DNA from: Pelagomonas calceolata
Lineage: Eukaryota > Sar > Pelagophyceae > Pelagomonadales > Pelagomonadaceae
Assembly: GCA_918797485.1 (NCBI GenBank)
Contig: CAKKNE010000005.1
Span: 62,001 to 126,000 of the forward strand
Length of the DNA stretch: 64,000 nt
Direction: 5' to 3'
The notes under the pieces are model-generated. The model had not been told where the DNA came from and searched no databases. It saw only the letters and a list, made by a program, of their open reading frames with translations. A program made the position numbers and the translations under genes. Of the stretch, positions 1 through 64,000 are shown in pieces; positions within the stretch are counted from its first letter, which is position 1, and each line of letters begins with the position of its first letter.

Positions 1-345
1 TTCGAGCGGGACTTCGGTTCAGCATTGGTCGAGACGCTCTTCGGCGACTACGAGTCCCTGGCCGCATTACTGAGAGCGCCTCAACTCAAAGACGTCGTCA
101 CGCTCGTCGAGCAGCCGGGCCGGCCCGACCTCATGGTGCGCCTCGCTCAGACAGAGACGCCGGAGCGGGCCCAGCCGGCGGTCCGCGAGGCCCTACGTTC
201 ATTAGGCTTAGAAAGGTACGAGGCCACCTTCGCGCGCGAGGACGTGAGCGTGCAAACTTTGGTGCGCATGACGGACGACGACCTGGCAGCTCTAGGCTTA
301 CCAAAAGGGCCGCGGGTGCAGATCCTGGCCTGGGCGAGCCGCTGA
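1..345 (+). CDS. SAM-domain protein, C-terminal part (5' truncated by window)
   Basis: The frame is open from the first base and ends at TGA 343-345, so only the last 114 residues are visible. The final ~55 residues look like a SAM (sterile alpha motif) domain: a helix with EALRSLGLERY, a middle DVSVQTLVRMTDDDL segment and a closing GLPKGPRVQILAW helix, the usual SAM order. SAM domains mediate protein-protein or sometimes RNA contacts, often at the C-terminus of kinases, scaffolds or ankyrin proteins. Nothing upstream is visible, so the enzyme or scaffold it belongs to cannot be named. No intron is needed inside this piece. Confidence 0.7.
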   Translation, partial: FERDFGSALVETLFGDYESLAALLRAPQLKDVVTLVEQPGRPDLMVRLAQTETPERAQPAVREALRSLGLERYEATFAREDVSVQTLVRMTDDDLAALGLPKGPRVQILAWASR

Positions 346-1041
346 CTGATATCAACCCTATGTATGTGCCGCGGGCTCCAGGCCTCCGGCGAAAAACGAC
401 CCCCCCCCATCGAGTCCCCCGCGCGGCGGCGATATGCTGCCGTGGACGGGACACCTATTAATAACCCCTATTATCTCGTGAATCTTTTTTGCCTTCGTCG
501 ATGGCGTGCTTGCCCCGATCCATTCCACGTGGAACCCGATCCGGCGTCGTCGTCTGGCGCCGAGGTATATATGAATAGTTTACTTCGGATGCCTGAGAAA
601 CCCGTTTTTCCGCCTTACTTATTGGCCGAGACCCCTCCCTAGGCGCCGCGATAGTTCCCAGGCGCTAGTATGTCTTACTTGCCGCTAGCTTTACAGCTTT
701 ACCAAGAGACAAAGATTAATTGGGGTTACGCAGTGCGGGCCCACAGCTAGCCGGCGACGCGTTAACTGTTAGCCGGAACCCTCCTGCGTGACAGCTTTCA
801 GCTCCGCAGACCAGCGCTCGCCTCCGCCCGCCGGAGAGAGCCGCTGCCTTGTCGAAACTTCGGCAGGTCTCAAGCGGACAGAGCGGCCGCGCGCGCCAGC
901 CAGGGCGTGCGCTCAGCTCAGCTCGGGAGACAGACGCCGCGAGCCGCCGCGCGTCTACGAGGGGCGCCGCCGACCGCGGTCAGCCCTCCGGGACGCACGA
1001 TAGGCAACGACAGCAGCAAATCGTCGGGCCAGCCGGCAAAC
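346..1041. other. Intergenic stretch with one promoter palindrome
   Basis: No convincing gene. The only structured signal is the palindromic element at 664-689, 353 bp before the Snf7 start. Short open frames here lack any family resemblance. Confidence 0.6.
664..689. promoter_or_regulatory. CTAG palindrome element, copy 1
   Basis: GCTAGTATGTCTTAC followed by TTGCCGCTAGC: inverted CTAG halves around a TGTCTTAC core. Lies upstream of the Snf7 gene. One of 13 copies in this window, all in 5' intergenic DNA. Confidence 0.55.
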
Positions 1042-1722
1042 ATGAACCTCTTCGGGCGGCGGCGGTCGAAGCCGCGGGGCGCCCCGGCGTCCAAGGACCC
1101 GGCGCAGACGATCGTGTCGTTGCGGGGCACCCTCGACACGTTGGAAAAGCGCCAGGCCCACCTCGACAAGCAAATCGCCAAGCAGGTCGCGGAGGCCAAG
1201 GCGAAGATGGCCAAAAAGGACAAGCGCGGCGCTTTATTTTGCCTTAAAAAGAAGAAGATGTACGAAGCGGAAATCGAGAAACTGAACGGCGCGCGCCTGA
1301 CCCTCGAGTCGCAGATCATCGCGCTCGAGGGCACGGTGACGAATGCGGACACCGTCGCGGCGATGAAATCGGGAGCGACCGCCATGAAGCACGCGCGGGC
1401 TGATGTCGACGCCGACGCCGTGGGTGATTTGATGGACGACATCCAGGAGGAGATGGCCACCGCCGACGAGATCTCGGCGGCGATCAGCGCTCCTGGCGGC
1501 GATTTGTTGGGAGATGACGAGCTGCTCGACGAGCTCAACGAGCTCGAGGAGCACGAGCTCGAAAGTCAATTATTGGACGCGCCGCCGATCCCCGTGGCGC
1601 CCCTGCCCGATGCACCGCTCTCAATGCCTGCGGTTCCGACGCAGCCGCCGGCCGCACCCGCGAAACAGGAAGATGCGGATCTCGCCGCGCTGCGGGAGCT
1701 CGAGGCGGCGATGGCGATGTAG
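1042..1722 (+). CDS. SNF7: ESCRT-III core subunit, Snf7/CHMP4 (VPS32) family
   Basis: A 226-residue protein with the Snf7 plan: a short basic N-terminus (MNLFGRRRSK), a long charged coiled-coil hairpin (about residues 20-115, including the KKDKRGALFCLKKKKMYE segment typical of CHMP4), then acidic autoinhibitory helices (GDDELLDELNELEEHEL, about 155-175) and a Pro-rich linker. The last residues, DADLAALRELEAAM, resemble the CHMP4 helix that binds Alix/Bro1 proteins. ESCRT-III filaments cut membrane necks in multivesicular body formation, cytokinesis and membrane repair. The ATG at 1042 is chosen because it starts the conserved basic helix; the frame is open upstream but with no family resemblance. 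No intron. Length fits the family (about 220 residues). Confidence 0.9.
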   Translation: MNLFGRRRSKPRGAPASKDPAQTIVSLRGTLDTLEKRQAHLDKQIAKQVAEAKAKMAKKDKRGALFCLKKKKMYEAEIEKLNGARLTLESQIIALEGTVTNADTVAAMKSGATAMKHARADVDADAVGDLMDDIQEEMATADEISAAISAPGGDLLGDDELLDELNELEEHELESQLLDAPPIPVAPLPDAPLSMPAVPTQPPAAPAKQEDADLAALRELEAAMAM

Positions 1723-1825
1723 TCCTCGGAGTAACGATTGACCTTTGTAGCTCGTGTCTTTTCGCGCGCAGCCGTGTTTGCTCTTACTACCCCTAGTCTA
1801 ACCCTTAAGATGGATAAGATGGATG

Positions 1826-2815
1826 TTACATCGGCCTGCAAGAGTCTACCGCGCTGGTGCCGGGAGGGGGGAAGCGGGCAGCAGAAGGAAACCTAAAACC
1901 CCCCGCATGCAGCAGTTTCTCCCTGAAGTACTGCGTAAAGCGCAGATTAGTCGTCGTTCGAGGCTCTCGACGTAGAATATCCATCAGCATAGGTCCTTGA
2001 ACACCGGGCGGGTTGTGAACGACCAAAGCTCGATTCCAACCTCTGTGCGCCTTGAGAACGTCGCACCCGTTTTCGATGAGGAACGTCGCCAGCTGATAAT
2101 GAGCTTTGGTTAGCCGCCCCGCGGTGAGGCACCAGCAGAGAGGGGTCGTGCCGATATCGCACTTAGGGTCGATGTCGCGGCCCGCCGCCAGAAGTAGCCG
2201 GGCGAATTTCATCGCTTCGCCAGGGGCGTACACCGCCAAAAAGTGTAGCGGATGTTTTCCACTGGGTCCGATCGAGGCGTCGAGGTCCGCTCCATAGGCA
2301 ACCAACGGAGAAACAAGTTCAAATCCCACAAAGAACTTTTCAGCAAAGAACCCGTCATTCCTCGCCGCGAGCGAGGTGACCAGCCCAAGCGTCCGCCCCG
2401 CCGCCCTACGAGACGCCAGGTTAGCGTGGGGCGCTCGATACGTTGTCCGCAGGATATGCTCCGCCTCGCGCACCGTGAGGCCGACGCCGCCGTAGCGTGA
2501 CCTTTCGGCCACGTCCGTGCCCTTGCGCAGCGCCGTCCGCGCCTCCAGGTCCTTCCCGGCCGCGACGACGAGAGCGGGGACCACGGCGTGCGAGGCAATC
2601 TTTGAGAGCACGTCGGCCGGCAGGTGCAGCAAACTTAGTCTCGTGCGCGCCGCTTTGCGCGTGAGACCGAGGGCCGCGGCCTTCATGCACCGGAACGTGT
2701 AATCGTCGATGGCGCCGTCGTCGTGCAAGCGCTTCAATTTCCGCAGCGCCTCCTCGTCGATGGGATAGGGGCCCACCAGCGGGGCGGCGCGGGCGGCCGT
2801 TTGCGATTCATTCAT
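1826..2815 (-). CDS. Ankyrin-repeat protein
   Basis: A 329-residue protein. The first third has LHDDGAIDDYTFRCMKAAALG and an LHLPADVLSKIASHAVVP segment that looks like a short F-box-like helix pair. The middle carries degenerate ankyrin repeats (HPLHFLAVYAPGEAMKFARL, then TTPLCWCLTAGR and a LATFLIENGCDVL helix). Ankyrin repeats are binding surfaces; no catalytic residues are seen, so no biochemical function can be given. The F-box-like reading would suggest a ubiquitin-ligase adaptor but is weak. No intron. It converges on the Snf7 gene, ending about 100 bp from it. Confidence 0.65.
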   Translation of the reverse strand: MNESQTAARAAPLVGPYPIDEEALRKLKRLHDDGAIDDYTFRCMKAAALGLTRKAARTRLSLLHLPADVLSKIASHAVVPALVVAAGKDLEARTALRKGTDVAERSRYGGVGLTVREAEHILRTTYRAPHANLASRRAAGRTLGLVTSLAARNDGFFAEKFFVGFELVSPLVAYGADLDASIGPSGKHPLHFLAVYAPGEAMKFARLLLAAGRDIDPKCDIGTTPLCWCLTAGRLTKAHYQLATFLIENGCDVLKAHRGWNRALVVHNPPGVQGPMLMDILRREPRTTTNLRFTQYFREKLLHAGGFRFPSAARFPPPGTSAVDSCRPM

Positions 2816-3174
2816 AGTCGCGTGTTGCGCGTTAGTTCGAGTTGCAATGTGACTGTCAGAGATGCACAGTCAGCTCTAGCAAATCGCTCTCGTATCCTTA
2901 CAGTTAAGCAAGTGAGCGTAGTTGCCGCGAAATATAACCCTGACTACTGCTTTTGCTCGAAGTCTAGGAGATGAAGCGATACAGAGATGACGATGCAGCT
3001 AAAATTTTATCTGAACTCGCCTGGGCGACCCGTCCTACGACCTGATTCGACGCGCTCGGGCTGATCACGGAGGGGTACGTACGCTTCTATCGTCATGTTT
3101 TCGCGCCGCCGATAGTTCCTGGGGAATATCGCGCCGGCGTTCGACGCGAGCATGGATATCACAAAACAAGCAAC

Positions 3175-5106
3175 TTAAGAAGCCACCGCCGCGACGTCCT
3201 GCGGGTCCTCGACGCCCGTCGCCGCGCCTACATCCGAGCACTGCCCGCCGATCACGGCCCGCGCCACGCGCAGCCCGTCGACGGCCGCGGAGACGATGCC
3301 CCCCGCGTAGCCCGCGCCCTCGCCGCACGGGTATAAGTTTTTGAGGGACACAGACTCGCATTCAGCATTGCGCACGACCCGTAACGGCGCCGACGTCCGC
3401 GTCTCGACGCCGTGGAGGATCGCGTCGTCGCCGACAAATCCGGGCATGGACCTTTCGAACGCGCCCGTCGCCGCGGCCCGCAGCGCGTCCGCCAAGGGAT
3501 CTGGGAGTAAGCCGTCGTGCAATGACGCCTCGCGCACGCCCAATCTATAGGACGACGCCGGCGGCGGTCTCTGACGCGGCGCTTTCTTGTCGACGAAATC
3601 GGTCAGGCGCTGGACGGGGCAGACGTAGTCGCCGCCACCCAAGAGAGCCGCCTTCCTCTCCAACGACCGCTGGAAGGCGAGGACGCGCCGCGCACCCTTC
3701 GTTTGATCCAAGCACGGGTCGTCCGTCGCAACACTCACGACCAGCGCCGCGTTCGCGAACAGCGAGTGCCGCCGCGAGTAGGACATGCCGTTGACGACCA
3801 TCTCCGACGGTTTTGTTAGAGCTGGAACAACTTGCCCCCCAGGACACATGCAGAAACTATATATGGAGTGGTCGCCGACGTCCGCCGCGAGTCTATATGC
3901 CGCGACCGGTAACAGAGCCTCCGAGTCCCTCGACAAAGCTTCGTCGGTCGGGTGCCTTAACAGATTGGCCTTGTCGGTTCTAGAATTGCCCGTGACGACG
4001 CGGCAGGCGAGGTCGCCGTAGGCCAGACCATTCACCAACGACTGCGGGTGCTCCACCCTAAAGCCGACCGCGACGGGCTTCGCCTCGAGTTTGGCGCCCG
4101 CGGCCTCGAGCGCGTCGTAGACGTCGTCGGCGCTGTGGCCCGCGGCGCAGACGACGGCGTCCGCATGTATCGTGGCCTCTCCGGCTTCGCCCAGCACGCG
4201 GACGCCGACGCACTCGTTATTTTCCGTCTCGAGGCCCAGCAACCGCGTGCCGAAGCGCAGGTCCACGCCGAGTTCCGTCAATTGCCCGCGCAGCGACTTG
4301 AGGATGCCGATGAGGCCGTCCGTGCCGAGGTGCGGCGCGCCCTGCGTCAATATTTCCGAAGGCGCGCCGTGGCGCACGAAGGTCCGCAGGACCGCGCGGA
4401 CGTCGCCCGAGTTGCGGCCGATGCGCGTCGTGAGCTTGCCGTCGGACCACGTGCCTGCGTCGCGTTCCCCCGGTCGACGGTCCCCACCACCACGCTTTCC
4501 TTAAGACGCCGCCGTCGCGCCCGCGCCGCCCTCGCCAAAGCAAAAGTTCGACTGCGCCTGGAGCTGGCGCCCCGCCATGAGCCGGCCGATGTCGCGGCCG
4601 CGGCGCTCGACGGGCTCGCCGCGCTCGATCAGTGTCACGGCGCAGCCGTCGGAGGCGAGCTGCAGCGCCGCGAAGAGGCCCGCGGGGCCCGAGCCGACGA
4701 CGACGACAGTGCGCTTCTTCTTCGTGTCCGTGACGCGCGCGGGCGCTACGGTCAAACCCTCGAGCCGCTCGCAGCGGCCCGGCTGCTCCGCGAGCGCGCC
4801 GGCGCACTCGACGTCCACGACGTAGGTCCAGCGCGGTTCGGGCAGCTTCTTCCGCACGTCGAGCGACTTGCGGACCACTCTTATTACTCGCCGGAGCCTC
4901 CCCTTTTTTGTCACGCGCTTCTTGCAGGCCTTCTTCAGCGCCGGCGAGAGCTGCGACGACGGCGCCGCGGCGCCGGGGTCCGCGCCCTGCGGCACGACGA
5001 CGTCATATAAGCGGTAGGTGCCGTGGAGCTTTGTTGGTTGCTTCGTGCGCGGTGGCGCGATGAGTGCGGAGGCTGCTGTTATGAGTGCTAGCAGGCGTGG
5101 CGCCAT
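3175..5106 (-). CDS. FAD-dependent oxidoreductase (COG2509-type), leader-bearing, one GC-AG intron
   Basis: Two exons, 5106-4521 and 4454-3175, give 621 residues in frame. The start MAPRLLALITAASALIAPP is a hydrophobic signal followed by a plastid-like leader. The dinucleotide site VVVVGSGPAGLFAALQLA is an FAD-binding Rossmann motif; it is followed by GRQLQAQSNFCFGEGGAG and, after the intron, TWSDGKLTTRIGRNSGDV and RHGAPSEILTQGAPHLGTD. The C-terminus has NLYPCGEGAGYAGGIVSAA, the second FAD site. This is the layout of the uncharacterised 'FAD-dependent dehydrogenase' family found in bacteria and plastids; the substrate is unknown. The 66 bp intron (4520-4455) begins GC and ends AG. This choice alone rebuilds the GGAGTWSDG junction and keeps the frame. 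A promoter palindrome lies 123 bp upstream. Confidence 0.85.
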
Positions 5107-5228
5107 CTCTTCGTAGCAGTGGTGCTCGGGTTAGCACTGCTAGCGCACACTCGCTCGAGGCGCAGCACTGCTGCACGATGGCTATCGTTCTGAACAGCAA
5201 ACTTCACACAGCCGCGCTCCTGAAACTA

Positions 5229-5252
5229 GCTAGCTGCATGTAAGACACTAGC
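5229..5252. promoter_or_regulatory. CTAG palindrome element, copy 2
   Basis: GCTAGCTGCAT then GTAAGACACTAGC. Sits 123 bp upstream of the FAD oxidoreductase start (minus strand). Near-perfect match to the consensus of the 13 copies. Confidence 0.65.
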
Positions 5253-5362
5253 ATTAGCAACAACTGGACCCTAGACGCCTCGCCGCCAAGCCAAAAATGA
5301 TCCTCACAAAAGTGCGCCGCCCCACTGGCCCACGACCACAAGGCGAGGTGTATTGGATGTAA

Positions 5363-5850
5363 CACCCGCCACAAGGGGCAGCACGCGATGCACGAGCCGG
5401 TGGGCGGAGGTGGACTTACGCGAAGGCGCTCTACAAGGACGGCGCCTCCACGCTCGACGATCTGCGCAAGGCCGTGACGACGCTCGAGGATGTGGTGCCG
5501 ACCGCGCGGCGCGTGCTCGGAGGCGCACATCCTGTGACAGGTGCGATTGAGGCCGATCTGCAACACGCGCGAGCCGCGCTCCGCGCCCGCGAACAACCTT
5601 TGTTGCCGCTGGTCATCTCCGTCGCGGGCCCGCAGGGCGACGAAGTATACTTCAAGGTGAAGCCGACGACGCTGCTGCAAAAGATCTTCGACGCGTACGC
5701 CAATCGCAAGGGCGTCGCCGGCGATCGCTGCGCTTCCTTTTCGCTGGCGTCGCCGACGGCGAGCAGACGTGCGCGGACATTGGCCTGGAGGACGACGATC
5801 AGCTGAAGGCCGAGAATGCGCAGGACGCCGTCGCCGCGCGCGATGAGTAA
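5363..5850 (+). pseudogene. TPR-protein tail fused to a SUMO-like domain (remnant)
   Basis: The frame is open from 5363 but has no ATG. WTYAKALYKDGASTLDDL, LEDVVPTARRVLGGAHP and HARAALRAR match the C-terminal tail of the large kinesin-light-chain-like TPR proteins common in some algae. This runs directly into LPLVISVAGPQGDEVYFKVK and LLQKIFDAYANRKGV, a ubiquitin-like beta-grasp closest to SUMO. At about 5725 the frame must gain one base; the other frame then continues RFLFAGVADGEQTCADIGLE and ends DDDQLKAENAQDAVAARDE at the stop 5848-5850. It lacks a GG processing end, so it would not act as a conjugable SUMO. With no start and a broken frame it is probably a gene fragment or a C-terminal exon set. 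Ends 15 bp from the convergent TIP41-WD40 gene. Confidence 0.55.
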
Positions 5851-5865
5851 GACCGTACAAAAATA

Positions 5866-8003
5866 TTACACATCATCCATACACTCATCGACCCCGACCG
5901 CGCCGCCGCGCCCCGCCACCAGGAGCCTTCCACCGGAAAACGCGACCGCCGCCGCGGCATCAAGATCCAAACAGCGCACGGGCGCCGCGGCGCGCGGGAC
6001 GGCGTCGTCGGCGCGCGCCGCGTCGAAGACGAAGACGCGGCCGTCGACGGCCGCAGCCGCCAGGATGGGGCGCGGGCCGGGCCGCCAGGCCGCGTGCGCC
6101 CAGCGCGGCCGCCGCGGCGCGACGCCAAGCACCGGCGCCTCGCCGCGGTCGAGGCCCGGCGCGACGCACGCGAGCGCGCGCCCGCCCGCCGCGAGCAACC
6201 AGCCGCCTCCCGAAAATGCGACGACGCGCACCGGCGCCTGGAAGCCCGCCCAGGTCGTGACGTCGCCGCCTCCATATATTCGGACGGCCCCGTCGAGACA
6301 GCCCGCCGCGTAGCGACCTTTGCGAAGCGCGAGCGCGCACACCGCGGCCGGAGACGCGAGCTTCGCGGTCGTGGCGTCGACGACGAGCAGCGCGTCGCTG
6401 CCGGCGGCCGCGCCGACGACGGCGACGCCGTCGGCCGCGGCGAGGGCCGTCGCGGGCCGGTCCAGCGCCAGCCGTTTGACGACGGCGCCCGTCCCCGCCG
6501 CGAACAGCACGACGCATCGCGGCGTCGTCGCGGCGACGACGTCGGACTTCGCGAAGGCGACGCCGCGGACGGCCCGGTCCAACGACCCGTCTCCCAGTTC
6601 AACCGTCGCCGCGAGCGCGCCGTCGGCCGCTGCCAAGACCTCGACGCGGCCGTCGTCGAAGCCGACCGCCACGTACTCGTCGCTCGCGGCCACAGCCGTC
6701 GCCGCGGCTTTGCAGCAGCGCGTCCAGCGGTCGGCGCCCGTTGTTGGGTCGACGGCGGCGATCGACGCGTCGTCGACGAGGACCGCGACGCGCGCCGTTG
6801 CGGCCACGAGCGTCGCGCCTCGCCCGCGGGACCACGCGACCGCGGCCGGCGGCACAGATACGCGCCGCAGGAGCGTCGCGGGCAGGCGCAGCTCGTCCGT
6901 CTCGCGCTTTACGAGGGGCAACGCGCGCGCGCAGTGGCGGTCGCCCGCGCCACCGAGGTCCACGCAGGGCGGCGCGCCCGCGCCCGCGACGGCCGTCCAG
7001 TCGCCCTCGCGCCAGGACCGCTCGCGGAGCACGCGGTCGCCGAAGCCGGCGAACCGCGCGTCGATGACGCGCGCGCGGACGCCGTTGACGCGGATGAAGA
7101 AGCGCGAGTAGGCAACCCAGAACCGCTCGTGCGCGCGCACGCGGACGCGGAAGAAGCCGAACGAGTGCGGGTCGAGGTCGTCGCGCCACAAATCCACGGA
7201 CTCCTCGAAGCGCGGCGCGCGGCCGTCGGCGGCGATGAGGGCCTCGAGGTCGAGGGTCTCTTTTGTTGGTTTCCATTGCGGCGGCGGCGGCGCGCAAAGG
7301 CCGTCGTCGGTCTCGTCGTCGTCCTGATCCGCGGCGGACGCGAGGAGCGGCGGCCTCCCGTAGACGCAGCGGCACGTCGGCCGCCGGACTCGCGGCGCGT
7401 CGTCGCCGAAGCCGCAGTCGGGCAGCCAGCCCTTGGGCACGCGGAAGATCGAGTCGCCGGGGCGGCTGTGCGGCGCGTCGATGGCGGCGACGGCCGTGGC
7501 GCCGCGGTACCTGTGCGTTTGTACGTTACCGTCTACCGGCACGCCATCGCCGCGCCATCTATGCAAAGTCTGATTGCTACGCGGACGCGAACGGCGTCGT
7601 GAACGTCCAGTCCCAGGTGCTCGGCGCCGCGGACCTGCGCGACCGCGTTTTACGCCGTCGAGCGGAAGGACGCCGCCAAGGACCGGTGCGGGATCGGCTC
7701 CGCGTCGAGGAGCGCCCAGCTCCGGAGCGCCTCGCGCGTGTCGAACGCGAGGCGCACGCCCGACGCGTCGTGGCGCAGCGCGAGCAGGTTCCGCCCGTAG
7801 AGCGCCTCCGGCAGCTCCTGGTTTGTCGCGCGGCCGAGGCCGAGCTCGCGCTTCCAGGCCACCTGGCTGTCGGCGGCGAGGCTCCGCTTCGCGACGCTCA
7901 GGATGGGGGCGCGTTTTGTTTTTATCGTCCAGTTCCCGGTCGTGTGGGTTTTTGTTATGGCTTTGCCGGCGGCTAGGGTTGCGGCTTGTTCGTCGGGGTA
8001 CAT
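5866..8003 (-). CDS. TIP41-like domain fused to a C-terminal WD40 propeller
   Basis: Start at 8003 (MYPDEQAATLAAGKAITK). WTIKTKRAPILSVAKRS, then LGRATNQELPEALYGRNLL and the strand SGVRLAFDTREALRSWALL match the TIP41/TIPRL N-terminus. WDWTFTTP and YRGAT are joined across an 82 bp intron (7592-7511), whose GT-AG removal restores the family motif DWTFTTPYRGAT. SFGFFRVRVRAHERFWVAYS and RFFIRVNGVRARVIDARFAG are the TIP41 core. TIP41 proteins bind PP2A-type phosphatase catalytic subunits and tune TOR signalling. The frame then runs without a stop into about 370 residues of WD40-like repeats (VAVGFDDGRVEVLAAADGA, RYAAGCLDGAVRIYGGGDV). A 1-2 base frame change is needed at about 7640-7690, from assembly error or a tiny intron. 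The fusion is unusual; ordinary TIP41 proteins end after the core. Confidence 0.75.
7511..7592 (-). other. Short intron of the TIP41-WD40 gene with CGCCATCG module
   Basis: 82 bp GT-AG intron placed by the conserved DWTFTTP/YRGAT junction. It contains GCGCGGCGATGGCGT, the shared module found in most introns of this window. Confidence 0.75.
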
Positions 8004-8409
8004 TCTTTTTTTTTTGTTTGGGAGAGCTTGTGCCGCCCACGATTGCGGTGTGCTGCCGCGTAGACCGGCGTTCGTGCGGCGTTGCTGGTACAGCGTCGGT
8101 AGGCCGCAGAGGCGCAGTACACGCCGGCGTATGCCAATACAGCGGATGACGCGCTTTGTTTGTTTTGGCAGCTGTGCTCTCTCAGTGGTATTTTTTTGCA
8201 CGGCCGTAGCGCTGGCTTTTTTGGACTTTGAGCTTTGGTTGGTGTTCGGTGGAGTCCGTGGGCGATTCCTGTGGCAGCGTGGCCACGGCTTGGCCGGTTC
8301 AGAGCCTCTAGCTTGGCCCTCTAGCTTTTGGCCCTTTAGCTTTGGCCCACTTGTTGTTTGGCGCGCGGACGAATTTCCGTCGCACTATACAATTTCATTA
8401 TTTCCTCCA

Positions 8410-8436
8410 CCCGGAATCGCCTCTGGCGATTCCGGG
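8410..8436. repeat. Hairpin repeat, copy 1
   Basis: Perfect inverted repeat: 12-base arms CCCGGAATCGCC and GGCGATTCCGGG around TCT. Followed by GGCGCCGCGTTCGACGGCC, which recurs after the other copies. Confidence 0.7.
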
Positions 8437-8555
8437 GCGCCGCGTTCGACGGCCGCTCGCCTTTGCCCGTGCCCCCTAGACGTGGCCCCCCTTTGTTGTT
8501 TGGCTCGCGGCGCGAACCGTCGCACTATACAGGCCGGCCGTGACGTCATTCTTCA

Positions 8556-8582
8556 CCCGGAATCGCCTCTGGCGATTCCGGG
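8556..8582. repeat. Hairpin repeat, copy 2
   Basis: Same 12-base arms as the copy at 8410, about 146 bp downstream, within a local duplication. Confidence 0.7.
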
Positions 8583-8639
8583 GCGCCGCCGCTCGACGGC
8601 CGCTCGCCCGCCGCCGAACGCGGCGCGACCCACCCGACC

Positions 8640-9187
8640 ATGCGCGAATTTTGGGGGCTTTAGCCCCCCATCTTCACCGCATGAGAGTGCCCTTGTGACT
8701 TGTAGGTCAAGCCCGACGGACCGGTGCCCGCGCCGACCTTTGCCTCGGGCGCGTGCCTTTTGTGAGGCCTTGTGTTGGCCTTTCGGTCCCGATCACAGCC
8801 GCGCCGCGAGGCCCAGGCCGCGGTCGTCTGCTCGCACGCTTGCAGACAACCGCGCAAGCAGCGTCGTCTCAAATGTTCCGCGCGCGGCGCGTGCAATCTC
8901 TCGAGAGCGTGGTAGTATTTCTACCCCACCGGCACGCCGTCGTCCCGCTTACGCCATCGACGCGACACGCCATCGACGCGACCCATTTTGAAGAAGCGTC
9001 GCTTCTCGCGCGCGTCGAACGCGAGGCGCACGCCCGACGCTTCGTGGCGCAGCGCGAGGAGGTTCCGCCCGTAGAGCGCCTCCGGCAGCTCCTGGTTCGT
9101 CGCGCGGCCGAGGCCGAGCTCGCGCTTCCAGGCCACCTGGCTGTCGGCCGCGAGGCTCCGCTTCGCGACGCTCAGGATGGGGGCGCG
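8640..9187. repeat. Tandem duplication unit A (nearly identical to 9778-10325)
   Basis: About 548 bp nearly identical to the segment 1138 bp downstream, including the hairpin GGGGGCTTTAGCCCCC near its left end. It carries a truncated TIP41 first exon on the minus strand. Confidence 0.85.
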
Positions 9188-9280
9188 TTTTGTTTTTATC
9201 GTCCAGCCGTCTTTCGTTGTGTGCTTTTTTGTTATTGCTTTGCCGGCTGCTAGTGTGGCGGCTTGTTCGTCGGGGTACAT
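8921..9280 (-). pseudogene. Truncated TIP41 first-exon copy 2
   Basis: From 9280 the frame starts MYPDEQAATLAAGKAITK and continues through the same WTIKTKRAPILSV and ELPEALYGRNLLALRH blocks as the complete gene at 8003. After GVRLAFDARE it leaves the family sequence for an intron-like stretch holding two GCGTCGATGGCGT modules, and stops at 8921. None of the TIP41 core follows. It keeps its own upstream palindrome (9448-9471). Possible products are a 119-residue truncated protein or none. Confidence 0.7.
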
Positions 9281-9447
9281 TTTTGCTTTTGTGAGAGCTG
9301 CTCTCTCAGTGGTTTTTTGTGCACGGCCGCCGTAGCGCTGGAATTTTCTTTGCTTTGAGGCTTGGGTTGGTTGAATGCGAGCCGTGGACGAGCGCTGTGT
9401 CTGCGAGGGCACGGCTTTGGGCTGTCCTGGGCTCGAGTGCGCCGTGG

Positions 9448-9471
9448 GCTAGCGGGCTGTAAGACACTAGC
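9448..9471. promoter_or_regulatory. CTAG palindrome element, copy 3
   Basis: GCTAGCGGGCT then GTAAGACACTAGC, 168 bp upstream of the truncated TIP41 copy starting at 9280 (minus). Confidence 0.65.
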
Positions 9472-9545
9472 AAGCAAGCGCCGTGCCTCGAGGCCCGTGT
9501 GTTTGTGATTGGCTCGCAGTAGAAATATTTTTATTATTTCCTTCA

Positions 9546-9572
9546 CCCGGAATCGCCTCTGGCGATTCCGGG
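9546..9572. repeat. Hairpin repeat, copy 3
   Basis: CCCGGAATCGCC/GGCGATTCCGGG arms around TCT, same flank as copies 1 and 2. Confidence 0.7.
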
Positions 9573-9688
9573 GCGCCGCGTTCGACGGCCGCTCGCCTTT
9601 GCCCGTGGCCCCCTGGACTTGCCCCCCCTTTGTTGTTTGGCTCGCGGTAGTGATTTCCGTCGCACACCACCGTCATTTCGTTCACTCA

Positions 9689-9717
9689 CCCGGAATCGCG
9701 CCTCTGGCGATTCCGGG
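9689..9717. repeat. Hairpin repeat, copy 4 (arm insertion)
   Basis: As the other copies but with two extra bases (GCGCC) in the left arm, giving an imperfect stem. Confidence 0.6.
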
Positions 9718-9777
9718 CGCGCGTTCGACGGCCGCTCGCCGGCCGTCGAACGCGGCGCGACCCCACCCCCGACCATG

Positions 9778-10325
9778 CGCGAATTTTGGGGGGCTTTAGC
9801 CCCCCCCATCTTCACCGCATGAGAGTGCCCTTGTGACTTGTAGGTCAAGCCCGACGGACCGGTGCCCGCGCCGACCTTTGCCTCGGGCGCGTGCCTTTTG
9901 TGAGGCCTTGTGTTGGCCTTTCGGTCCCGATCACAGCCGCGCCGCGAGGCCCAGGCCGCGGTCGTCTGCTCGCACGCTTGCAGACAACCGCGCAAGCAGC
10001 GTCGTCTCAAATGTTCCGCGCGCGGCGCGTGCAATCTCTCGAGAGCGTGGTAGTACTTCTACCCCACCGGCACGCCGTCGCCCCGCTTACGCCATCGACG
10101 CGACACGCCATCGACGCGACCCATTTTGAAGAAGCGTCGCTTCTCGCGCGCGTCGAACGCGAGGCGCACGCCCGACGCGTCGTGGCGCAGCGCGAGGAGG
10201 TTCCGCCCGTAGAGCGCCTCCGGCAGCTCCTGGTTCGTCGCGCGGCCGAGCCCGAGCTCGCGCTTCCAGGCCACCTGGCTGTCGGCGGCGAGGCTCCGCT
10301 TCGCGACGCTCAGGATGGGGGCGCG
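9778..10325. repeat. Tandem duplication unit B (copy of 8640-9187)
   Basis: Offset of 1138 bp from unit A, with only scattered differences, so the duplication is recent. Sequences diverge just inside the TIP41 exon near the ATCCTGAGCG block (minus). Confidence 0.85.
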
Positions 10326-10415
10326 GGTGGTGCGGATGGTCCAGCCGTTGTTCGCGTGTGTTGTTGTTATTGCTCGGCCTTTGGCTAGTGCTTTTGTGGG
10401 CTCGTCGGGGTACAT
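10059..10415 (-). pseudogene. Truncated TIP41 first-exon copy 3
   Basis: Starts MYPDEPTKALAKGRAITT at 10415 and shares the middle of exon 1 (APILSVAKRSLAADSQVAW) exactly, but its N-terminus differs from copies 1 and 2. It ends after AFDAREKRRFFKMG in the same intron-like tail as copy 2. Likely an older duplicate whose 5' end diverged. No downstream TIP41 exons. Confidence 0.7.
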
Positions 10416-10419
10416 TTGG

Positions 10420-12302
10420 CAGCTTTTTGGCTGCCAGAGTGCAGGTGCTCTCCCGGGGGTTTTGAAGGCTTAGGGCTGGTTTTTTTGGGCTGTGCGGCTC
10501 AGTGGCAGTCAGAAGCGGGCCTTGGGCGTCCTTAGCGCCTTTCTTGGCACGCAGCGGCCGGGCGGCACCCAGTCGCACGGGAAATCTCCGAAAAAAGGGT
10601 TTTTGCGTGACTCGGGATAAATGCGAAAGATCGACCGATGCCTCCTAGCCGCCACACCGCTTCTCCGAGAACGTGTTCATCATTGAACGCATCGATAGCC
10701 CGGGCTCGAATCCTGTTTTACACATTCAACGGTGACGTCATATTTCCCTGATGTCATAAGGAAAATAAAATTTCCTGAAAAGTCTAGTGGTTTATCATCT
10801 CCATCGAGGACCTCTCGTTGATCGCGCACACGCGACGAGCATGGACCGTTGGTGGCTTCTTTTTTGCATTTTTTGACGTTGAGGTGCCCTAGTTACCGAA
10901 AGGGGGGGGTGGGCACGTCAGAAGTCGCCATTCCCACAGTCCCCATTCGCCTCGCGAGCTCCGAGCCCGCGCCGGCGGTACTTGACGGCTCCGAGAACGG
11001 CCTGCAGGCCACCGACGGCCTGCTCCCTTCGCCGCGGACCCGCGACGACGTCCGCGCCGCCACCCAGAAGTCCGTAGTATCGCGGTCCGCACGTCGCCTC
11101 GCGAGCTCCGAGGCAACGCCGGCGGTACTTGACGGCTCCGAGAACGGCGTGCAACTCAAGGACGGCCCGATCCCGTGGCTGCGGGCCCGCGTCGACTTCC
11201 GCGGTGCGACGCAGAGTTTATTTCACGATGTCTCGGCGTCGACAGATCCCGGACATCGTCTGTGGCCTCTAAGTCCGATGTTATTTTGGGGCCATCGTTG
11301 CTGTTTGGAGGCAACCCTTCGACGACTAAGGACATTATAATCGCATTACTCACGCGCAGTTCGCTTGGTTACGACGCCGCGCCCCTGTCCGCTCCGAGTA
11401 CACGCCGACTTCACTTTACTCCCTCTACAAGGGTCTGCCATTTTCGGCCAGCACGCTTCGGTGACCGGGGACCCGCAGCAACATCCGTGGCGGTACGCAT
11501 ACAACGATTTCAAGTCCATTAGCCCGTAACGTCATGGCATGCGACACGCCACTAATGTCACTTTTCGGCGTCTACATGCAACTCAAGGTCAAGCACACCC
11601 TCTTGCATTGACAAGGATCGAGAGCGATGCTCCTTCACGCCGTTTTCATTACCACGAATGCCCACGACAACCTTCGGACGATGCTCGCGGAGGCTCGCGG
11701 AGGCTAAGGTTGACCAATGTGGCCCAAACTCCGTCAGGATGGTCCTCTCCTCTAAAAAAAAGGTTTAGACAAAAAAAAAAGGACCAAACGCCTTATCCAT
11801 TAGGCCATGCGGACGTTTCAGTCCACAGAGGGATTCGAACCAGGTTTCCGACTGGTTAAAGTCGACTCAATCTTTTGCTTTCACCAATGAATAACCGGAG
11901 GGCGTGCCCTTTATTTTTAAGCGATCATCTCCTCAAAGGAGGATGGCTGCTTCCCGAGGAAAACGGCCGCGATGTAAATTGCGCTAGGGAAAACCTTTTT
12001 CGCGATTTGACCCCTGCCGCCGCGCGCGAATCGGCGAAACTACACCGGGCTTGCATCAGGCAGACCACAGCAGTGTGCCACAGCCGCGAGAAAAGCCTGC
12101 CGCCTCAAAAACCCCGCTGCACGCTGCAAAAAGCTGCCAACCTGCCAGCCATTGTGGCAGCCTCTCCTCGCGCATCTTCAAGCGAACGCAAGTCAAGAGG
12201 CTACGACCGCGCCGCTGACATCCCTGGCCCTGCGCTCCGCTGCTGCGCGCCGCGCCGTGACCACTGCCAAGCCACCCGCGGGTCCGTCGTATAGACACAA
12301 CA
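10420..12302. other. Gene-poor stretch
   Basis: No supported protein gene. It holds a degenerate direct repeat (10955-11010 and about 11095-11150, sharing GGCGGTACTTGACGGCTCCG), a tRNA-like T-loop (GGGCTCGAATCC near 10703) followed by a D-arm-like AGTCTAGTGGTTTATCA near 10783, and the reversed tRNA-Arg-like locus at 11771-11857. Composition is less GC-rich than in the genes. Confidence 0.55.
11771..11857 (-). tRNA. Candidate circularly permuted tRNA-Arg (CCT-like), degenerate
   Basis: On the minus strand the order is: AACCAGT (3' anticodon side), box B GGTTCGAATCC (11841-11831), TGTGGAC (3' acceptor strand, 11827-11821), a 6-base spacer TGAAAC, GTCCGCA (5' acceptor, 11814-11808), box A/D-arm TGGCCTAATGGATAAGGC (perfect GCCT/AGGC stem), GTTTGGTCC and then ten T residues. 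TGTGGAC pairs with GTCCGCA over 7 positions with one G-U. The 5' half is very like eukaryotic tRNA-Arg. The T-stem pairs in only two positions and the anticodon loop seems one base short, so it may be a decayed gene. Confidence 0.4.
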
Positions 12303-13226
12303 ATGCGGGTATCGCTCCTATTCCTGCTCTCCGTTCACGCACAAGCCCTCTCAACCCCGCCAACGCGCCGGCACCGCCGATCAAAACTACGCAACGCCGC
12401 GAGCACCGCACCACAAGAAAAAGGCAATAATGCCTACCGCCTCGCGTCGGCGGCCTCCGTCGCGGCCTGGTCGGCCTGCGCCGTGACGGCGCTGTCGCGT
12501 CATCCGACGCTCGCGCTGCCGGCGGCGCACGCGCGCCTGTCCATCCTGCAAGCGTTGACGCCACTACCGCTGCTGACGGCGTCGTTCGAGGCCGCCCCCG
12601 ACGATCGCACCGTACAGCTCGGCCTCGCTGCGGCGTCGACCTGGCTCTGCGCGGCCGTCGTCTTCGCGCCGCATTTCACGGCCACCGCGGCGGCGCGCGC
12701 GCCCGGCCTCGCGCACATGGCGCACTCCGCGGCCATCACCTACCCCGCGCCGCTGCGGGCGGTCGCTGCTGCTGTCCACGGCGGCGCGGCGCTGCTCTGC
12801 GGCGCGGCCTTCGCGTCGTCGCCGCCGACGAAGGGTCGCGCGCCGTCGACGGTCTGGCGCGGAGTCGCTGCTGCCTTCGCGGGCTGGGCGCTCGTCGCGG
12901 CGCTGGCGCCGTTCCCGCTCGCGACGCTGCCGACGATGCTGGGCCGGCGCCTCTCGCGGGCCTTTGGCGCTTTTTCAGTGCTCTACGCGGCGGCGGCGCT
13001 CGCGCTCGCGACCGCGGATCAAAAAGTGCTCCGCCGCGGCGTCGCGCGCGCGGCCGCGGCGCACTGGGTCGCCGTCGGCGCGAAGCTCGTCGTGGAACGC
13101 AATTGCCTTCGCGAGTTCTACCCCTCGGCGTTCTCGCGGCCCGTCGCGTCGCTCGCCGCGCTAGTGACGTTTGCGGTGGCGCTTTTCGTGGCGACACGCG
13201 GCGACGGGCGTGATGGGGTGCGGTAA
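12303..13226 (+). CDS. Leader-bearing multi-pass membrane protein, unknown
   Basis: A 307-residue protein. MRVSLLFLLSVHAQA is a clear signal peptide followed by LSTPPTRRHRRSKLRNA, a basic plastid-type transit region, suggesting delivery to a secondary plastid. The rest is Ala-rich with about six hydrophobic helices (for example ASAASVAAWSACAVTALSR, GWALVAALAPFPLATLP, AFGAFSVLYAAAALALATA and SLAALVTFAVALFVA). No catalytic motif is recognised. No intron is needed. It ends about 60 bp before the convergent ARM-like gene. The family is unknown; a plastid envelope or thylakoid role is an inference from the leader only. Confidence 0.6.
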   Translation: MRVSLLFLLSVHAQALSTPPTRRHRRSKLRNAASTAPQEKGNNAYRLASAASVAAWSACAVTALSRHPTLALPAAHARLSILQALTPLPLLTASFEAAPDDRTVQLGLAAASTWLCAAVVFAPHFTATAAARAPGLAHMAHSAAITYPAPLRAVAAAVHGGAALLCGAAFASSPPTKGRAPSTVWRGVAAAFAGWALVAALAPFPLATLPTMLGRRLSRAFGAFSVLYAAAALALATADQKVLRRGVARAAAAHWVAVGAKLVVERNCLREFYPSAFSRPVASLAALVTFAVALFVATRGDGRDGVR

Positions 13227-13288
13227 TGGTTTGTGGGGGTATCTTGGCGCATCGGGTAGTCACTGTAAATTTTACTTATTACATGTAC

Positions 13289-15010
13289 TCAGTTTCCCTG
13301 CTGCTGCAATAATGCCTCCTGGAGCCAGTCCGGCGGGCCGCCGGGCGCGGCCACGAGCTGCCGGTCGAACCAGCCGCGAGAGTTTCCGGCGTATTCGCAA
13401 AAGGTCCCGAACTCGGGACTTTCGCGGGACGCGAATGCCTTCAGCTCGAGGCGGGCCCTGTTGGCGTCGACGGGCGTGGCGGCCTCGATGAGTGGATCGA
13501 GAAACGCGCAGACGTTCCTCGCGGCCGCTCTCGTCAGCTCGGGCCTCGCCGTCGACCCGGGCAGCTTCAGCTGCTTCAACAAATCGACGGCCACGTCGAC
13601 GCCGCCCGCGGCGACGATCGCGTTGGCGTGGCGCGGCGCGAGCGCCTCGAGGACACCCAAGCACACATGCCGAAGTTCGTAGAGATTCGGGCCCGGCGTC
13701 GGATTGACGCAGCTCGCGCGGAGCTTCTCGACCAGCGGGACGATGACGTCGGCGGCGAGTGCGCGAGAGAGCAAGCCGGCGTCCAGCATGGCCGACAGCG
13801 TTTCGACACACTGTTCGGCCGCCGAGACCCGGTGCTCCATGTCGGTCGGAGATCCCAAATTGGCGCTCCATGTCGGGCCGCCAGCCGCGGGCGGGAAACC
13901 AGCGTGAATTGCTACACGAAAAAATTGCTCTTTGCCGCGCAACTGCTCCGTATAGGCCGCGAGCGCGGCGCCGTCGAGAGAAACGACCTGTAGGAGCGCG
14001 CCGACGACGCGCCTTGTCGCGAACGCGCGAGCGTGCGGCGTCGACTTGACCAGGAGCTGGATGATGTGGCCGCAAGCCACAGCGTGCCCGCGCGCCAGCA
14101 TGTCTACGATGGCACCGACCATTTCGGGCGTGCAGAAGGCCTGTAAGGCCGCGTCGGTGAGGTCCTGGCCCGAGGCCCTGCCGGTGAGGTCCACGAGCGA
14201 AAATAGCGCGCACACAGCACTCGCGGCGGCCTTTTCATCGCCGCCGCCGAGGCAAGCGCCAAGGGCCGTGACCAGCGACGCATCGACCAGCGAACGGTCG
14301 CTGATTCCCATGAAGAGCTCACGCAACAAACGGAACGTGGCCTCGCGCAGACTCGCGAGCTGCGGCGAGTCGCCGCGTGCCGCGAACACGACCGAGATGG
14401 GACTGAGGATGCCCAGCGACGCATATTCTCCACAGACGGCGTCCCGCGACGTCCCTAGCGCGTGCGGGTTTCCCGAAAAAAGAGGGTCCGTGCAGTAGCT
14501 GACCTTCTCGAGCGCGTCGGCACAGCTCTGAGCGAGCATGAAGGCGTCGATCTTCTCGACAGTCAGCGGCGCGTCCGCGGCGCCACCGAGCGCCACAGAC
14601 ACGGCGCGGTGGTAGGCCTCGACCGCGGCCGGGACGAAGCCGGCTTCGAGGAGCAGGGATGCGCCGTCGCACGCGCCGCGCCGTGCAAACTCTAAGAGGG
14701 AATAGGCCGCGTCGCAGGCGCGCTTCGAAGCATTGCGCGCGCGTAAGGGCCCGAAGCCCGCTTCTGACAACGGCGGCGGCGTGGTCTGGATGGCGTCGAC
14801 GAGTCGCCGCGCGGTCTCCGCGTCGAGCGTCAGGCGCCCAACCACGTCATCAGGACTTTTGTCCGTGGGGTCGCTGAGCGCGAGCGACTTACTCACGGCA
14901 TCTAAGCGCGCGGCTTGGACCGTGCCCACGCCACTCTGTCTCAATACATGCAGGGCTTTCAAGGCTTTCTCGCCCGCGTTGCTGGAGGTTCGCTGACGAT
15001 TGGCCGCCAT
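13289..15010 (-). CDS. Armadillo/HEAT-like helical repeat protein
   Basis: A 573-residue protein made of repeated paired helices with the ARM/HEAT flavour: GACDGASLLLEAGFVPAAV, SQLASLREATFRLLRELFM-like blocks, AVCALFSLVDLTGRAS, EMVGAIVDMLARGHAVACGH and NAIVAAGGVDVAVDLLKQL (an ARM-style 'GG...AV..LL' helix). No signal peptide, no enzyme motif. ARM proteins are binding scaffolds (transport, cytoskeleton, signalling); nothing here narrows the partner. No introns in 1.7 kb, which is unusual for this intron-rich locus. Confidence 0.6.
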   Translation of the reverse strand: MAANRQRTSSNAGEKALKALHVLRQSGVGTVQAARLDAVSKSLALSDPTDKSPDDVVGRLTLDAETARRLVDAIQTTPPPLSEAGFGPLRARNASKRACDAAYSLLEFARRGACDGASLLLEAGFVPAAVEAYHRAVSVALGGAADAPLTVEKIDAFMLAQSCADALEKVSYCTDPLFSGNPHALGTSRDAVCGEYASLGILSPISVVFAARGDSPQLASLREATFRLLRELFMGISDRSLVDASLVTALGACLGGGDEKAAASAVCALFSLVDLTGRASGQDLTDAALQAFCTPEMVGAIVDMLARGHAVACGHIIQLLVKSTPHARAFATRRVVGALLQVVSLDGAALAAYTEQLRGKEQFFRVAIHAGFPPAAGGPTWSANLGSPTDMEHRVSAAEQCVETLSAMLDAGLLSRALAADVIVPLVEKLRASCVNPTPGPNLYELRHVCLGVLEALAPRHANAIVAAGGVDVAVDLLKQLKLPGSTARPELTRAAARNVCAFLDPLIEAATPVDANRARLELKAFASRESPEFGTFCEYAGNSRGWFDRQLVAAPGGPPDWLQEALLQQQGN

Positions 15011-15314
15011 GACTGTCGTCTGGGCGTGTGCAGCCTGTACGATATATATCTCACGCTAGGGGAGCCGGGTAATGCACCACGCTCTCGAGGAGGTCGCCTG
15101 CAGCCTCTCCAGCTGCAGCACACAAAGGCGTGCAATCTGCCGGCCAGGCGTGGCACGGCCGTCGTTTTCCAACTCGCGTGACTCCTATTCACAGTGCTGC
15201 GCAATCTCGCGCCGCCTCCCGGTCGAGCCACCGCGACGCCACACCACTGCTCCAAGGCTGTCATCACAGCCGCCGCGCCACGCATCGCGTAGCCGTGAAC
15301 AAGGACTCGTAAGC

Positions 15315-16154
15315 ATGCTGCTCCGCACTCTCGCTAGCCGCTCCACCACCGCGCGCCGCGCCCTGACCACCGCCAAGCCGCCAGACCCGAAGCCGCACAC
15401 GATGGCCGCCGTCGGCGCGACGGCCGGGACGCTCGGCAGCCTCGCGGGCATGGGCGGAGGCTTTGTCGCGATTCCGCTCATGACCCGGCTGGGAGTCTCG
15501 CAGCACACGGCCCACGGGACTTCTCTCGTCGGCGTCGTCTGCACGGGCGCGGCGGGCGCCGCGGCCTACGCGGCCGACGGCGCCGTCGACGTCAAGGCGG
15601 CCGCGGCCGTCGCGGCGACGGGCGCGCTGACGGCCGCCGCGGGCGCGCGGGCCGCCGCCGCGTTGAGCGCTGCTACGCTCTCGCGCGCCCTCGGCGCCTT
15701 CATGCTCGCGGTCGCGCCGATCGTGCCCGGCCGCAACCAGATTCTCGACGCCATCGGCGCGACGGACCGCACCAAAACAGGAGACGACCCGGTCCGCGAG
15801 GTCGTGCCGCTGCTCGGCGTCGGCGCCGCTGCGGGCTTTCTCGCGGGTTTGTTTGGAGTCGGCGGCGGCGCGGTCGTCGTGCCGCTCCTGGCCCTGGCGA
15901 CGGACCTCGACCACAAGACGGCGCTGGGGACGTCGCTCTGCGCCATGGTGCCCACGGGCGTCGCGGGCGTGCTCGCGCACCGACGCCTCGGCCACGTCAA
16001 GCTCGCGGCCGCGGCGCCTCTCGGCCTCGGGACGTGCGTCGGCGCCTTCGCCGGCGGCCGCCTGGCGTCGGGCCTCGACGAGGAGCCGATGCGCCTCGGC
16101 TTCGGCGCGCTCATGGTCGCGCTCGGGGCGAAGACGTTGCTGAAGAAGCCGTAG
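15315..16154 (+). CDS. TSUP family anion transporter (TauE/SafE-like)
   Basis: A 279-residue membrane protein. MLLRTLASRSTTARRALTT is a mitochondrial- or plastid-like targeting leader. The two TSUP half-repeats are visible: GTLGSLAGMGGGFVAIPLM near residue 40 and AAGFLAGLFGVGGGAVVVP near residue 180, both with the G-x-G-G-G signature, each followed by HGTSL or LGTSL (TAHGTSLVGVV and KTALGTSLCAMVP). TSUP proteins export sulfite, sulfoacetate or related organic anions across membranes, coupled to protons. The ATG at 15315 is chosen because it opens the leader; the frame extends upstream without family match. A broken copy of the N-terminal third lies at 29700-30094 (minus). Confidence 0.85.
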   Translation: MLLRTLASRSTTARRALTTAKPPDPKPHTMAAVGATAGTLGSLAGMGGGFVAIPLMTRLGVSQHTAHGTSLVGVVCTGAAGAAAYAADGAVDVKAAAAVAATGALTAAAGARAAAALSAATLSRALGAFMLAVAPIVPGRNQILDAIGATDRTKTGDDPVREVVPLLGVGAAAGFLAGLFGVGGGAVVVPLLALATDLDHKTALGTSLCAMVPTGVAGVLAHRRLGHVKLAAAAPLGLGTCVGAFAGGRLASGLDEEPMRLGFGALMVALGAKTLLKKP

Positions 16155-16314
16155 TTGTGTTGTTGTAACTCTCCCTGTGTCTTCTTCGGATGGCTGCGGC
16201 CGCGCGCGGGTCTCGCGCTTGCGCACACAGTGCCAAAAGGCACATAGAGCTACGCTCAGTGGCGCCGCGAGCGGTCGAATTTGCGCGCGCCGCGCGCAGC
16301 GGCACCTCGCCACC

Positions 16315-16857
16315 ATGGCCGACGCTGCCCGCGAGGACAGAGAGCGCCTCGGCAAAAGAAGGTTGGCGGAGTTCATAGCAGAATGCGAAGAAGCGAGTGA
16401 ATCGGAGAGGAGACGGGAGGAGAGGAACCAGCGGCGGGCCGAAGAACGGAGGGAGGAAATGGAGGCCGAGCGCCGCCGCCGGATTGAGCGCCGCGCGGAG
16501 CCGAGAGCGGAGACGCGCGCCGCGGGCGGCGGCGCCGACTGGCAGCCGGAGCGCCACATCGAGCCCGCCCCGGAGTCGCCGCCCCGCGACGCTACCGATG
16601 GAGTCGTCCCCTCCGAGCCGACGGCGAGCGCCCCTTCCGCGGCTCTTCAGGCGACCTCGCCGCGGAGCTCTCGGAGCTCGAGGCCTTGAAAAAGTTTTTC
16701 GCGGCTTTTGACGCCCTCATCACGAACCGCGACGTCAAGGCCACGTGGGAGATGATTGAGCGATTACCTGTCGATGTGGGGCCCCCTGGTACTACCCTCC
16801 GCGATTGCTACCGCAAGGCCCGCGGCCTCATCGATGCGGGCTCGGACTCCGCGTAGG
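16315..16857 (+). CDS. Coiled-coil protein, paralogue A (one-base frame break)
   Basis: Starts MADAAREDRERLGKRRLAEF, then an Arg/Glu-rich coiled coil (ERRREERNQRRAEERREEME). Near 16640 the frame must gain one base; the new frame continues DLAAELSELEALKKFFAAFD, VKATWEMIERLPVDVGPPG and TTLRDCYRKARGLIDAGSDS to the stop at 16855-16857. The 5' flank (GGCGCCGCGAGCGGTC...ACCATGGCCGACGCTGCCCG) and the 3' flank (TGATGTGCAAGAAAACCGAG) are nearly the same as for the gene at 17175, so the two are tandem paralogues although their middles differ. No known family. Confidence 0.55.
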
Positions 16858-16911
16858 CAGCGGCCACCAGCCGGCGCGGCCTCCTCCGAACCTCCCCCTT
16901 TGATATCCCCT

Positions 16912-16962
16912 GATGTGCAAGAAAACCGAGCGCGCCCCGCCGCGCCCGTGGTCTCCTGGTAA
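16912..16962 (+). repeat. Shared 3' flank of the coiled-coil paralogues
   Basis: TGATGTGCAAGAAAACCGAG continuing to GCCCGTGGTCTCCTG recurs at about 18235-18285 after the second paralogue. Position just after the stop suggests a 3' UTR or 3' processing signal kept by duplication. Confidence 0.65.
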
Positions 16963-17174
16963 TGTCATCCCCCATGTAAATACTGGCGCGCACTCGCGGT
17001 CTATGCAGCATGCGACGAAGCCAGCGCCGGCGGCAAGTAGAGCCCGCAGGGACCGTGCGGGTTCACGCCTCAGGTGATCAGGTCGCCTGGCCTCTCCTTT
17101 AAGCGCCACAAATTGCGCGTGGCGCCGCGAGCGGTCAAATCTGCGCGCGCTGCTCGCGACAGCACCTCGTCACC

Positions 17175-18209
17175 ATGGCCGACGCTGCCCGCGACCAGCG
17201 CGAAACGACCCTGGCGCTTCGAGGGGATGTGGAGGAACCGGGTGCGGACGCCGGCGGCCCCGCGCCGTACCGGGGGAAAGATTTCGACGAGCTGAAGGCC
17301 AAGTTGGAGGCCGCGGACGCGGAGGTCAAACGCCTGAACCAGGTGAACTTCGAGCTCTTGAACGCGCAGCACGACGCCGTGTTGGCGAAGCTATCCCAGA
17401 ACGAGTGCGCGAAGCAGGCGCTATGGGACTTCGCAGAAGTGGCCGGAGACGAAGACGAGATCAGGCACGATCGAAGCGTGCGCGAGGCGCTACTAACCGA
17501 ATCCCAGATCAAAAAGCAAGGGCTGCTCGAGCGTTTAGCACAGAAGCAGAATGCGGGCACGCGCCGCGCCCGCGGCGGCGTAGACCTGGGCGGACCCGGG
17601 CCCGGGCACTATATCGCGATCGCCGAGCTGAAGGTGGCGCTGGGGAAACTAGAGGTCAAACTGGAGGCCGCGCAGACGGAGAACGCGCGCCTGCACCAAT
17701 TGAACCTCGAGCTCGTGACGGCGCGGCACGACGCTCTGCTCTCGGAAGTCGCTCGCCCAAAGAAGCGCGCCCGCGTCGAGGACGGCAACGTCGCCGCCGA
17801 CGAGGCGAAGCCCGCGATGCAGGCTGCATGTGAATGTCCTGTAGAGGAAGCCGAAGATAGGTATATGCAACTCAAGTCCGACTTCTTGGTAACACAACGG
17901 GAGATCGAAATGCTCGGTACGCTCGACCGCACGGCTCAGGAGCAGAACCACCTGACGCGAAATGGCCTCGGCGGCGTCGACGCCGGCGGACCCGGGCCCG
18001 GGCACTATGTCGAGATGGCCGTGCTGAAGGGAACGGTCGGGAAATTGGAGATCAAACTAGCGGCCGCGCAGAAGGAGATCGCGCGCCTGAACGAGGCTCT
18101 TCAGGACGTGTTGCGGACGCGGCTCGACTCCGCGGTCGCCGAGCTCGCGGCGAGCCTCGCGCAGAAGAAGCGGTCCCGCGTCGACGACGACGCCGCCGCG
18201 AACCTGTAG
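17175..18209 (+). CDS. Coiled-coil protein with GGPGPGHY repeats, paralogue B
   Basis: A 344-residue intronless protein. It shares the MADAAR start with paralogue A. Two long internal repeats each begin with GGVD(L/A)GGPGPGHY, followed by LK..(L/V)GKLE(V/I)KL and AAQ.E.ARL coiled coil; a related DELKAKLEAADAEVKRLNQ block at residues 38-60 makes a third. Basic clusters PKKRARVEDG and KKRSRVDDDAAANL look like nuclear localisation signals. No known domain. Structural or nuclear scaffold roles are possible, but that is inference from coiled coil and NLS only. Confidence 0.6.
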   Translation: MADAARDQRETTLALRGDVEEPGADAGGPAPYRGKDFDELKAKLEAADAEVKRLNQVNFELLNAQHDAVLAKLSQNECAKQALWDFAEVAGDEDEIRHDRSVREALLTESQIKKQGLLERLAQKQNAGTRRARGGVDLGGPGPGHYIAIAELKVALGKLEVKLEAAQTENARLHQLNLELVTARHDALLSEVARPKKRARVEDGNVAADEAKPAMQAACECPVEEAEDRYMQLKSDFLVTQREIEMLGTLDRTAQEQNHLTRNGLGGVDAGGPGPGHYVEMAVLKGTVGKLEIKLAAAQKEIARLNEALQDVLRTRLDSAVAELAASLAQKKRSRVDDDAAANL

Positions 18210-18445
18210 TAGTCGCGTGTCCCTCCCCCTACTTGATGTGCAAGAAAACCGAGCGCGCCGCGCCGCGCGCCCGTGGTCTCCTGTTAAATTGAATTGACCT
18301 TCTACTTTTCTCGCTGAGATCTGTAGCTATAAAGATTGAATGGGTAGAATCGCTCGGAAGCGCATCCACAGCCGCGTGCGGGTGCAATCAAAACGGGTTT
18401 TCCACAGCTTCCGACCGCAGCCGTTTGCGACAAGCGGCGAGCAAA

Positions 18446-19547
18446 ATGGCTCGCCCAAACACCAAACGGCTCCTCCCGATCCTCCTCGCAACGGCTGCGC
18501 GAGCGCTGCTTCCCCCACGGCAGCATGGCATCAGCATGAGGAGAGCACCACCCTGCCAACCAAAGCGCCGCAGAACCAAAGCACCAAACGCCGCAGCGCG
18601 CACGGCGCCAAAGCGACAGACGACCGCGCTGTCCGCGTCGAAGGACGAAAACGTCGGGAAACAAGGCGCCGTCGCCGCCGCCGAGCCCTTCGTCGAGGCC
18701 GAGGCCGGGTTCATCGACGGAGCCGCCGGTCCGGCGGCCGCCGCGGCGCCGCAGCCAACGGCCATGGACGCCGTAACACTTGTAGCGGTCGCCGCGCCAC
18801 CTTCAAAGACGAAGCCAAAACCCGACAAAAAACGGCAACAAAACAAAAGCCCCCAAAGCCTCAAGGTCGCCGCCGCGATCATAGCCCTCGCCGCCACGGC
18901 GCCGGTCCCGACGACCCTCTTCGCCTGGCACCCCGCGCTCGCGGCGCTCTCGCTCCCCGCGCGGCGCCGCGGGCGTCGTCGTCGCGGGCCGCGCCGCCGC
19001 CGCGAAGCGCGCCTCGGGCGCGGACCGCCGCGCGACGCTCGAGCGGCGCGTCAAGCTGCACTTTGTGCTGAGCGCGGCGGCGTCGTGGTGCCTCGTGCTC
19101 TCGACGGCGGCCGTCTTCCTGTCGAAGGCCCAGGCGCGGCGCCCCCACCTCGTCAGCGCGCACGCGCGGGCCGGCGCCGCCGCCCTGGTCGCGTGGTTCG
19201 GCGCGCTGCTCGCGGCCGAGCTCAAGGTCTGGCGCGACGGGCCGCCCTGGCGCGCCGCGCCGCGCTTCCTCTGGTCGGACCAGAGCCACCGGCGCCTCGG
19301 CGTCGGCGCGCTGCTCGTCCTCGGCGGCGCGGCGGCGACGGGCCTCGCGCTGACGGGCTTCGGCGGGCGCCTCGCGGCGCCGCGGCGGCGGACCGCGCTC
19401 GCGGCCGTGTGCGCTGGTTTTGTTCTCGAGGCCTACGACCGGCGCCGTGACTTCGCGAAGGTCCTCGGGCGGCTCCCCCGGCGGCGCGCCGCGCCCGGGG
19501 AGGCGGTCGCCGCCGTCGTCGTCCCGGAGCCGGGCGCGGCGCACTAG
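18446..19547 (+). CDS. Plastid-type b561/DUF4079-like membrane protein (frame break)
   Basis: MARPNTKRLLPILLATAARA then LLPPRQ is a signal plus transit leader, followed by a long low-complexity linker rich in Ala, Pro and Lys. From VAAAIIALAATAPVPTTLF the membrane part begins: HPALAALSLPA, then (after a one-base shift at about 18965) GVVVAGRAAAAKRASGADRR, VKLHFVLSAAASWCLVLST, HARAGAAALVAWFGALLAA, DQSHRRLGVGALLVLGG. Spaced His residues (HP, KLHF, LVSAHAR, QSHRR) between helices recall cytochrome b561-like haem proteins and the DUF4079 family of cyanobacteria and plastids. Haem binding is inferred, not shown. The break lies in a GC run and may be an assembly error. Confidence 0.6.
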
Positions 19548-19797
19548 TTTTCCCGTGAGGATTGTGTATATTTGTAGTTTGATTCCTATGGGTCGCGGCG
19601 ATGGCGTCGACGCGTCTGATGCGTTTGCCAAAAACTTGTGCTGTCGTCTGCATTAAGCCCTGTGTCGCAAGAGCGATCGCTTACTCGCGGACGAGTCTCG
19701 ATCGTCCCGGTTCGCGCAGGACGCGCGCGCAGTCTGTCGTGCTCCTTTGTGGGCCGTTGCTTGCAAACTCGACCTCTGACAGCTGATCAAGTTGACC

Positions 19798-20364
19798 ATG
19801 CTTGTAGCCCAAGCCGCATGGCGCGTCCAGGGCCGCGCCTTGCGAGACGCCTGGCACCGCGCCGAGATGGACAAAATCGACGCGCAACGGAAAGAATCCG
19901 CGGCGCTCGCGGCCGAAGCCGAGGCGCGACGGAAAGACGCGGAGCTGCGCGCGGACGTCGCAGACAAAATCAAATCATCGGATTATTTCAAGAACATAGA
20001 ACGCCTCATGGCGCACTGCAACTCGCCAGCCGCCTGCCGGGAACAGAAGGAATTACTAGAGGCCCAGAGCGAAGCAACGGCAGCGGCTATTCAAGTTGTG
20101 GATGGCATTTGGAAAATGACCGAAGCAGACGCAAGGGGTCGGGAGGCTAGTGCCAGGGCGAAGATCGCGCAGGCGGAAACCAAATGCTTCGCGGAGGTAT
20201 GCTACGAGGAGGCGCACGCGCGCATGGAGGCGAGGCTCGCGGAGGTGCAGGCGGAGGTCGCGGAGGCGCAGCTGAGAAATGAACGCGCGCGGGACGCGCT
20301 CGCGGCCTATCGTGCGGAGTCGCTGGCCAAGCGCCGCCGCGTCGACTCGGAGGCTTCCTCGTAA
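19798..20364 (+). CDS. Coiled-coil protein, paralogue C
   Basis: A 188-residue protein with an ATG at 19798. Nearly all heptad-like charged helix (AQRKESAALAAEAEARRKDA; AEVQAEVAEAQLRNERARDA) ending KRRRVDSEASS, a basic nuclear-type cluster before an acidic/small tail that resembles the ends of paralogue B (KKRSRVDDDAAANL). This suggests a diverged member of the same local family. No catalytic motif. Ends about 15 bp from the convergent MYND frame. Confidence 0.5.
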   Translation: MLVAQAAWRVQGRALRDAWHRAEMDKIDAQRKESAALAAEAEARRKDAELRADVADKIKSSDYFKNIERLMAHCNSPAACREQKELLEAQSEATAAAIQVVDGIWKMTEADARGREASARAKIAQAETKCFAEVCYEEAHARMEARLAEVQAEVAEAQLRNERARDALAAYRAESLAKRRRVDSEASS

Positions 20365-20379
20365 CTTGCAATTTTTATA

Positions 20380-20616
20380 TTATGTGTCGTCCGCGCATTT
20401 CTCGACCGCGACCGCGACGGCCTCCTTGTATTTTTTGTCGGCGTAGTATTGCTCCGCGTTGCCGCCGCGGTGGATACGTTTACAAATCTGCTTGTGGCCG
20501 CGGCGCCAGTGGTCATGCTGGCAAGTTTTGTTGCAGTACCTCGTTTTGCATCTAACGCATCGCGGCGCGTTGTGGGCCAGTGGGGCGGCGCAGGCGGCGC
20601 AATTTGTGAGGATCAT
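20380..20616 (-). pseudogene. MYND zinc finger fragment
   Basis: From the ATG at 20616: MILTNCAACAAPLAHNAPRC, then VRCKTRYCNKTCQHDHWRRG and HKQIC, giving the C-x2-C...C-x2-C...C-x3-C...H-x3-C spacing of a MYND finger. It ends after KKYKEAVAVAVEKCADDT. In many algal MYND proteins this linker leads to a RING-like CYIC domain and TPR repeats; here nothing follows, so it is probably the N-terminal stub of such a gene, or a very short adaptor. MYND fingers bind Pro-rich peptides. Confidence 0.55.
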
Positions 20617-20699
20617 TTTGCGTTGGCGGGGTCTGTGAGGGTCGCGGCGGCGGCGCGTAAGCGTGAGAAACCCGTTTTGTTGCTTTTTCAATTCCCGCG

Positions 20700-22387
20700 A
20701 GAGACGCGACCTAGAGCTGTTTGAATGTCGTTCGGTTCGCTAATGGTCCAATGAGATCGATACGACGTTTCCTGAGAAGGCGAGGAACATACTCGCGGAA
20801 GTGCCCCGCTGCGACATTCGCGGATGAGTCTTACGTGTTGCCACAATACACCAGCGATTGACGCTGCCATCCACCGTCCAGATAGGACATTATATCAACT
20901 CCAGCCCAGTTTTCATACACAATCGACGGAACCGGAGCCGACGGCCCGCGCTCGGAGGGCGGGAGAAGAATTCCACTAGACAACTCCCGAGTTTATGTTC
21001 GTTTCCTTCCGTTTGTTAGTGGTAGAGTCCATCTAACCCGCATCGGCGCCCACTGAGCTATTTTAGATAGTCCGTTAGAGCCGCGAGATTCGTCGTCTTC
21101 GCGACCCCACGTTTTATGTTAAACGAGCATTGGAACTGAACCCGCGAGTATCAGCGACGCCACTACCCAGATGGACCATAACGCCGTCGTTCTATGCACG
21201 ATCGACCGACCTGCCCGTTCTCCGCGGACGACGGTGCGTACGCGGGGCACTGAATTGGCCCCAGACCGGTGGATTATAAAGTAAATTTGCGTTTCAGGCG
21301 CTTTTATTGTGGGACGGGCCAGATAACCGGCCTGAGCGGCTACTACATTGCTCGAGACCCCACGATGCTCGGCGCGGGTCGTCCATCCTGCGACCCCACT
21401 ATCTTCTACAGGGGGACATAGATCTTGGATCTGCGACCATCAGCCCGTGTACCTTCACCATGGACCATGACGCGATCATTTTTTCCATGACCGACGGACT
21501 TGCGCGAGGTCCAGATAAAGATGTTCACGTCCCGAGCGTGAGCAGCCAAAAGCACCCTTCTTATGATGTAGATGTCATATACTTGTAATTGACTATCGCT
21601 GGGGTAGTATGGGGTCCAACGAGACCGTTACGGCGACTACTGGGGGCCCTCGGGTAATTGACGTTTTTTACGGGAACGGGGCGCCATCGGGCCCAAATTG
21701 TTTACTTTTTCGGATGCAGATCGGCTCCCGGACTCCCTCGGGGGTAGGTCTGTGGTCGGGTAGTCGCCTACGCCGGATGCGCCGGTGCTTGGGGCTCTCC
21801 AGAGAGCTCTGGATCCAAAACCTTGGCATTTTGTGCTACAGACATCTGGCTTGAGATGCATCTTGGCAGATGTATCTCTGGCGGGAAGCGCCCGCGCATG
21901 CGGCGTAGGCGATTGCACATGTATTTAACCGACCATAAGCGGCCTCGGGGAGACCTCAGGACCACGAATCGACAGGATTCCACCGACGCGCCCGCCATGG
22001 CGGCGTCGTCAATATCGCGACATCAAGAAATTAATTTTTTTGGCCCGCAGTATGTGTCCCATTGATCGCTTTGGACCAGTAGCGAACCGAACGCTACTCG
22101 AGCGACTGCATGTCGTTTCCTGCTGGCTTGCTAGTGCCTTACATGCCGCTAGCTCGGCGTCTGGCCGGCCACGGGGTAGTGAGCTTTTACGCACATCTGG
22201 TCGCCGTACGCTGGCGCAGGAGTGCCACAGCACATACGCCATCGACGCTGCCGCAGCGCTGCGGGTCACCGCATACCCACAAACCAGGGTGTGCTCCTCA
22301 GTGACCAACCTGAGAGCACCGTCTCTCGGCGCGCACAGATCGAAATAGGCCACCAGTGACAGAGCTGCACGAACAGCAAGAGCCAAT
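20700..22387. other. Gene-poor stretch with tRNA-like boxes
   Basis: No supported protein gene. On the minus strand a T-loop-like GGGTTCAGTTCC (near 21140) precedes a clear D-arm/box A TAGCTCAGTGGG (near 21050), again in reversed order, but no acceptor stem can be paired. A palindrome element is at 22130-22153. Confidence 0.5.
22130..22153. promoter_or_regulatory. CTAG palindrome element, copy 4
   Basis: Reverse complement reads GCTAGCGGCAT then GTAAGGCACTAGC. Lies 235 bp upstream of the gene starting at 22388. Confidence 0.65.
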
Positions 22388-25178
22388 ATGACGACCAACG
22401 TCGCCGACGACGAGGCCGCGCGGCTCGCGGCCCTCATCGGCGACTCGGACTCCGCCGATTCCGCGGACGAGGCCGCCGAGCCCCCGCCTCGGGACGCCGG
22501 CCGCGCGCCGACGCCCGAGCCCGAGACGGACGGCGAGGAGCGCGCGCCGAGCGCATTCCTATTCGGCGAGCTCTGCCGCGTCCGCGAGCGGGCTGCGAAG
22601 TCCGAGGTCGAGGCCCAGGCCCTCGAGCGCAAGCTCTCCATGGCCGAAGAATTACGGAGCGTCGACGTCGCGCGGGCCCGCGCCGCGTCGTCGCGCGCGC
22701 TCGCGGAGGCGCTCGCGGCGCTCCGGCGCCGGGCGGCGCGCGACGGCGGCGACGACGGCGCCGACGCGGACGCCGCCGCGGAGCGCGACGAGGCGCAGAC
22801 GTGGGACCGGCGCGCCGAGGGCTGGGCCTACGAGCGGAACCAGCGCCTCGCGCGGCTCGAGGCGGCCTGCGACGAGGCGCGGCGGGCCTGGCGCGGCGAG
22901 CCCTACCGGAACGGCGACGGCGTGGCGCGCCGCGTCGTCGCCGCCGTCGAGGCGTGCCTCGCGCACCGCGCGGCCGCGGGCTACGCGGCGTTCCTGCTCG
23001 AGGTCCGACATGCGGTGTCCATGCGGCGCCTTCACCGTCGCGGCGATGGCGTGCTGGTGGGAGCGCGCTGCGTCGCGTTCCACGCCATCGCGGGGGAAGA
23101 CGCCTCAAAAAAAACGCAGGCTGGGGCCGCGACGGCCGTCGCCGCGGCGCGCGCCAAGGACGGGCAGGCCGCGCGCGGCGCGCGCGAGGCCGCGATGCGG
23201 GCCGTCGCGCGCGCCCAGGACGCGCGCCTCGGGCGCTGGCTCGGCCGCGTCGGCTGGTAGTGCCCCGGCGTCTTGTCCTTCGTCCCGCCAATACGCCATC
23301 GCAGCGACTCGGACGCCATCGCCACGACTCGGACGCCATCGCCGCGACCCGGACGCCATCGCCGCGACGGTCGTGCGCACAGGGGCCGCGGCCGCCTCGC
23401 GCTCATCGAACTGCTCAACGGCGGCGCGCTCGCCGCGAGCCTCGCGGCGCTCGCGGTGGAAGAAGAGCCGCAGCTCAAGCCGGCGGAGCACGCCGTCGCG
23501 CACTACGGCGCCGGGGCGTTGTTTGCTGATCCACGGTTCTGAGGCGGCGTCCTTGCACGTCTTCGAGTCGCGTCGATGGCGTCGACGGCCCGGCGACTGT
23601 CTCTTCGTTGCACGGCAGAGGGGTCTCTCGAATGCGCCGCAGAGCCGCGACTCGTCTCGATTCCCCTCGACGGACCGTTCGCGACCACGCCCACGCTACC
23701 GCCGCGCTGCCCCAAGCCACGACCACCGCAGGTGCGCCAAGCGCGCGTGCGCGGCACTGGCGGCGCTCGAGGCCGCCGGCGTCGAGTTCCGGCTCCGGCA
23801 CGCGCGCGCGGCCCTCGAGCGGCTCGACGCGGCGGGCGCGCCGCCGGCCGCGGCTGCGCCCGAGCCGGGCGACGAAGACGACGACGACGCCGACTCCGTG
23901 GCGTCGGGCCCGTCGCGCGTCGCCGACCTCGGCGCGGGCTCGGTCCGCTCGGTGCGCACGCGGCGGACGTCGTCGCCTCGCACCGTTCCCGACGTCCCCG
24001 AGGACCCCTGGCCGTCGCCCCGTCTCGACCCGGCGTCTCGTCGTTTTTCCGCGGCGGCGTTCCTGCGATTCAAGTCGTACTCACACAGGGGCCCTCGCCG
24101 CGCTGCGCCGCGCGGGCGCGCGGTCCGCCGGCACGCTCGCGCTCGACGGTCCTTTGCGGCGTCCGCTTTTCAACTTCGAGGTGTTATCGCGCGGCTCCTG
24201 CCCTGCCTCCGCGGCGATACTCTGTCGAGCGCATCCTCGCTGCATGTAGCCCTCGGCTGCCCGGGCGCGACGGGTTCGCGGCGGGCGGAAAGGCCTAGAG
24301 ACGACGCCATCGACGCGACCGCGAAACGCAGGCGAGGGCGCGCCCTGGCGGCGCTGCGTCGTGGAGCCCCGGGGCCTCGGCCAGTGGCTGCAAGCGGCCG
24401 ACGAGGCCGGCGTCGCCGTCCGCGTGCGGCTCCGCGACGGCGCGGCCGAGCACGTCGTCGTCTGGCAGTGGCAGTCGAAGTCGCGGCGGCTCGCTTGTAT
24501 TGCGCCGGCGTCTTGTCGTTTCCGCGGCGTCGTTCCTGGCCGATCCAGCGGGCGAGCCTGTGGGCGTGCTTGAGGCGGTGCCAATACGCCATCGCCGCGA
24601 CCCACCGCCAAGACGCCATCGCCGCGACCCGGACCTACGCGCAGGGGCGCTCGAGGCCGGCGCCGGCGCCGTGCCGGCCGCGCCCGAGGTCTGGTCCAGT
24701 GTGGAAATCAACCAGCGACGCCATCGACGCGACGCCAATTCAGCCAGCACGGAAGACGGGGATTTCCACAAAGGTCTGGTCGGCGCCGGACCACGTCGCC
24801 GGCGCGGACCGCGACCTCGGCCCCGTCCGCGAGAGCTGGGCCGTCGTGCGCGGCGACGCCGACGTCGCGCTCGTCTGCCGCCTCGCGCCGCAGCGGCGGC
24901 CGCTCGTCCGCGCGCGGTCCGCGCGGTTCCGGGTGGCGGCCCTCGACGCGACGCGCTTCCACGCGCGGGGCCTCGCGGCGGCGGCGGCGTCGGCGTCGGA
25001 CGCGGGCTGGCGCGTCGTCGACGGCGGGCGCGACGACGCGGCGTCGCACGCGGCGGCGAAGCAGCTGGCGAACGCGTCGGCGTTTCTGGACGTGGAGCGG
25101 GCGGTGGAACGGGTGTTTGGTTCTTCTTCTGCTTCTGCTGCTTCTGCTGAGGAGGGGCCTGGGTGGTTCGTGTTTTGA
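22388..25178 (+). CDS. Unknown protein, intron-riddled (about seven introners)
   Basis: Exons supported by frame: 22388-23002, 23120-23256, 23383-23535, about 23732-24010, about 24105-24180, about 24330-24490, about 24640-24688 and 24774-25178. The N-terminus is acidic (DSDSADSADEAAEPPPRDAG) then coiled coil (ERAAKSEVEAQALERKLSM). Later exons give GRLALIELLNGGALAASLAA, ALEAAGVEFRLRHARAALER, an acidic DEDDDDADSVASGPS linker, VWQWQSK and a final RESWAVVRGDADVALVCRLA block. No known family. Nearly every intron holds the CGCCATCG module and one (24689-24773) has inverted ends and a target duplication. The first intron is 117 bp, a multiple of three and stop-free, so it could be mistaken for coding sequence. 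A partial copy of this gene lies at 28870-29800 (minus). Confidence 0.55.
23287..23370 (+). repeat. Four tandem CGCCATCG modules in an intron
   Basis: Four units of about 19 bp, ACGCCATCGCCGCGACYCGG with small changes, fill the intron 23257-23382. The unit is the same module found singly in most other introns here. Confidence 0.8.
24689..24773 (+). mobile_element. Introner element (85 bp intron) with TIRs and target duplication
   Basis: Left end GTGTGGAAATCAACC, right end GGGGATTTCCACAAAG, forming terminal inverted repeats. GTCTGGTC flanks both sides: the left copy provides the GT donor inside the intron and the right copy starts the next exon. Interior has CGACGCCATCGACGCGACGCC. Splicing joins GCCGCGCCCGAG to GTCTGGTCGGCG in frame. 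Confidence 0.85.
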
Positions 25179-25232
25179 CTTTGTTAGTGGCACTTGTGGA
25201 CCATAAGAATATTAGTGCATGCTAGCTAGATA

Positions 25233-25919
25233 CTAGGGTTCCGCGGCCGCGCGGGCGTCGACGAGTTCGTCGAAGGCCGCTCGAAGCATCGGTTCGTAGG
25301 TCGTAGGGTAATAACCGAAGGAAGCCCAGTATACATCGGGCGATCCCAGCCCGTCGACGTACGCCATGATCTCCTCGGCAGTCCAAATGGGGTCGGGCAT
25401 GGTGATGTGGGTGGATTTCCAGGCATTCGAGTTCGGGCTCGGGCGGAACTCGTCGACGTCCGGGAAAACGTCCACGGCCACCAAGTTGCATTTGCAGACA
25501 CGATGTTTATATTGCCAGGGCCGCAATTTTGCTATGATCTTCATCATGAGTGTTATGTATCTACTCTCGTACATGCCCTGAGAAAAGCGCGGCCGGTCCA
25601 AGAGAGCGACCACCAGGCACGTCGCATCGGGTTCTGTGTAGTAGAGCAGCGAGGGGTTGCCCACGACGTCGGCCAACGACTCCTCTTCCGGCCGGCCCCA
25701 CCAGGTGCCGGGGCCTAGCGGCTCCTCGGGGCGGCCTTCGAGGTGCTCGTGCGTCCAGTGCGGCAGGGTGGAGCCGTCCGTCGTATAATACCGCTCGCCT
25801 TTCTTGAAGACCTGGGACTCTCGGTGCCCGGGCACCCGCACAATTCCTTCCCAGTGAACGCCGCCCCTGGGGGCGGGCTGGAGGAGGGCGCCTGTAACTG
25901 CAGCTATCAAAGCGGCCAT
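25233..25919 (-). CDS. Unknown protein with N-terminal signal-like helix
   Basis: A 228-residue intronless protein. MAALIAAVTGALLQPAPRGG is a short hydrophobic leader. The body has many aromatic residues (GTWWGRPEEE, ESRYITLMMKIIAKLRPWQY, DPIWTAEEIMAYVDGLGSPD, DVYWASFGYYPTTYEP). No catalytic pattern or known fold is recognised. The well-conserved-looking aromatic and acidic mix suggests a folded globular protein and not a GC shadow. Located in the plastid or secretory route if the leader is real. Confidence 0.55.
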   Translation of the reverse strand: MAALIAAVTGALLQPAPRGGVHWEGIVRVPGHRESQVFKKGERYYTTDGSTLPHWTHEHLEGRPEEPLGPGTWWGRPEEESLADVVGNPSLLYYTEPDATCLVVALLDRPRFSQGMYESRYITLMMKIIAKLRPWQYKHRVCKCNLVAVDVFPDVDEFRPSPNSNAWKSTHITMPDPIWTAEEIMAYVDGLGSPDVYWASFGYYPTTYEPMLRAAFDELVDARAAAEP

Positions 25920-26175
25920 TTCGCGGTGTTTTTTTCTTGTGTGACGCTACTTAGGTACGCGGCGTGGAACCCCTCGGGTCCTCAAAACGGCCGCGCGGTC
26001 CGTGCGCCGCGTGCGCCGCGACGCGCGAGAGAAAAAAAAATTTCTTTCAATAAAAACGGGTTTTACGGGTCCATACTTGCCAGGGCTGGAAGGTGCGGGT
26101 AAGAGAGAGAGAGAGTCTGTGCGGGGAGGGGTTCGAGGCCTCGAGGCACGAAAGATTAAGTTCACAGGTACAAGT

Positions 26176-28418
26176 TTATTGCCGCGGTGACCCTAGCTTC
26201 TCCGCGACCTTCTCGGCCCTCTTCTTCGCGCGTTTGATGGCCTTGTCCCTGTCCCCTCGACCAAGAAGAGCAATCGGAAACACAGTTCCCCCGCGCTGAT
26301 CCGCCGCCTCCTCGGCGCATTTTCCGCAGAAGATGTTCCGTTCTTGCGGCCGGCCCTCGTTGAGCAGATCGTACTCGGCCCCGATCGCCGCTTCGTCAAC
26401 GCTACCGCCGACGTCGCCGAGCGCGAAGCTCGCCAAACAACCGAACCCGTCGTTTCTGAGACAGAAGGAATCGGGGTCGCCGCGGCCGCCGGGGCCGCAG
26501 CACAGTACGCTCGCCCCATGCATGTTAAACATAAACCACCCGACGGTCTCTGCATGAGCCCTCCCACAGTCTCCGCACAGCCAGGCCGTCCTCGTCTCCC
26601 GCAGGCCCCGGATAAGCCGAGCCACCGCCGTCGGCCGGTCCTCACCCGTGACGTTCGTAAATGCGACGCCGTAATACGGTCGTGCGCCGACTCCGGGGGT
26701 CCGCTCGGCCAAGCACTTGCCGTTGACACCGCCGCATTGATTCCTAGCTAAATGAGAGAGTTCGACCGAGAACGCCACGTCCGCGTGGTTCACACACCAC
26801 ACGCGGGCCTCCTGTGCCGAAGCGCCGAAGACCTCCTGCAACATCGCCGAGCAAAGCATGCCAGCCGCCTGGCGCGGCGCATAGGCCGCTCTGTGGTCCT
26901 CGCCAAACACCATCTGGTTGTGCCGTGGTGGCTCCGACTTCGACCACCGCCGCTTCTCCTTCTTCTTGGGGGGCGGCGCCTCGACGGGCGGCGTCGGCGC
27001 GGCGGGCGGCGTCGGCGCGGCGGGCGGCGTCGCCTCGGCGGGCGGCGCCTCGGCGGGCGGCGTCGGCGCGGCGGGCCGCGTCGCCGCGGCGGGCGCCAGC
27101 GGCGCGGCGGCCGGCGCCGGCGGCGCCGCGGGCGGCGTCGGCGCGGCGGGCGGCGTCGCCTCGGCGGGCGGCGTCGGCGCGGCGGGCGAAGCGGGAGGCC
27201 GCGCGGCCGGCACCGCGACGCGCCGCGCCATGGGCGATGGCGCGGGCGGCACAGCAGCTGGCACGGGCGTCACCGCGACGGGCGGCTCCGCGGCCGCCCT
27301 CGCCGCCGCCCACGCCGCTTGGGCCGCCTGCCACTGTTGGGAACCTGTGTGCAATAACCAGTGAGTTCGCAAACCGGAGTCGGGCCGTGAGATTCGCCAC
27401 ACTGGTCCGTGCCGTTCGAGACGTTGTCCCATTGCAACGCTTGATCTGCCGGATACTCGCCCTCATTGAGGTCTAACTCGTGACCGGGCCCTTCTGTCCC
27501 TTGCTCGTCGTCCTCCGTCCGCGCGCGCTTTGCACCGTCGTCGCCCGCGGACTCGGTGTTGCGCATGCTCGAGGGGTGAGGTTTGCTGCCGAGGTTGGTG
27601 ACCGTCACGCGCCGCGGCGGAGCCTTTTTTTTAGCTAAATTCAGGAGCGCCGGGGACCAGGCCTTGCGTACAGGCTTGCTCCGACCTAGCGCGTAGTTTG
27701 AAAGGTGCGTGCCATTGATCCGCAAAGCCTTGATCATCCCGGGCATGTGCTCCAGGTCCGCCTTCGGTGGCGTCGTTAGCGGCTCCGTGGGCTCGCCGCG
27801 CGGGCCGCGCTGGCTGCTTGACGTGGGCGCACTGTCTTCGACAGCCCATCCCTCCCATCCCTCGAGCCGCGCGATGAGCTCGTCCTTCGTGCCGGAGACC
27901 TTGAGGCCCTTGGCCTCGCACTTGGCCTTGAGCTGCGCTACGGTCAGCCCCTCAAGCATCGTGCCTGTCGGCACGGGCCGGCAGACCGCAGGCTCGTCGT
28001 CGTCGACGTCCATCCCCGCGGCCCGCGTCGGCGTGCTCGCGGCGCGCGCGGCGGCGAAGGTGGGCGAAGGCGACGGCGAAGGCGACACAACCTGCAGCAC
28101 GGGCGGCTCGGGCAGGGCGCGCTGCGGCTGCGACGGCTGGCGCGGCGGCGGCAGCGCCGGCTGCGGCGCGCGCGGCGCGGGCGCCTTGTTGCGCTTCTTG
28201 CGCGCCACCTTCCTCGGCACGCACTCGAGGGCGGCCTCCTCGTCCTGCGCCGGCGCGCACTCGAGGGCGGCCTCCTCGTCCTGCGCCGGCGCGTCCTCGC
28301 CGGAGTCGTCGTCGCCTTCACACGTGCACCATTTCTGAGGGTAGCCGCAGCGACCGCAAGCTATCTGGTCGCCCGTCCGCTCGCTCTTGACGCGATTCAT
28401 TTCGTCCCAGAAACTCAT
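26176..28418 (-). CDS. SAP-domain protein with Cys-rich C-terminus (one-base frame break)
   Basis: ATG at 28418 (MSFWDEMNRVKSERTGDQ). A small Cys cluster ACGRCGYPQKWCTC begins the protein, then two acidic repeats (APAQDEEAALEC twice), a Pro-rich region, and a SAP motif LEGLTVAQLKAKCEAKGLKV with GTKDELIARLEGW, the helix-extended-helix that binds AT-rich DNA. At about 27340 the frame must gain one base (CCC to CCCC restores PQQWQAAQAAWAAARA). After a long Pro-Ala repeat comes a basic hinge (PPPKKKEKRRWSKSE) and a Cys/His-rich region (AWLCGDCGRAHAETVGW, SVLCCGPGGRGDPDSFC, NIFCGKCAEEA) that could bind zinc. Probably a nuclear DNA-associated protein; partner unknown. Confidence 0.6.
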
Positions 28419-28569
28419 TGTGCAGGGGGCTGCTACCACGCGCACGGGGCCGCCTCTGGTGCAAGCGCCAGGCTCTGAGCAACGCGGTCCTTGGCGGCCT
28501 CCGCGAACGTAACAGCTACTGCAATAACGGCAGTATACGCAGCACTGGCGGGCCGATTTTTGGTTGCTG

Positions 28570-28591
28570 GCTAGTGTCTCACAACTCTAGC
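28570..28591. promoter_or_regulatory. CTAG palindrome element, copy 5
   Basis: Reverse complement GCTAGAGTT then GTGAGACACTAGC, 152 bp upstream of the SAP gene start (minus). Confidence 0.6.
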
Positions 28592-28869
28592 TGGAGTCGT
28601 GCGCCGAACGCGAACGGACAGGCCGGCGGAGGCCGGCTGGCCGCCCTCGGATAAATTACATTACTATACTTCACACCTTAGTACTACAGGAGACCACGGG
28701 CGCATAGCGCGCTCGGTTCGTGCGCGTCACATTGGGAAGGACACGGCGGCGTCGTCTCCTCGACGTAAGCCCGCTTCTTTGGCCGGACGGTCGTCGTCCG
28801 CGAGCGCGCCGTGGGCGAGTCCGTGCGAGGCAGCCCGCGAGGAACGCCGCCGCGACGCCGGCACCCACA

Positions 28870-30094
28870 GCATCAGCATGTCTCTCTTGACCCCGAGGGC
28901 AACATGGGCGCGCCGATCGGCGCTCGCCGCGCCCAGACGACCCGCGCTCCCACGAGCATACCGCCCGCCACGACAGCTCCGCACGCGACGCGGTGCCAGT
29001 CAGCGCGTCGGCAGCAGAGCGCGTCGGCCATCGACCGCAAGCCGAGGCGTTTGGCGAGCGGCGCGGCGTCGGCGTCGTCGGCGCGCACTAGCACGCGCAG
29101 CTCGCCCGCCGACGTCCAGACAATCACCGCGGGCGACGCTGTCGCGGCGGCGGCTCGCGCGCGGCGCGCGCCGACCGTCAGCGCTTCCGTAGCGGCCACA
29201 AGGACTCCACGACGCGGCGCCGCCAGGGCGCGCCCTCGGCGCCAGCGTGTCGACGGACCGCGGCGCCCCGCGCGCGCAGCGGCGAGGGCCCCTGTGTGAG
29301 TACGACTCGCGTCGCGCCGATGATGGCGTCCGGGTCGCGGCGATGGCGTATCGATGCGGTAGAGGACGGGCCGTGGGCTCCAGGCTTTGCAATGGGCAGC
29401 GCCTCAAGCACGCCCACGGGCCCGCCAGCGGGATCAGCCGTGGCGGCGGCCCTGGGGTCGCTCGGTCGTAGGAACGCCGCGCAAACGACAAGGCCGTAGT
29501 GGCGTGAAGGCACGGCGGCGGACACCGAACATGTACGGGGCGACGGCCAGGGATCTTCGGGGACGTCCGCCGGCGCGCTCGGGGCTGGAACGGTGCGAGG
29601 CGACGACGTCCGCCGCGTGCCCGCTTGCCGGGGGCCGCACGTCGATCGCGTCGACGGCGAAGACGTCGACCGCGCCTCGGACGCGTGGCGCCGGCCGACC
29701 GGACCGAGCCCGCGCCTAGGTCGGCGACGCGCGACGCGACGGCCCCGACGCCACGAAGTCGGCGGCGTCGTCGTTGACGACGACCGGATCGGGAGCGACC
29801 GTGACGGCGGCCGCATTCACGTCGTCGGCGCCGGGGGCCGCGTAGTAGGCAGCGGCGTCGGCCGCGCCCATGCACATGACGTCGAGGGGAAAGGTCCCGT
29901 TGACCGCGTGGTGCGCGACGTCCAGCCGAGTCGTGAGTAGAATCGCGACGAAGGCCGCCCACCGCTACGCTCCCGAGGGCGCCGGCCGCGACGCCGACGG
30001 CGGCCAGCGCGTGCGACTTCGGCGCGGGCGGCGTGGCGGTGGTCAGGGCGCGGCGTGTAGTGGTGGAGCCGCTGGCGAGGGAGCGGGGCCGCAT
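28870..30094 (-). pseudogene. Chimeric duplicate: TSUP N-terminus joined to part of the 22388-25178 gene
   Basis: From 30094: SLASGSTTTRRALTTATPPA, then LAAVGVAAGALGSVAVGG, matching the TSUP leader and first half-repeat at 15315-15480. A frame shift follows; the other frame gives FVAILLTTRLDVAHHAVNG and the match fades near 29760. Next (29750-28870) come blocks matching the gene at 22388-25178: SGPSRVADLGAGSVRS-like DNA, TSSPRTVP and DVPEDPWPSP, an intron with CGCCATCGCCGCGACCCGG, and AVIVWTSAGELRVLV related to VVVWQWQ. No intact frame links these parts. Orientation is opposite to both parent genes. Confidence 0.65.
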
Positions 30095-31234
30095 GGTCGA
30101 TCTCTTTGGGTGCTATACGTGCGCGCGCGCTCGGCGGATGTGCTGCAATGCGGCAGCCCTTGGGCAAGGCCGGTGAAATGCCGCCCTTTCGAGAAGAGCA
30201 AGCTTCTGCAGCGCTTTGCGACGGGCCCGAGGGATACGTCGGGCAGCGATGCGGGTCCCCGTGCGACACGTGTGGGTGCAGCGGCGCCGCTCTCGTACAC
30301 ATATGTGACATGGTCCGGAGATGACATGGGTCCGGAGATGGTGTCCGGGAAACGCGTCGACGCCGTCGTTCGCTATTAGATACGTGGAACTACCTAGTTA
30401 ATAAGACGGGTCCTGGCACCGAGCGCGCGGCCACCTGCGTCGGTCCGCCGCGCCGACGGCGTCGAGGGCATTCGCACGGCAGGCCACGTCGCCATGACCG
30501 CGAGTGCGAGGGCGCCGAGCGAAGCGGGGGCGCCGCCGACGCCGAGGGCGAGGGCGGCACGAGCAGTTCTCCGCGTGCCGGTCGCCGCGACAGCTCCGCA
30601 CGCGACGCCCTCCCACAGCTACGCCAGCGTCGTACGCGCGCGCGCCGCTCGCCCAAGCTGGCGCCGCGACGCGCGCGCCGCTCCATAAACACGGCGCTCA
30701 AGGGCAGCGCCCAACAGCACCGGAATCACTGCAGCGCCGTCGACACGCGCTGCAGCCTCAAGCGCCAGTGTCCTCGTACGATGCCGCACCACCATCCCGC
30801 CGCAGCGCCGCCCCCACGTCGCTCTCCGCGTCCCGCACGGCGCCGTAGCACCCCCAAAAAGCCCAAATTTTGGATGACAGCGTCCCAAGCCAAAACCACG
30901 AAGCGCCCACCGTGCCGCTGCCTTGTTTGCGCGACGCAGCACCCGTGGGCAGCGGTATGAAGTTCCAGTACAATGCAGGCAGCCCCACAGACCCCAGACG
31001 CCGCGCGCCAACGTGCAAACGCGGAAAAAACCCCATTAACGTAATATATAGAGTAAAAAAATAATTTATTCAATTAAAAGAGCACAGGGCCCCGACGGCG
31101 CGTCGACGGCGCACGGGGCCGGCCCGCCCGCCTTAATAGAAGTTGTTGGGCGAGCGTAGGCACGGCCTGGCTCAAAATGAGTACGAGTTCTCGACGCTGC
31201 GCGCGACCGTTTCGTCGAAAACGGGCCAAGCTGT

Positions 31235-31440
31235 ACTGTGGCACGTCGACGGCGTACTGCGAGGGCCGCCCCGCGTGGCCCGCGTGCCTCGGCGGCGTCT
31301 CACTCAAAGCCAAGCGGACAACAAGTACGAGTCCTCGACGCGGTGCGGAAGTACGGAAACGGGCCAAGCTGTACTGCGGCACGTCGACGGCGTACTGCGA
31401 GGGCCGCCCCGCGTGGCCCGTGTGCCTCGGCGGCGCCTCG
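31235..31440 (+). repeat. Direct repeat pair, about 135 bp apart
   Basis: CGTCGACGGCGTACTGCGAG continuing into GGCCGCCCCGCGTGGCC occurs at about 31243 and again at about 31382 with few changes. Non-coding; cause unknown. Confidence 0.65.
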
Positions 31441-32518
31441 GCGGAGTCTTGCTAAGGCCAGGCTGACAATCAGTACGAACTCAGCGCCGGCGTCGACGCG
31501 CCAACTTCGCCAAGCCCCCAGCCCCCAACACTCAGTGCACCACGACGACTGCTACTGCTAAGAACCTTCCGCCTAGCGGTGGCGGCGACCGGGTGTCGCC
31601 ACGTACGGTGATGGCCATGAAAAGTACTGCGAACCCCCTATCTAGTACCCTACTGTGTATAATCACCATTTTTGTGCAACCCATTATACCTAATACTTTT
31701 CCCAAGGCGAAATGCACGTCCAAATTGGCACTTTTTGGCCCTCTGCAGCTGCGTACCGTGCTGCAGCGCGCAGCCAGGCTCCCAGGGCAGCTGCCAAGCA
31801 GCAGCAGCGGCAGCTGGAGGCAACGTGCCACTTCGACACTCCACTTCCGATTTGGTGCATGAAGTTGCCCCTGGCCCCTTGCCCGTCACATGAACGCGAA
31901 ATGCAGGTGCGGGCGGGCTCCGGTGCTCATTGGAACTCGCATGGCAAATTCGATTTTAGGCTAGGCAAGGTGCAGCTCGCGTGCGCACCGTCGTGCGCGC
32001 AGGCGCCTGGTTCTCGCTGCATCGACGCGCAGCCGACGGCCGCCGTGGCGCCTTTAGCTCGACGGCACTTAGGTTGACGCTCCACACCGGCGTACGGCGG
32101 CTGCGTGGACGCCGAGCAGGCGTGGCAGCGCGCTGCACGCGCACTCTGCTTCCAAGTCCGCAAATTCCACTCCCCGGGCGGTGGACGGACCGCTACTAGA
32201 GGCGCTAAGTTGTTTACGTGGAATTGGAGCTCCCTCGCTACTTCTGTCGTGCCGCCGAGTCGGCGTGGCCTCGATCGGGCCGAGGTGACGTCGCATGTGC
32301 CTCTAGACCTGCAAAAATAAGTTAGTGGCGGGTCTTCGCCCATTTCCGCTGCCTGCGTACAGGCGAAGTTGTTCTTCAGGACAGTTAGATAGCCCGCTGC
32401 CGAGCGCTGCCTCGAACAGACCACGTTGAGTTGAAATTCGTGTCCACACCCGTCCATACCCTGTATCGCGGCTCATCGGGGGCCCAAGACCAGCGACACG
32501 AGGTTAACGCGTACGTTT

Positions 32519-32855
32519 TCACGACGCCGCGGGGTCGTCTTGACGTCGCGTTCAGAACGAGGCCAACGTCAAGCCCATTTCCCATCGACGCGGTTCCCCG
32601 CTTTACGCCGCTTTCCAGGGAGGCCCGAAGGACGCCTCAGGCGAGGTCACGCGTCCAACGCGTACTAGATCGCGACGCCGCGAGGTCGTCTCGATGTCGC
32701 GCACTGAACGGGGCCAACACTGGAGCCGTTTCGAGTTCTCTCCTTATTCCGCTTTAAGGGACCTTTGATCGGGACCTGGACTACTACTAGGCAAGATGAC
32801 GCCGCCATCGCGTACCGTTTAACGACGCCACGGGGTCGTCTCGACGGCGCCGGCG
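32519..32855 (+). repeat. Degenerate threefold tandem repeat
   Basis: Three blocks about 145-160 bp apart share CGACGCCGCGRGGTCGTCTY followed by GACGTCGCG-like sequence. No open frame is kept across them. Confidence 0.5.
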
Positions 32856-33841
32856 AATACGGGCGATGCTGGGCGGCGCCGCGTCGATGGCGCGCAGGGA
32901 GGGCCGCCGCTCATAGCCCGCACATCTCGGCAAGGTCGGCACACATCAGCGTGTCCGTACGGCGGCCGACGTTGGCGTCGGCGGGCCCGGCTCGGAGCGC
33001 GGCGGATTCGAAAGGAAAGACAATGCCCTCCACGTGCGCCGTTCCGCCAACGGAGCGCCGAGGGACGGAATAGCACTCCTTAACTTCGGCGCGGCTCGAC
33101 GGCGCTCTCTGGAGTAGGCGTTGCCTTCGGCGGGCTCGGTCGGCCGCGCGCGGCGGATCCGCAAGCAAAGCCAGGCTTCTCCAGGCGCTCCAAGCCAACA
33201 ATCAAGTCTCGAGTCTCCGCCTTGGCGGTCTCTAGCCTCAACGCACCTCACCGTGTCCGCACAGGTACGATTAGTTGCGATTGAGATAGAATTTTACTAC
33301 TAATCTTACTTCTCTACATTATTTTTGGTAGGAAGCTGCGGCCGACTTTTTGTTCTCCTGAAAAAACACAGTGCTGCAGGCTCATCGTACTCGCAGACCC
33401 AACCGGCGCTGCCATAAAGGCCAAGGCACCTGCCCTGCGCTCTTTTGCTGCTCTGCTGCTGCTCGCTGAGCTTCAGCTGCAGGCTGCCCGTGGCCGGCGG
33501 CGCCTCGCCTGCTCGGCGCCGTGATGGAGAGACGCGCGCGACACGCGAGCAGGCCGCGGACAGCCGCAGCGCGAGCGCCGCAGCTCGCACGTCTTGAAAC
33601 GAATGAGCTCGCGAGCGCGCCGACGACGCGCACGGCGACGGGAGGGTGCTACGTCGGCGCCAGGCGCGTCGGAGAATTTTATGTTGATGCCTGCCCCTTG
33701 GGGTGGTCGTTGTTCTTGGCTACGCGCGTGTATGTCCTGCTCGCGGGCTCACAGCGTGTCCGTGATCCACCCAAAAATGGCTGAGAATGGCTGTAACTCC
33801 TTCAAAGCGGTGCGCTCGTTTGTCTCGACGTGTCTGAGAGC

Positions 33842-34022
33842 AAAAAAAAGAGAGATCAGACAGGCAGGAATACAAGTCGCTGTAGATAGCACTGACCACT
33901 ATACTAACGAGGACGTCGTATTGAGCTCCCCGAGCCCTCGCATGCGTGAAAACACGTCTGCGTTCAGGGAATTGAACCGGAACCAGCAGTCCTTTGAGGA
34001 CAGCTACTGGTCTCCTGCGTAA
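33842..34022 (-). tRNA. Candidate circularly permuted tRNA-Asp (GTC)
   Basis: On the minus strand the 3' half comes first: ACGCAGGAGACC (34020-34009), a 24-base hairpin-forming insert, box B GGTTCAATTCC (33977-33967), then GCGAGGG (3' acceptor strand, near 33942). The 5' half follows: TCCTCGTTAGTATAGTGGTC (from 33913), an insert of about 20 bases, CCTGCCTGTC (33868-33859), and eight T residues at 33849-33842. Joining CCTGCCTGTC to ACGCAGG gives a perfect anticodon arm with loop CTGTCAC and anticodon GTC. TCCTCGT pairs with GCGAGGG over seven positions with two G-U. The D-arm is that of eukaryotic tRNA-Asp. The T-stem pairs only partly, so function is uncertain. Confidence 0.5.
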
Positions 34023-34667
34023 CCTGGATCTCTGGTTGCACTTCTGTGAGCGCTGGTTTCCCGATGAGCGCAGCGCTTTTGAATCATTCTCTTCCGGAGG
34101 CCAAAAGCTGCTGCTGGTGCTCCGTCGCAGGCCACGCGCTGCGAGTGGCCACCACGGTCAGGGATGCAGTATTGAGAGCCCGCCTGAGTTCCGAAGTCGG
34201 ACAGACGCCCTGGCAAGCGTCGCGGCGCACCAAAGATGATGGAGCATCAGTAGCAGGCTCTTTATCTCAAAAGGCCGGCGTCGCCACCGCCGCACTGATG
34301 CGAGGGTGCCAGATCCGCTTGCGGGACAGGGCGTCACGCGAGACGCCGCCGCGACACGTCGGAGAGCATTGAGCTGCAGCCGCGAGTCCGCGACCGCAGC
34401 CGGTCCGGCCGCTCTCGACGCGCAGCGCGAAGACCTCGAGCTTCAACACGGGCGGTCGCGGAAGCAAGATGTTTTGCTGAATCGCGTCGATGGCGTAAAA
34501 TCGCGGCGATGGCGTGCTGGTGGGGTAGAAGTCCCTGGAGACGAATGTCGCGCACCGCGTGGTCGGCGCGGGTGCTGGTGCGTCACCCGCTACGAAAAGT
34601 CAGTAGGGGGCGCTCATGGTCGGCGGGCGGTCGCGCGCCGCGGTTGGCCGGCAAGTCGAACGCGGCG

Positions 34668-34684
34668 CCCGGAATCGCCAGAGG
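34668..34684. repeat. Truncated hairpin repeat
   Basis: CCCGGAATCGCCAGAGG: one arm and the loop of the hairpin seen at 8410, here without the second arm, flanked by the same GTCGAACGCGGCG in reverse orientation. Confidence 0.5.
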
Positions 34685-34709
34685 TAATTCTAAAATATAC
34701 ATATATCAA

Positions 34710-36831
34710 CTAATATATGTTACCACCACCGTGCGGAGGATCAGCAGGCAAAAACGACGGCACGAACTCCGCCACCTCCGCCGAGAACCCAAACGGCTTG
34801 ATCGTCCGCGTGCGAAGAAACCCCGTCGTGCCGTCGGGGCCCTTGGCCAGCTTCGACACGTCGGAGAACGGCTGCTCGGGCTCCGACGCCGACCTAGCTT
34901 TCAACCGCAGCCGCGACCGCAGCCGGTCCGGCCGCTCCTCGGCCTCGTCGACCTCGGCGCTCTCGGACGTCGACCGCCGCTCCTCGACGCGCAGCGCGAG
35001 GGCCTCGAGCTTCGACACGGGCGGCGCGTTCCGTCGTTCGAGCGCGGCGGCCGCGAGCGCCGCGACGCGCGCCGCCTCGGCCGCGTCCTCGAGCTGCTTC
35101 TTCGACGGCTTCTTTGGCCGCGGCGCCCTTTCCACTTTCGTCGCGCGCGGCTTGCCCGGCGCGCCGTTCTTGGGCTCGCCCGTCGCGGGCGTGTACTCGA
35201 GGTAGTCGCCGAGCTTGAGCTTGAGGTTCTTCGGCCTGCGGAGGAGAGGCGCGGTCGCGGCGATGGCGTCGGGGGGGCTACGAGGCATCGGTGATGGCGT
35301 TGTCGCAGGCGCAGGCGTCCGAGAGTGCGCAGACAAAGGGGACGGAAAAACGCGCGCCGTTCATGTTAAAAAACGCGTGGTCGTCCTTGGACTTGGCGTC
35401 GCGCGGCCGGATGAAGCCGAACTTGCCTGCGGTTGGAAACGCGGTGACGGCGCGTCGATGGAAGCCGCGGACACAGAAACACAATCCTTCCTTCAAATAA
35501 ACGAGCTTGCGCGCTGCCGGCCCTCGGGATCTCCTCCACAATCACGGGCACGGGGACGACGGGTATTGGTGGAGGCGGCGGCGCCGCCGCGCGGCTCGAG
35601 CCCTCGGTCGCGCAGCGCTCGTTGAACTGGGGCTTTTTTTCTTTGGGCCGGGGTGGCAGGCCGGCGGCCTTCCTTGCTGCAGAAGGCGCCATGCCCGATT
35701 CTAATCGGACGCGCATGCCGAAGCGCCAGTTGTCCTCGTCGTTCAATTCCTCGACGGCGCGGATCGCCCCGAGTTCCTCGTCAAAAATAATCGACGCCGT
35801 CGGCGCGCCGCGCTCGTCCTCGCCGAGCTCGACGGCCTCGATGGTCCCGACCTTGGCGAAGGCTAATCTCAAAGCCGGCGCGTCCTTGCCTCGAATGTTC
35901 GTGACGGCGACGGCGCGGCCGCCGGCGGGGTTCGACTCGAGGAGCCTGCGCGCGGATGCGGGTCGCGGCGACGGCGTGACGGTGGGGTAGATGCTGGGCG
36001 CTTCGCCACAGGCTCAACGGCCGCGAGGCGCGGCCGCGGGATCAGCCGTAGCCGCGAGGGCGGCCGCGGGACTTTTCCGTAGGCTCAGCCGTGGAACGAT
36101 GACAACACGCCGTCGCGCGGGAACGCCGTCGAGGCGCCGCCAAACACATAGAACAAAAGAAGACGCAGAAAAACGCACTCCCAAATTTCATCAGGCAGGT
36201 CCTGCGTCCTTACCACTCTCGGCCCCTGTTCATGATCCTCGACGCGGCAGATGAGCGTGCCCGGCTCGGCCGCGTCGATCGCCGCGCGGCACGCGTCTAC
36301 TTTGTCAGCTTCGTTTTTTAACAATTCTTTGATCTTCTTGATGTCAACCACGGAAGCCAGCGGCAGGAACAACGTATTTTCGTCCTCGTCGAGCATACTT
36401 CTCAACTTCCCGGGCGGGCAGGACTGGAGGCCGTCGTCCGAGAAGATGTACGAGACGTGTCTCCTCAATTGCGCGTCGTACTGCTGCACGAGGTCCTGGG
36501 CCAGGGGCCGCTCGACGCACGCGTCACTGATGGAGACGAGTTCCGAGTCCTCCAGCGCGGCGCGGATCAGGGCTTCTCCGTCCTGGTTCTTGAGGAGAGA
36601 TTTCAAGCGTGGCAATGCGGCGAGCTCGCTCAGCGGTAACGCATACTTGCCCGCGGCATTTATCTCCGATAATTGCGCGCGGCCGAGCAGTAACAGCGCG
36701 TCGTCGGCGAAGAGCGCCTCGACCTGCTTGCGCAGCGCGGCCCTTTGTTTTTTTGTTTTCTTGTCGACCGGTTGCTGTTTGGCTTGCTCCTGGAGGTAGG
36801 CCTCGACGCAGGCCTCGGCGGTCGTCGTCAT
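34710..36831 (-). CDS. La-related protein: two La-type modules, RRM and cold-shock-like domain
   Basis: Exons 36831-36179, 35945-35473, 35426-about 35352, then about 35255-34710. Exon 1 encodes two winged-helix La-like modules: VEALFADDALLLLGRAQLSE with LPLSELAALPRLKSLL, and HVSYIFSDDGLQSCPPGKLR with FLPLASVVDIKKIKELL. A 233 bp intron joins DEIWE to LLESNPAGGRAVAVTNIRG, the start of an RRM (RLAFAKVGTIEAVELGEDE; ASIIFDEE). A 46 bp intron then leads to KFGFIRPRDAKSKDDHAFFN and, after another intron, LKLKLGDYLEYTPATG, a cold-shock-like OB fold. The tail is basic/acidic. La proteins bind RNA 3' ends or UTRs. Joining the last exon needs one base more than a simple GT donor gives. Both large introns carry CGCCATCG modules. 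Confidence 0.7.
35946..36178 (-). mobile_element. Long introner-like intron (233 bp) in the La-related gene
   Basis: Related to the intron at 38233-38485: both hold (on the plus strand) GGTCGCGGCGAYGGCGT, then GTGGGGTAGATGCTGG, then repeated CGGCCGCG...TCAGCCGTAG segments. Boundaries fixed by the DEIWE/LLESN frame. Confidence 0.65.
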
Positions 36832-37011
36832 TTGTTGCTGCGTTCGCGGCGACGGCGTCTCGCAGTGGTGTCGCTATCAAGGTGCTAGCCCGGCGCGAGG
36901 AATCACCGCCAGCCAGGCGTCTCGTCACGAGCGGTGCGTGGGTGGTCCGACGAGCGTGCTGAGCACCGGTACGCGGGAGATCAAGCAAGCTTAGCTCGCG
37001 CAAAGCTGAGG

Positions 37012-37036
37012 GCTAGTGTGTCAATAGAGCGCTAGG
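37012..37036. promoter_or_regulatory. CTAG palindrome element, copy 6 (divergent pair)
   Basis: GCTAGTGTGTCAAT then AGAGCGCTAGG. Between the La-related gene (start 36831, minus) and the ankyrin gene (start 37143, plus). More diverged core than other copies. Confidence 0.5.
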
Positions 37037-37142
37037 CTTGTGCTCCCGTTTTTCACCCAGGCTTTGCCGCTCGTCATCGCTGCGTCGGCTCCGCCGCCGA
37101 TCTGCTGCGTTCTTCAACAAAGCCGACAGCGCGGCGCGTAGC

Positions 37143-37895
37143 ATGGCCCAGGAAGATCCCGGGCCCCCGATTTTTGCTGCTGTCAGGGCCTTCGACGCCG
37201 AAGCGTTGCGGCGCGAACTTGCGGCTGGCGGCGAGGTTGACATGCTAGAAAACGAATGGTCAACCACCACACTTCTGCATTACGCGGTGTTTTGGCGGAG
37301 TAAGTACCCTGCGGAGCGTCTTCAGGAGCGTCTCGAATGCATATCGGTGCTTCTGGAGGCTGGTGCTTCAGTAGACTTGGTTACCGATGGACGAACGCCG
37401 TTGCAATGGAGTGTGACAAGCAAGTCCGCGGCATACCACGCCGTCATCGCAATGCTCTTGGAGGCAGGCGCCGATCCTAATTTCACGGACAGGACTTGGA
37501 CCTCTACTGAATATCATCGATCCGTGTTAGCCAGCGCAGCAGAGGAGGGTACGGCCGGCGCCGTCAGGCAGCTCATCGCTGCAGGCGCCGTGGATTTAGA
37601 TCGAGCATTGGAGCTTGCGATTGGTAGTGGCAAACAACGCAATTGCGCTCCGCTCCTGCGCGCCGGCGCGGCACTACCGGCCGTAATAACCGCGCCGCCG
37701 CAGTATCCGCCAAGGCGCGGTTTCCCGCAAACGCGCGCGTACATAGAGAACATCCGCGCGGCGGGAGGATACAAAGCCTACGAGAAGGCCCACCGCCAGC
37801 GCCTCGTGGCGATGTTCCTCCCGAAATTCCCTGCGCTTCCCGTCGAAATGGTCGAGCGCGTCGTCGATTTTTCATGGGATATTGGGGGTCACTAA
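37143..37895 (+). CDS. Ankyrin-repeat protein
   Basis: A 250-residue intronless protein from the ATG at 37143 (MAQEDPGPPIFAAVRAFDAE). Ankyrin repeats: TTLLHYAVFWRSKYPAERLQ with CISVLLEAGASVDLVT, then TPLQWSVTSKSAAYHAVIAM with LLEAGADPNFTD, and ASAAEEGTAGAVRQLIAAGA. The end (YIENIRAAGGYKAYEKAHRQ, then RLVAMFLPKFPALPVEMVER) looks like a shared C-terminal box with a final helix typical of a lineage-specific ankyrin family. Binding role only; no enzyme motif. Confidence 0.75.
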   Translation: MAQEDPGPPIFAAVRAFDAEALRRELAAGGEVDMLENEWSTTTLLHYAVFWRSKYPAERLQERLECISVLLEAGASVDLVTDGRTPLQWSVTSKSAAYHAVIAMLLEAGADPNFTDRTWTSTEYHRSVLASAAEEGTAGAVRQLIAAGAVDLDRALELAIGSGKQRNCAPLLRAGAALPAVITAPPQYPPRRGFPQTRAYIENIRAAGGYKAYEKAHRQRLVAMFLPKFPALPVEMVERVVDFSWDIGGH

Positions 37896-38002
37896 TGTGA
37901 ATGAATTGTTATTTCAAGTTCAAGAAATGCTCGGGCGCGTCGCCGAGATTCACTAATGTGCATTGTTATTGTAACACCACGCAGAGGAGCGCGGGCCAAA
38001 GG

Positions 38003-38879
38003 TCAGGCAGGCGCGGGAGGACCAGGCGGCGGTGGCACGGATGCGAGCGCCGCCGCGAGCTGCGCGTCGAAATCCGGCGCGGGCGCGGGCGCCGCGACCA
38101 GCGCGCTGAGCGTGTAGGCGTTCGCGGGGTCGTAGGGCGGCACGCCCGCCCGCCGCCTCAATTCCTCCACTGTTTTTCTCGGCGTCATGCTGGTCGGCCA
38201 CGTCGGCCATCTGTTGATTTCCCGGTCCAGGCCTGCGTCGATGGCGTCCTGGTGGCGGGTCGCGGCGATGGCGTATTTGTGGGGTAGATGCTGGCCCTCA
38301 GCCGTCGAGCGGCCGCGAGGTCGTGCGCGTGGCGCTCCAACGCAGGCTCCAAACGGCCGCGGAGCTCGGCCGCGGGGTCAGCCGTAGGCCACGAGTGGGG
38401 ACCTCGCCGTAGGCTCAGTCGTCGAGCGGTAGCTCGGCCGTGGGCTAGATCATGAGCGCGGCGGTCCGCCGTCGCAGGCCAGAACCGTCGAGAGGGCTAG
38501 AAGTAGAAAGCCAAAAAAGGGACGCGGGACGCAAACGCATCGCCTCCGCCGCGAGAGCGTCCTGGTCGACCGCTTCTGGGGGCCGCGCGGGCGGCGGTGG
38601 CGCGGGCGTCGCGGGCGTCACGGTCGTCGGAGGCATCGCGGGCGGCGCCCCCGCGATGCCTCCGACGCCCGCGGGCGGCGCGGGCGCCGCCCGCGCGCGC
38701 GTGCCGCCGCGCCGCCGTGGCTGCCGCGGTGCTTTTTGCGGCGCGTCGCACGCGTCGCCGACGGGCTTCGTTTTGGGCCGGCGCTGCGACCGCCGGCGCT
38801 TCGGCGGCCCGTGGTCGTCGCGCGGCGGCGACGGCCGCGACACGGAGAGCAGGAGGTCGACTTCCGACGGCGTTTCCAT
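38003..38879 (-). CDS. Small Pro-rich basic protein, two exons
   Basis: Exons 38879-38486 and 38232-38003 splice in frame to 207 residues. Exon 1 is METPSEVDLLLSVSRPSPPR, a basic segment (PPKRRRSQRRPKTKPVG) and a long Pro-Ala region, then AEAMRLRPASLFWLSTSSPL. Exon 2 gives LDREINRWPTWPTSMTPRKT, VEELRRRAGVPPYDPANAY and a Pro-rich end. The frame across the 253 bp intron is uninterrupted, which supports the splice. No known family; the basic cluster may be a nuclear signal. Converges on the ankyrin gene. Confidence 0.55.
38233..38485 (-). mobile_element. Long introner-like intron (253 bp)
   Basis: GT-AG intron with two ATGGCGT modules (near 38238 and 38268), then GTGGGGTAGATGCTGG and several CGGCCGCG and TCAGCCGTAGGC segments, as in the La-related intron 35946-36178. 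Right intron edge reads CGACGCAG. Confidence 0.65.
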
Positions 38880-39092
38880 CAACAAAAGTCAGTGGTCATT
38901 GGTTCAAAGCTGAGAGCAGGCCGCTCCGGCTCAGTTTCGACGATTACGCGTCGCAGGCGTTGTTTCGGAGAGTCGCCGTGACTAATCTCGGACCGTTCGT
39001 CAAACAGGCGCTCACGCACGTCGTGCCAAGTCGGCAAATTCACAGGAACCCGTTTTACGCACGCGGGACCGAAATATAAAATACAAGTAGAC

Positions 39093-42027
39093 TTAGAACC
39101 CCGCAAGCATCCCATCACTCCTCCTGCGAGAAGACGACCACCGCCTCCGCCGCGATGAAGAAGGAGGCGCAGCGACGCGGACGTCGCGCCGTAAATCGGC
39201 GGGAATTTCATCCAAGAACCGCGACGCCTCCATTTGCCTTGAGACGCCCCACGTCAAGCGAGTCCTAGCCCGCGTCAGGGCCAGCGACTCCTTGGCCCGC
39301 GTCATGGCCACGTACAATAAGCGCCGCTCTTCATCCACAGCTTGGGCCAATTCCTCGCCATCCTTATCAGCAGTGGCGTAGTAGTGCGGCAACAACCCCT
39401 CTTCGCAGCCCGCAATGATCACGGTCTGGAACTCGAGGCCCTTCGACGCGTGGACCGTCATGAGGCGAACTTTAGGGGGTGTCTTCTCCTCAGTGTCGTC
39501 GGCGGCCATGTCCTGGTCCTGGACGAGCGCGAGCGTGTCCAGGAACTCGACGAGCTCGCCCGCGGCGTAGGGCGCGGCGAGGTTGGCCAACTCCCTCACG
39601 TTCCGCCAGCGGTCGGCGCCATCCACAGATTCATGTCTCAGGTAGTGCTCGTAGCCCGTGCGGGCCTGCGTTGTATTAAGCGTCGACGGCGGCGCGGCGA
39701 TGGCGTCGCGTCGATGGCGTCGCGTCGACGGCGTCGCGTCGACAGCGTATCTCTGTGGCGGCGTCGAGGCGCACAAAACGCCATCGCCGCGAGGCGCCAC
39801 ACACGTCGAAGGGCCAAGGGACGCCGCGCACGCACCAGCACTTCCAGTAAAAACCAGGCCATCGACCCCACGAGGGGCCCGGCGTGGCCCTCCTCGGCGG
39901 GGATTGGTGTTGAAGTCGCCTGTTGTAGCTCTCGCAACTCATCCAAAGCATCGGTAAACACCTTGAGGTTGGAAGCCGCGCGCGCGGGCACCGGACTCTT
40001 CGCGTTGGCCGCGGCGTGCAGCATGCCCTCTCCACCCTCGAGAGCTTGGACCCGTAATCGCTCGAGAGAGCGAGGCCCGACGGCCCGCGGCGGCACGTTC
40101 GCAACCCGCTCAAAGGCATCATCATCCTTCGGATACGCGAGTAGTCGTAAATACGCGAGGACGTCGCGGATCTCCTTCCTCTCAAAAAAGCCTTTGGCGT
40201 GCAACAACTGGTACGACACGCCGGCCTTGAGCAGCTCCCGCTCGACGGCTCGCGACTGGGCGTTCGTCCTGTATAAAACAGCGACGTCGCCCTCGGCTCT
40301 CACACACACATCGGCAATCCACCGCGCCTCGTCGTCCTGGTCCTCCAGCTCGACGATCGACGGCACCAACGAGCCTTCGCGCCCTTCCAACGACAGAGCG
40401 TCCCTTCTACGAGTTGTAGATTCGACGACCGCCGACGCCGCGGACAAGATCGGCTGCGCGGAGCGGTAGTTCCTCTCCAGTTTAAGTAATCGCGCCCCGA
40501 AATCATCGTCATACCGCTGCTGGTTCTCGTAGTCGGCCCCGCGCCACCCGTAAATGGCCTGCGTGGCACGGACACCGTCGTGATGTGGCCGCGGCTCTCT
40601 CGCGAGGCGCGTAGACTCTCTGATGATCAGTGACGATGTGGTGTCGCGTCAACGCCATCGCCGCGACGGCGTCACGGTCAAGTTCATTCACAACGCCGCG
40701 CCACGGACCTGGTCGCTGTCGCCGACGACGAAAACACTATCCGACGCTAAGAGTTTGAGGACGTCGTACTGCACGCCGTTCGTGTCCTGGAACTCGTCCA
40801 CTAACACATGCTTCCAGCGGCCCGCGTACTTGGCTCTTGTAGCAGGTGAGTGCTCCAGGAGCCGCGCCGTCAGCGACAGCATGTCGTCGAAGTCCACCGC
40901 GTTGCGCTGCTGCAGCGTCTTTTCATAGAGATCGAAAACTCTCGAGACGATGCGGTCGCCGTATCCCTCTTTCGTAAGGTCCGCATATGATGATGCGTCG
41001 AAGCCCGCGTTTTTTAGGGACGAAATCGCGGACTGGACGCGCGCCGGTTTTATTTCCGACTTGTCCCAGCCTAAGCCTACGGGAGGCTTCTCGGCGATGC
41101 AGCGGCCACCTGCGTTGTACGACGGTCTCTCACGCGACGATGGCCCCGACGCGGTCCGAAACGGCTCGAAATCGAAAACGAAACCACCCACGGCCTCGTG
41201 AAGATGGCTCAAGGACGCCGCCGCACACAGAGCTTGATCATCGCGGCCTGGTCGTAGACCGCGAAGCCGCGCTTAATAGGAGACTCGAGCGCTTCCACGT
41301 CGTCGCGCAGCATCGTCAAACAGACTCGATGAAAGGTCCCGACGCTGATGGACGAGGCGTCCTGGGGGTTTATTTCCTCTTCCAATCGCTCTCTTAACTC
41401 ATTGGCAGCTCGGTTCGTGAAGGTCAAGGCGAGCACCGACGACGCGCGCGCGCCGCTCTCCACCAAGTGAGCCACTCGTCGCGTTAACACTCGAGTTTTC
41501 CCCGTGCCGGGGCCGGCGACGACTCGTATCGGTTCCGTAGACGCTTCGACGGCGGCGCGCTGCTGGTCGTTCAGCTTCAGCGGTGGAACGCGCTTCACCT
41601 CCTTCTCTTCCACTACTGGTGGTTCCTTTTTCACGGCGTCGAGGATCGTGTGCCTTTGGTCGCGCGTTTTCTGCTGATGGCATGGCTTGCACAACGCTTG
41701 CAAGTTCGACAGGGCGTCCGAACCATTGAGCGCCACGGGCACGATGTGGTCGATCTCGTGCTCCGGCGGCAGCAAGCAGCCGCAGCCCGCGCAGAGGTAC
41801 TGTTGATTGAACGCGACCGTCTTCCGCGTTTTGGCCGGTAAAGGTAATCGTTGCGGTTTCGCTACTACAGAAGCGGCGGCGGCCTCGAAGTTCGTTGTTA
41901 GTGGTTCGGCGCTCGTGGACTTCTTCGCGGCTCGGAGCACGGCGCGCGGCCGCCGGGAGGCTGCTCTGGCCACCAGCGCGCCAGCTCGGAGCGCGAGCAT
42001 CGCTGCCACCACTGTTCGGATCATCAA
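39093..42027 (-). CDS. UvrD/PcrA-type SF1 helicase with N-terminal HNH domain and plastid-type leader
   Basis: Exons 42027-41229, 41109-40709, 40558-39836 and 39665-39093 give 831 residues. A hydrophobic Ala-rich leader (MMIRTVVAAMLALRAGALVA) suggests organelle targeting. Residues about 75-120 form an HNH nuclease motif: CAGCGCLLPPEHEIDHIVPV, then NGSDALSNLQALCKPCHQQK. The helicase follows with all SF1A motifs: LNDQQRAAV, Walker A AGPGTGKT, VDEFQDTN, DSDQAIYGWRGA (spanning an intron), NYRSAQPI, VHASKGLEFQTVIIAG, DEERRLLYVAMTRAKESL. UvrD helicases unwind DNA in repair and replication restart. The three introns (119, 150, 170 bp) all end CGCAG; two hold CGCCATCG modules. A palindrome is 96 bp upstream. 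Confidence 0.85.
39666..39835 (-). mobile_element. Introner-like intron with tandem modules in the UvrD gene
   Basis: 170 bp. On the plus strand it contains GCGATGGCGTCGCGTCGATG followed by two more GCGTCGAYRGCGT units and, further on, AACGCCATCGCCGCGAGG. Placed by the frame LLEVL/ARTGYEHYLRHE. Confidence 0.7.
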
Positions 42028-42122
42028 GGAGAGGTCATAGGCAGTCGGGGAGGCCTCGAAACCAGGTTGCTCCGACGCTGCCTTAAACGGCTCGGACCGC
42101 GGGCTTTCCGCTCAAAATCGGA

Positions 42123-42146
42123 GCTAGCGTGTCGTAAGACACTAGC
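42123..42146. promoter_or_regulatory. CTAG palindrome element, copy 7 (divergent pair)
   Basis: GCTAGCGTGTC then GTAAGACACTAGC. Between the UvrD gene (start 42027, minus) and the phosphatase gene (start 42313, plus). One of the best palindromes: GTGTC and GACAC also pair. Confidence 0.7.
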
Positions 42147-42312
42147 ACGCCTCAGATTTTTTGCTAGTGGCTGCCCAGCTATAGCGAGGTCACACATCGG
42201 GCAGCGTCAGACGACTTGAAATCCATCGGTCTCGGGCGTGCAGCGCTCGGCGAGAGCGCACCAGCACCGCACAGCCCGACAGAGGGGCAGCCACAAACAA
42301 GCAGCAGACTCC

Positions 42313-43475
42313 ATGGGCCGCCGCGGCAAAGCGATCGGCGCCGCCGCGAAGAAGAGCCGCCGGCACCTCGACACCATGCAGGCGAAGCAAAAAAAGCCAC
42401 CGCCCGTGGCGCGGGGGGAGTGCCTGACGCTTCCCGTCGACGACCGTGTGGAAATCAACCTGAACGCCATCGAGCAGACGCAGCTACGGAAGCACATCGA
42501 AATTTGATTTCCACACAGGTCGACGACGACCTCACATCCATAGAAGCGGCGGACCTGCCTTCACTATTGCCGACGGCCACGGTCGTCGACGCGAGTCGCA
42601 CGAAGGGCTACCTCCTGGACAGCGTCCACGTGCCCCAACACGAGTGGGACTTCCTCACGCCCGAGGCGCGAAAGCTGTGCGAGGCCAATCGTAAATTGAT
42701 CTTCCTCGACGTGAGGAGCGCGCGGGCTGTGAGAAGGGAGTATCCGAATTTGGACGTGGCCGTCGTGCGGGGCGGCTTCGACGCGTGTTTGGCGGCGCTC
42801 CCATCGAATCTATTTCGAGGCGTGGACGAGGAGCGGCGCCTCGAGCCCTACTGCCTTTATCTCAAAGATAGGCGCCACCTCGACTGGGCGGCGGGTTTAG
42901 ATGACGATGAGAGAGGGGCCGAGGTCCGGCGCATGCACCGGCTGCCCGTCGACGTGACTCCAAACCTTTACTTGGGCGACGCCGGGTGCGCCGCCGACAT
43001 GGAACGGCTCAAAAGCTTGAGTATTACGCACGTGCTCAACTGCGCGCCCGGCGGCGCGCGCGACATGAGTGCCGTTTATCTTCAGCACGGTATACGGAGT
43101 ATGGCCGTGGCCGCGAAGGACAATGAAAACTGTGCTTTGTTGGATGGCCACGTCGACGTCGAGGCCTTCCTATCAAAAGCGCGGACGTCGGGAAGAGTCC
43201 TGGTGCACTGCGTCCAGGGTTTGAACCGGAGCGGCCTGGTGGTCGCGGCCGCGTTGGTAAGAGACGGCGTATCTGTCATTGACGCCGTCCGGACTTTGAG
43301 GGCGCGGCGGGGCAACGACGCCCTCTCGAATACGAACTTCCAGCGGCGGCTCGTGCGCTACGCGGCTCGGCTCGGGCGACTCGGGCCGGTGCCTGACGTT
43401 GTGGTCTCGGAGGCGCGTCCCGCGGCGCCGGCGCCCGCTCCGCCGCCTACGGGGGGTTGCTGCCTGGTGAGCTAA
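42313..43475 (+). CDS. Dual-specificity phosphatase with C-terminal CaaX box
   Basis: Exons 42313-42435 and 42519-43475 give 359 residues. Exon 1 is a basic tail (MGRRGKAIGAAAKKSRRHLD). After a rhodanese/CDC25-like segment (KLIFLDVRSARAVRREYPNL) comes the DSP core: PNLYLGDAGCAADMERLKSL, THVLNCAPGG, and the catalytic loop VHCVQGLNRSGLVVAAALVR (HCx5R with Cys nucleophile and Arg). The end is GGCCLVS: CLVS fits a CaaX farnesylation box, with a neighbouring Cys. So a membrane-tethered protein phosphatase is likely, as for PRL-type enzymes. The 83 bp intron is a textbook introner with target duplication. Start chosen because exon 1 splices in phase 0. Confidence 0.85.
42436..42518 (+). mobile_element. 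Introner element (83 bp intron) with TIRs and target duplication
   Basis: Ends CGTGTGGAAATCAACC and TTGATTTCCACACAG are inverted repeats. GTCGACGAC flanks both sides: the left copy supplies the GT donor, the right copy begins exon 2. Interior has AACGCCATCGAG. Confidence 0.9.
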
Positions 43476-43617
43476 GTTGTACTTGATGTGTTCCTAGGTC
43501 GACCGGCCGGCCGCGCGCGTTCCCGTTATGGACCCCCATTTCCTTGTACTGGCGTAATCCGAAACCCGTCGACGCTAGTGCAACCACCCGCGCAGGGCTC
43601 TGGGGCGCGTTTCCGCA

Positions 43618-43639
43618 GCTAGCGGCGTTAGGCACTAGC
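43618..43639. promoter_or_regulatory. CTAG palindrome element, copy 8
   Basis: GCTAGCGGC then GTTAGGCACTAGC, 181 bp upstream of the gene at 43820. Confidence 0.6.
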
Positions 43640-43819
43640 AAGCAGACTTGTCGACACGACCTTTGCGCTGCCCGTGCAGCTAACCGTGCTCACCTTACAG
43701 GCACGACCACAGTTACTCGTCGTCGCAGCACCCCCACGCACAGCCTGGCACCACCCGACCACAGTTGAAGACAGTCCTTGTCGCTGCAGCCTGGGTAGCA
43801 CTCGACTGCAAACGCAACC

Positions 43820-44569
43820 ATGCCTTCCCTCAGCAAACTCCTTGTAACCCTAGCGGTCGCCGACGGCTTCCAGAAGCCTTCGTCGATAAGACAAGCAACA
43901 AAACTCAGCGCGTTAACGACGCCCGACATGGTCAGCATCTACGGCCGCCTCTCCGAAAGCACGTGCGTCGCCGAGGACGGCGAGACGACGCAAACCGCCA
44001 AGAAACCGAAGTGGATTCCCGCGTATAGTTTCAGGAAAGATCACGTCCCGACGTGGATGGAAGTGTTTGCGGGCAAGGAAAGCATTTCCCTGGCCGAGTT
44101 CGAGGAAGGTTTACAAGCACTGCCCTTCGCGGACCCCTGGCACTCGCCCAAGAGCGAGGCAGCGCAGACCTACTCGCAGGCCGGCGGCCGGGCCGTCTTC
44201 GCTTTGTTAGGTGGCGAGGATTCACTGAGCCTAGACACGTGCGAGGAGAAGCTCATGGAGCTCGCGCCCGAGAACGACGGCGTGACCTGGCAGGACTTCC
44301 AGATCGCGCTGGTCGAGCTGGGCCAGACTCGGTCGCGCGACTGGGACGCGTTCGTTGACGGGGGCTGGGAGGACCTCCTCGAGGACGACGACTGGGAGGC
44401 CTCGAAGGACGACGAGGGCGCGAACCAGCTCATGACGGACGTCGGCGCCGCGCCGCCGCCGCCGCCGCCGCCGCCGCCGGGCGGCGCGCCGCCGCCGCCG
44501 CCGGGAGGGGCTCCGCCGCCGCCGCCGCCGCCGCCCCAAAAAACGGCGGGGGGCATCTACCTGGGATAG
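43820..44569 (+). CDS. Leader-bearing protein with polyproline tail
   Basis: A 249-residue intronless protein. MPSLSKLLVTLAVADGFQKP is a signal peptide ending before GF, the aromatic +1 site typical of secondary-plastid leaders. The middle has two EF-hand-like helical spacings (SISLAEFEEGLQALPF, GVTWQDFQIALVELGQ), but the loops lack a full set of calcium-binding acids. The C-terminus is two blocks of Pro separated by GGA and ends TAGGIYLG. Function unknown; a plastid scaffold is one possibility. Confidence 0.6.
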   Translation: MPSLSKLLVTLAVADGFQKPSSIRQATKLSALTTPDMVSIYGRLSESTCVAEDGETTQTAKKPKWIPAYSFRKDHVPTWMEVFAGKESISLAEFEEGLQALPFADPWHSPKSEAAQTYSQAGGRAVFALLGGEDSLSLDTCEEKLMELAPENDGVTWQDFQIALVELGQTRSRDWDAFVDGGWEDLLEDDDWEASKDDEGANQLMTDVGAAPPPPPPPPPGGAPPPPPGGAPPPPPPPPQKTAGGIYLG

Positions 44570-44645
44570 TAGGCGCGGGTAAGAGAGTCGACGTATCTTA
44601 GGGTGGGCCATGGCGTATTTGTGTACAAAGGGGAGGAGGGGCTTC

Positions 44646-45388
44646 TCAGTAGACGAAAGGCACGAATTTCGCCGTCGTCGCGGCGTACTTGGGGAATTCC
44701 TTCGGGTAGCGGTCCGCGAGGTACTCGTCGAGGCCCGGGATGTGCATGAACACGAACAACGCCGTCATGACGGGCACCGCCCACCACGTCCACGACACCG
44801 CGAGGCCGCTCGACGCGAGCGTCCAGCCCGTGAACAGGAGCGTGTCGCCGAAGTAGTTGGCGTGCATCGTCAGAGACCACAAGCCGCCGGTCATCAGCTT
44901 ACCCTTATTGGCGGGCTGTTTCTTGAAAATGTAGCGCTGGGACTCGCCGATGGTCGAGAATCCCGAACCCACGACGTATAGCACGATGGCGGCGGCCGTC
45001 ACGGGCGCCGAGCACTCGTCGACCTTGCCGCGGGCCATCGTGTAGAAGATCGACGGGATGAAGAAGACGTAGACGATGGGGATCTCGTGCCAATCCGGCG
45101 GACGGGACCACAGCACGAGCATCGCGAAGTAGAGGCGGGCCACGTAGACGATGCCGAAGACCAGGAGCGTCTGGTCATTGCACTCTATCGCCGGTATCAG
45201 CCTGCGTGAATCCATCGTCGCGAAACCGCGCTCGCTCTGTGACACGTCGCATCGATGGCGTGGATCGGAAACACCGGGGCGCACTCAAGCGCGTACCACG
45301 CAATGGTCGCGAGGACGAGCGCCGAAGCGATGCCGGCTTTGAGCGCCCATTGGGACTTGTCGAAGCGCCAGGCGTCTTTGATGGCCAT
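44646..45388 (-). CDS. Multi-pass membrane enzyme, DUF1295/isoprenylcysteine methyltransferase-like
   Basis: Two exons, 45388 to about 45277 and about 45200 to 44646. Exon 1 is a signal-like helix (KAGIASALVLATIAWYALEC). Exon 2 has helices LLVFGIVYVARLYFAMLVLW and APVTAAAIVLYVVGSGFSTI, then GGLWSLTMHANYFGDTLLFT and a C-terminal PGLDEYLADRYPKEFPKYAA. The pattern G-LW...H-NY-GD...DEYL..RYG-EF.KY is that of DUF1295 and steroid-5-alpha-reductase/ICMT-type membrane enzymes, where His and the terminal E/Y bind NADPH or SAM. A strict GT-AG junction leaves the frame one base off, so one assembly base is probably missing. The intron contains CACGCCATCGATGCGACG. Confidence 0.7.
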
Positions 45389-45808
45389 TTTTTACGCAGT
45401 TTTGTGCAACCGGGGAACGCGCCTGCGCGGAGGCCAGGCCGCTCGATTTTGCTGCTGAATTTGGCAGCGCTGTCGCGCCGCGCAGCGCAGTTTCGCTGCG
45501 AACCGAGTAAGGACTCAATCGAGATGCTCTACGCTGGCTCGTACGCAAAGGTTTGCGAAGGTGGGCGGAAATATGGACACACCAAAAACGAGGCAGAGCT
45601 CAGCTGATGGGTAAATCTCGAGCTGAGCAAACTTCCTGTGGTTGAACTGCCCGCTACGGCCGAAATCACACGTCTCGCGAAGCGTCGCTACGTCTCTCGA
45701 CCATCAGCGTACGAATAAATTGCGGGAAACTCGCAAACTGGCCGCGGCGCGCCATCGACGCAACGAATAGAATAGAGCGCTATCGACGCAAAAAATAGAC
45801 TAAATAAA
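45389..45808. other. Intergenic stretch, nothing recognised
   Basis: No gene, repeat family or palindrome element is seen. Near 45748 the short CGCCATCGACGCAACG unit recurs as CTATCGACGCAAAA. Confidence 0.5.
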
Positions 45809-46720
45809 TTACCTCTGAACAAGATCCACCTTCCCGGAAGGCGCCGGCTCCTGGACGTACGCCAGCGACCGCAGTAGCGCCTCGATGATCTCCACCCTAT
45901 CATCCTCGCCGGACCCCAGTCCCAATAAAGGCTCCGGTGGCAATTGGACAGAAGACGCGTGCCGCAGCAACGGCCCGAGCCGAATCAACGCGTCGTCGCA
46001 GGGCCCGCGCAAGGGATGACCGGAAGGAAACGTCTCCGGCCCCATGCGCGCGCGCGCCACGATATAAGCCGCCGGATCCTCCATGCCAGGCCCGCTCTCC
46101 ACGGATTTGTGCGCGAGGACCATTTGTAGGAGCTTGGGCGTCGGTGTCGCACCATGCCTCAAAAACAGCAACGCGATCGTCCGCAGGCCCAATCCCAAAC
46201 CCTCGTGGGGCCGGTCGTCGGACGGGACCAATTGTAAGCCAGGCAACAAGCAGCAATCACAGAGAGCTTCAAGGACCTCCTTCGACCAGCTCACCGACGG
46301 GTTCGGCAGGCCCGCTCTTTTCAGAGCGTCCTCGCCCAACCGGAAGACGTTCGACAGTTCCGACGTCAACGACTGGATCGGCGCATTTAGAGCATCATCT
46401 CTCCCCAGACATGTTTTTTTATGTCTAGCCCAATCCGTTCTTTGACAATCCTTGCTACAGTACGACGCCTTGCCGCAGCGGCCGCAGCGTCGCGTCGCGC
46501 CCGGCCGCAAGCACGCCGCGCAGCACCTCAATGCTGATGCCGCGTCGGCCTTGCGCTCCCTTTGTTTAGTAGGAGGCGCGAAGGCGGTGCCGTCGAGGCA
46601 CTGCCTTACTAAAGCGCTCTTGCCGAATTGGCTCGTCGGCGTGTGGCTCCTTAATACCGCGTCGGCCGCTCGGTAGGCGTGCCGATGCGGCGGCGTCTGG
46701 GACGTGTCCATCGCGCTCAT
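45809..46720 (-). CDS. MYND zinc finger protein
   Basis: From MSAMDTSQTPPHRHAYRAAD (ATG 46720; a second in-frame ATG lies at 46795) the protein has about 303 residues. The MYND finger is CCAACLRPGATRRCGRCGKA then SYCSKDCQRTDWARHKKTC, complete with all eight Cys/His ligands. The rest is helical (LTSELSNVFRLGEDALKRAG, GLRTIALLFLRHGATPTPKL, PAAYIVARARMGPETFPSGH) with ankyrin- or TPR-like packing but no clear repeat. MYND fingers recruit Pro-rich partners, often chromatin or signalling proteins. No SET domain is seen. No intron. Confidence 0.7.
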   Translation of the reverse strand: MSAMDTSQTPPHRHAYRAADAVLRSHTPTSQFGKSALVRQCLDGTAFAPPTKQRERKADAASALRCCAACLRPGATRRCGRCGKASYCSKDCQRTDWARHKKTCLGRDDALNAPIQSLTSELSNVFRLGEDALKRAGLPNPSVSWSKEVLEALCDCCLLPGLQLVPSDDRPHEGLGLGLRTIALLFLRHGATPTPKLLQMVLAHKSVESGPGMEDPAAYIVARARMGPETFPSGHPLRGPCDDALIRLGPLLRHASSVQLPPEPLLGLGSGEDDRVEIIEALLRSLAYVQEPAPSGKVDLVQR

Positions 46721-46895
46721 CGCTGCGTCGCGGCGCCCCTCCCTGCTCCTTGGGATATGCTGTATTGAACCCCAAAGCGTACCCGAGAGCAGCAAAGGTT
46801 AGCGAGCACTGTCCATCGAACGAACAGCGCCCGTCTCTACGTTACTGGCACCGCTGATGGCACACAGCGAGCGCGGGCGCGCGCGATCGCGACGA

Positions 46896-46919
46896 TCTAG
46901 CGGAGTGAAAGACACTAGA
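46896..46919. promoter_or_regulatory. CTAG palindrome element, copy 9 (divergent pair)
   Basis: TCTAGCGGAGTGAAA then GACACTAGA, between the MYND gene (minus) and the WW gene (start 47255, plus). Confidence 0.55.
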
Positions 46920-47254
46920 CTTGAACGACGCCTGCGGCCAGGGTGTCTTGTCAGACGGATACGGAAGAATCGAATGCAAAGACGACGGCAACAAATTCAG
47001 GAGCCCCCCTAATTTTTTTTTTTGCGGTGCCATTTTGAATAATTAAGAGCTCCTAACTCAGCGCGTAAGCTGCCGCTGGCCCGCAGAGATTGTGTGCAGG
47101 CCACACGCATTGCGCCCATCAAGTGCCACGTGAAGAGCGCTGTCAAAAACCGCTCAGCGCGCCAAATTAGCTGTGCCGCCAAATCAGCTGTAGCAAACGC
47201 AGCGCGCATCTATAAAGACAGCGCACGCCGCCGACGCTAGGCGCCGCACAAAAA

Positions 47255-48574
47255 ATGGCGGAACGCAAGCTCTCCGGCGTGCGCGTGTCGCTCCCGCGGT
47301 TGACGAGAGTACGAGCGGTCAGCCACGACCAGTACGGAGGCGCCACTTTAACCTACGACGACGAGCGCCGCGACTACGAGCTCTGCAAGCTCGAGAGCGT
47401 GCCCGGCGTGCGCGAGGACGACCCGCTGAATGGCGCGAAGGTCGCGTTGCCACCTCAAAACTACACCTGGGACGCCGAGCGGCTGCTCTGGGTCCATTCG
47501 AGAAGCAAGCAGCCCTACGCCGAGATGGCTCGTAGATCATTACCTAGATCGGATGAAGACGTTGAAAGGGACCCTCCCTCGGAAGCGATTGGATCGAGGT
47601 GCATGGCGTGGTCTTGGTCAGACGAGACACCCTCGTTGCGAAGGGCCACGGTCACGTCGCATTCTTGCGAAGGCGATGATTTGGGTTTATTGGGAAAGTG
47701 GACCCTGACGCTATCATCTGCGGGCACGAATCGAAGACCAACTACGATAGAGGTAAGAGCGCCGGAGCTCCGAGCCGCGTTGGACCTGAGACACCATGTC
47801 GATTGTCGAGGAGAGCCACCAGCACTCTCTCCAGAACTACGCCGACAAGGCTGGTCCGCAAAACAAAGTAGATCAACCGGCGACTGGTATTATGTTCATA
47901 CCTCACCGAATGGAGGCGCGACGAGCCAGTGGGAGCGGCCCGGCTGCGACTGGCCCAACGCTCCTTCTTGCGCGTGTTTGGGGCACCGGACGTCGACGCG
48001 CATCGATTCCCACCTAGATAGAATGGAACGCAAGGCGACGTTGGCTGCTTCCTGTCGCTCGAAGTACGCGGACTATGAACGGGCCCAAGAAGACAGGGCG
48101 ACGGAAGCATCTTCTCGCGGTGAGGCACCTGATAGCGCTTTACAAACGTATGCCGCGTGGTGCCGCGCGCGATGCGAGGCGTACTACGAATCGCCGCCCC
48201 ACTTGCAGCATCTGTCGGATGACGCGCCCGAACGGCGAGCCGACCTCGAGGCCCACGTGGACACGATGTACGGCTTGATGCGCGAGTACGACCACGTCGC
48301 GAGTGACTCCGAGTTTAGTGATGAGAGTGAAAGTGAGGATGAAAACGAGGACTTCAGCGAATTGGGTTTCAGTGATGTGAGGGTCCAGCGGTCGTCGAAA
48401 CGAAGGAGGACGGAGCGGGTCCTGCGGAGTGGATTGGAGCAGTTCATCGACTCGCCGGGAGTGGCTTCCCGCATCTTGCACGGCGACGGCTTCAACCGGA
48501 CGCGGTCGGGCGCGGTCTTCGGGGGGAAGCGCGACGAGAACTCGGACCTGCGCAAGCACCTCGACTTCGACTGA
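47255..48574 (+). CDS. WW-domain protein with acidic C-terminal region
   Basis: A 439-residue intronless protein. A WW domain is clear at about residues 205-235: GWSAKQSRSTGDWYYVHTSP then GGATSQWERP, with both signature Trp residues, the aromatic YYVH and the closing Pro. A second, weaker WW-like stretch is at residues 67-85 (YTWDAERLLWVHSRSKQPY). The C-terminal third has an acidic run (SDESESEDENEDFSELG) and a basic cluster (QRSSKRRRTERV), suggesting a nuclear protein. WW domains bind Pro-rich motifs, often in splicing or transcription complexes. A specific partner cannot be named. Confidence 0.7.
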   Translation: MAERKLSGVRVSLPRLTRVRAVSHDQYGGATLTYDDERRDYELCKLESVPGVREDDPLNGAKVALPPQNYTWDAERLLWVHSRSKQPYAEMARRSLPRSDEDVERDPPSEAIGSRCMAWSWSDETPSLRRATVTSHSCEGDDLGLLGKWTLTLSSAGTNRRPTTIEVRAPELRAALDLRHHVDCRGEPPALSPELRRQGWSAKQSRSTGDWYYVHTSPNGGATSQWERPGCDWPNAPSCACLGHRTSTRIDSHLDRMERKATLAASCRSKYADYERAQEDRATEASSRGEAPDSALQTYAAWCRARCEAYYESPPHLQHLSDDAPERRADLEAHVDTMYGLMREYDHVASDSEFSDESESEDENEDFSELGFSDVRVQRSSKRRRTERVLRSGLEQFIDSPGVASRILHGDGFNRTRSGAVFGGKRDENSDLRKHLDFD

Positions 48575-48916
48575 GGAGCTTCCGGCCTAAGGTCCGTCTA
48601 GCTAGTCTTGTGTCCTCCCGCGTCGCGCCACGTCGAAATTCCCAATATGGCATAGCGCCCGCGCGATGGCGTGAAGGACCCGTCCCCGACTACAAAGCGA
48701 GCTCTCCCGCTCGGCGCGGGCCGGAGGGGGGGGGTAGCGCTTCAGCTGAGCCTTGCTCTCACACTGCCAACTTGCTCCCCGGCTGAGGCGGCCGCACCAG
48801 ACGCCGCCGAGCCCCGCCAGGCACGCCAGCGCTCGGATCGAGGTGGCCCTCACGCCTGGGGCGAGAAACCGCGCTGCCCGGAGTGCCAGCGAAGCTTACC
48901 AGGGGCAGCCTCCACG

Positions 48917-50167
48917 ATGCTGGCTCCCACGACGCCGCGAACGTCGCGGGCGCGCCGGCCCTGTTCGCGCGGCCGCGCGCGGCACTACGTCGCCGCGGCG
49001 GCCCCGGCCCCGGCGCCGTCAAGAGCGGACAGCCCCTACATCGACGTAGAGCCAACGAAAAAGACTCTACTAAAGACCGGCGCCGTCGTTCGCCTCCGGG
49101 CGGGGCCCTTCGGTATTTGCGACGCTTTTGACGCGAAGTCGAACACGTGGGCCGTGCGCTTTTTCGGAGAGACCGAAGAGCGGCTCGTGGGAGAAGCTAG
49201 ATTAGTAGGACCCATGGACGACGCCGAGGCCTTAGACGAGGCGACAAGAGCCTGAGACCGGGCCGCCGTGCGCGCGCTAATTCAAAGGCGGCCTCCGCCC
49301 GAGAGGCAAGAACGCGTCTCCAGGGATTTCGACCAAGAAGATTTCCATTGTCCGGTCTGCAGAGAACTACTGTACCAACCCGTCATCAAGCAGTGCGGCC
49401 ACGCGGCCTGCTTTCTATGTACGCACAAGGCCATGGACCAGCTCTGCGATAGTGCGTGTCCCTTGTGTCGCGCGCCGTTCCGGCATCTCGGGGCGGTCTG
49501 TGAGCCTTTACATAACTTTATCTGCCGGACCTTTCGTAATGAAGAGACAGAGGATGAACATTTCTGCTGTCGGACCTGCGGCGCCCCCGGTTCCGTTTAT
49601 GTGGGCAACTGCGGCCATGCGTTATGTGAGGACTGTCGAGACCAGGACTGTGCTTGCGGCGCGAGGCGTGTGTTCACGCCTCGCGTGCCCTGCGCTCTCC
49701 TAGAGCTCGCGTCCCACAAAACAAGGGCGCCGGCGGGCGCACCTCGACAGTGCTTGGAGGCGCCGGCGCCGGAACGGGCACTGAGCGACGAAACCCCGTA
49801 CGTGCACTTCGGCGTGGGCTGCGACGGCTGCGGCGCCTTTCCTATTAGGGGGGCGGCGTTTCGGTGTCTCGACTGCCCCGACGCCGTGGGCTTTGACCTC
49901 TGCGCGGAGTGCCGCGGCTCTTCTCTCGTCGTGAGCGGGCGCTTCGACCAGGGGCATACGTCAAATCATCGCGTAGTGGAACGCGAGCAGGTGCGGACGT
50001 GGTTGCATGAATTGCAGGCCGCGAATCCCCAGCTCGGCGTCCACGAGGTCTTAGATATCGCGCGGATGCAATTGCAGGCCGCCGCGCCGCCGCCGCCCGA
50101 CGACTCGTCGTCCGACGACGAGTCCTTTTCCCGCTACGGGCCGGGCGACCCGCCGCGGACCGCCTAG
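48917..50167 (+). CDS. RING-RING-ZZ E3 ligase (PRT1-like) interrupted by one in-frame TGA
   Basis: Open in one frame from the ATG at 48917 except for TGA at 49253-49255. Before the stop: a leader-like basic start and a small beta-domain (TLLKTGAVVRLRAGPFGICD; TWAVRFFGETEERLVGEARL). After it: RING 1 (HCPVCRELLYQPVIKQCGHA, CFLCTHKAM...CPLCRAPF), RING 2 (CCRTCGAPGSVYVGNCGHAL, CEDCRDQDCACG) and a ZZ finger (VGCDGCGAFPIRGAAFRCLD, FDLCAECRG, then H...H). Two RINGs plus ZZ is the plan of plant PRT1, an N-degron E3 for aromatic N-termini. The downstream part has no ATG before RING 1, so both parts should be one gene; the stop may be error, readthrough or a true mutation. Confidence 0.75.
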
Positions 50168-50262
50168 TAGTAGCCCTCTTCTTTTGTGTAATCGTCCGTT
50201 CTTTTGCGTTTTTCTTTACGTGCGGGACTAGTCTAATGTTACGTGCGGGACAAGTGATTTTT

Positions 50263-50284
50263 GCTAGTGTCTTACAACGCTAGC
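50263..50284. promoter_or_regulatory. CTAG palindrome element, copy 10
   Basis: Reverse complement GCTAGCGTT then GTAAGACACTAGC. Between the RING gene end and the OB-fold-like gene start (50537). Confidence 0.65.
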
Positions 50285-50536
50285 CGAGCTTTGGGATTAT
50301 GTGCCCGGGGGGACGGTCTCGAGACCGACCCGAGCTCTCGCATTTGTACCCGCTGAGGTCCGCAGTGGCCTTCCTGCGCTGTCAAAAGTACCGTACTGCT
50401 GCTGCGGCCTCGAGGAGGCGCGAGTTACGTGTGGACGGGCACGCAACACAAACCAAACCAGCCTGCGGCAAAAAAAGAGAAGGCAAAGGAGGCCGCGCTG
50501 CAACAGGACGCTGCGTCGACGCCGCCGCCGCGGACC

Positions 50537-51358
50537 ATGGCCTACTGCGGCCCGACCCAGCTACGCAGCCAGGCGGCCCGGCCGAACCGGAGCAACCACC
50601 CGCCGCTCCGGGTCGTGATCCTGGTCACGTCGTTCGATCCATCCCCAACGCCAAAGAAGAAGATCCCGCGCCTCGAAATACACGGCGAGGACGGCGACGG
50701 CCGGAGCCGGTGCGTCTTCTGGCGGGGCGAGGCCGAGGCGGCTGTGAATTTGGTGGAGGTCGGCGCCGTCGTGTCGTGCGTCGTCCAGCGGAGCGACTGT
50801 GATGGTGCGGTCGTCGTGTGCGAGGGCTGCCGCGACTTGAGGGTCGAGTGGCGCGCCGGCGACGCGCCCCATGCAAAAGCGGTCGTCCAGCGCGTCGCCG
50901 GCGCGGCGCGGCCGGCGAAGCGGCCGCGGCCGGCGCCGCCGGCCGGGAGCTACTGGTCTCCCTTGCCGCTGGGCGCGGCCGTGCAAAGTCCGAAAAGCGT
51001 CTGGACGCGGGCCGCGATCAGCGTCGCGCAGCCGCGCATCGGGCGGGGCGAGTCGGATCAAGCCGTGGGCCGGCTGCTGATGATGGTCCTGAATGGCGAC
51101 GCGCCGCTGATCTTGCGCTTGCGCGGCGACGACGGCGCGTCAATTGATTGTAAGGCCACGCCGCAACTCGCGCGCGCGCTCCATTTCTGCCTCAGCGGCG
51201 ACGACGTCGACACGTGTGTCGCCCACGCAATCACCGCCGGGCAGAAGCACCGGCGCCTGCAGAATGGCATCCCGTCAATTGAGTGCAAGCTTTCACCGGG
51301 GCCCGTCGTCGCCGGGATAGCGCTCCTCAAGGAGGACGCGTCCTGGACACCCCCGTGA
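50537..51358 (+). CDS. OB-fold-like nucleic-acid-binding protein
   Basis: A 273-residue protein from the ATG at 50537 (MAYCGPTQLRSQAARPNRSN). PPLRVVILVTSFDPSPTPKK, PRLEIHGEDGDGRSRCVFW and VEVGAVVSCVVQRSDCDGAV form the beta-strands and turn of an OB fold, and CEGCRDLRVEWRAGDAP closes it. The second half has RAAISVAQPRIGRGESDQAV and GDDGASIDCKATPQLARALH, possibly a second small domain, with Cys residues that do not make a clear zinc site. RPA-like single-strand binding is a guess. No intron. The frame is open 36 codons upstream to an ATG at 50429, which is an alternative start. Confidence 0.5.
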   Translation: MAYCGPTQLRSQAARPNRSNHPPLRVVILVTSFDPSPTPKKKIPRLEIHGEDGDGRSRCVFWRGEAEAAVNLVEVGAVVSCVVQRSDCDGAVVVCEGCRDLRVEWRAGDAPHAKAVVQRVAGAARPAKRPRPAPPAGSYWSPLPLGAAVQSPKSVWTRAAISVAQPRIGRGESDQAVGRLLMMVLNGDAPLILRLRGDDGASIDCKATPQLARALHFCLSGDDVDTCVAHAITAGQKHRRLQNGIPSIECKLSPGPVVAGIALLKEDASWTPP

Positions 51359-51445
51359 TCGCGTCCGCTCTTCCACGCCATCGACGCGACGGCGGCCCCG
51401 GGACCGCGTCTCACCCGCATACATACTAAGCTAGTGTTGTTAAAT

Positions 51446-52188
51446 CTAGGTCTCCGCGGACCCCGGCGCGAGCCGCGCGTCGTCCTCCGCGCTGAGCTCC
51501 GGCTTGACGCCCCGCAGGTCGATGGACACGTCGTCTCCGGTAAATTCCAAAGTGGACACGCTCGCCGTCGGCACGGAGATTTCCGCGACGGGCGTGCTCG
51601 GCTCCGCGAACGACAGCAGCGACCGCGTGATGAAGAGGTGCGACACGACGACGGCGCACTCTCCCTCGTTAATAGAAGGTAACACGTCCTCCAGCAGGCA
51701 CTTCTTCGCCCGAGCTTGCACTTCATTGACGGACTCGCCGCCGCCCGCGGGGTTGAAGTCGTAATCATCTAAAAACCGTTGCATGTCCTCGCCCGGGTAC
51801 TCCTTGCTGACTTGGTCGATGCTCTTGTCGACCCAGTCGCCCCTCCTAACTTCGCGGAAGGCCTCCCTCGCTTCTACACTCATGGATTTGCCGAGGGCTT
51901 CGACGGTGCGCTCGGCGCCGTACATGGCGCGCTTCATCGGCGACGCAAAAACGGAGGTCACCTTGCTGCCGAAGGTATCGGCGACGAACTGTGCGGCCGC
52001 TCGCGCCTCGGCCTCGCCTCGTTCGCTCAGCGGTACATCCACATCACCTCCATAAAGGCCGTCTGGGGTTAATCCTGCGGCCGGCGGTTCACTGCTCCAT
52101 GTCTCACGAGGATCACGGTCTTGGGGGCCAGGGCCAACGTGGAGGCGCAGAGCACCAGCGTATTCTGGGCCGCTCGGAAGCGCTGCAT
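51446..52188 (-). CDS. Histidine phosphatase (phosphoglycerate-mutase superfamily), one-base frame break
   Basis: From the ATG at 52188: MQRFRAAQNTLVLCASTLAL then PKTVILVRHGAVN, the RHG catalytic strand. At about 52086 one base is missing; the restored frame reads NRPAAGLTPDGLYGGDVDVP, LSERGEAEARAAAQFVADTF, the second Arg site SVFAS(P)MKRAMYGAERTVE, and VVSHLFITRSLLSF, with the second catalytic His. That is the full histidine-phosphatase core. The hydrophobic N-terminus (TLVLCASTLALA) may be an organelle leader. Substrate unknown: the family ranges from phosphoglycerate mutases to broad phosphatases; the GLYGGDVDVPLSERG motif is typical. Confidence 0.75.
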
Positions 52189-52537
52189 GCTTGCGTTTGA
52201 TGTGTGAGTTTGTGCTGTGCAATTTTAGCAGCAGTGCAATTAGCAGCAGTGTTGCACGAACCGTGCCACAAGACCCAGCAGTTGGGTCTATGGTATGCGT
52301 GTGTGCCCGCCCGCAATAATGGGCGACGAATGCCAATGCGTGGGGCGAGTGCACCCTACTTTACTGCGCGATCGCATGCAGCCGGGCTAGAGGGGCTATG
52401 CGCTAGGGTAAGCTTAGGTTTTACTAGTCCTAGCACCGTAACATCTAACAGCGTGCGTGATATTTTCTCGCCACCAGTACGCCATCGACGCGCGATTAGG
52501 AACTTCTTACTTAAAACATATAAACACGCGAGCGACG
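52189..52537. other. Intergenic stretch, little recognised
   Basis: Only a weak CTAG-flanked segment near 52400-52435 (GCGCTAGGGTAAG ... ACTAGTCCTAGC) that may be a decayed palindrome element, and a CGCCATCGACGCGCG unit at 52480. No gene. Confidence 0.45.
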
Positions 52538-53269
52538 CTACCCGAGCGGACCCAGCGCCCCACCGTCAGCGTCGAACACGACGTGCGGGAACCCGCGCTT
52601 GAGATGGGACTTGCCCGGCACGCGCGTAAAGACCTCGGCCGGCGGCCGCGATCCGTACGTCCGGAGCACCACCTCGATCGCGTTCTGCATCGTCCCGTGG
52701 CCGAACGCGACGACGACGCGGTCGGGCGCGTCGAGCCCATGGACCCAAGCGGCCGCCCTCTCGAGCACGTCGAGCTGCGACTCGCCGTCGGGAGGCTTCG
52801 CAAGCACGTCGCCAGCCCGATGCGCGGCGGCGGAGGCGCGGTCCGCGCCCGAGAGGTCGTCGACGGTCTTGCCGTGCCAGCTCGCGTGGTCGATCTCGAC
52901 GAGCGCCTCGTCGACCGCGATCTCGGGAACCTCCAGGCCGCGGTCCGCTAAGACGGCTGAAGCGCTTCCCTCGCCCGAGCGCAGCGGGCAGCGGCGACCG
53001 CCGGAAGCTGCACCTCTCGAGGCGGTCGCCGAAGGCGTCCAGAAACACCTCGGCGCCTTTGCCGGCTTCGACGAGCGACTCGGTAACAGCGTCGCGTCGG
53101 GCCCCTCGGAGTGGTTCTGGAAGATCAGCCGTTGGTTCGAAGCGTCCTACCGTGCAGGATGAGCACGAGCGCTCCGGCCGCGCGGCGGCGCGAAACTCGC
53201 GACGAGCGTCGGCGCGCCCAGGGGCCCGAGGCGGAGGCCGAGGCGCGCGAGACGCGCTGCAGTGGTCAT
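52538..53269 (-). CDS. Second histidine phosphatase-like gene, several frame breaks
   Basis: An ATG at 53269 begins MTTAARLARLGLRLGPLGAP, a targeting-like leader. Conserved pieces occur in changing frames: ALVLILHGRTLRTNG (catalytic HGR) near 53170, VTESLVEAGKGAEVFLDAFG near 53060, LEVPEIAVDEALVEIDHASW near 52910, then AFGHGTMQNAIEVVLRTYGS and PGKSHLKRGFPHVVFDADGG to the stop at 52538. At least two single-base changes are required, so it is either a recent pseudogene or shows the same assembly errors as its neighbours. Its ATG overlaps the stop of the small membrane protein upstream (TAATG). Confidence 0.5.
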
Positions 53270-53523
53270 TACTTTTTCAGCGGCGGCAGCGCGTACTTCT
53301 GGGCCGAGTCTCTTGCTTCGCGCAGTTGCCGGCTCGCGTCCTCGTGCGCCTCCTGCTCGACCTTGCTGACAGCGTCGTGCGCAATGACCCAAGTATAATA
53401 TTTGAAGAGGTTGCCCGCGATGAATAACCCGCCGGCGCCGAGCCAGAGTCTCTTTACGGACGGCTGGAGTTTAGACCACATCAATGCTGCCACAGCTGGC
53501 AGTAAGGTGCTAATCGAACGCAC
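53269..53523 (-). CDS. Small single-pass membrane protein
   Basis: An 84-residue protein: MRSISTLLPAVAALMWSKLQ, then the transmembrane helix LWLGAGGLFIAGNLFKYYTW and a charged helix (VSKVEQEAHEDASRQLREAR). The end is YALPPLKK, where KK-type tails can act as ER retrieval signals (KKXX-like here as LKK-stop, so not a perfect match). Stop codon TAA overlaps the ATG of the phosphatase gene by one base, which is unusual for separate eukaryotic mRNAs. Confidence 0.5.
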   Translation of the reverse strand: MRSISTLLPAVAALMWSKLQPSVKRLWLGAGGLFIAGNLFKYYTWVIAHDAVSKVEQEAHEDASRQLREARDSAQKYALPPLKK

Positions 53524-53981
53524 GGATGCAATAGAGCGCGAAGCCTCGTCGAGCGTTCACCAGGCTTGCTGGCCGCAGCCTGCACCCTTTGTCGTGTGAC
53601 GATGCCGGCCGTGCGCGTGCGTGAGCATCAGCCAAGCCAGCCACCAAGCTGCAAGAAACAAAAAGCTGGCGCGGCAGAAAGGAAGGGTCAAGCCAGCGTC
53701 GGAGGTCTCTATTGTCTTGCTGGAGACGACTTCTATGAAGGATCGCAGATTTCGTAGCGGTATGCATACTAGCTTGTAAAGAGGACGACCGCGAGGCAGC
53801 CCGTACACGGCCGCGCTCGATTGCTAGCGCTGCCACCGAACGTTGGCAAGCCAGCAATCGAACCCTCCGGCAGCGCTGCGCGCGTCGAGAAGTCCTCGCT
53901 GCACGCCGTCGTCGCGTTTAGCCGCGCGCAAATAAAACCTTGCAAAGAGAAAGACCGCTGCGCGGCACCTAGGCAGCCACC

Positions 53982-55733
53982 ATGTCCATGGTCTTCGACG
54001 AGTACGGCCGGCCCTTCATCATCCTGAAGGAGCAGCAGGCCAAGAGTCGCATCAAGGGCCTGCAGGCCCAGAAACACAACATCATGGCCGCGCGCTCGGT
54101 CTCCGGCTTGCTGCGAACCTCATTAGGCCCAAAAGGGATGGACAAGATGATGGTCTCGCCCGACGGCGACGTGACGATCACGAACGACGGCGCGACCATC
54201 TTAGATAAGATGGCGGTCGAGCACCAGGTCGCGAGATTACTTGTGGAGTTGTCGCAGTCCCAAGACGACGAGATCGGCGACGGGACGACGGGCGTTGTCG
54301 TGTTAGCTGGTGCTTTGCTCGAACAGGCCGAGAAGTTGCTCGATCGCGGATTGCATCCCGTGCGAGTGGCGGAAGGCTTCGAAGCGGCCTGCCAGGTCTC
54401 GCTAGAAACCCTCGAGAAGATCGCGGACACGGTGCACTTCGAGAAGAAGGTGGATGATAAAGTACTGGTCGAGACGGCGTCGACCACGCTCTCGTCGAAG
54501 ATCATCAACGTGCACAAGAGGAAGATGGCGCAGATCGCCGTACGCGTTTCCGTGTCTGACACTTCAACGTGGCGGCGACGGCGCGGCCGCGTCGCGTCGA
54601 CGGCGTCGCGGGCCTCGCAGAGCGTGCTGTTCGAGTTTGGGTGGAAACGAGACGCGTCGCTTCCACAACGCAGGTCGACGCCGTGTTAAGTGTCGCGCAG
54701 ACGGTGGGCGACCACACGGACGTGAATTTCGACCTGATCAAGATGGAGGGCAAGCCCGGCGGGCGGCTGGAGGAGACGGAGCTGATCAAGGGCATCGTCA
54801 TCGACAAGGACATGAGCCACCCCCAGATGCCCAAGGAAATCCGGGACGTGAAGATGTGCATCCTCACGTGTCCGTTTGAACCCCCAAAACCCAAGACGAA
54901 GCACAAGCTCGACATCAGTTCGAAGGAGGACTACGACAAGCTTTTCAGCGGGAGCAGGCCTACTTCGGGGACATGGTCGAGCAGTGCAAGGCCTGCGGGG
55001 CGAACCTCGTGATCTGCCAGTGGGGCTTCGACGACGAGGCGAACCATTTGCTGTTGCAGGCGGAGCTGCCCGCGGTGAGATGGGTCGGCGGCGTCGAGCT
55101 CGAACTCATTGCGATCGCGACCGGTGGCCGCATCGTCCCTAGATTCTCGGAGCTCGATGCGTCCAAACTAGGCCGGGCCGGAGTCGTGAGGGAGGTGTCC
55201 TTCGGCACGACCAAAGAAAGGATGCTGGTGATCGAAGATTGCGCGTCCTCAGAAGCGGTCACAGTACTGGTGAGAGGCGGCAACAAGATGATCGTGGAGG
55301 AGGCGAAACGGTCGTTACATGACGCCATGTGCGTCGTGCGGAACTTGGTGAGCATAATAGAATTGTGTACGGTGGAGGGGCGGCCGAGATCGCGTGTAGT
55401 GTGGCTGTCAGCAAAGCCGCCGACGCGGCGACGGGTCCCGAGCAGTACGCCATCCGGGCCTTCGCCGACGCGCTGGACGACGTGCCCATGGCCCTCGCCG
55501 AGAACAGTGGTTTGTCGCCGATCGCCGAGCTCACCGCGGTCAAAGCGGCTCAGGTGGCACAAAACTGCCCGTTCCTCGGCGTCGACTGCTTGCAACAGGG
55601 CACGAACGACATGAAGCGCCAGAAGGTCTTCGAGACGCTGATCGGGAAGCAGCAGCAGGTCCAGCTCGCGACGCAGGTCGTCAAGATGATTCTGAAGATC
55701 GACGACGTCATCATGTCCGGGGCCTACGCCTAG
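53982..55733 (+). CDS. CCT5: Chaperonin CCT/TRiC subunit epsilon
   Basis: [20 protein letters not shown] then ASTT-type apical elements mark CCT5. ATPase motifs [40 protein letters not shown] and, near the end, [20 protein letters not shown] are intact. The CCT5-specific block [20 protein letters not shown] is present. TRiC folds actin, tubulin and WD40 proteins in the cytosol. A 134 bp intron (54540-54673) is fixed by [18 protein letters not shown]. Two one-base deletions break the frame: at about 54946 (after YDKL, restoring [19 protein letters not shown]) and about 55355 (restoring [16 protein letters not shown]). Since CCT5 is essential and otherwise perfectly conserved, these look like assembly errors. 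Confidence 0.9.
54540..54673 (+). other. Intron of CCT5
   Basis: 134 bp, GTACGCGT...CACAACGCAG, with a GCGTCGACGGCGTCGCGG module. Phase 0; removal joins QIA to VDAVLSVAQ as in other CCT5 proteins. Confidence 0.85.
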
Positions 55734-55775
55734 GTCTCTCCCCTTCTTGATATAAGTGGGGTTCGTTTTTACATC

Positions 55776-56588
55776 TTACCCGGTCTCCCGCCAGTAGGAG
55801 AGGATGTTCCACACAATACCATTGTCGCCCTGGCGAAGGACGAACTCGAGGGCGAGCTGCTGCCGCGCGTCGTGACCGCGCGGCCTCCGGCGCGTGCGAG
55901 GAAGCTTGGCGCGGCCGTGCGCGACGAGGGACCTGATCCGGAGGATTTGCCGATGTCCGGCGCGACAATGGGCCTTCCAGGAGCCATGCTGGCGCACACT
56001 TGCCACTAGTTCTTCGATTGCAGTGGTGTGCTCGCCATAGCGCGTAGGATCCCGTCTTCGACAATCCCGCAAAGCGTCGTCGAAGGAATGATACGCGCCA
56101 CAGGCAGAATCCAGCGTTGCGCCTGATCTGAGAAGTATCTTTACGATCTCTACATGGTGCATTTGACTAGGAACCGTGTCCGATATAATTCTACCAAGCG
56201 GTCTCACCTCATCATTATCTTCTGCATTTACCTGCGCGCCAGCGGCGACGAGCACAGATACATACTCTGGGGAGGCACCCCGCGATGAACTAGCAAAATG
56301 CAGCGCTGTGGATCCCGAGACACGACTCGCAACGTCGAGGCGGGCTCCCCGTGAGACTAGGTAGCGGGCAATCCTGACGTGGTCTTCAGTGAGCACATCG
56401 CCGTAACCGCCCGAAGCCCACAAGAGAAGCGACCAGCCGTCCTCGTCGAGGTCGTTAACAGAACGCGGAGCCAACTCGCTACCGCCGTCTAGCCAAGCCT
56501 TGACCCGTTCGAAGTCTCCTTCGTTGGCGGCCTCTCCGATCGCCTCTGGAAGTACCCCTGCTGCTTCTTCTTCCGAGTCGCTATTCAT
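55776..56588 (-). CDS. Ankyrin-repeat protein
   Basis: A 270-residue intronless protein. MNSDSEEEAAGVLPEAIGEA, then ankyrin units: EGDFERVKAWLDGGSELAPR, GWSLLLWASGGYGDVLTEDH with IARYLVSRGARLDVA, STALHFASSSRGASPEYVSV with LVAAGAQVNAED, and HVEIVKILLRSGATLDSACG. A basic tail (AKLPRTRRRPRGHDARQQLA) precedes NGIVWNILSYWRETG, an end resembling that of the ankyrin gene at 37143 in style. Starts in 5' DNA shared with the FYVE gene; the palindrome 56819-56844 lies between. Ends 42 bp from CCT5. Confidence 0.75.
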   Translation of the reverse strand: MNSDSEEEAAGVLPEAIGEAANEGDFERVKAWLDGGSELAPRSVNDLDEDGWSLLLWASGGYGDVLTEDHVRIARYLVSRGARLDVASRVSGSTALHFASSSRGASPEYVSVLVAAGAQVNAEDNDEVRPLGRIISDTVPSQMHHVEIVKILLRSGATLDSACGAYHSFDDALRDCRRRDPTRYGEHTTAIEELVASVRQHGSWKAHCRAGHRQILRIRSLVAHGRAKLPRTRRRPRGHDARQQLALEFVLRQGDNGIVWNILSYWRETG

Positions 56589-56818
56589 TTGGTGGTTGAT
56601 GCGGTGAGCTCCTACGCCTAGTTTTTGCGCCGCACGCCAGTGCTTGGCTCTGCAGCAGCGCGCCGATATGACCCACCCAAGAAGTGTGCAAGGCGCTACG
56701 CTGCACCAGGCCCTTAGGCGTCGCCGATTTCGCTCGTAGGCTGTTCAGCCGCGGTCGGAGCACTGCTGCGCCAACCGGTGTGACGCCTCGTCAACAAATG
56801 CGCGCTTTTGGCCGAGCT

Positions 56819-56844
56819 GCTAGCGGCATGTAAGACACACTAGC
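56819..56844. promoter_or_regulatory. CTAG palindrome element, copy 11 (divergent pair)
   Basis: GCTAGCGGCAT then GTAAGACACACTAGC (two extra bases). Between ankyrin (minus) and FYVE-myotubularin (plus). Confidence 0.65.
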
Positions 56845-57056
56845 CAGCACTCCCTGCCGCAACAAAAAAGCCAAAAGCTGTGCCCCAGGACAGCCTTTGT
56901 ATTGTAGAGGAGCTACACTTAGTGACCCAATCGCCACGCTTGCGCTGCTTCAACCGCTTCGGGCCGAGGGGCCGCAGACAACTCGCAGAGCAGCAGAGAG
57001 ACCTCAAGCCCATCAGGAGGTGCAAGGCCGTGTCGGAACACGCCGCCGCGCAAAGA

Positions 57057-59608
57057 ATGGCCGCGAGACCCTGGATGGACGACGGCGCGAGCCAGCACTG
57101 CCTGCTCTGCCACCAGGCTTTTAGCTTTACGAACCGGAGGCACCACTGCCGGAGCTGCGCGCGCTTGGTCTGCGGCGCCTGCTCGAGCCGGAGCATGCGT
57201 TTGGAGAGCATCCAGCGGCCCTCGTCCTCAATACGAAATGTAGGGACCCAGCTGGCCAAGACGACGCTGGCCACGGCCGCCTCGATGCTCACCACCACTA
57301 CAAATGAATCGGAGCGCGTCTGCGACGACTGCTGGGCGCGGCTCGGCCGCGGCCGGAGCGCGACGCCGCCGCCTCCATCACATCACGCCGACGATGATGT
57401 AGCGTATGATGCTGAATTGATGGATGTGGCCGCCGACGGTATCAGAAACATAGCTCTGGAAGTACGGGCGCCCGACGGCCGCGTGCTCAGCGACGGGAAT
57501 TCGTTCAGTATGACATTGCCATCATCAACGCGCGTCGCGGGCGCCTACGTCATTGTTACGGCTCGTGATAAGTCCAAGTCGTCGGCAGTGAGGGACGACG
57601 TCGTGGGAAGAGGTCGCGTCTTCCTCGAAGAAGGCCAACGACATATCCAGTTGCTGCGCGACGGTGGTGTTAAGGGCACCGTACTGGTCAAAGCGACGCG
57701 GTCCTCGGCGAAGAAACCTCTACAAGTCGCGACGATACCACCTCAACGTCGAAACACATGTGGCCCGTGGCTTTATCAGAGTTGTACCCGCCCGGGACCA
57801 CGGTGCACGACGCCTGTTTTGAGCACATTAATGGTACCATAGTGCCCGCGTCAGAACAAGCTCTGGACGCCTTTGCCGACGTGGACAGAGGGTGCCTCAT
57901 AGTCACGTCGCACCGTTTTTTGCACGTGGCTCATACGTTAGATGTTATTAGTGTGCCGCACGCGTCCATCTTAAATGTGGAGGTCGTCCAGCGCGACGAC
58001 GCGTTGGTGCTGGTGCTGACGACGCGGTCCTATAAATCAATAACGTTCTCGTCGGCAGCGCCACCAATCGCGACTGGAGCTGGTGCCGCTCCGAGTGGCA
58101 GTGGCGCGTCGGCGAGGACCGCTTCTATGCGAGGCCGGAGGCTGTTGTGATCTGCGTGGAAATCAAATTTTGGACGCCCCACGCCATCGATGCGATGTTG
58201 TCTCCGTAGTAACCTAGCTCACTGGTTGATTTTCACACAGGTTGTGACGGCGGATCACGACGATAATGACGATGAAGATGAGGACACGGAGCTGCTCTCG
58301 AGGCTCGGCCTGAATGATCTCGACGACCGCGCATTGAGACGGAATCGGCTGAAGCGCTTCATCGAACCTCAGAAGGAGCGGGCGCCGTCACAAAGCGGCG
58401 CCGACGTCGACCTAGGAGCAGAGTTCGCCAGGCAGGGCGTGGCCACCGACGCGCGCTGGCGCTTTACGCAAGCGAATTCGAGTTATGACCTTTGTGCTAC
58501 GTATCCTCCTCTGCTCATCGTGCCGGCGGCGTTGAGCGACGCCCGACTCAAGGAAGGGTCCAGATGGCGGTCCAAGCGGCGCGTACCTGTCTTGACCTGG
58601 TACGATCGAGCTAGTGGTGCGGCCTTAATACGAGCATCCCAACCAAAGTCCGGCATCACGGGCGCTCATGTGGATGACGCCGCTCTCCTCCATGTGCGCG
58701 CGGCCGCCGCGCGGAGCCGCGGCGCCGTCGCGGCGCGCTTGGACGACCCGACGGCTTTTGATGATGAGGAAGGTTTTGCGAATAGTTCGCCGTACAAATC
58801 CACGACGGCGCCGATCTTGCGCATCTGCGACTGTCGTTCTATTGTAGCGGCCAAGGCGAACCAATTGGCCGGCCGGGGCCACGAGACTACCTCCAAATTA
58901 GGTGGTTCGAGGGCCGCGACGCTCGAGTTTCTGGATCTGGAGAACTTCCACGTCATTCGCAACGCCAAGAAACGGTTGTCAGAAGCTTCGACCTTGGAGG
59001 ACTACTACCGCGCGTTGCACGAATCGCGCTGGCCCGTCTACGTCCAAGCACTAATTAGTGCAGCGAAGGTCGTCGCGGATCATTTGGACAGAGGCGATCC
59101 TTGTTTTGTGCACTGTAGCGACGGCTGGGACCGCACGCCGCAAGTGTGTGCTTTGGCTCAAATAATAGTGGATCCCTACTTTCGAACAATAAAAGGCTTC
59201 GCCGTGCTCATAGAAAAGGACTTCTGCGCCTTCGGCCACCCCTTCGCAATGAGAAGTGGATCGAAGGGCGAGGGCGAAGCCGGTCCGGTCTTCGACCAGT
59301 TCCTGGAGTGCGTGCAGTCGCTGCGGCGGGGCGCGCCGGCGTCCTTCGAGTTCACTGAATCATTACTGGCGTTGCTCAAAGAACACGTGTATTCGCGGTT
59401 CTTCGGGAACTTTCTGAGGGACTCGGATGCGGAGAGGTGTGGAGACGACGCCGTGAGTGTGTGGAGGGTGGTTGAAAGTGATCCGGGGCGCTTTTCTTCG
59501 CCGGTCTACGACTCTTCTGCGAGTAGAAGGCTCCCGGTCCTCTCGAAACCGTCGGCGGATGTTGAACTAGAGCTGTTGAGGGCGCGTATACGGGCGCTCG
59601 AGAAATGA
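57057..59608 (+). CDS. FYVE-GRAM-myotubularin phosphoinositide phosphatase
   Basis: ATG 57057. A FYVE finger at residues 10-90: HCLLCHQAFSFTNRRHHCRS (with the PI3P-binding RHHCR), then CARLVCGACSSRSMRL and ERVCDDCWARLG. A GRAM/PH-like part follows (TMWPVALSELYPPGTTVHDA; RGCLIVTSHRFLHVAHTLDV). The myotubularin core has RWPVYVQALISAAKVVADHL and the catalytic loop VHCSDGWDRTPQVCALAQII (CSDGWDR), then KGFAVLIEKDFCAFGHPFA. Such enzymes remove the 3-phosphate from PI3P and PI(3,5)P2 on endosomes. Two one-base deletions break the GRAM part (about 57755 and about 58065; the second restores NRDWSWCRSEWQW). An introner (58144-58240) follows GEDRFYARPEA. The FYVE at the N-terminus is less common than at the C-terminus. 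Confidence 0.85.
58144..58240 (+). mobile_element. Introner element (97 bp intron) with TIRs and target duplication
   Basis: Ends CTGCGTGGAAATCAA and TTGATTTTCACACAG. GTTGTGAT (left) and GTTGTGAC (right) are the target copies; the left gives the donor. Interior has CACGCCATCGATGCGATG. Confidence 0.9.
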
Positions 59609-59623
59609 CTGTTGTGTCTAAGT

Positions 59624-60087
59624 TTATTTGTCTTTATCCTCTTCCGAGTCGGAACTACTAATACTCCCCGCATGAAAATGGCTGTGGTCGTGGTCCTCGT
59701 CGTCCGAATCGGGCTCGGGCAGCTGCATGATGGACTCGGAGTAGGCGCTCATGGCCGCGAGCGCGACCTGCGCGTGGTACTCTCGCGCCGCGGCGACGGC
59801 GCCGAGCGTCCCGCGTCCACGCCATCGACGCGATCTCGGCCTCCGCGCCGTCGACGCGATATTCGTGGATAGAAGACGCCGCCGCAGACGCCGACGGCGT
59901 AGAGCCCGAACGCGCCGAGGAGCGCCAGGCACGCCCGCTCGATGCTCCGGTGGCCCGCGTACCTGGCGCCGCCGAACGTCACAATAACAGCGACGAGGCC
60001 GTAGGTTGTAATCTGGTCCCGCCGTGCCCGCCGCGCCTCGTCCTCGCGCCTTATCCGCGCCATCATCCGGGTCTCGCGGTCGCTCAT
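59624..60087 (-). CDS. Small two-pass membrane protein, two exons
   Basis: Exons 60087-59878 and 59767-59624 give 117 residues. MSDRETRMMARIRREDEARR is a charged start, then two helices: QITTYGLVAVIVTFGGARYA and RACLALLGAFGLYAVGVCGG. Exon 2 is VALAAMSAYSESIMQLPEPD then an acidic/His tail (SDDEDHDHSHFHAGSISSSD). The 110 bp intron holds GATCGCGTCGATGGCGTGG. No known family. Shares a divergent promoter region (palindrome 60262-60284) with the oxygenase gene. Confidence 0.6.
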
Positions 60088-60261
60088 GATTGTTGCAGTC
60101 TTGTGAGAGCAGTCTGGCAGAGTGCTGTGTTGAGCCCTGTGGTCAAGCACCCGAGTTGTTGATGCTTGTGCAGCTTGGTGCGCTGCAATGCAGCACTATC
60201 GAAATTCTACTGTGCGTATATATGCTGTAACAAGCGTGCACGCGCGCCGAGCTGGCAGCTT

Positions 60262-60284
60262 GCTAGCGGCGTAAGGCCACTAGG
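60262..60284. promoter_or_regulatory. CTAG palindrome element, copy 12 (divergent pair)
   Basis: GCTAGCGGC then GTAAGGCCACTAGG. Between the small membrane protein (minus) and the 2OG oxygenase (plus). Confidence 0.6.
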
Positions 60285-60512
60285 AAGCCAGACGTACAAC
60301 AGCAACCGCACTAGCGCAACGCACAAGTGCTATAGCTAAAGGCTGACCAGCATAAAGAGACATTTCAACCCACCTTTCGACGGGTCCTTGCTGCGCACCG
60401 ATCCACGCGGCAGCCGAGTTCACTCTCCTCAAATACCAGGCTCTTTCGGACGCGCCGCCCGACGCGAAGCGGCGCCAGCTCACGCCATCGACGCGACCGC
60501 GTACCATCCGAG

Positions 60513-61549
60513 ATGATCACACGGTGGCTCTTGACAGCACTCCTGCTCCGGCCCGCAACCGGCCTCGCCAAGGGCGGCTTCGCGGCAACCAAGCCGAAGA
60601 AAAAAACCAAGAAGGCCCCGAAGGCCCCGAAGCCCCTGGAGCCCCTGCCGCCGGGCCTGGACGGCGTCCCTCCCGTCTCGAGGTTCGAAGTCCTCAACGC
60701 TGATGGCATAAAACCGCAGTTCACGGGAGCCTTCCTCATAGAGGACGAATCGGTAGCCGACGACCTCGTGAAGGAGTTTCATGGGAGGCCCCAGCTCCGA
60801 GGCATGGTCTCGAACGCGGCGAACGGCGAGCCCGTCGTCGACACGTCCGTGAAGGACTCGCTGGAGATGTCCTTTCCCGCGAACGATCCCTCTATTGCTT
60901 GGAGAAGGTATCTGCTCTCACTCAAAGCGGCCATGGGTCTTTATCTCGAGGACTACCCGTATGCCGGGGCTTATGGAGCGTTCTCCATCACGGGACGGAC
61001 GAACGTCCAACTGTATCCGCCTTCAGGGGGCTACAAGACGTTTCACACCGAGCGCACGGGCCGGGGCGAACCCGAAGGCAGTCGTCATTTGGTGTTCATG
61101 ACCTATCTAAATGATGTCACTGATGCCGGTGCCGACGCGGCGTCTTCACTGAATCTTGAACGTGACGTGGACATTGGCCCTTGCGCCATCTTCATGAATC
61201 GTCTCCATCTTCCGATGAAGTGAGTGGTCGCTTTTCGGATTTTGAGTCTCTGGAAGACGTCGGGGCCGTCGCGGCATGTCGGAGAGCACGCGGTCGCGTC
61301 GATGGCGTCGCGACTGCGTCGTTCCCGCGCAGGTGGGACGGAGTTCTGCCACCAGAACCTGATCGTGCAGCCGAAGAAGGGCTTGACTCTGATTTGGCCG
61401 GCCGATTGGACGTTCACGCACCGCGGCGTGCCGTCGCCGACGCAGGAGAAGATCATCACTACCGGGTGGTCGCGTGCTGCGTTTAGAAATCAATTGCAAC
61501 GCGATTGGGACTCACTGGTTGATTTCCGCACAGGTTCAATTTCACGTAG
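60513..61549 (+). CDS. 2-oxoglutarate/Fe(II) oxygenase (prolyl-4-hydroxylase-like)
   Basis: Exons 60513-61128, 61333-61468 and 61534-61549 give 255 residues. MITRWLLTALLLRPATGLAK is a signal peptide, so the enzyme enters the secretory route or plastid. The double-stranded beta-helix is visible: TNVQLYPPSGGYKTFHTERT (iron His plus acid region), HLVFMTYLNDVTDAGGTEFC (after splicing), HQNLIVQPKKGLTLIWPADW and FTHRGVPSPTQEKIITTGWF, the last with the distal iron His and the oxoglutarate-binding basic residue. Likely a peptide hydroxylase; substrate unknown. Intron 1 is 204 bp, intron 2 is an introner whose removal ends the protein at GWFNFT. Ends 33 bp from the convergent Lys-rich gene. Confidence 0.85.
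61469..61533 (+). mobile_element. Introner element (65 bp intron), older copy
   Basis: Left end GCGTTTAGAAATCAATT and right end GGTTGATTTCCGCACAG are decayed forms of the inverted ends at 42436. No clear target duplication remains. Splice TGG/TTCAATTTC keeps the 2OG frame. Confidence 0.75.
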
Positions 61550-61582
61550 TCTTCGCGAGTAAATATACTGTCCTTAAGACTG

Positions 61583-62132
61583 CTACTTCTTTTTCTTGCG
61601 GGCGGGCGACTTCCTCTTGGCGGGCGACTTCTTGGCGGTCGGTTTCTTCGCGGGCCTGCGCCGGGGTTTCGCGTGGCGCCGCGGCGACGGCGCGGCGGTG
61701 GACGCCGGGCTCGCACGACTTCTTGGCGGCGGGCTTAGCCGCGGGTTTCCGGGCCGCGGGTTTCGCGACGGTCTTCTTTTTCACCGGAGATTTGGCTGCG
61801 GGCTTGCGCGCCGGCTTCTTCGCGGGCCTGCGTCGGGGACCGGTCGACGCCATCGATGCGACGACAATCGCGCCACGGACGCCGAGCTCGTACGACTTCT
61901 TGGCCGCCGGCTTCTTCTTTTTGGCGGCGGCCGGGGGCCCGCTGCCCGATCCCGCGCGGAGCCGCGCCAGATCGTCGCGGCTCGCCTTGTCGATGGGCTC
62001 CTCGTAACTCTTGAACTTCGACGCTTCGTACTTGAAGTACAGCTTCTTCGAGTCGCTGCGCGCGATGTAGCCCGGGTACCAGGTGCCGTTCACCTCGTAG
62101 TCGACCGAATCTCCTACGACCCATTTGACCAT
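61583..62132 (-). CDS. Tudor-like domain with histone H1-like Lys-rich tail, three exons
   Basis: Exons 62132-61894, 61827-61717, 61655-61583 splice to 140 residues. The N-terminus (MVKWVVGDSVDYEVNGTWYP, GYIARSDSKKLYFKYEAS) is a small beta-barrel of Tudor/Agenet type with the aromatic WYPG.I loop, which may read methylated Lys or Arg. The tail is repeats of KKPA/KSP (AKKPARKPAAKSPVKKKTVA; SPAKKPTAKKSPAKRKSPAR) like H1 or HMG tails and would bind DNA. Introns of 66 and 61 bp follow the same AAGAAGTC and precede the same GCCCGCGAAGAA, so the intron and repeat probably multiplied together. Chromatin role inferred. Confidence 0.75.
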
Positions 62133-62365
62133 GGCTGTGCTTTCTTCAGGCGTAGCACTTGCCTCCGATGATTCGTTCGCCCCGATTTTGCAAATCGGAG
62201 CAGGCTGAGAGCAGCCTCTCTGGTGCTCGATTGGTGGGCGTCGGGCAAATGTGCAGCGCGCGCAGCTAGCTGGGATACGCGTGGGCACAAATAATAGGCT
62301 TTTAGCCGCCTGGACGACCGCTGGGCCAGCGATCAGAGCCAAAAAAAAGAGGCGCCGAGGTCGGA

Positions 62366-62388
62366 ACTAGCGAATGTAACACACTAGG
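62366..62388. promoter_or_regulatory. CTAG palindrome element, copy 13 (divergent pair)
   Basis: ACTAGCGAATGTAACA then CACTAGG, between the Tudor/H1-like gene (minus) and the DEAD-box gene (plus). Confidence 0.55.
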
Positions 62389-62580
62389 AAGCTCTCCGAC
62401 TCTGTGTTCAGTGGGCGATACGCGTGCGTGGACGCCTCTGGCTGCCGCAGAATCGCTTCAGGCTACACCCACGCCGTCACCGAGCGCTGCTCCGGTTTGT
62501 GGCAATAACGCGAGCGTGGCTGCTTAGGCTGCACTTGCTACACCCAGCCTCAAACGCCGCCGCAGCGAAGGACGGACAAA

Positions 62581-64000
62581 ATGGCGCAGCAGTCCTTCGC
62601 CGCCCTCCGCCCGACGCTCAGTCAAGCAACGTTAGCCTGTCTACGAGATGACTTCCACTTTTCAACAATGACGCCGGTCCAGGCCGCCTCATTACCTCTC
62701 CTCTTGACGCAGAAGGACGTCGTCGCCGAAGCAGTGACCGGATCGGGCAAGACGATTGCGTTCGCCGTCGCGGCGGTCGAGGCTACTGCGCGTCTGGAGA
62801 GAGGACCTATTCGTGTTGTCTGCGTTTCTCCAACAAGGGAGCTCGCGGCTCAAACCTCCCGAGTCTTCGCCACGCTGTGCAAAGCGCATTCACTCAACAG
62901 CGAGTTGATCACGGGCGGTTCAACAGTGGAGGCGCCGGAACGATGCGATATACTAATAGCGACGCCCGGTAGACTTGATGACTTACTGTCAAGAGCAATC
63001 CTAGACGTTTCCGGTGTTGAATTACTCATTCTAGATGAGGCTGATGTCTTGTTAGAGCTGGGGTTTGCCTTACAGATCGATCGCATCATGAAACGCTTAC
63101 CTCGACAAAGAAGGACGTGTCTCTTCTCGGCAACGCAAACGCGAGCAGTCCGCGACTTGGCGAGGGCGGGATTGAGGAACCCCGCTTCTGTCTCGGTCAA
63201 GGTCAACTCTGGATCTGAGACGGGCAAGACGCCCACAGAATTAGTTTCGCAGCACGTCATTTGTCGCGCCGAGGACAAGCTACGATGTGCCCTGGACTTA
63301 CTCAAAACAGCGAGGAAGTCGTTAGTGTTCTTCGACTCCTGCGCCGCCGTAGACTTTTTTGGAAGGGCTCTCAAAGCCGCGAACGTGGCGGAACGGGGCC
63401 TCCCTATCATAAACGCGTTGCACGGGAAAATGGCGCCAAAAAAGAGGAGGGCCGTCTGGGCCCAGTTCCGCGAATGTACTTCCGAGAGGGTCGCGCTGCT
63501 GTGCACGGACGTCGCGGCGCGGGGCCTCGACGTGGACGACGTCGACCTCGTGATCCAAGTCGACGCGCCGCAAAAACCCGACACTTTTGTCCATCGCGCG
63601 GGGCGGACGGCGCGGGCTGGTCGTAGTGGCAGGGCGGTTTTACTACTAGAGCCCCACGAGGACGCGTACCCGGAGTTGTTGAGACTGCGGGGGGCCGCTA
63701 CTACGTCTGTAGAAGTTGAGGTGACAGGTGCTGATGAGTTGAGAACATCTCTGGAAGAAGCGTGCATCAAAGATCGAGCCATCCTCGAGAAGGGCACGAT
63801 CGCCTTCACTAGTCATGTGCGAGCGTACTTGGAGCACCGGCTGCCGTACATCTTTCGGTGGGAGAAGCTAGACGTCGGTCAGTGAGTCAGCGTCCGTTCT
63901 GAACTTTTCAGTTGCGTCGACGGCGCGCCGCGCCGCCTCGACGCCGTCTTCATGATCACGCGAGAGCCGTGGCCGTGTCGCGACGCTGTCGTTCACGCAC
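62581..64000 (+). CDS. DEAD-box RNA helicase, Spb4/DDX55-like (runs past right edge)
   Basis: ATG 62581. All DEAD-box motifs are present: SFAALRPTLSQATL with FSTMTPVQAASLPLL (Q motif), AVTGSGKT, SPTRELA, ATPGRLDDLL, DEADVLLELGF, SATQTRAV, VFFDSCAAVDFF, HGKMAPKKRR, CTDVAARGLDVDDVDLVIQ and HRAGRTARAGRSG. After YLEHRLPYIFRWEKLDVG the frame meets TGA, but GTCAGTGAGT at 63878 is a strong donor at the point where Spb4 proteins continue into a C-terminal extension. So exon 1 probably ends at 63877 and the gene continues past 64000; a shorter form would stop at 63885. Spb4/DDX55 acts in assembly of the 60S ribosome. Confidence 0.85.

Follow-up and report, generated by a model that had tools for sequence, protein, structure and literature searches.

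Which process places the same short CTAG palindrome upstream of one gene after another in the alga Pelagomonas calceolata? In the 64-kb stretch of DNA analysed here (the window), thirteen copies had been recognised in an earlier note, and all 13 were confirmed at the positions given below, together with one weak copy absent from that first list.

664..689, minus strand: element copy, 352 bp upstream of the Snf7/ESCRT-III gene at 1042-1722 (plus)
5229..5252, plus strand: element copy, divergent gap between 3175-5106 (minus, FAD-dependent) and 5357-5850 (plus, Rad60-SLD-like)
9448..9471, plus strand: element copy, 167 bp upstream of the predicted gene at 8921-9280 (minus)
22130..22153, minus strand: element copy, 234 bp upstream of the gene at 22388-25178 (plus)
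28570..28591, minus strand: element copy, 151 bp upstream of the gene at 25233-28418 (minus)
37012..37036, minus strand: element copy, 180 bp upstream of 34710-36831 (minus, La domain below Pfam's cut-off)
37224..37249, plus strand: additional weak copy, matrix score 14.1
42123..42146, plus strand: element copy, divergent gap between 39093-42000 (minus, HNH and UvrD helicase) and a gene from 42313 (plus, dual-specificity phosphatase)
43618..43639, plus strand: element copy, 181 bp upstream of an ATG open reading frame at 43820-44569 (plus), placed in an intron by the gene caller
46896..46919, plus strand: element copy, divergent gap between 45809-46711 (minus, MYND finger) and 47255-48574 (plus)
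50263..50284, minus strand: element copy, 252 bp upstream of the gene at 50537-51358 (plus)
56819..56844, plus strand: element copy, 212 bp upstream of 57057-59608 (plus, myotubularin phosphatase)
60262..60284, plus strand: element copy, divergent gap between 59624-60087 (minus) and 60513-61223 (plus)
62366..62388, plus strand: element copy, divergent gap between 61542-62132 (minus) and 62581-64532 (plus)

The claimed distance of about 95-355 bp from a start codon agreed well with our predictions (the 12 copies other than the one at 43618 lie 104-352 bp from the closest predicted start), and the neighbouring genes fell in unrelated Pfam families, as had been proposed. The count of six copies between divergent genes was not reproduced exactly; with our crude gene calls, five of the 13 lay in divergent gaps and seven in tandem gaps, and the remaining copy (43618) was inside a called 437-bp "intron" of a gene that the caller had possibly merged. 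No Rfam family matched the window at the gathering threshold.

The element is far more abundant than these 13 copies. An alignment of 108 copies gave the consensus a-GCTAGCGKC-(spacer)-GTAAGACACTAGC-aa, with a length of 20-26 bp and an information content of 32.5 bits over 22 positions, and its architecture is an imperfect inverted repeat of CTAGYGKC. Beyond its ends, the similarity among these 108 copies was gone within about 4 bp. A matrix composed of two halves with a flexible spacer detected 62 sites in 314 kb, versus 0.6 expected from five third-order Markov control sets, in which the mean number of matches per 314 kb was 0.2 at a score of 16 and 0.0 at a score of 18. Each of the 13 listed sites scored at least 20; because the DNA used to train the matrix included these sites, an independent test is provided by counting the exact core GTAAGACACTAGC across the genome, where it occurred 1,741 times, versus 0 for the reversed pattern. 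The looser pattern CTAGCG-N4-12-ACTAG occurred 4,601 times genome-wide, versus 164 in the control.

In terms of location, the element was confined to the 5' sides of genes. According to our own HMM gene predictions for the 314 kb, which may merge adjacent genes, it was present in 34 of the 59 gaps between divergent genes, in 22 of the 74 between tandem genes, and in none of the 60 between convergent genes (divergent versus convergent, p=4.5e-14). These figures bear out the earlier statements that no copy lies in a coding exon (0 of the 62 sites in predicted coding sequence) or at a 3'-3' junction, and a comparison of gap classes was the check that the earlier note had suggested. Four of the 62 sites occurred in called introns (193, 340, 385, and 437 bp long), which we suspect are artefacts of genes merged by the caller, and one was at a sequence edge. 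Exactly one element was found in 55 of the 56 element-bearing gaps, and in divergent gaps it was central (median asymmetry 0.18, n = 34). At the 23 tandem sites, the strand relative to the gene was the same in eight and opposite in 15, a lean that was not significant (p=0.21); an orientation-bound core promoter element of the TATA type was rejected for this lack of a fixed strand. The element occurred within 450 bp of 82 of the 177 predicted genes. A word search of the promoters that lacked it (95 genes; 25 of the 59 divergent gaps) yielded no clear alternative element.

At a fixed distance from the element, we observed a feature that goes beyond the earlier note, a CpG-poor, CA-rich, initiator-like zone at 140-170 bp. 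In 68 gene-side arms, the observed/expected CpG ratio dropped to 0.76 at this distance, whereas alignment of these arms on the ATG (-100 to +50) gave no dip (1.04-1.23), which means that the zone is locked to the element and not to the start codon. The dip was seen in divergent (0.82) and tandem gene-side (0.86) arms, was replicated in a second, separate group of 46 sites (0.95 at 140-185 bp versus 1.23 at 100-140 bp), and recurred in contigs of a related alga (0.81, 24 arms). The sense-strand words CACTG and CAGAG peaked at 150-170 bp from the element, with a modest peak in the separate site set. Raw CA counts rose at 140-180 bp and TG counts did not, as expected for an initiator zone on the sense strand. 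The element would stand about 150 bp before the probable transcription start of many genes. T5 tracts clustered close to the element (33 of 61 at 40 bp or less) and had a second peak at 100-120 bp; A5 tracts were more widely scattered.

The general promoter-type element suggested in the earlier note, for example a divergent-promoter factor site, is supported by the placement in gaps, the lack of excess flanking duplications (see below), and the lock to the zone about 150 bp away. We consider it likely, from sequence evidence, that an abundant, lineage-specific general regulatory factor binds the element and organises promoters in pelagophyte algae. A putative dimeric or multi-domain protein would read the two inverted CTAGYGKC half-sites and the asymmetric GTAA core, with tolerance for the flexible spacer, and a single bound copy would set up transcription about 150 bp away, from one side of the element in tandem promoters and from both sides in divergent promoters. 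We infer such a protein, together with nucleosome depletion around its site, activation, and the actual transcription starts. Finding about 6,400 places in this genome would take about 13.3 bits; the information in the site is more than twice that, and on a tentative reading two proteins, or one with a very large footprint, would read it.

A possible reading, in line with the nucleosome-positioning site named in the earlier note and compatible with the promoter-factor explanation although clearly less probable, is that the element is a nucleosome phasing or boundary site, at which a barrier factor would hold nucleosome arrays in register and CG methylation of the first linker would have left the CpG dip at 140-170 bp as a scar. 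The dip is about 30 bp wide and locked to the element, T tracts adjoin the element, and normalised TpG and CpA were both elevated. Methylase matches were also present, among them an open frame of 2,236 aa with an SNF2 domain after it, which we take to be DNMT5-like. In several marine algae, methylation occurs almost exclusively in linkers, according to PMC5728721. On the other hand, raw CA but not TG counts rise at 140-180 bp, and because of this asymmetry we rank linker methylation below an initiator zone as the source of the dip; in addition, no second dip stood out clearly near 330 bp. The tandem upstream arms lacked a deep dip (1.33, n = 21), but this argument for a gene-side-only effect is weak, because 12 of the 23 upstream arms enter the adjacent gene within 165 bp, and in the remaining 11 the dip is at best shallow (1.18 at 140-170 bp, flanked by 1.42 and 1.44).

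It is unlikely that the element is an insulator that prevents interference between divergent neighbours. Its central position between divergent genes would suit this role, but 22 of the 74 tandem gaps carry it at a similar distance from the start, and none of the 60 convergent gaps does.

The spread of a miniature transposon or another repeat with a preference for promoters, raised as an alternative in the earlier note, is largely refuted, and we regard it as very improbable. Although the near-identical copies number in the thousands and their ends are imperfectly inverted, flanking duplications were not in excess at k=2, 3, 4, 5, 6, or 8, since between 21 and 200 of the 200 permutations, depending on k, reached the observed counts. 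The rapid loss of similarity past the ends (8 flank pairs matching at E<1e-3 among the 108 copies), the size of 20-26 bp with a variable spacer, the single copy per promoter, and the constant distance to the initiator-like zone all argue against such spread, and insertions outside promoters, expected of a miniature inverted-repeat transposon, were not found in the 314 kb. Furthermore, in the related alga, at 76-90% DNA identity, 7 of 10 elements fell inside blocks that align with this genome or no more than 2 bp from the border of such a block, indicating that their positions have been kept. Placement, orientation, and flanks also dismiss an RNA hairpin acting in 5' UTRs, which is hardly credible despite the inverted CTAGC/GCTAG arms, given the inconsistent strand relative to the gene (8:15), the imperfect pairing of the arms, and a position upstream of the inferred initiator zone.

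Among known systems, we read the element as an apparently new example of a general-regulatory-factor-type site, comparable with those of yeast Reb1 and Abf1 and the vertebrate CGCG element. The yeast factors Reb1, Abf1, and Rap1 use one strong site per promoter, beside A/T tracts, in the tandem and divergent promoters of many unrelated genes, and the algal element resembles their sites in each of these respects; however, it is much longer (20-26 bp, 32.5 bits), has a flexible spacer, and appears to differ in sequence from their consensuses. The X-box of RFX is likewise an imperfect inverted repeat whose spacer is variable, but differs in half-site sequence and target genes. The vertebrate CGCG element TCTCGCGAGA is another general palindromic element; according to PMC6192621, it acts in TATA-less promoters, where it drives bidirectional transcription from divergent starts; in contrast to the algal element, found at 82 of 177 predicted genes, it is 10 bp long, has another sequence, and lies in a CpG-island setting. 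In the literature searched on Pelagomonas calceolata, we found no description of such an element. A broader proposition, which we advance tentatively, is that one lineage-specific factor with no relationship to the known general regulatory factors is responsible for organising roughly half the promoters of a major ocean-algal group, with the start on each transcribed side lying about 150 bp from the element.

Because the element marks close to half of the predicted promoters, promoters could be located without transcript data. It could also serve as bait for its putative factor and offer pelagophyte genetics a short natural promoter that would work in both directions, and it makes general promoter construction in a divergent eukaryotic lineage testable.

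Viral carriage was rejected, as neither the long nor the gapped pattern matched viral contigs, in a collection that may omit records near this genome. A 22-mer of the element was present in two marine "Spirochaeta" bins; the matching stretches were 85% (L074) and 90-96% (L075) identical to this genome, so these bins probably contain misbinned algal contigs, and a bacterial origin was rejected. The window looks to fall within the C1/C5 duplication reported for this genome in PMC9481584, and C1 carries the same element strings, offset by about 60 bp.

The element is a genuine general promoter element distributed genome-wide, and most likely serves as the binding site for a general regulatory factor specific to this lineage. 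All 13 sites listed in the earlier note were present in the window (G000:C5:62001–126000). Throughout the genome (G000; 32,445,274 bases in 8 contigs), the exact core GTAAGACACTAGC occurred in 872 + 869 copies and its reversed pattern in 0 + 0, and the looser pattern CTAGCG-N{4,12}-ACTAG had 2,264 + 2,337 matches, against 89 + 75 for the reversed control. When 314 kb of contiguous DNA (C5:62001–326000 and C2:1000001–1050000) was scanned at a score of 12 with a site matrix of two halves and a free spacer, trained on the same 314 kb, 62 sites were found, whereas five length-matched sequences generated by a third-order Markov model gave 0.6 on average. This density extrapolates to approximately 6,400 elements per genome, a rough estimate because one region supplies 264 of the 314 kb. 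The same element strings as in the window occurred on C1, offset by approximately 60 bp, and the window seems to lie within the large duplication common to contigs 1 and 5 described in PMC9481584.

The sites were strongly associated with the 5′ sides of genes. According to the gene models from our own HMM caller (195 genes), divergent gaps held 34 sites, tandem gaps 23, and called introns four (193, 340, 385, and 437 bp), and one site was at a sequence edge; none of the 62 was in predicted CDS, although CDS constituted 71% of the surveyed DNA. Counted by gap, an element was present in 34 of the 59 divergent and 22 of the 74 tandem gaps but in 0 of the 60 convergent ones (divergent versus convergent, p = 4.5e-14; divergent versus tandem, p = 0.0015). 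When only gaps of 150–500 bp were considered, the corresponding counts were 29 of 41, 15 of 43, and 0 of 17. By these gene models, the earlier note's statement that no copy lies in a coding exon or at a 3′–3′ junction held throughout the 314 kb. The median distance to the predicted ATG was 185 bp, and 82 of 177 predicted genes (those with CDS ≥300 bp) had an element within 450 bp upstream. Relative to the gene, tandem sites were on the same strand in eight cases and on the opposite strand in 15.

The genes adjoining elements belong to mutually unrelated families. A Pfam scan of the longest exon of each of 20 predicted genes (E ≤ 0.001) gave matches for nine, some not adjoining an element; families near elements were Snf7, FAD-dependent protein, Rad60-SLD, HNH-UvrD helicase, dual-specificity phosphatase, MYND finger, and myotubularin. 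At window 41230–42000 (−), a single exon encoded an HNH endonuclease domain followed by a UvrD helicase N-terminal domain. A 4.8-kb stretch (window 29878–34709) contained neither a called gene nor an element.

The anatomy was examined in 108 copies: the 62 from the 314 kb and 46 others, 40 of which lie on C1 outside the duplication and were selected for having the exact core. Their consensus was a-GCTAGCGKC-(spacer)-GTAAGACACTAGC-aa, with a spacer of −2 to 4 (2 in 54 of 108 copies). When the right end is reverse-complemented, it reads CTAGTGTC, a version of the same half-site as the left CTAGCGKC, so that the two ends form an inverted pair; the GTAA core is asymmetric. The information content was 32.5 bits over 22 positions and faded out within approximately 4 bp of the element ends; by computation, specifying 6,400 sites needs approximately 13.3 bits. 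Flanking duplications, which the earlier note had named as the mark of a spreading transposon, showed no excess in these copies, and eight pairs had flank-to-flank matches at E < 1e-3. No account of such an element was found in the open-licence literature searched, papers on Pelagomonas among it; the kind of element is known, and its sequence, lineage, and scale appear to be new.

At 140–170 bp from the element centre, the CpG observed/expected ratio fell to 0.85–0.93, from approximately 1.2 nearer and 1.3 farther (108 sites, both arms), whereas GpC shifted less (1.25–1.31 versus 1.36–1.46 just before). The CpG contrast was −0.38 (bootstrap 95%, −0.46 to −0.31), a value that none of the 500 jittered and none of the 500 rotated controls attained. 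The ratio in the dip was 0.82 in divergent arms (n = 68) and 0.86 in tandem gene-side arms (n = 21). Tandem upstream arms showed no dip (1.33, n = 21), a weak control because 12 of 23 such arms reach the neighbouring gene within 165 bp; the remaining 11 gave 1.18 at 140–170 bp, flanked by 1.42 and 1.44. The dip stayed at 140–170 bp when the ATG was <165, 165–205, or >205 bp away (0.89, 0.82, and 0.81), although it was broader in the first class, and it was absent when the same arms were aligned on the ATG (−100 to +50). On the sense strand, A exceeded T from approximately 133–140 bp, where raw CA counts rose and TG counts did not. CACTG and CAGAG were maximal on this strand at 150–170 bp; their combined peak was stronger in the 314 kb set than in the separate one and was absent from upstream arms, where counts were small. 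T5 tracts were concentrated within 40 bp of the element (33 of 61), another peak, of 18, lying at 100–120 bp, and A5 tracts were less so (47 of 154).

We read this as a putative zone of transcription starts that precedes the ATG by roughly 40 nt. Two observations support the alternative reading, a methylated nucleosome linker. The genome encodes a 2,236-aa open frame (C1:2768699 onward, L076) with a C5 methylase and then an SNF2 domain, which we take to be DNMT5-like. In several marine algae, methylation is almost confined to linkers, according to PMC5728721.

The CpG dip recurred (0.81) in 24 arms of contigs from a related alga (L074, L075, and L077–L081). The 22-mer was also found in two marine bins labelled Spirochaeta, whose contigs L074 and L075 matched the algal genome at 85–96% in aligned stretches. 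Loose matches (12 on six contigs of L074's bin, one in L075's) were far below the reversed controls (66 in the whole bin and 176, respectively), and therefore each bin is mostly other DNA. L074, L077, L078, and L079 were 76–90% identical to the Pelagomonas genome in the main collinear blocks. By position relative to these blocks, three of their 10 elements were inside aligned blocks, four were no more than 2 bp from an edge, and three were outside collinear blocks; those at edges are as would be expected of a conserved island amid drifting intergenic DNA. L075 aligned to C1:2154808–2156458, which has a copy of the GTAAGACACTAGC core at C1:2154918. Within L075:1200–3600, the long algal match began only at 2043, and this stretch may be chimeric. 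L077:299–455 is a dispersed repeat of approximately 157 bp, possibly an introner-type element, with at least 39 matching places across all six large contigs of the Pelagomonas genome. In the intergenic DNA of the window and the other stretches examined (L009–L033), ACGCCATC / GATGGCGT and GGGCAGCC were over-represented, the former pair also in convergent gaps.
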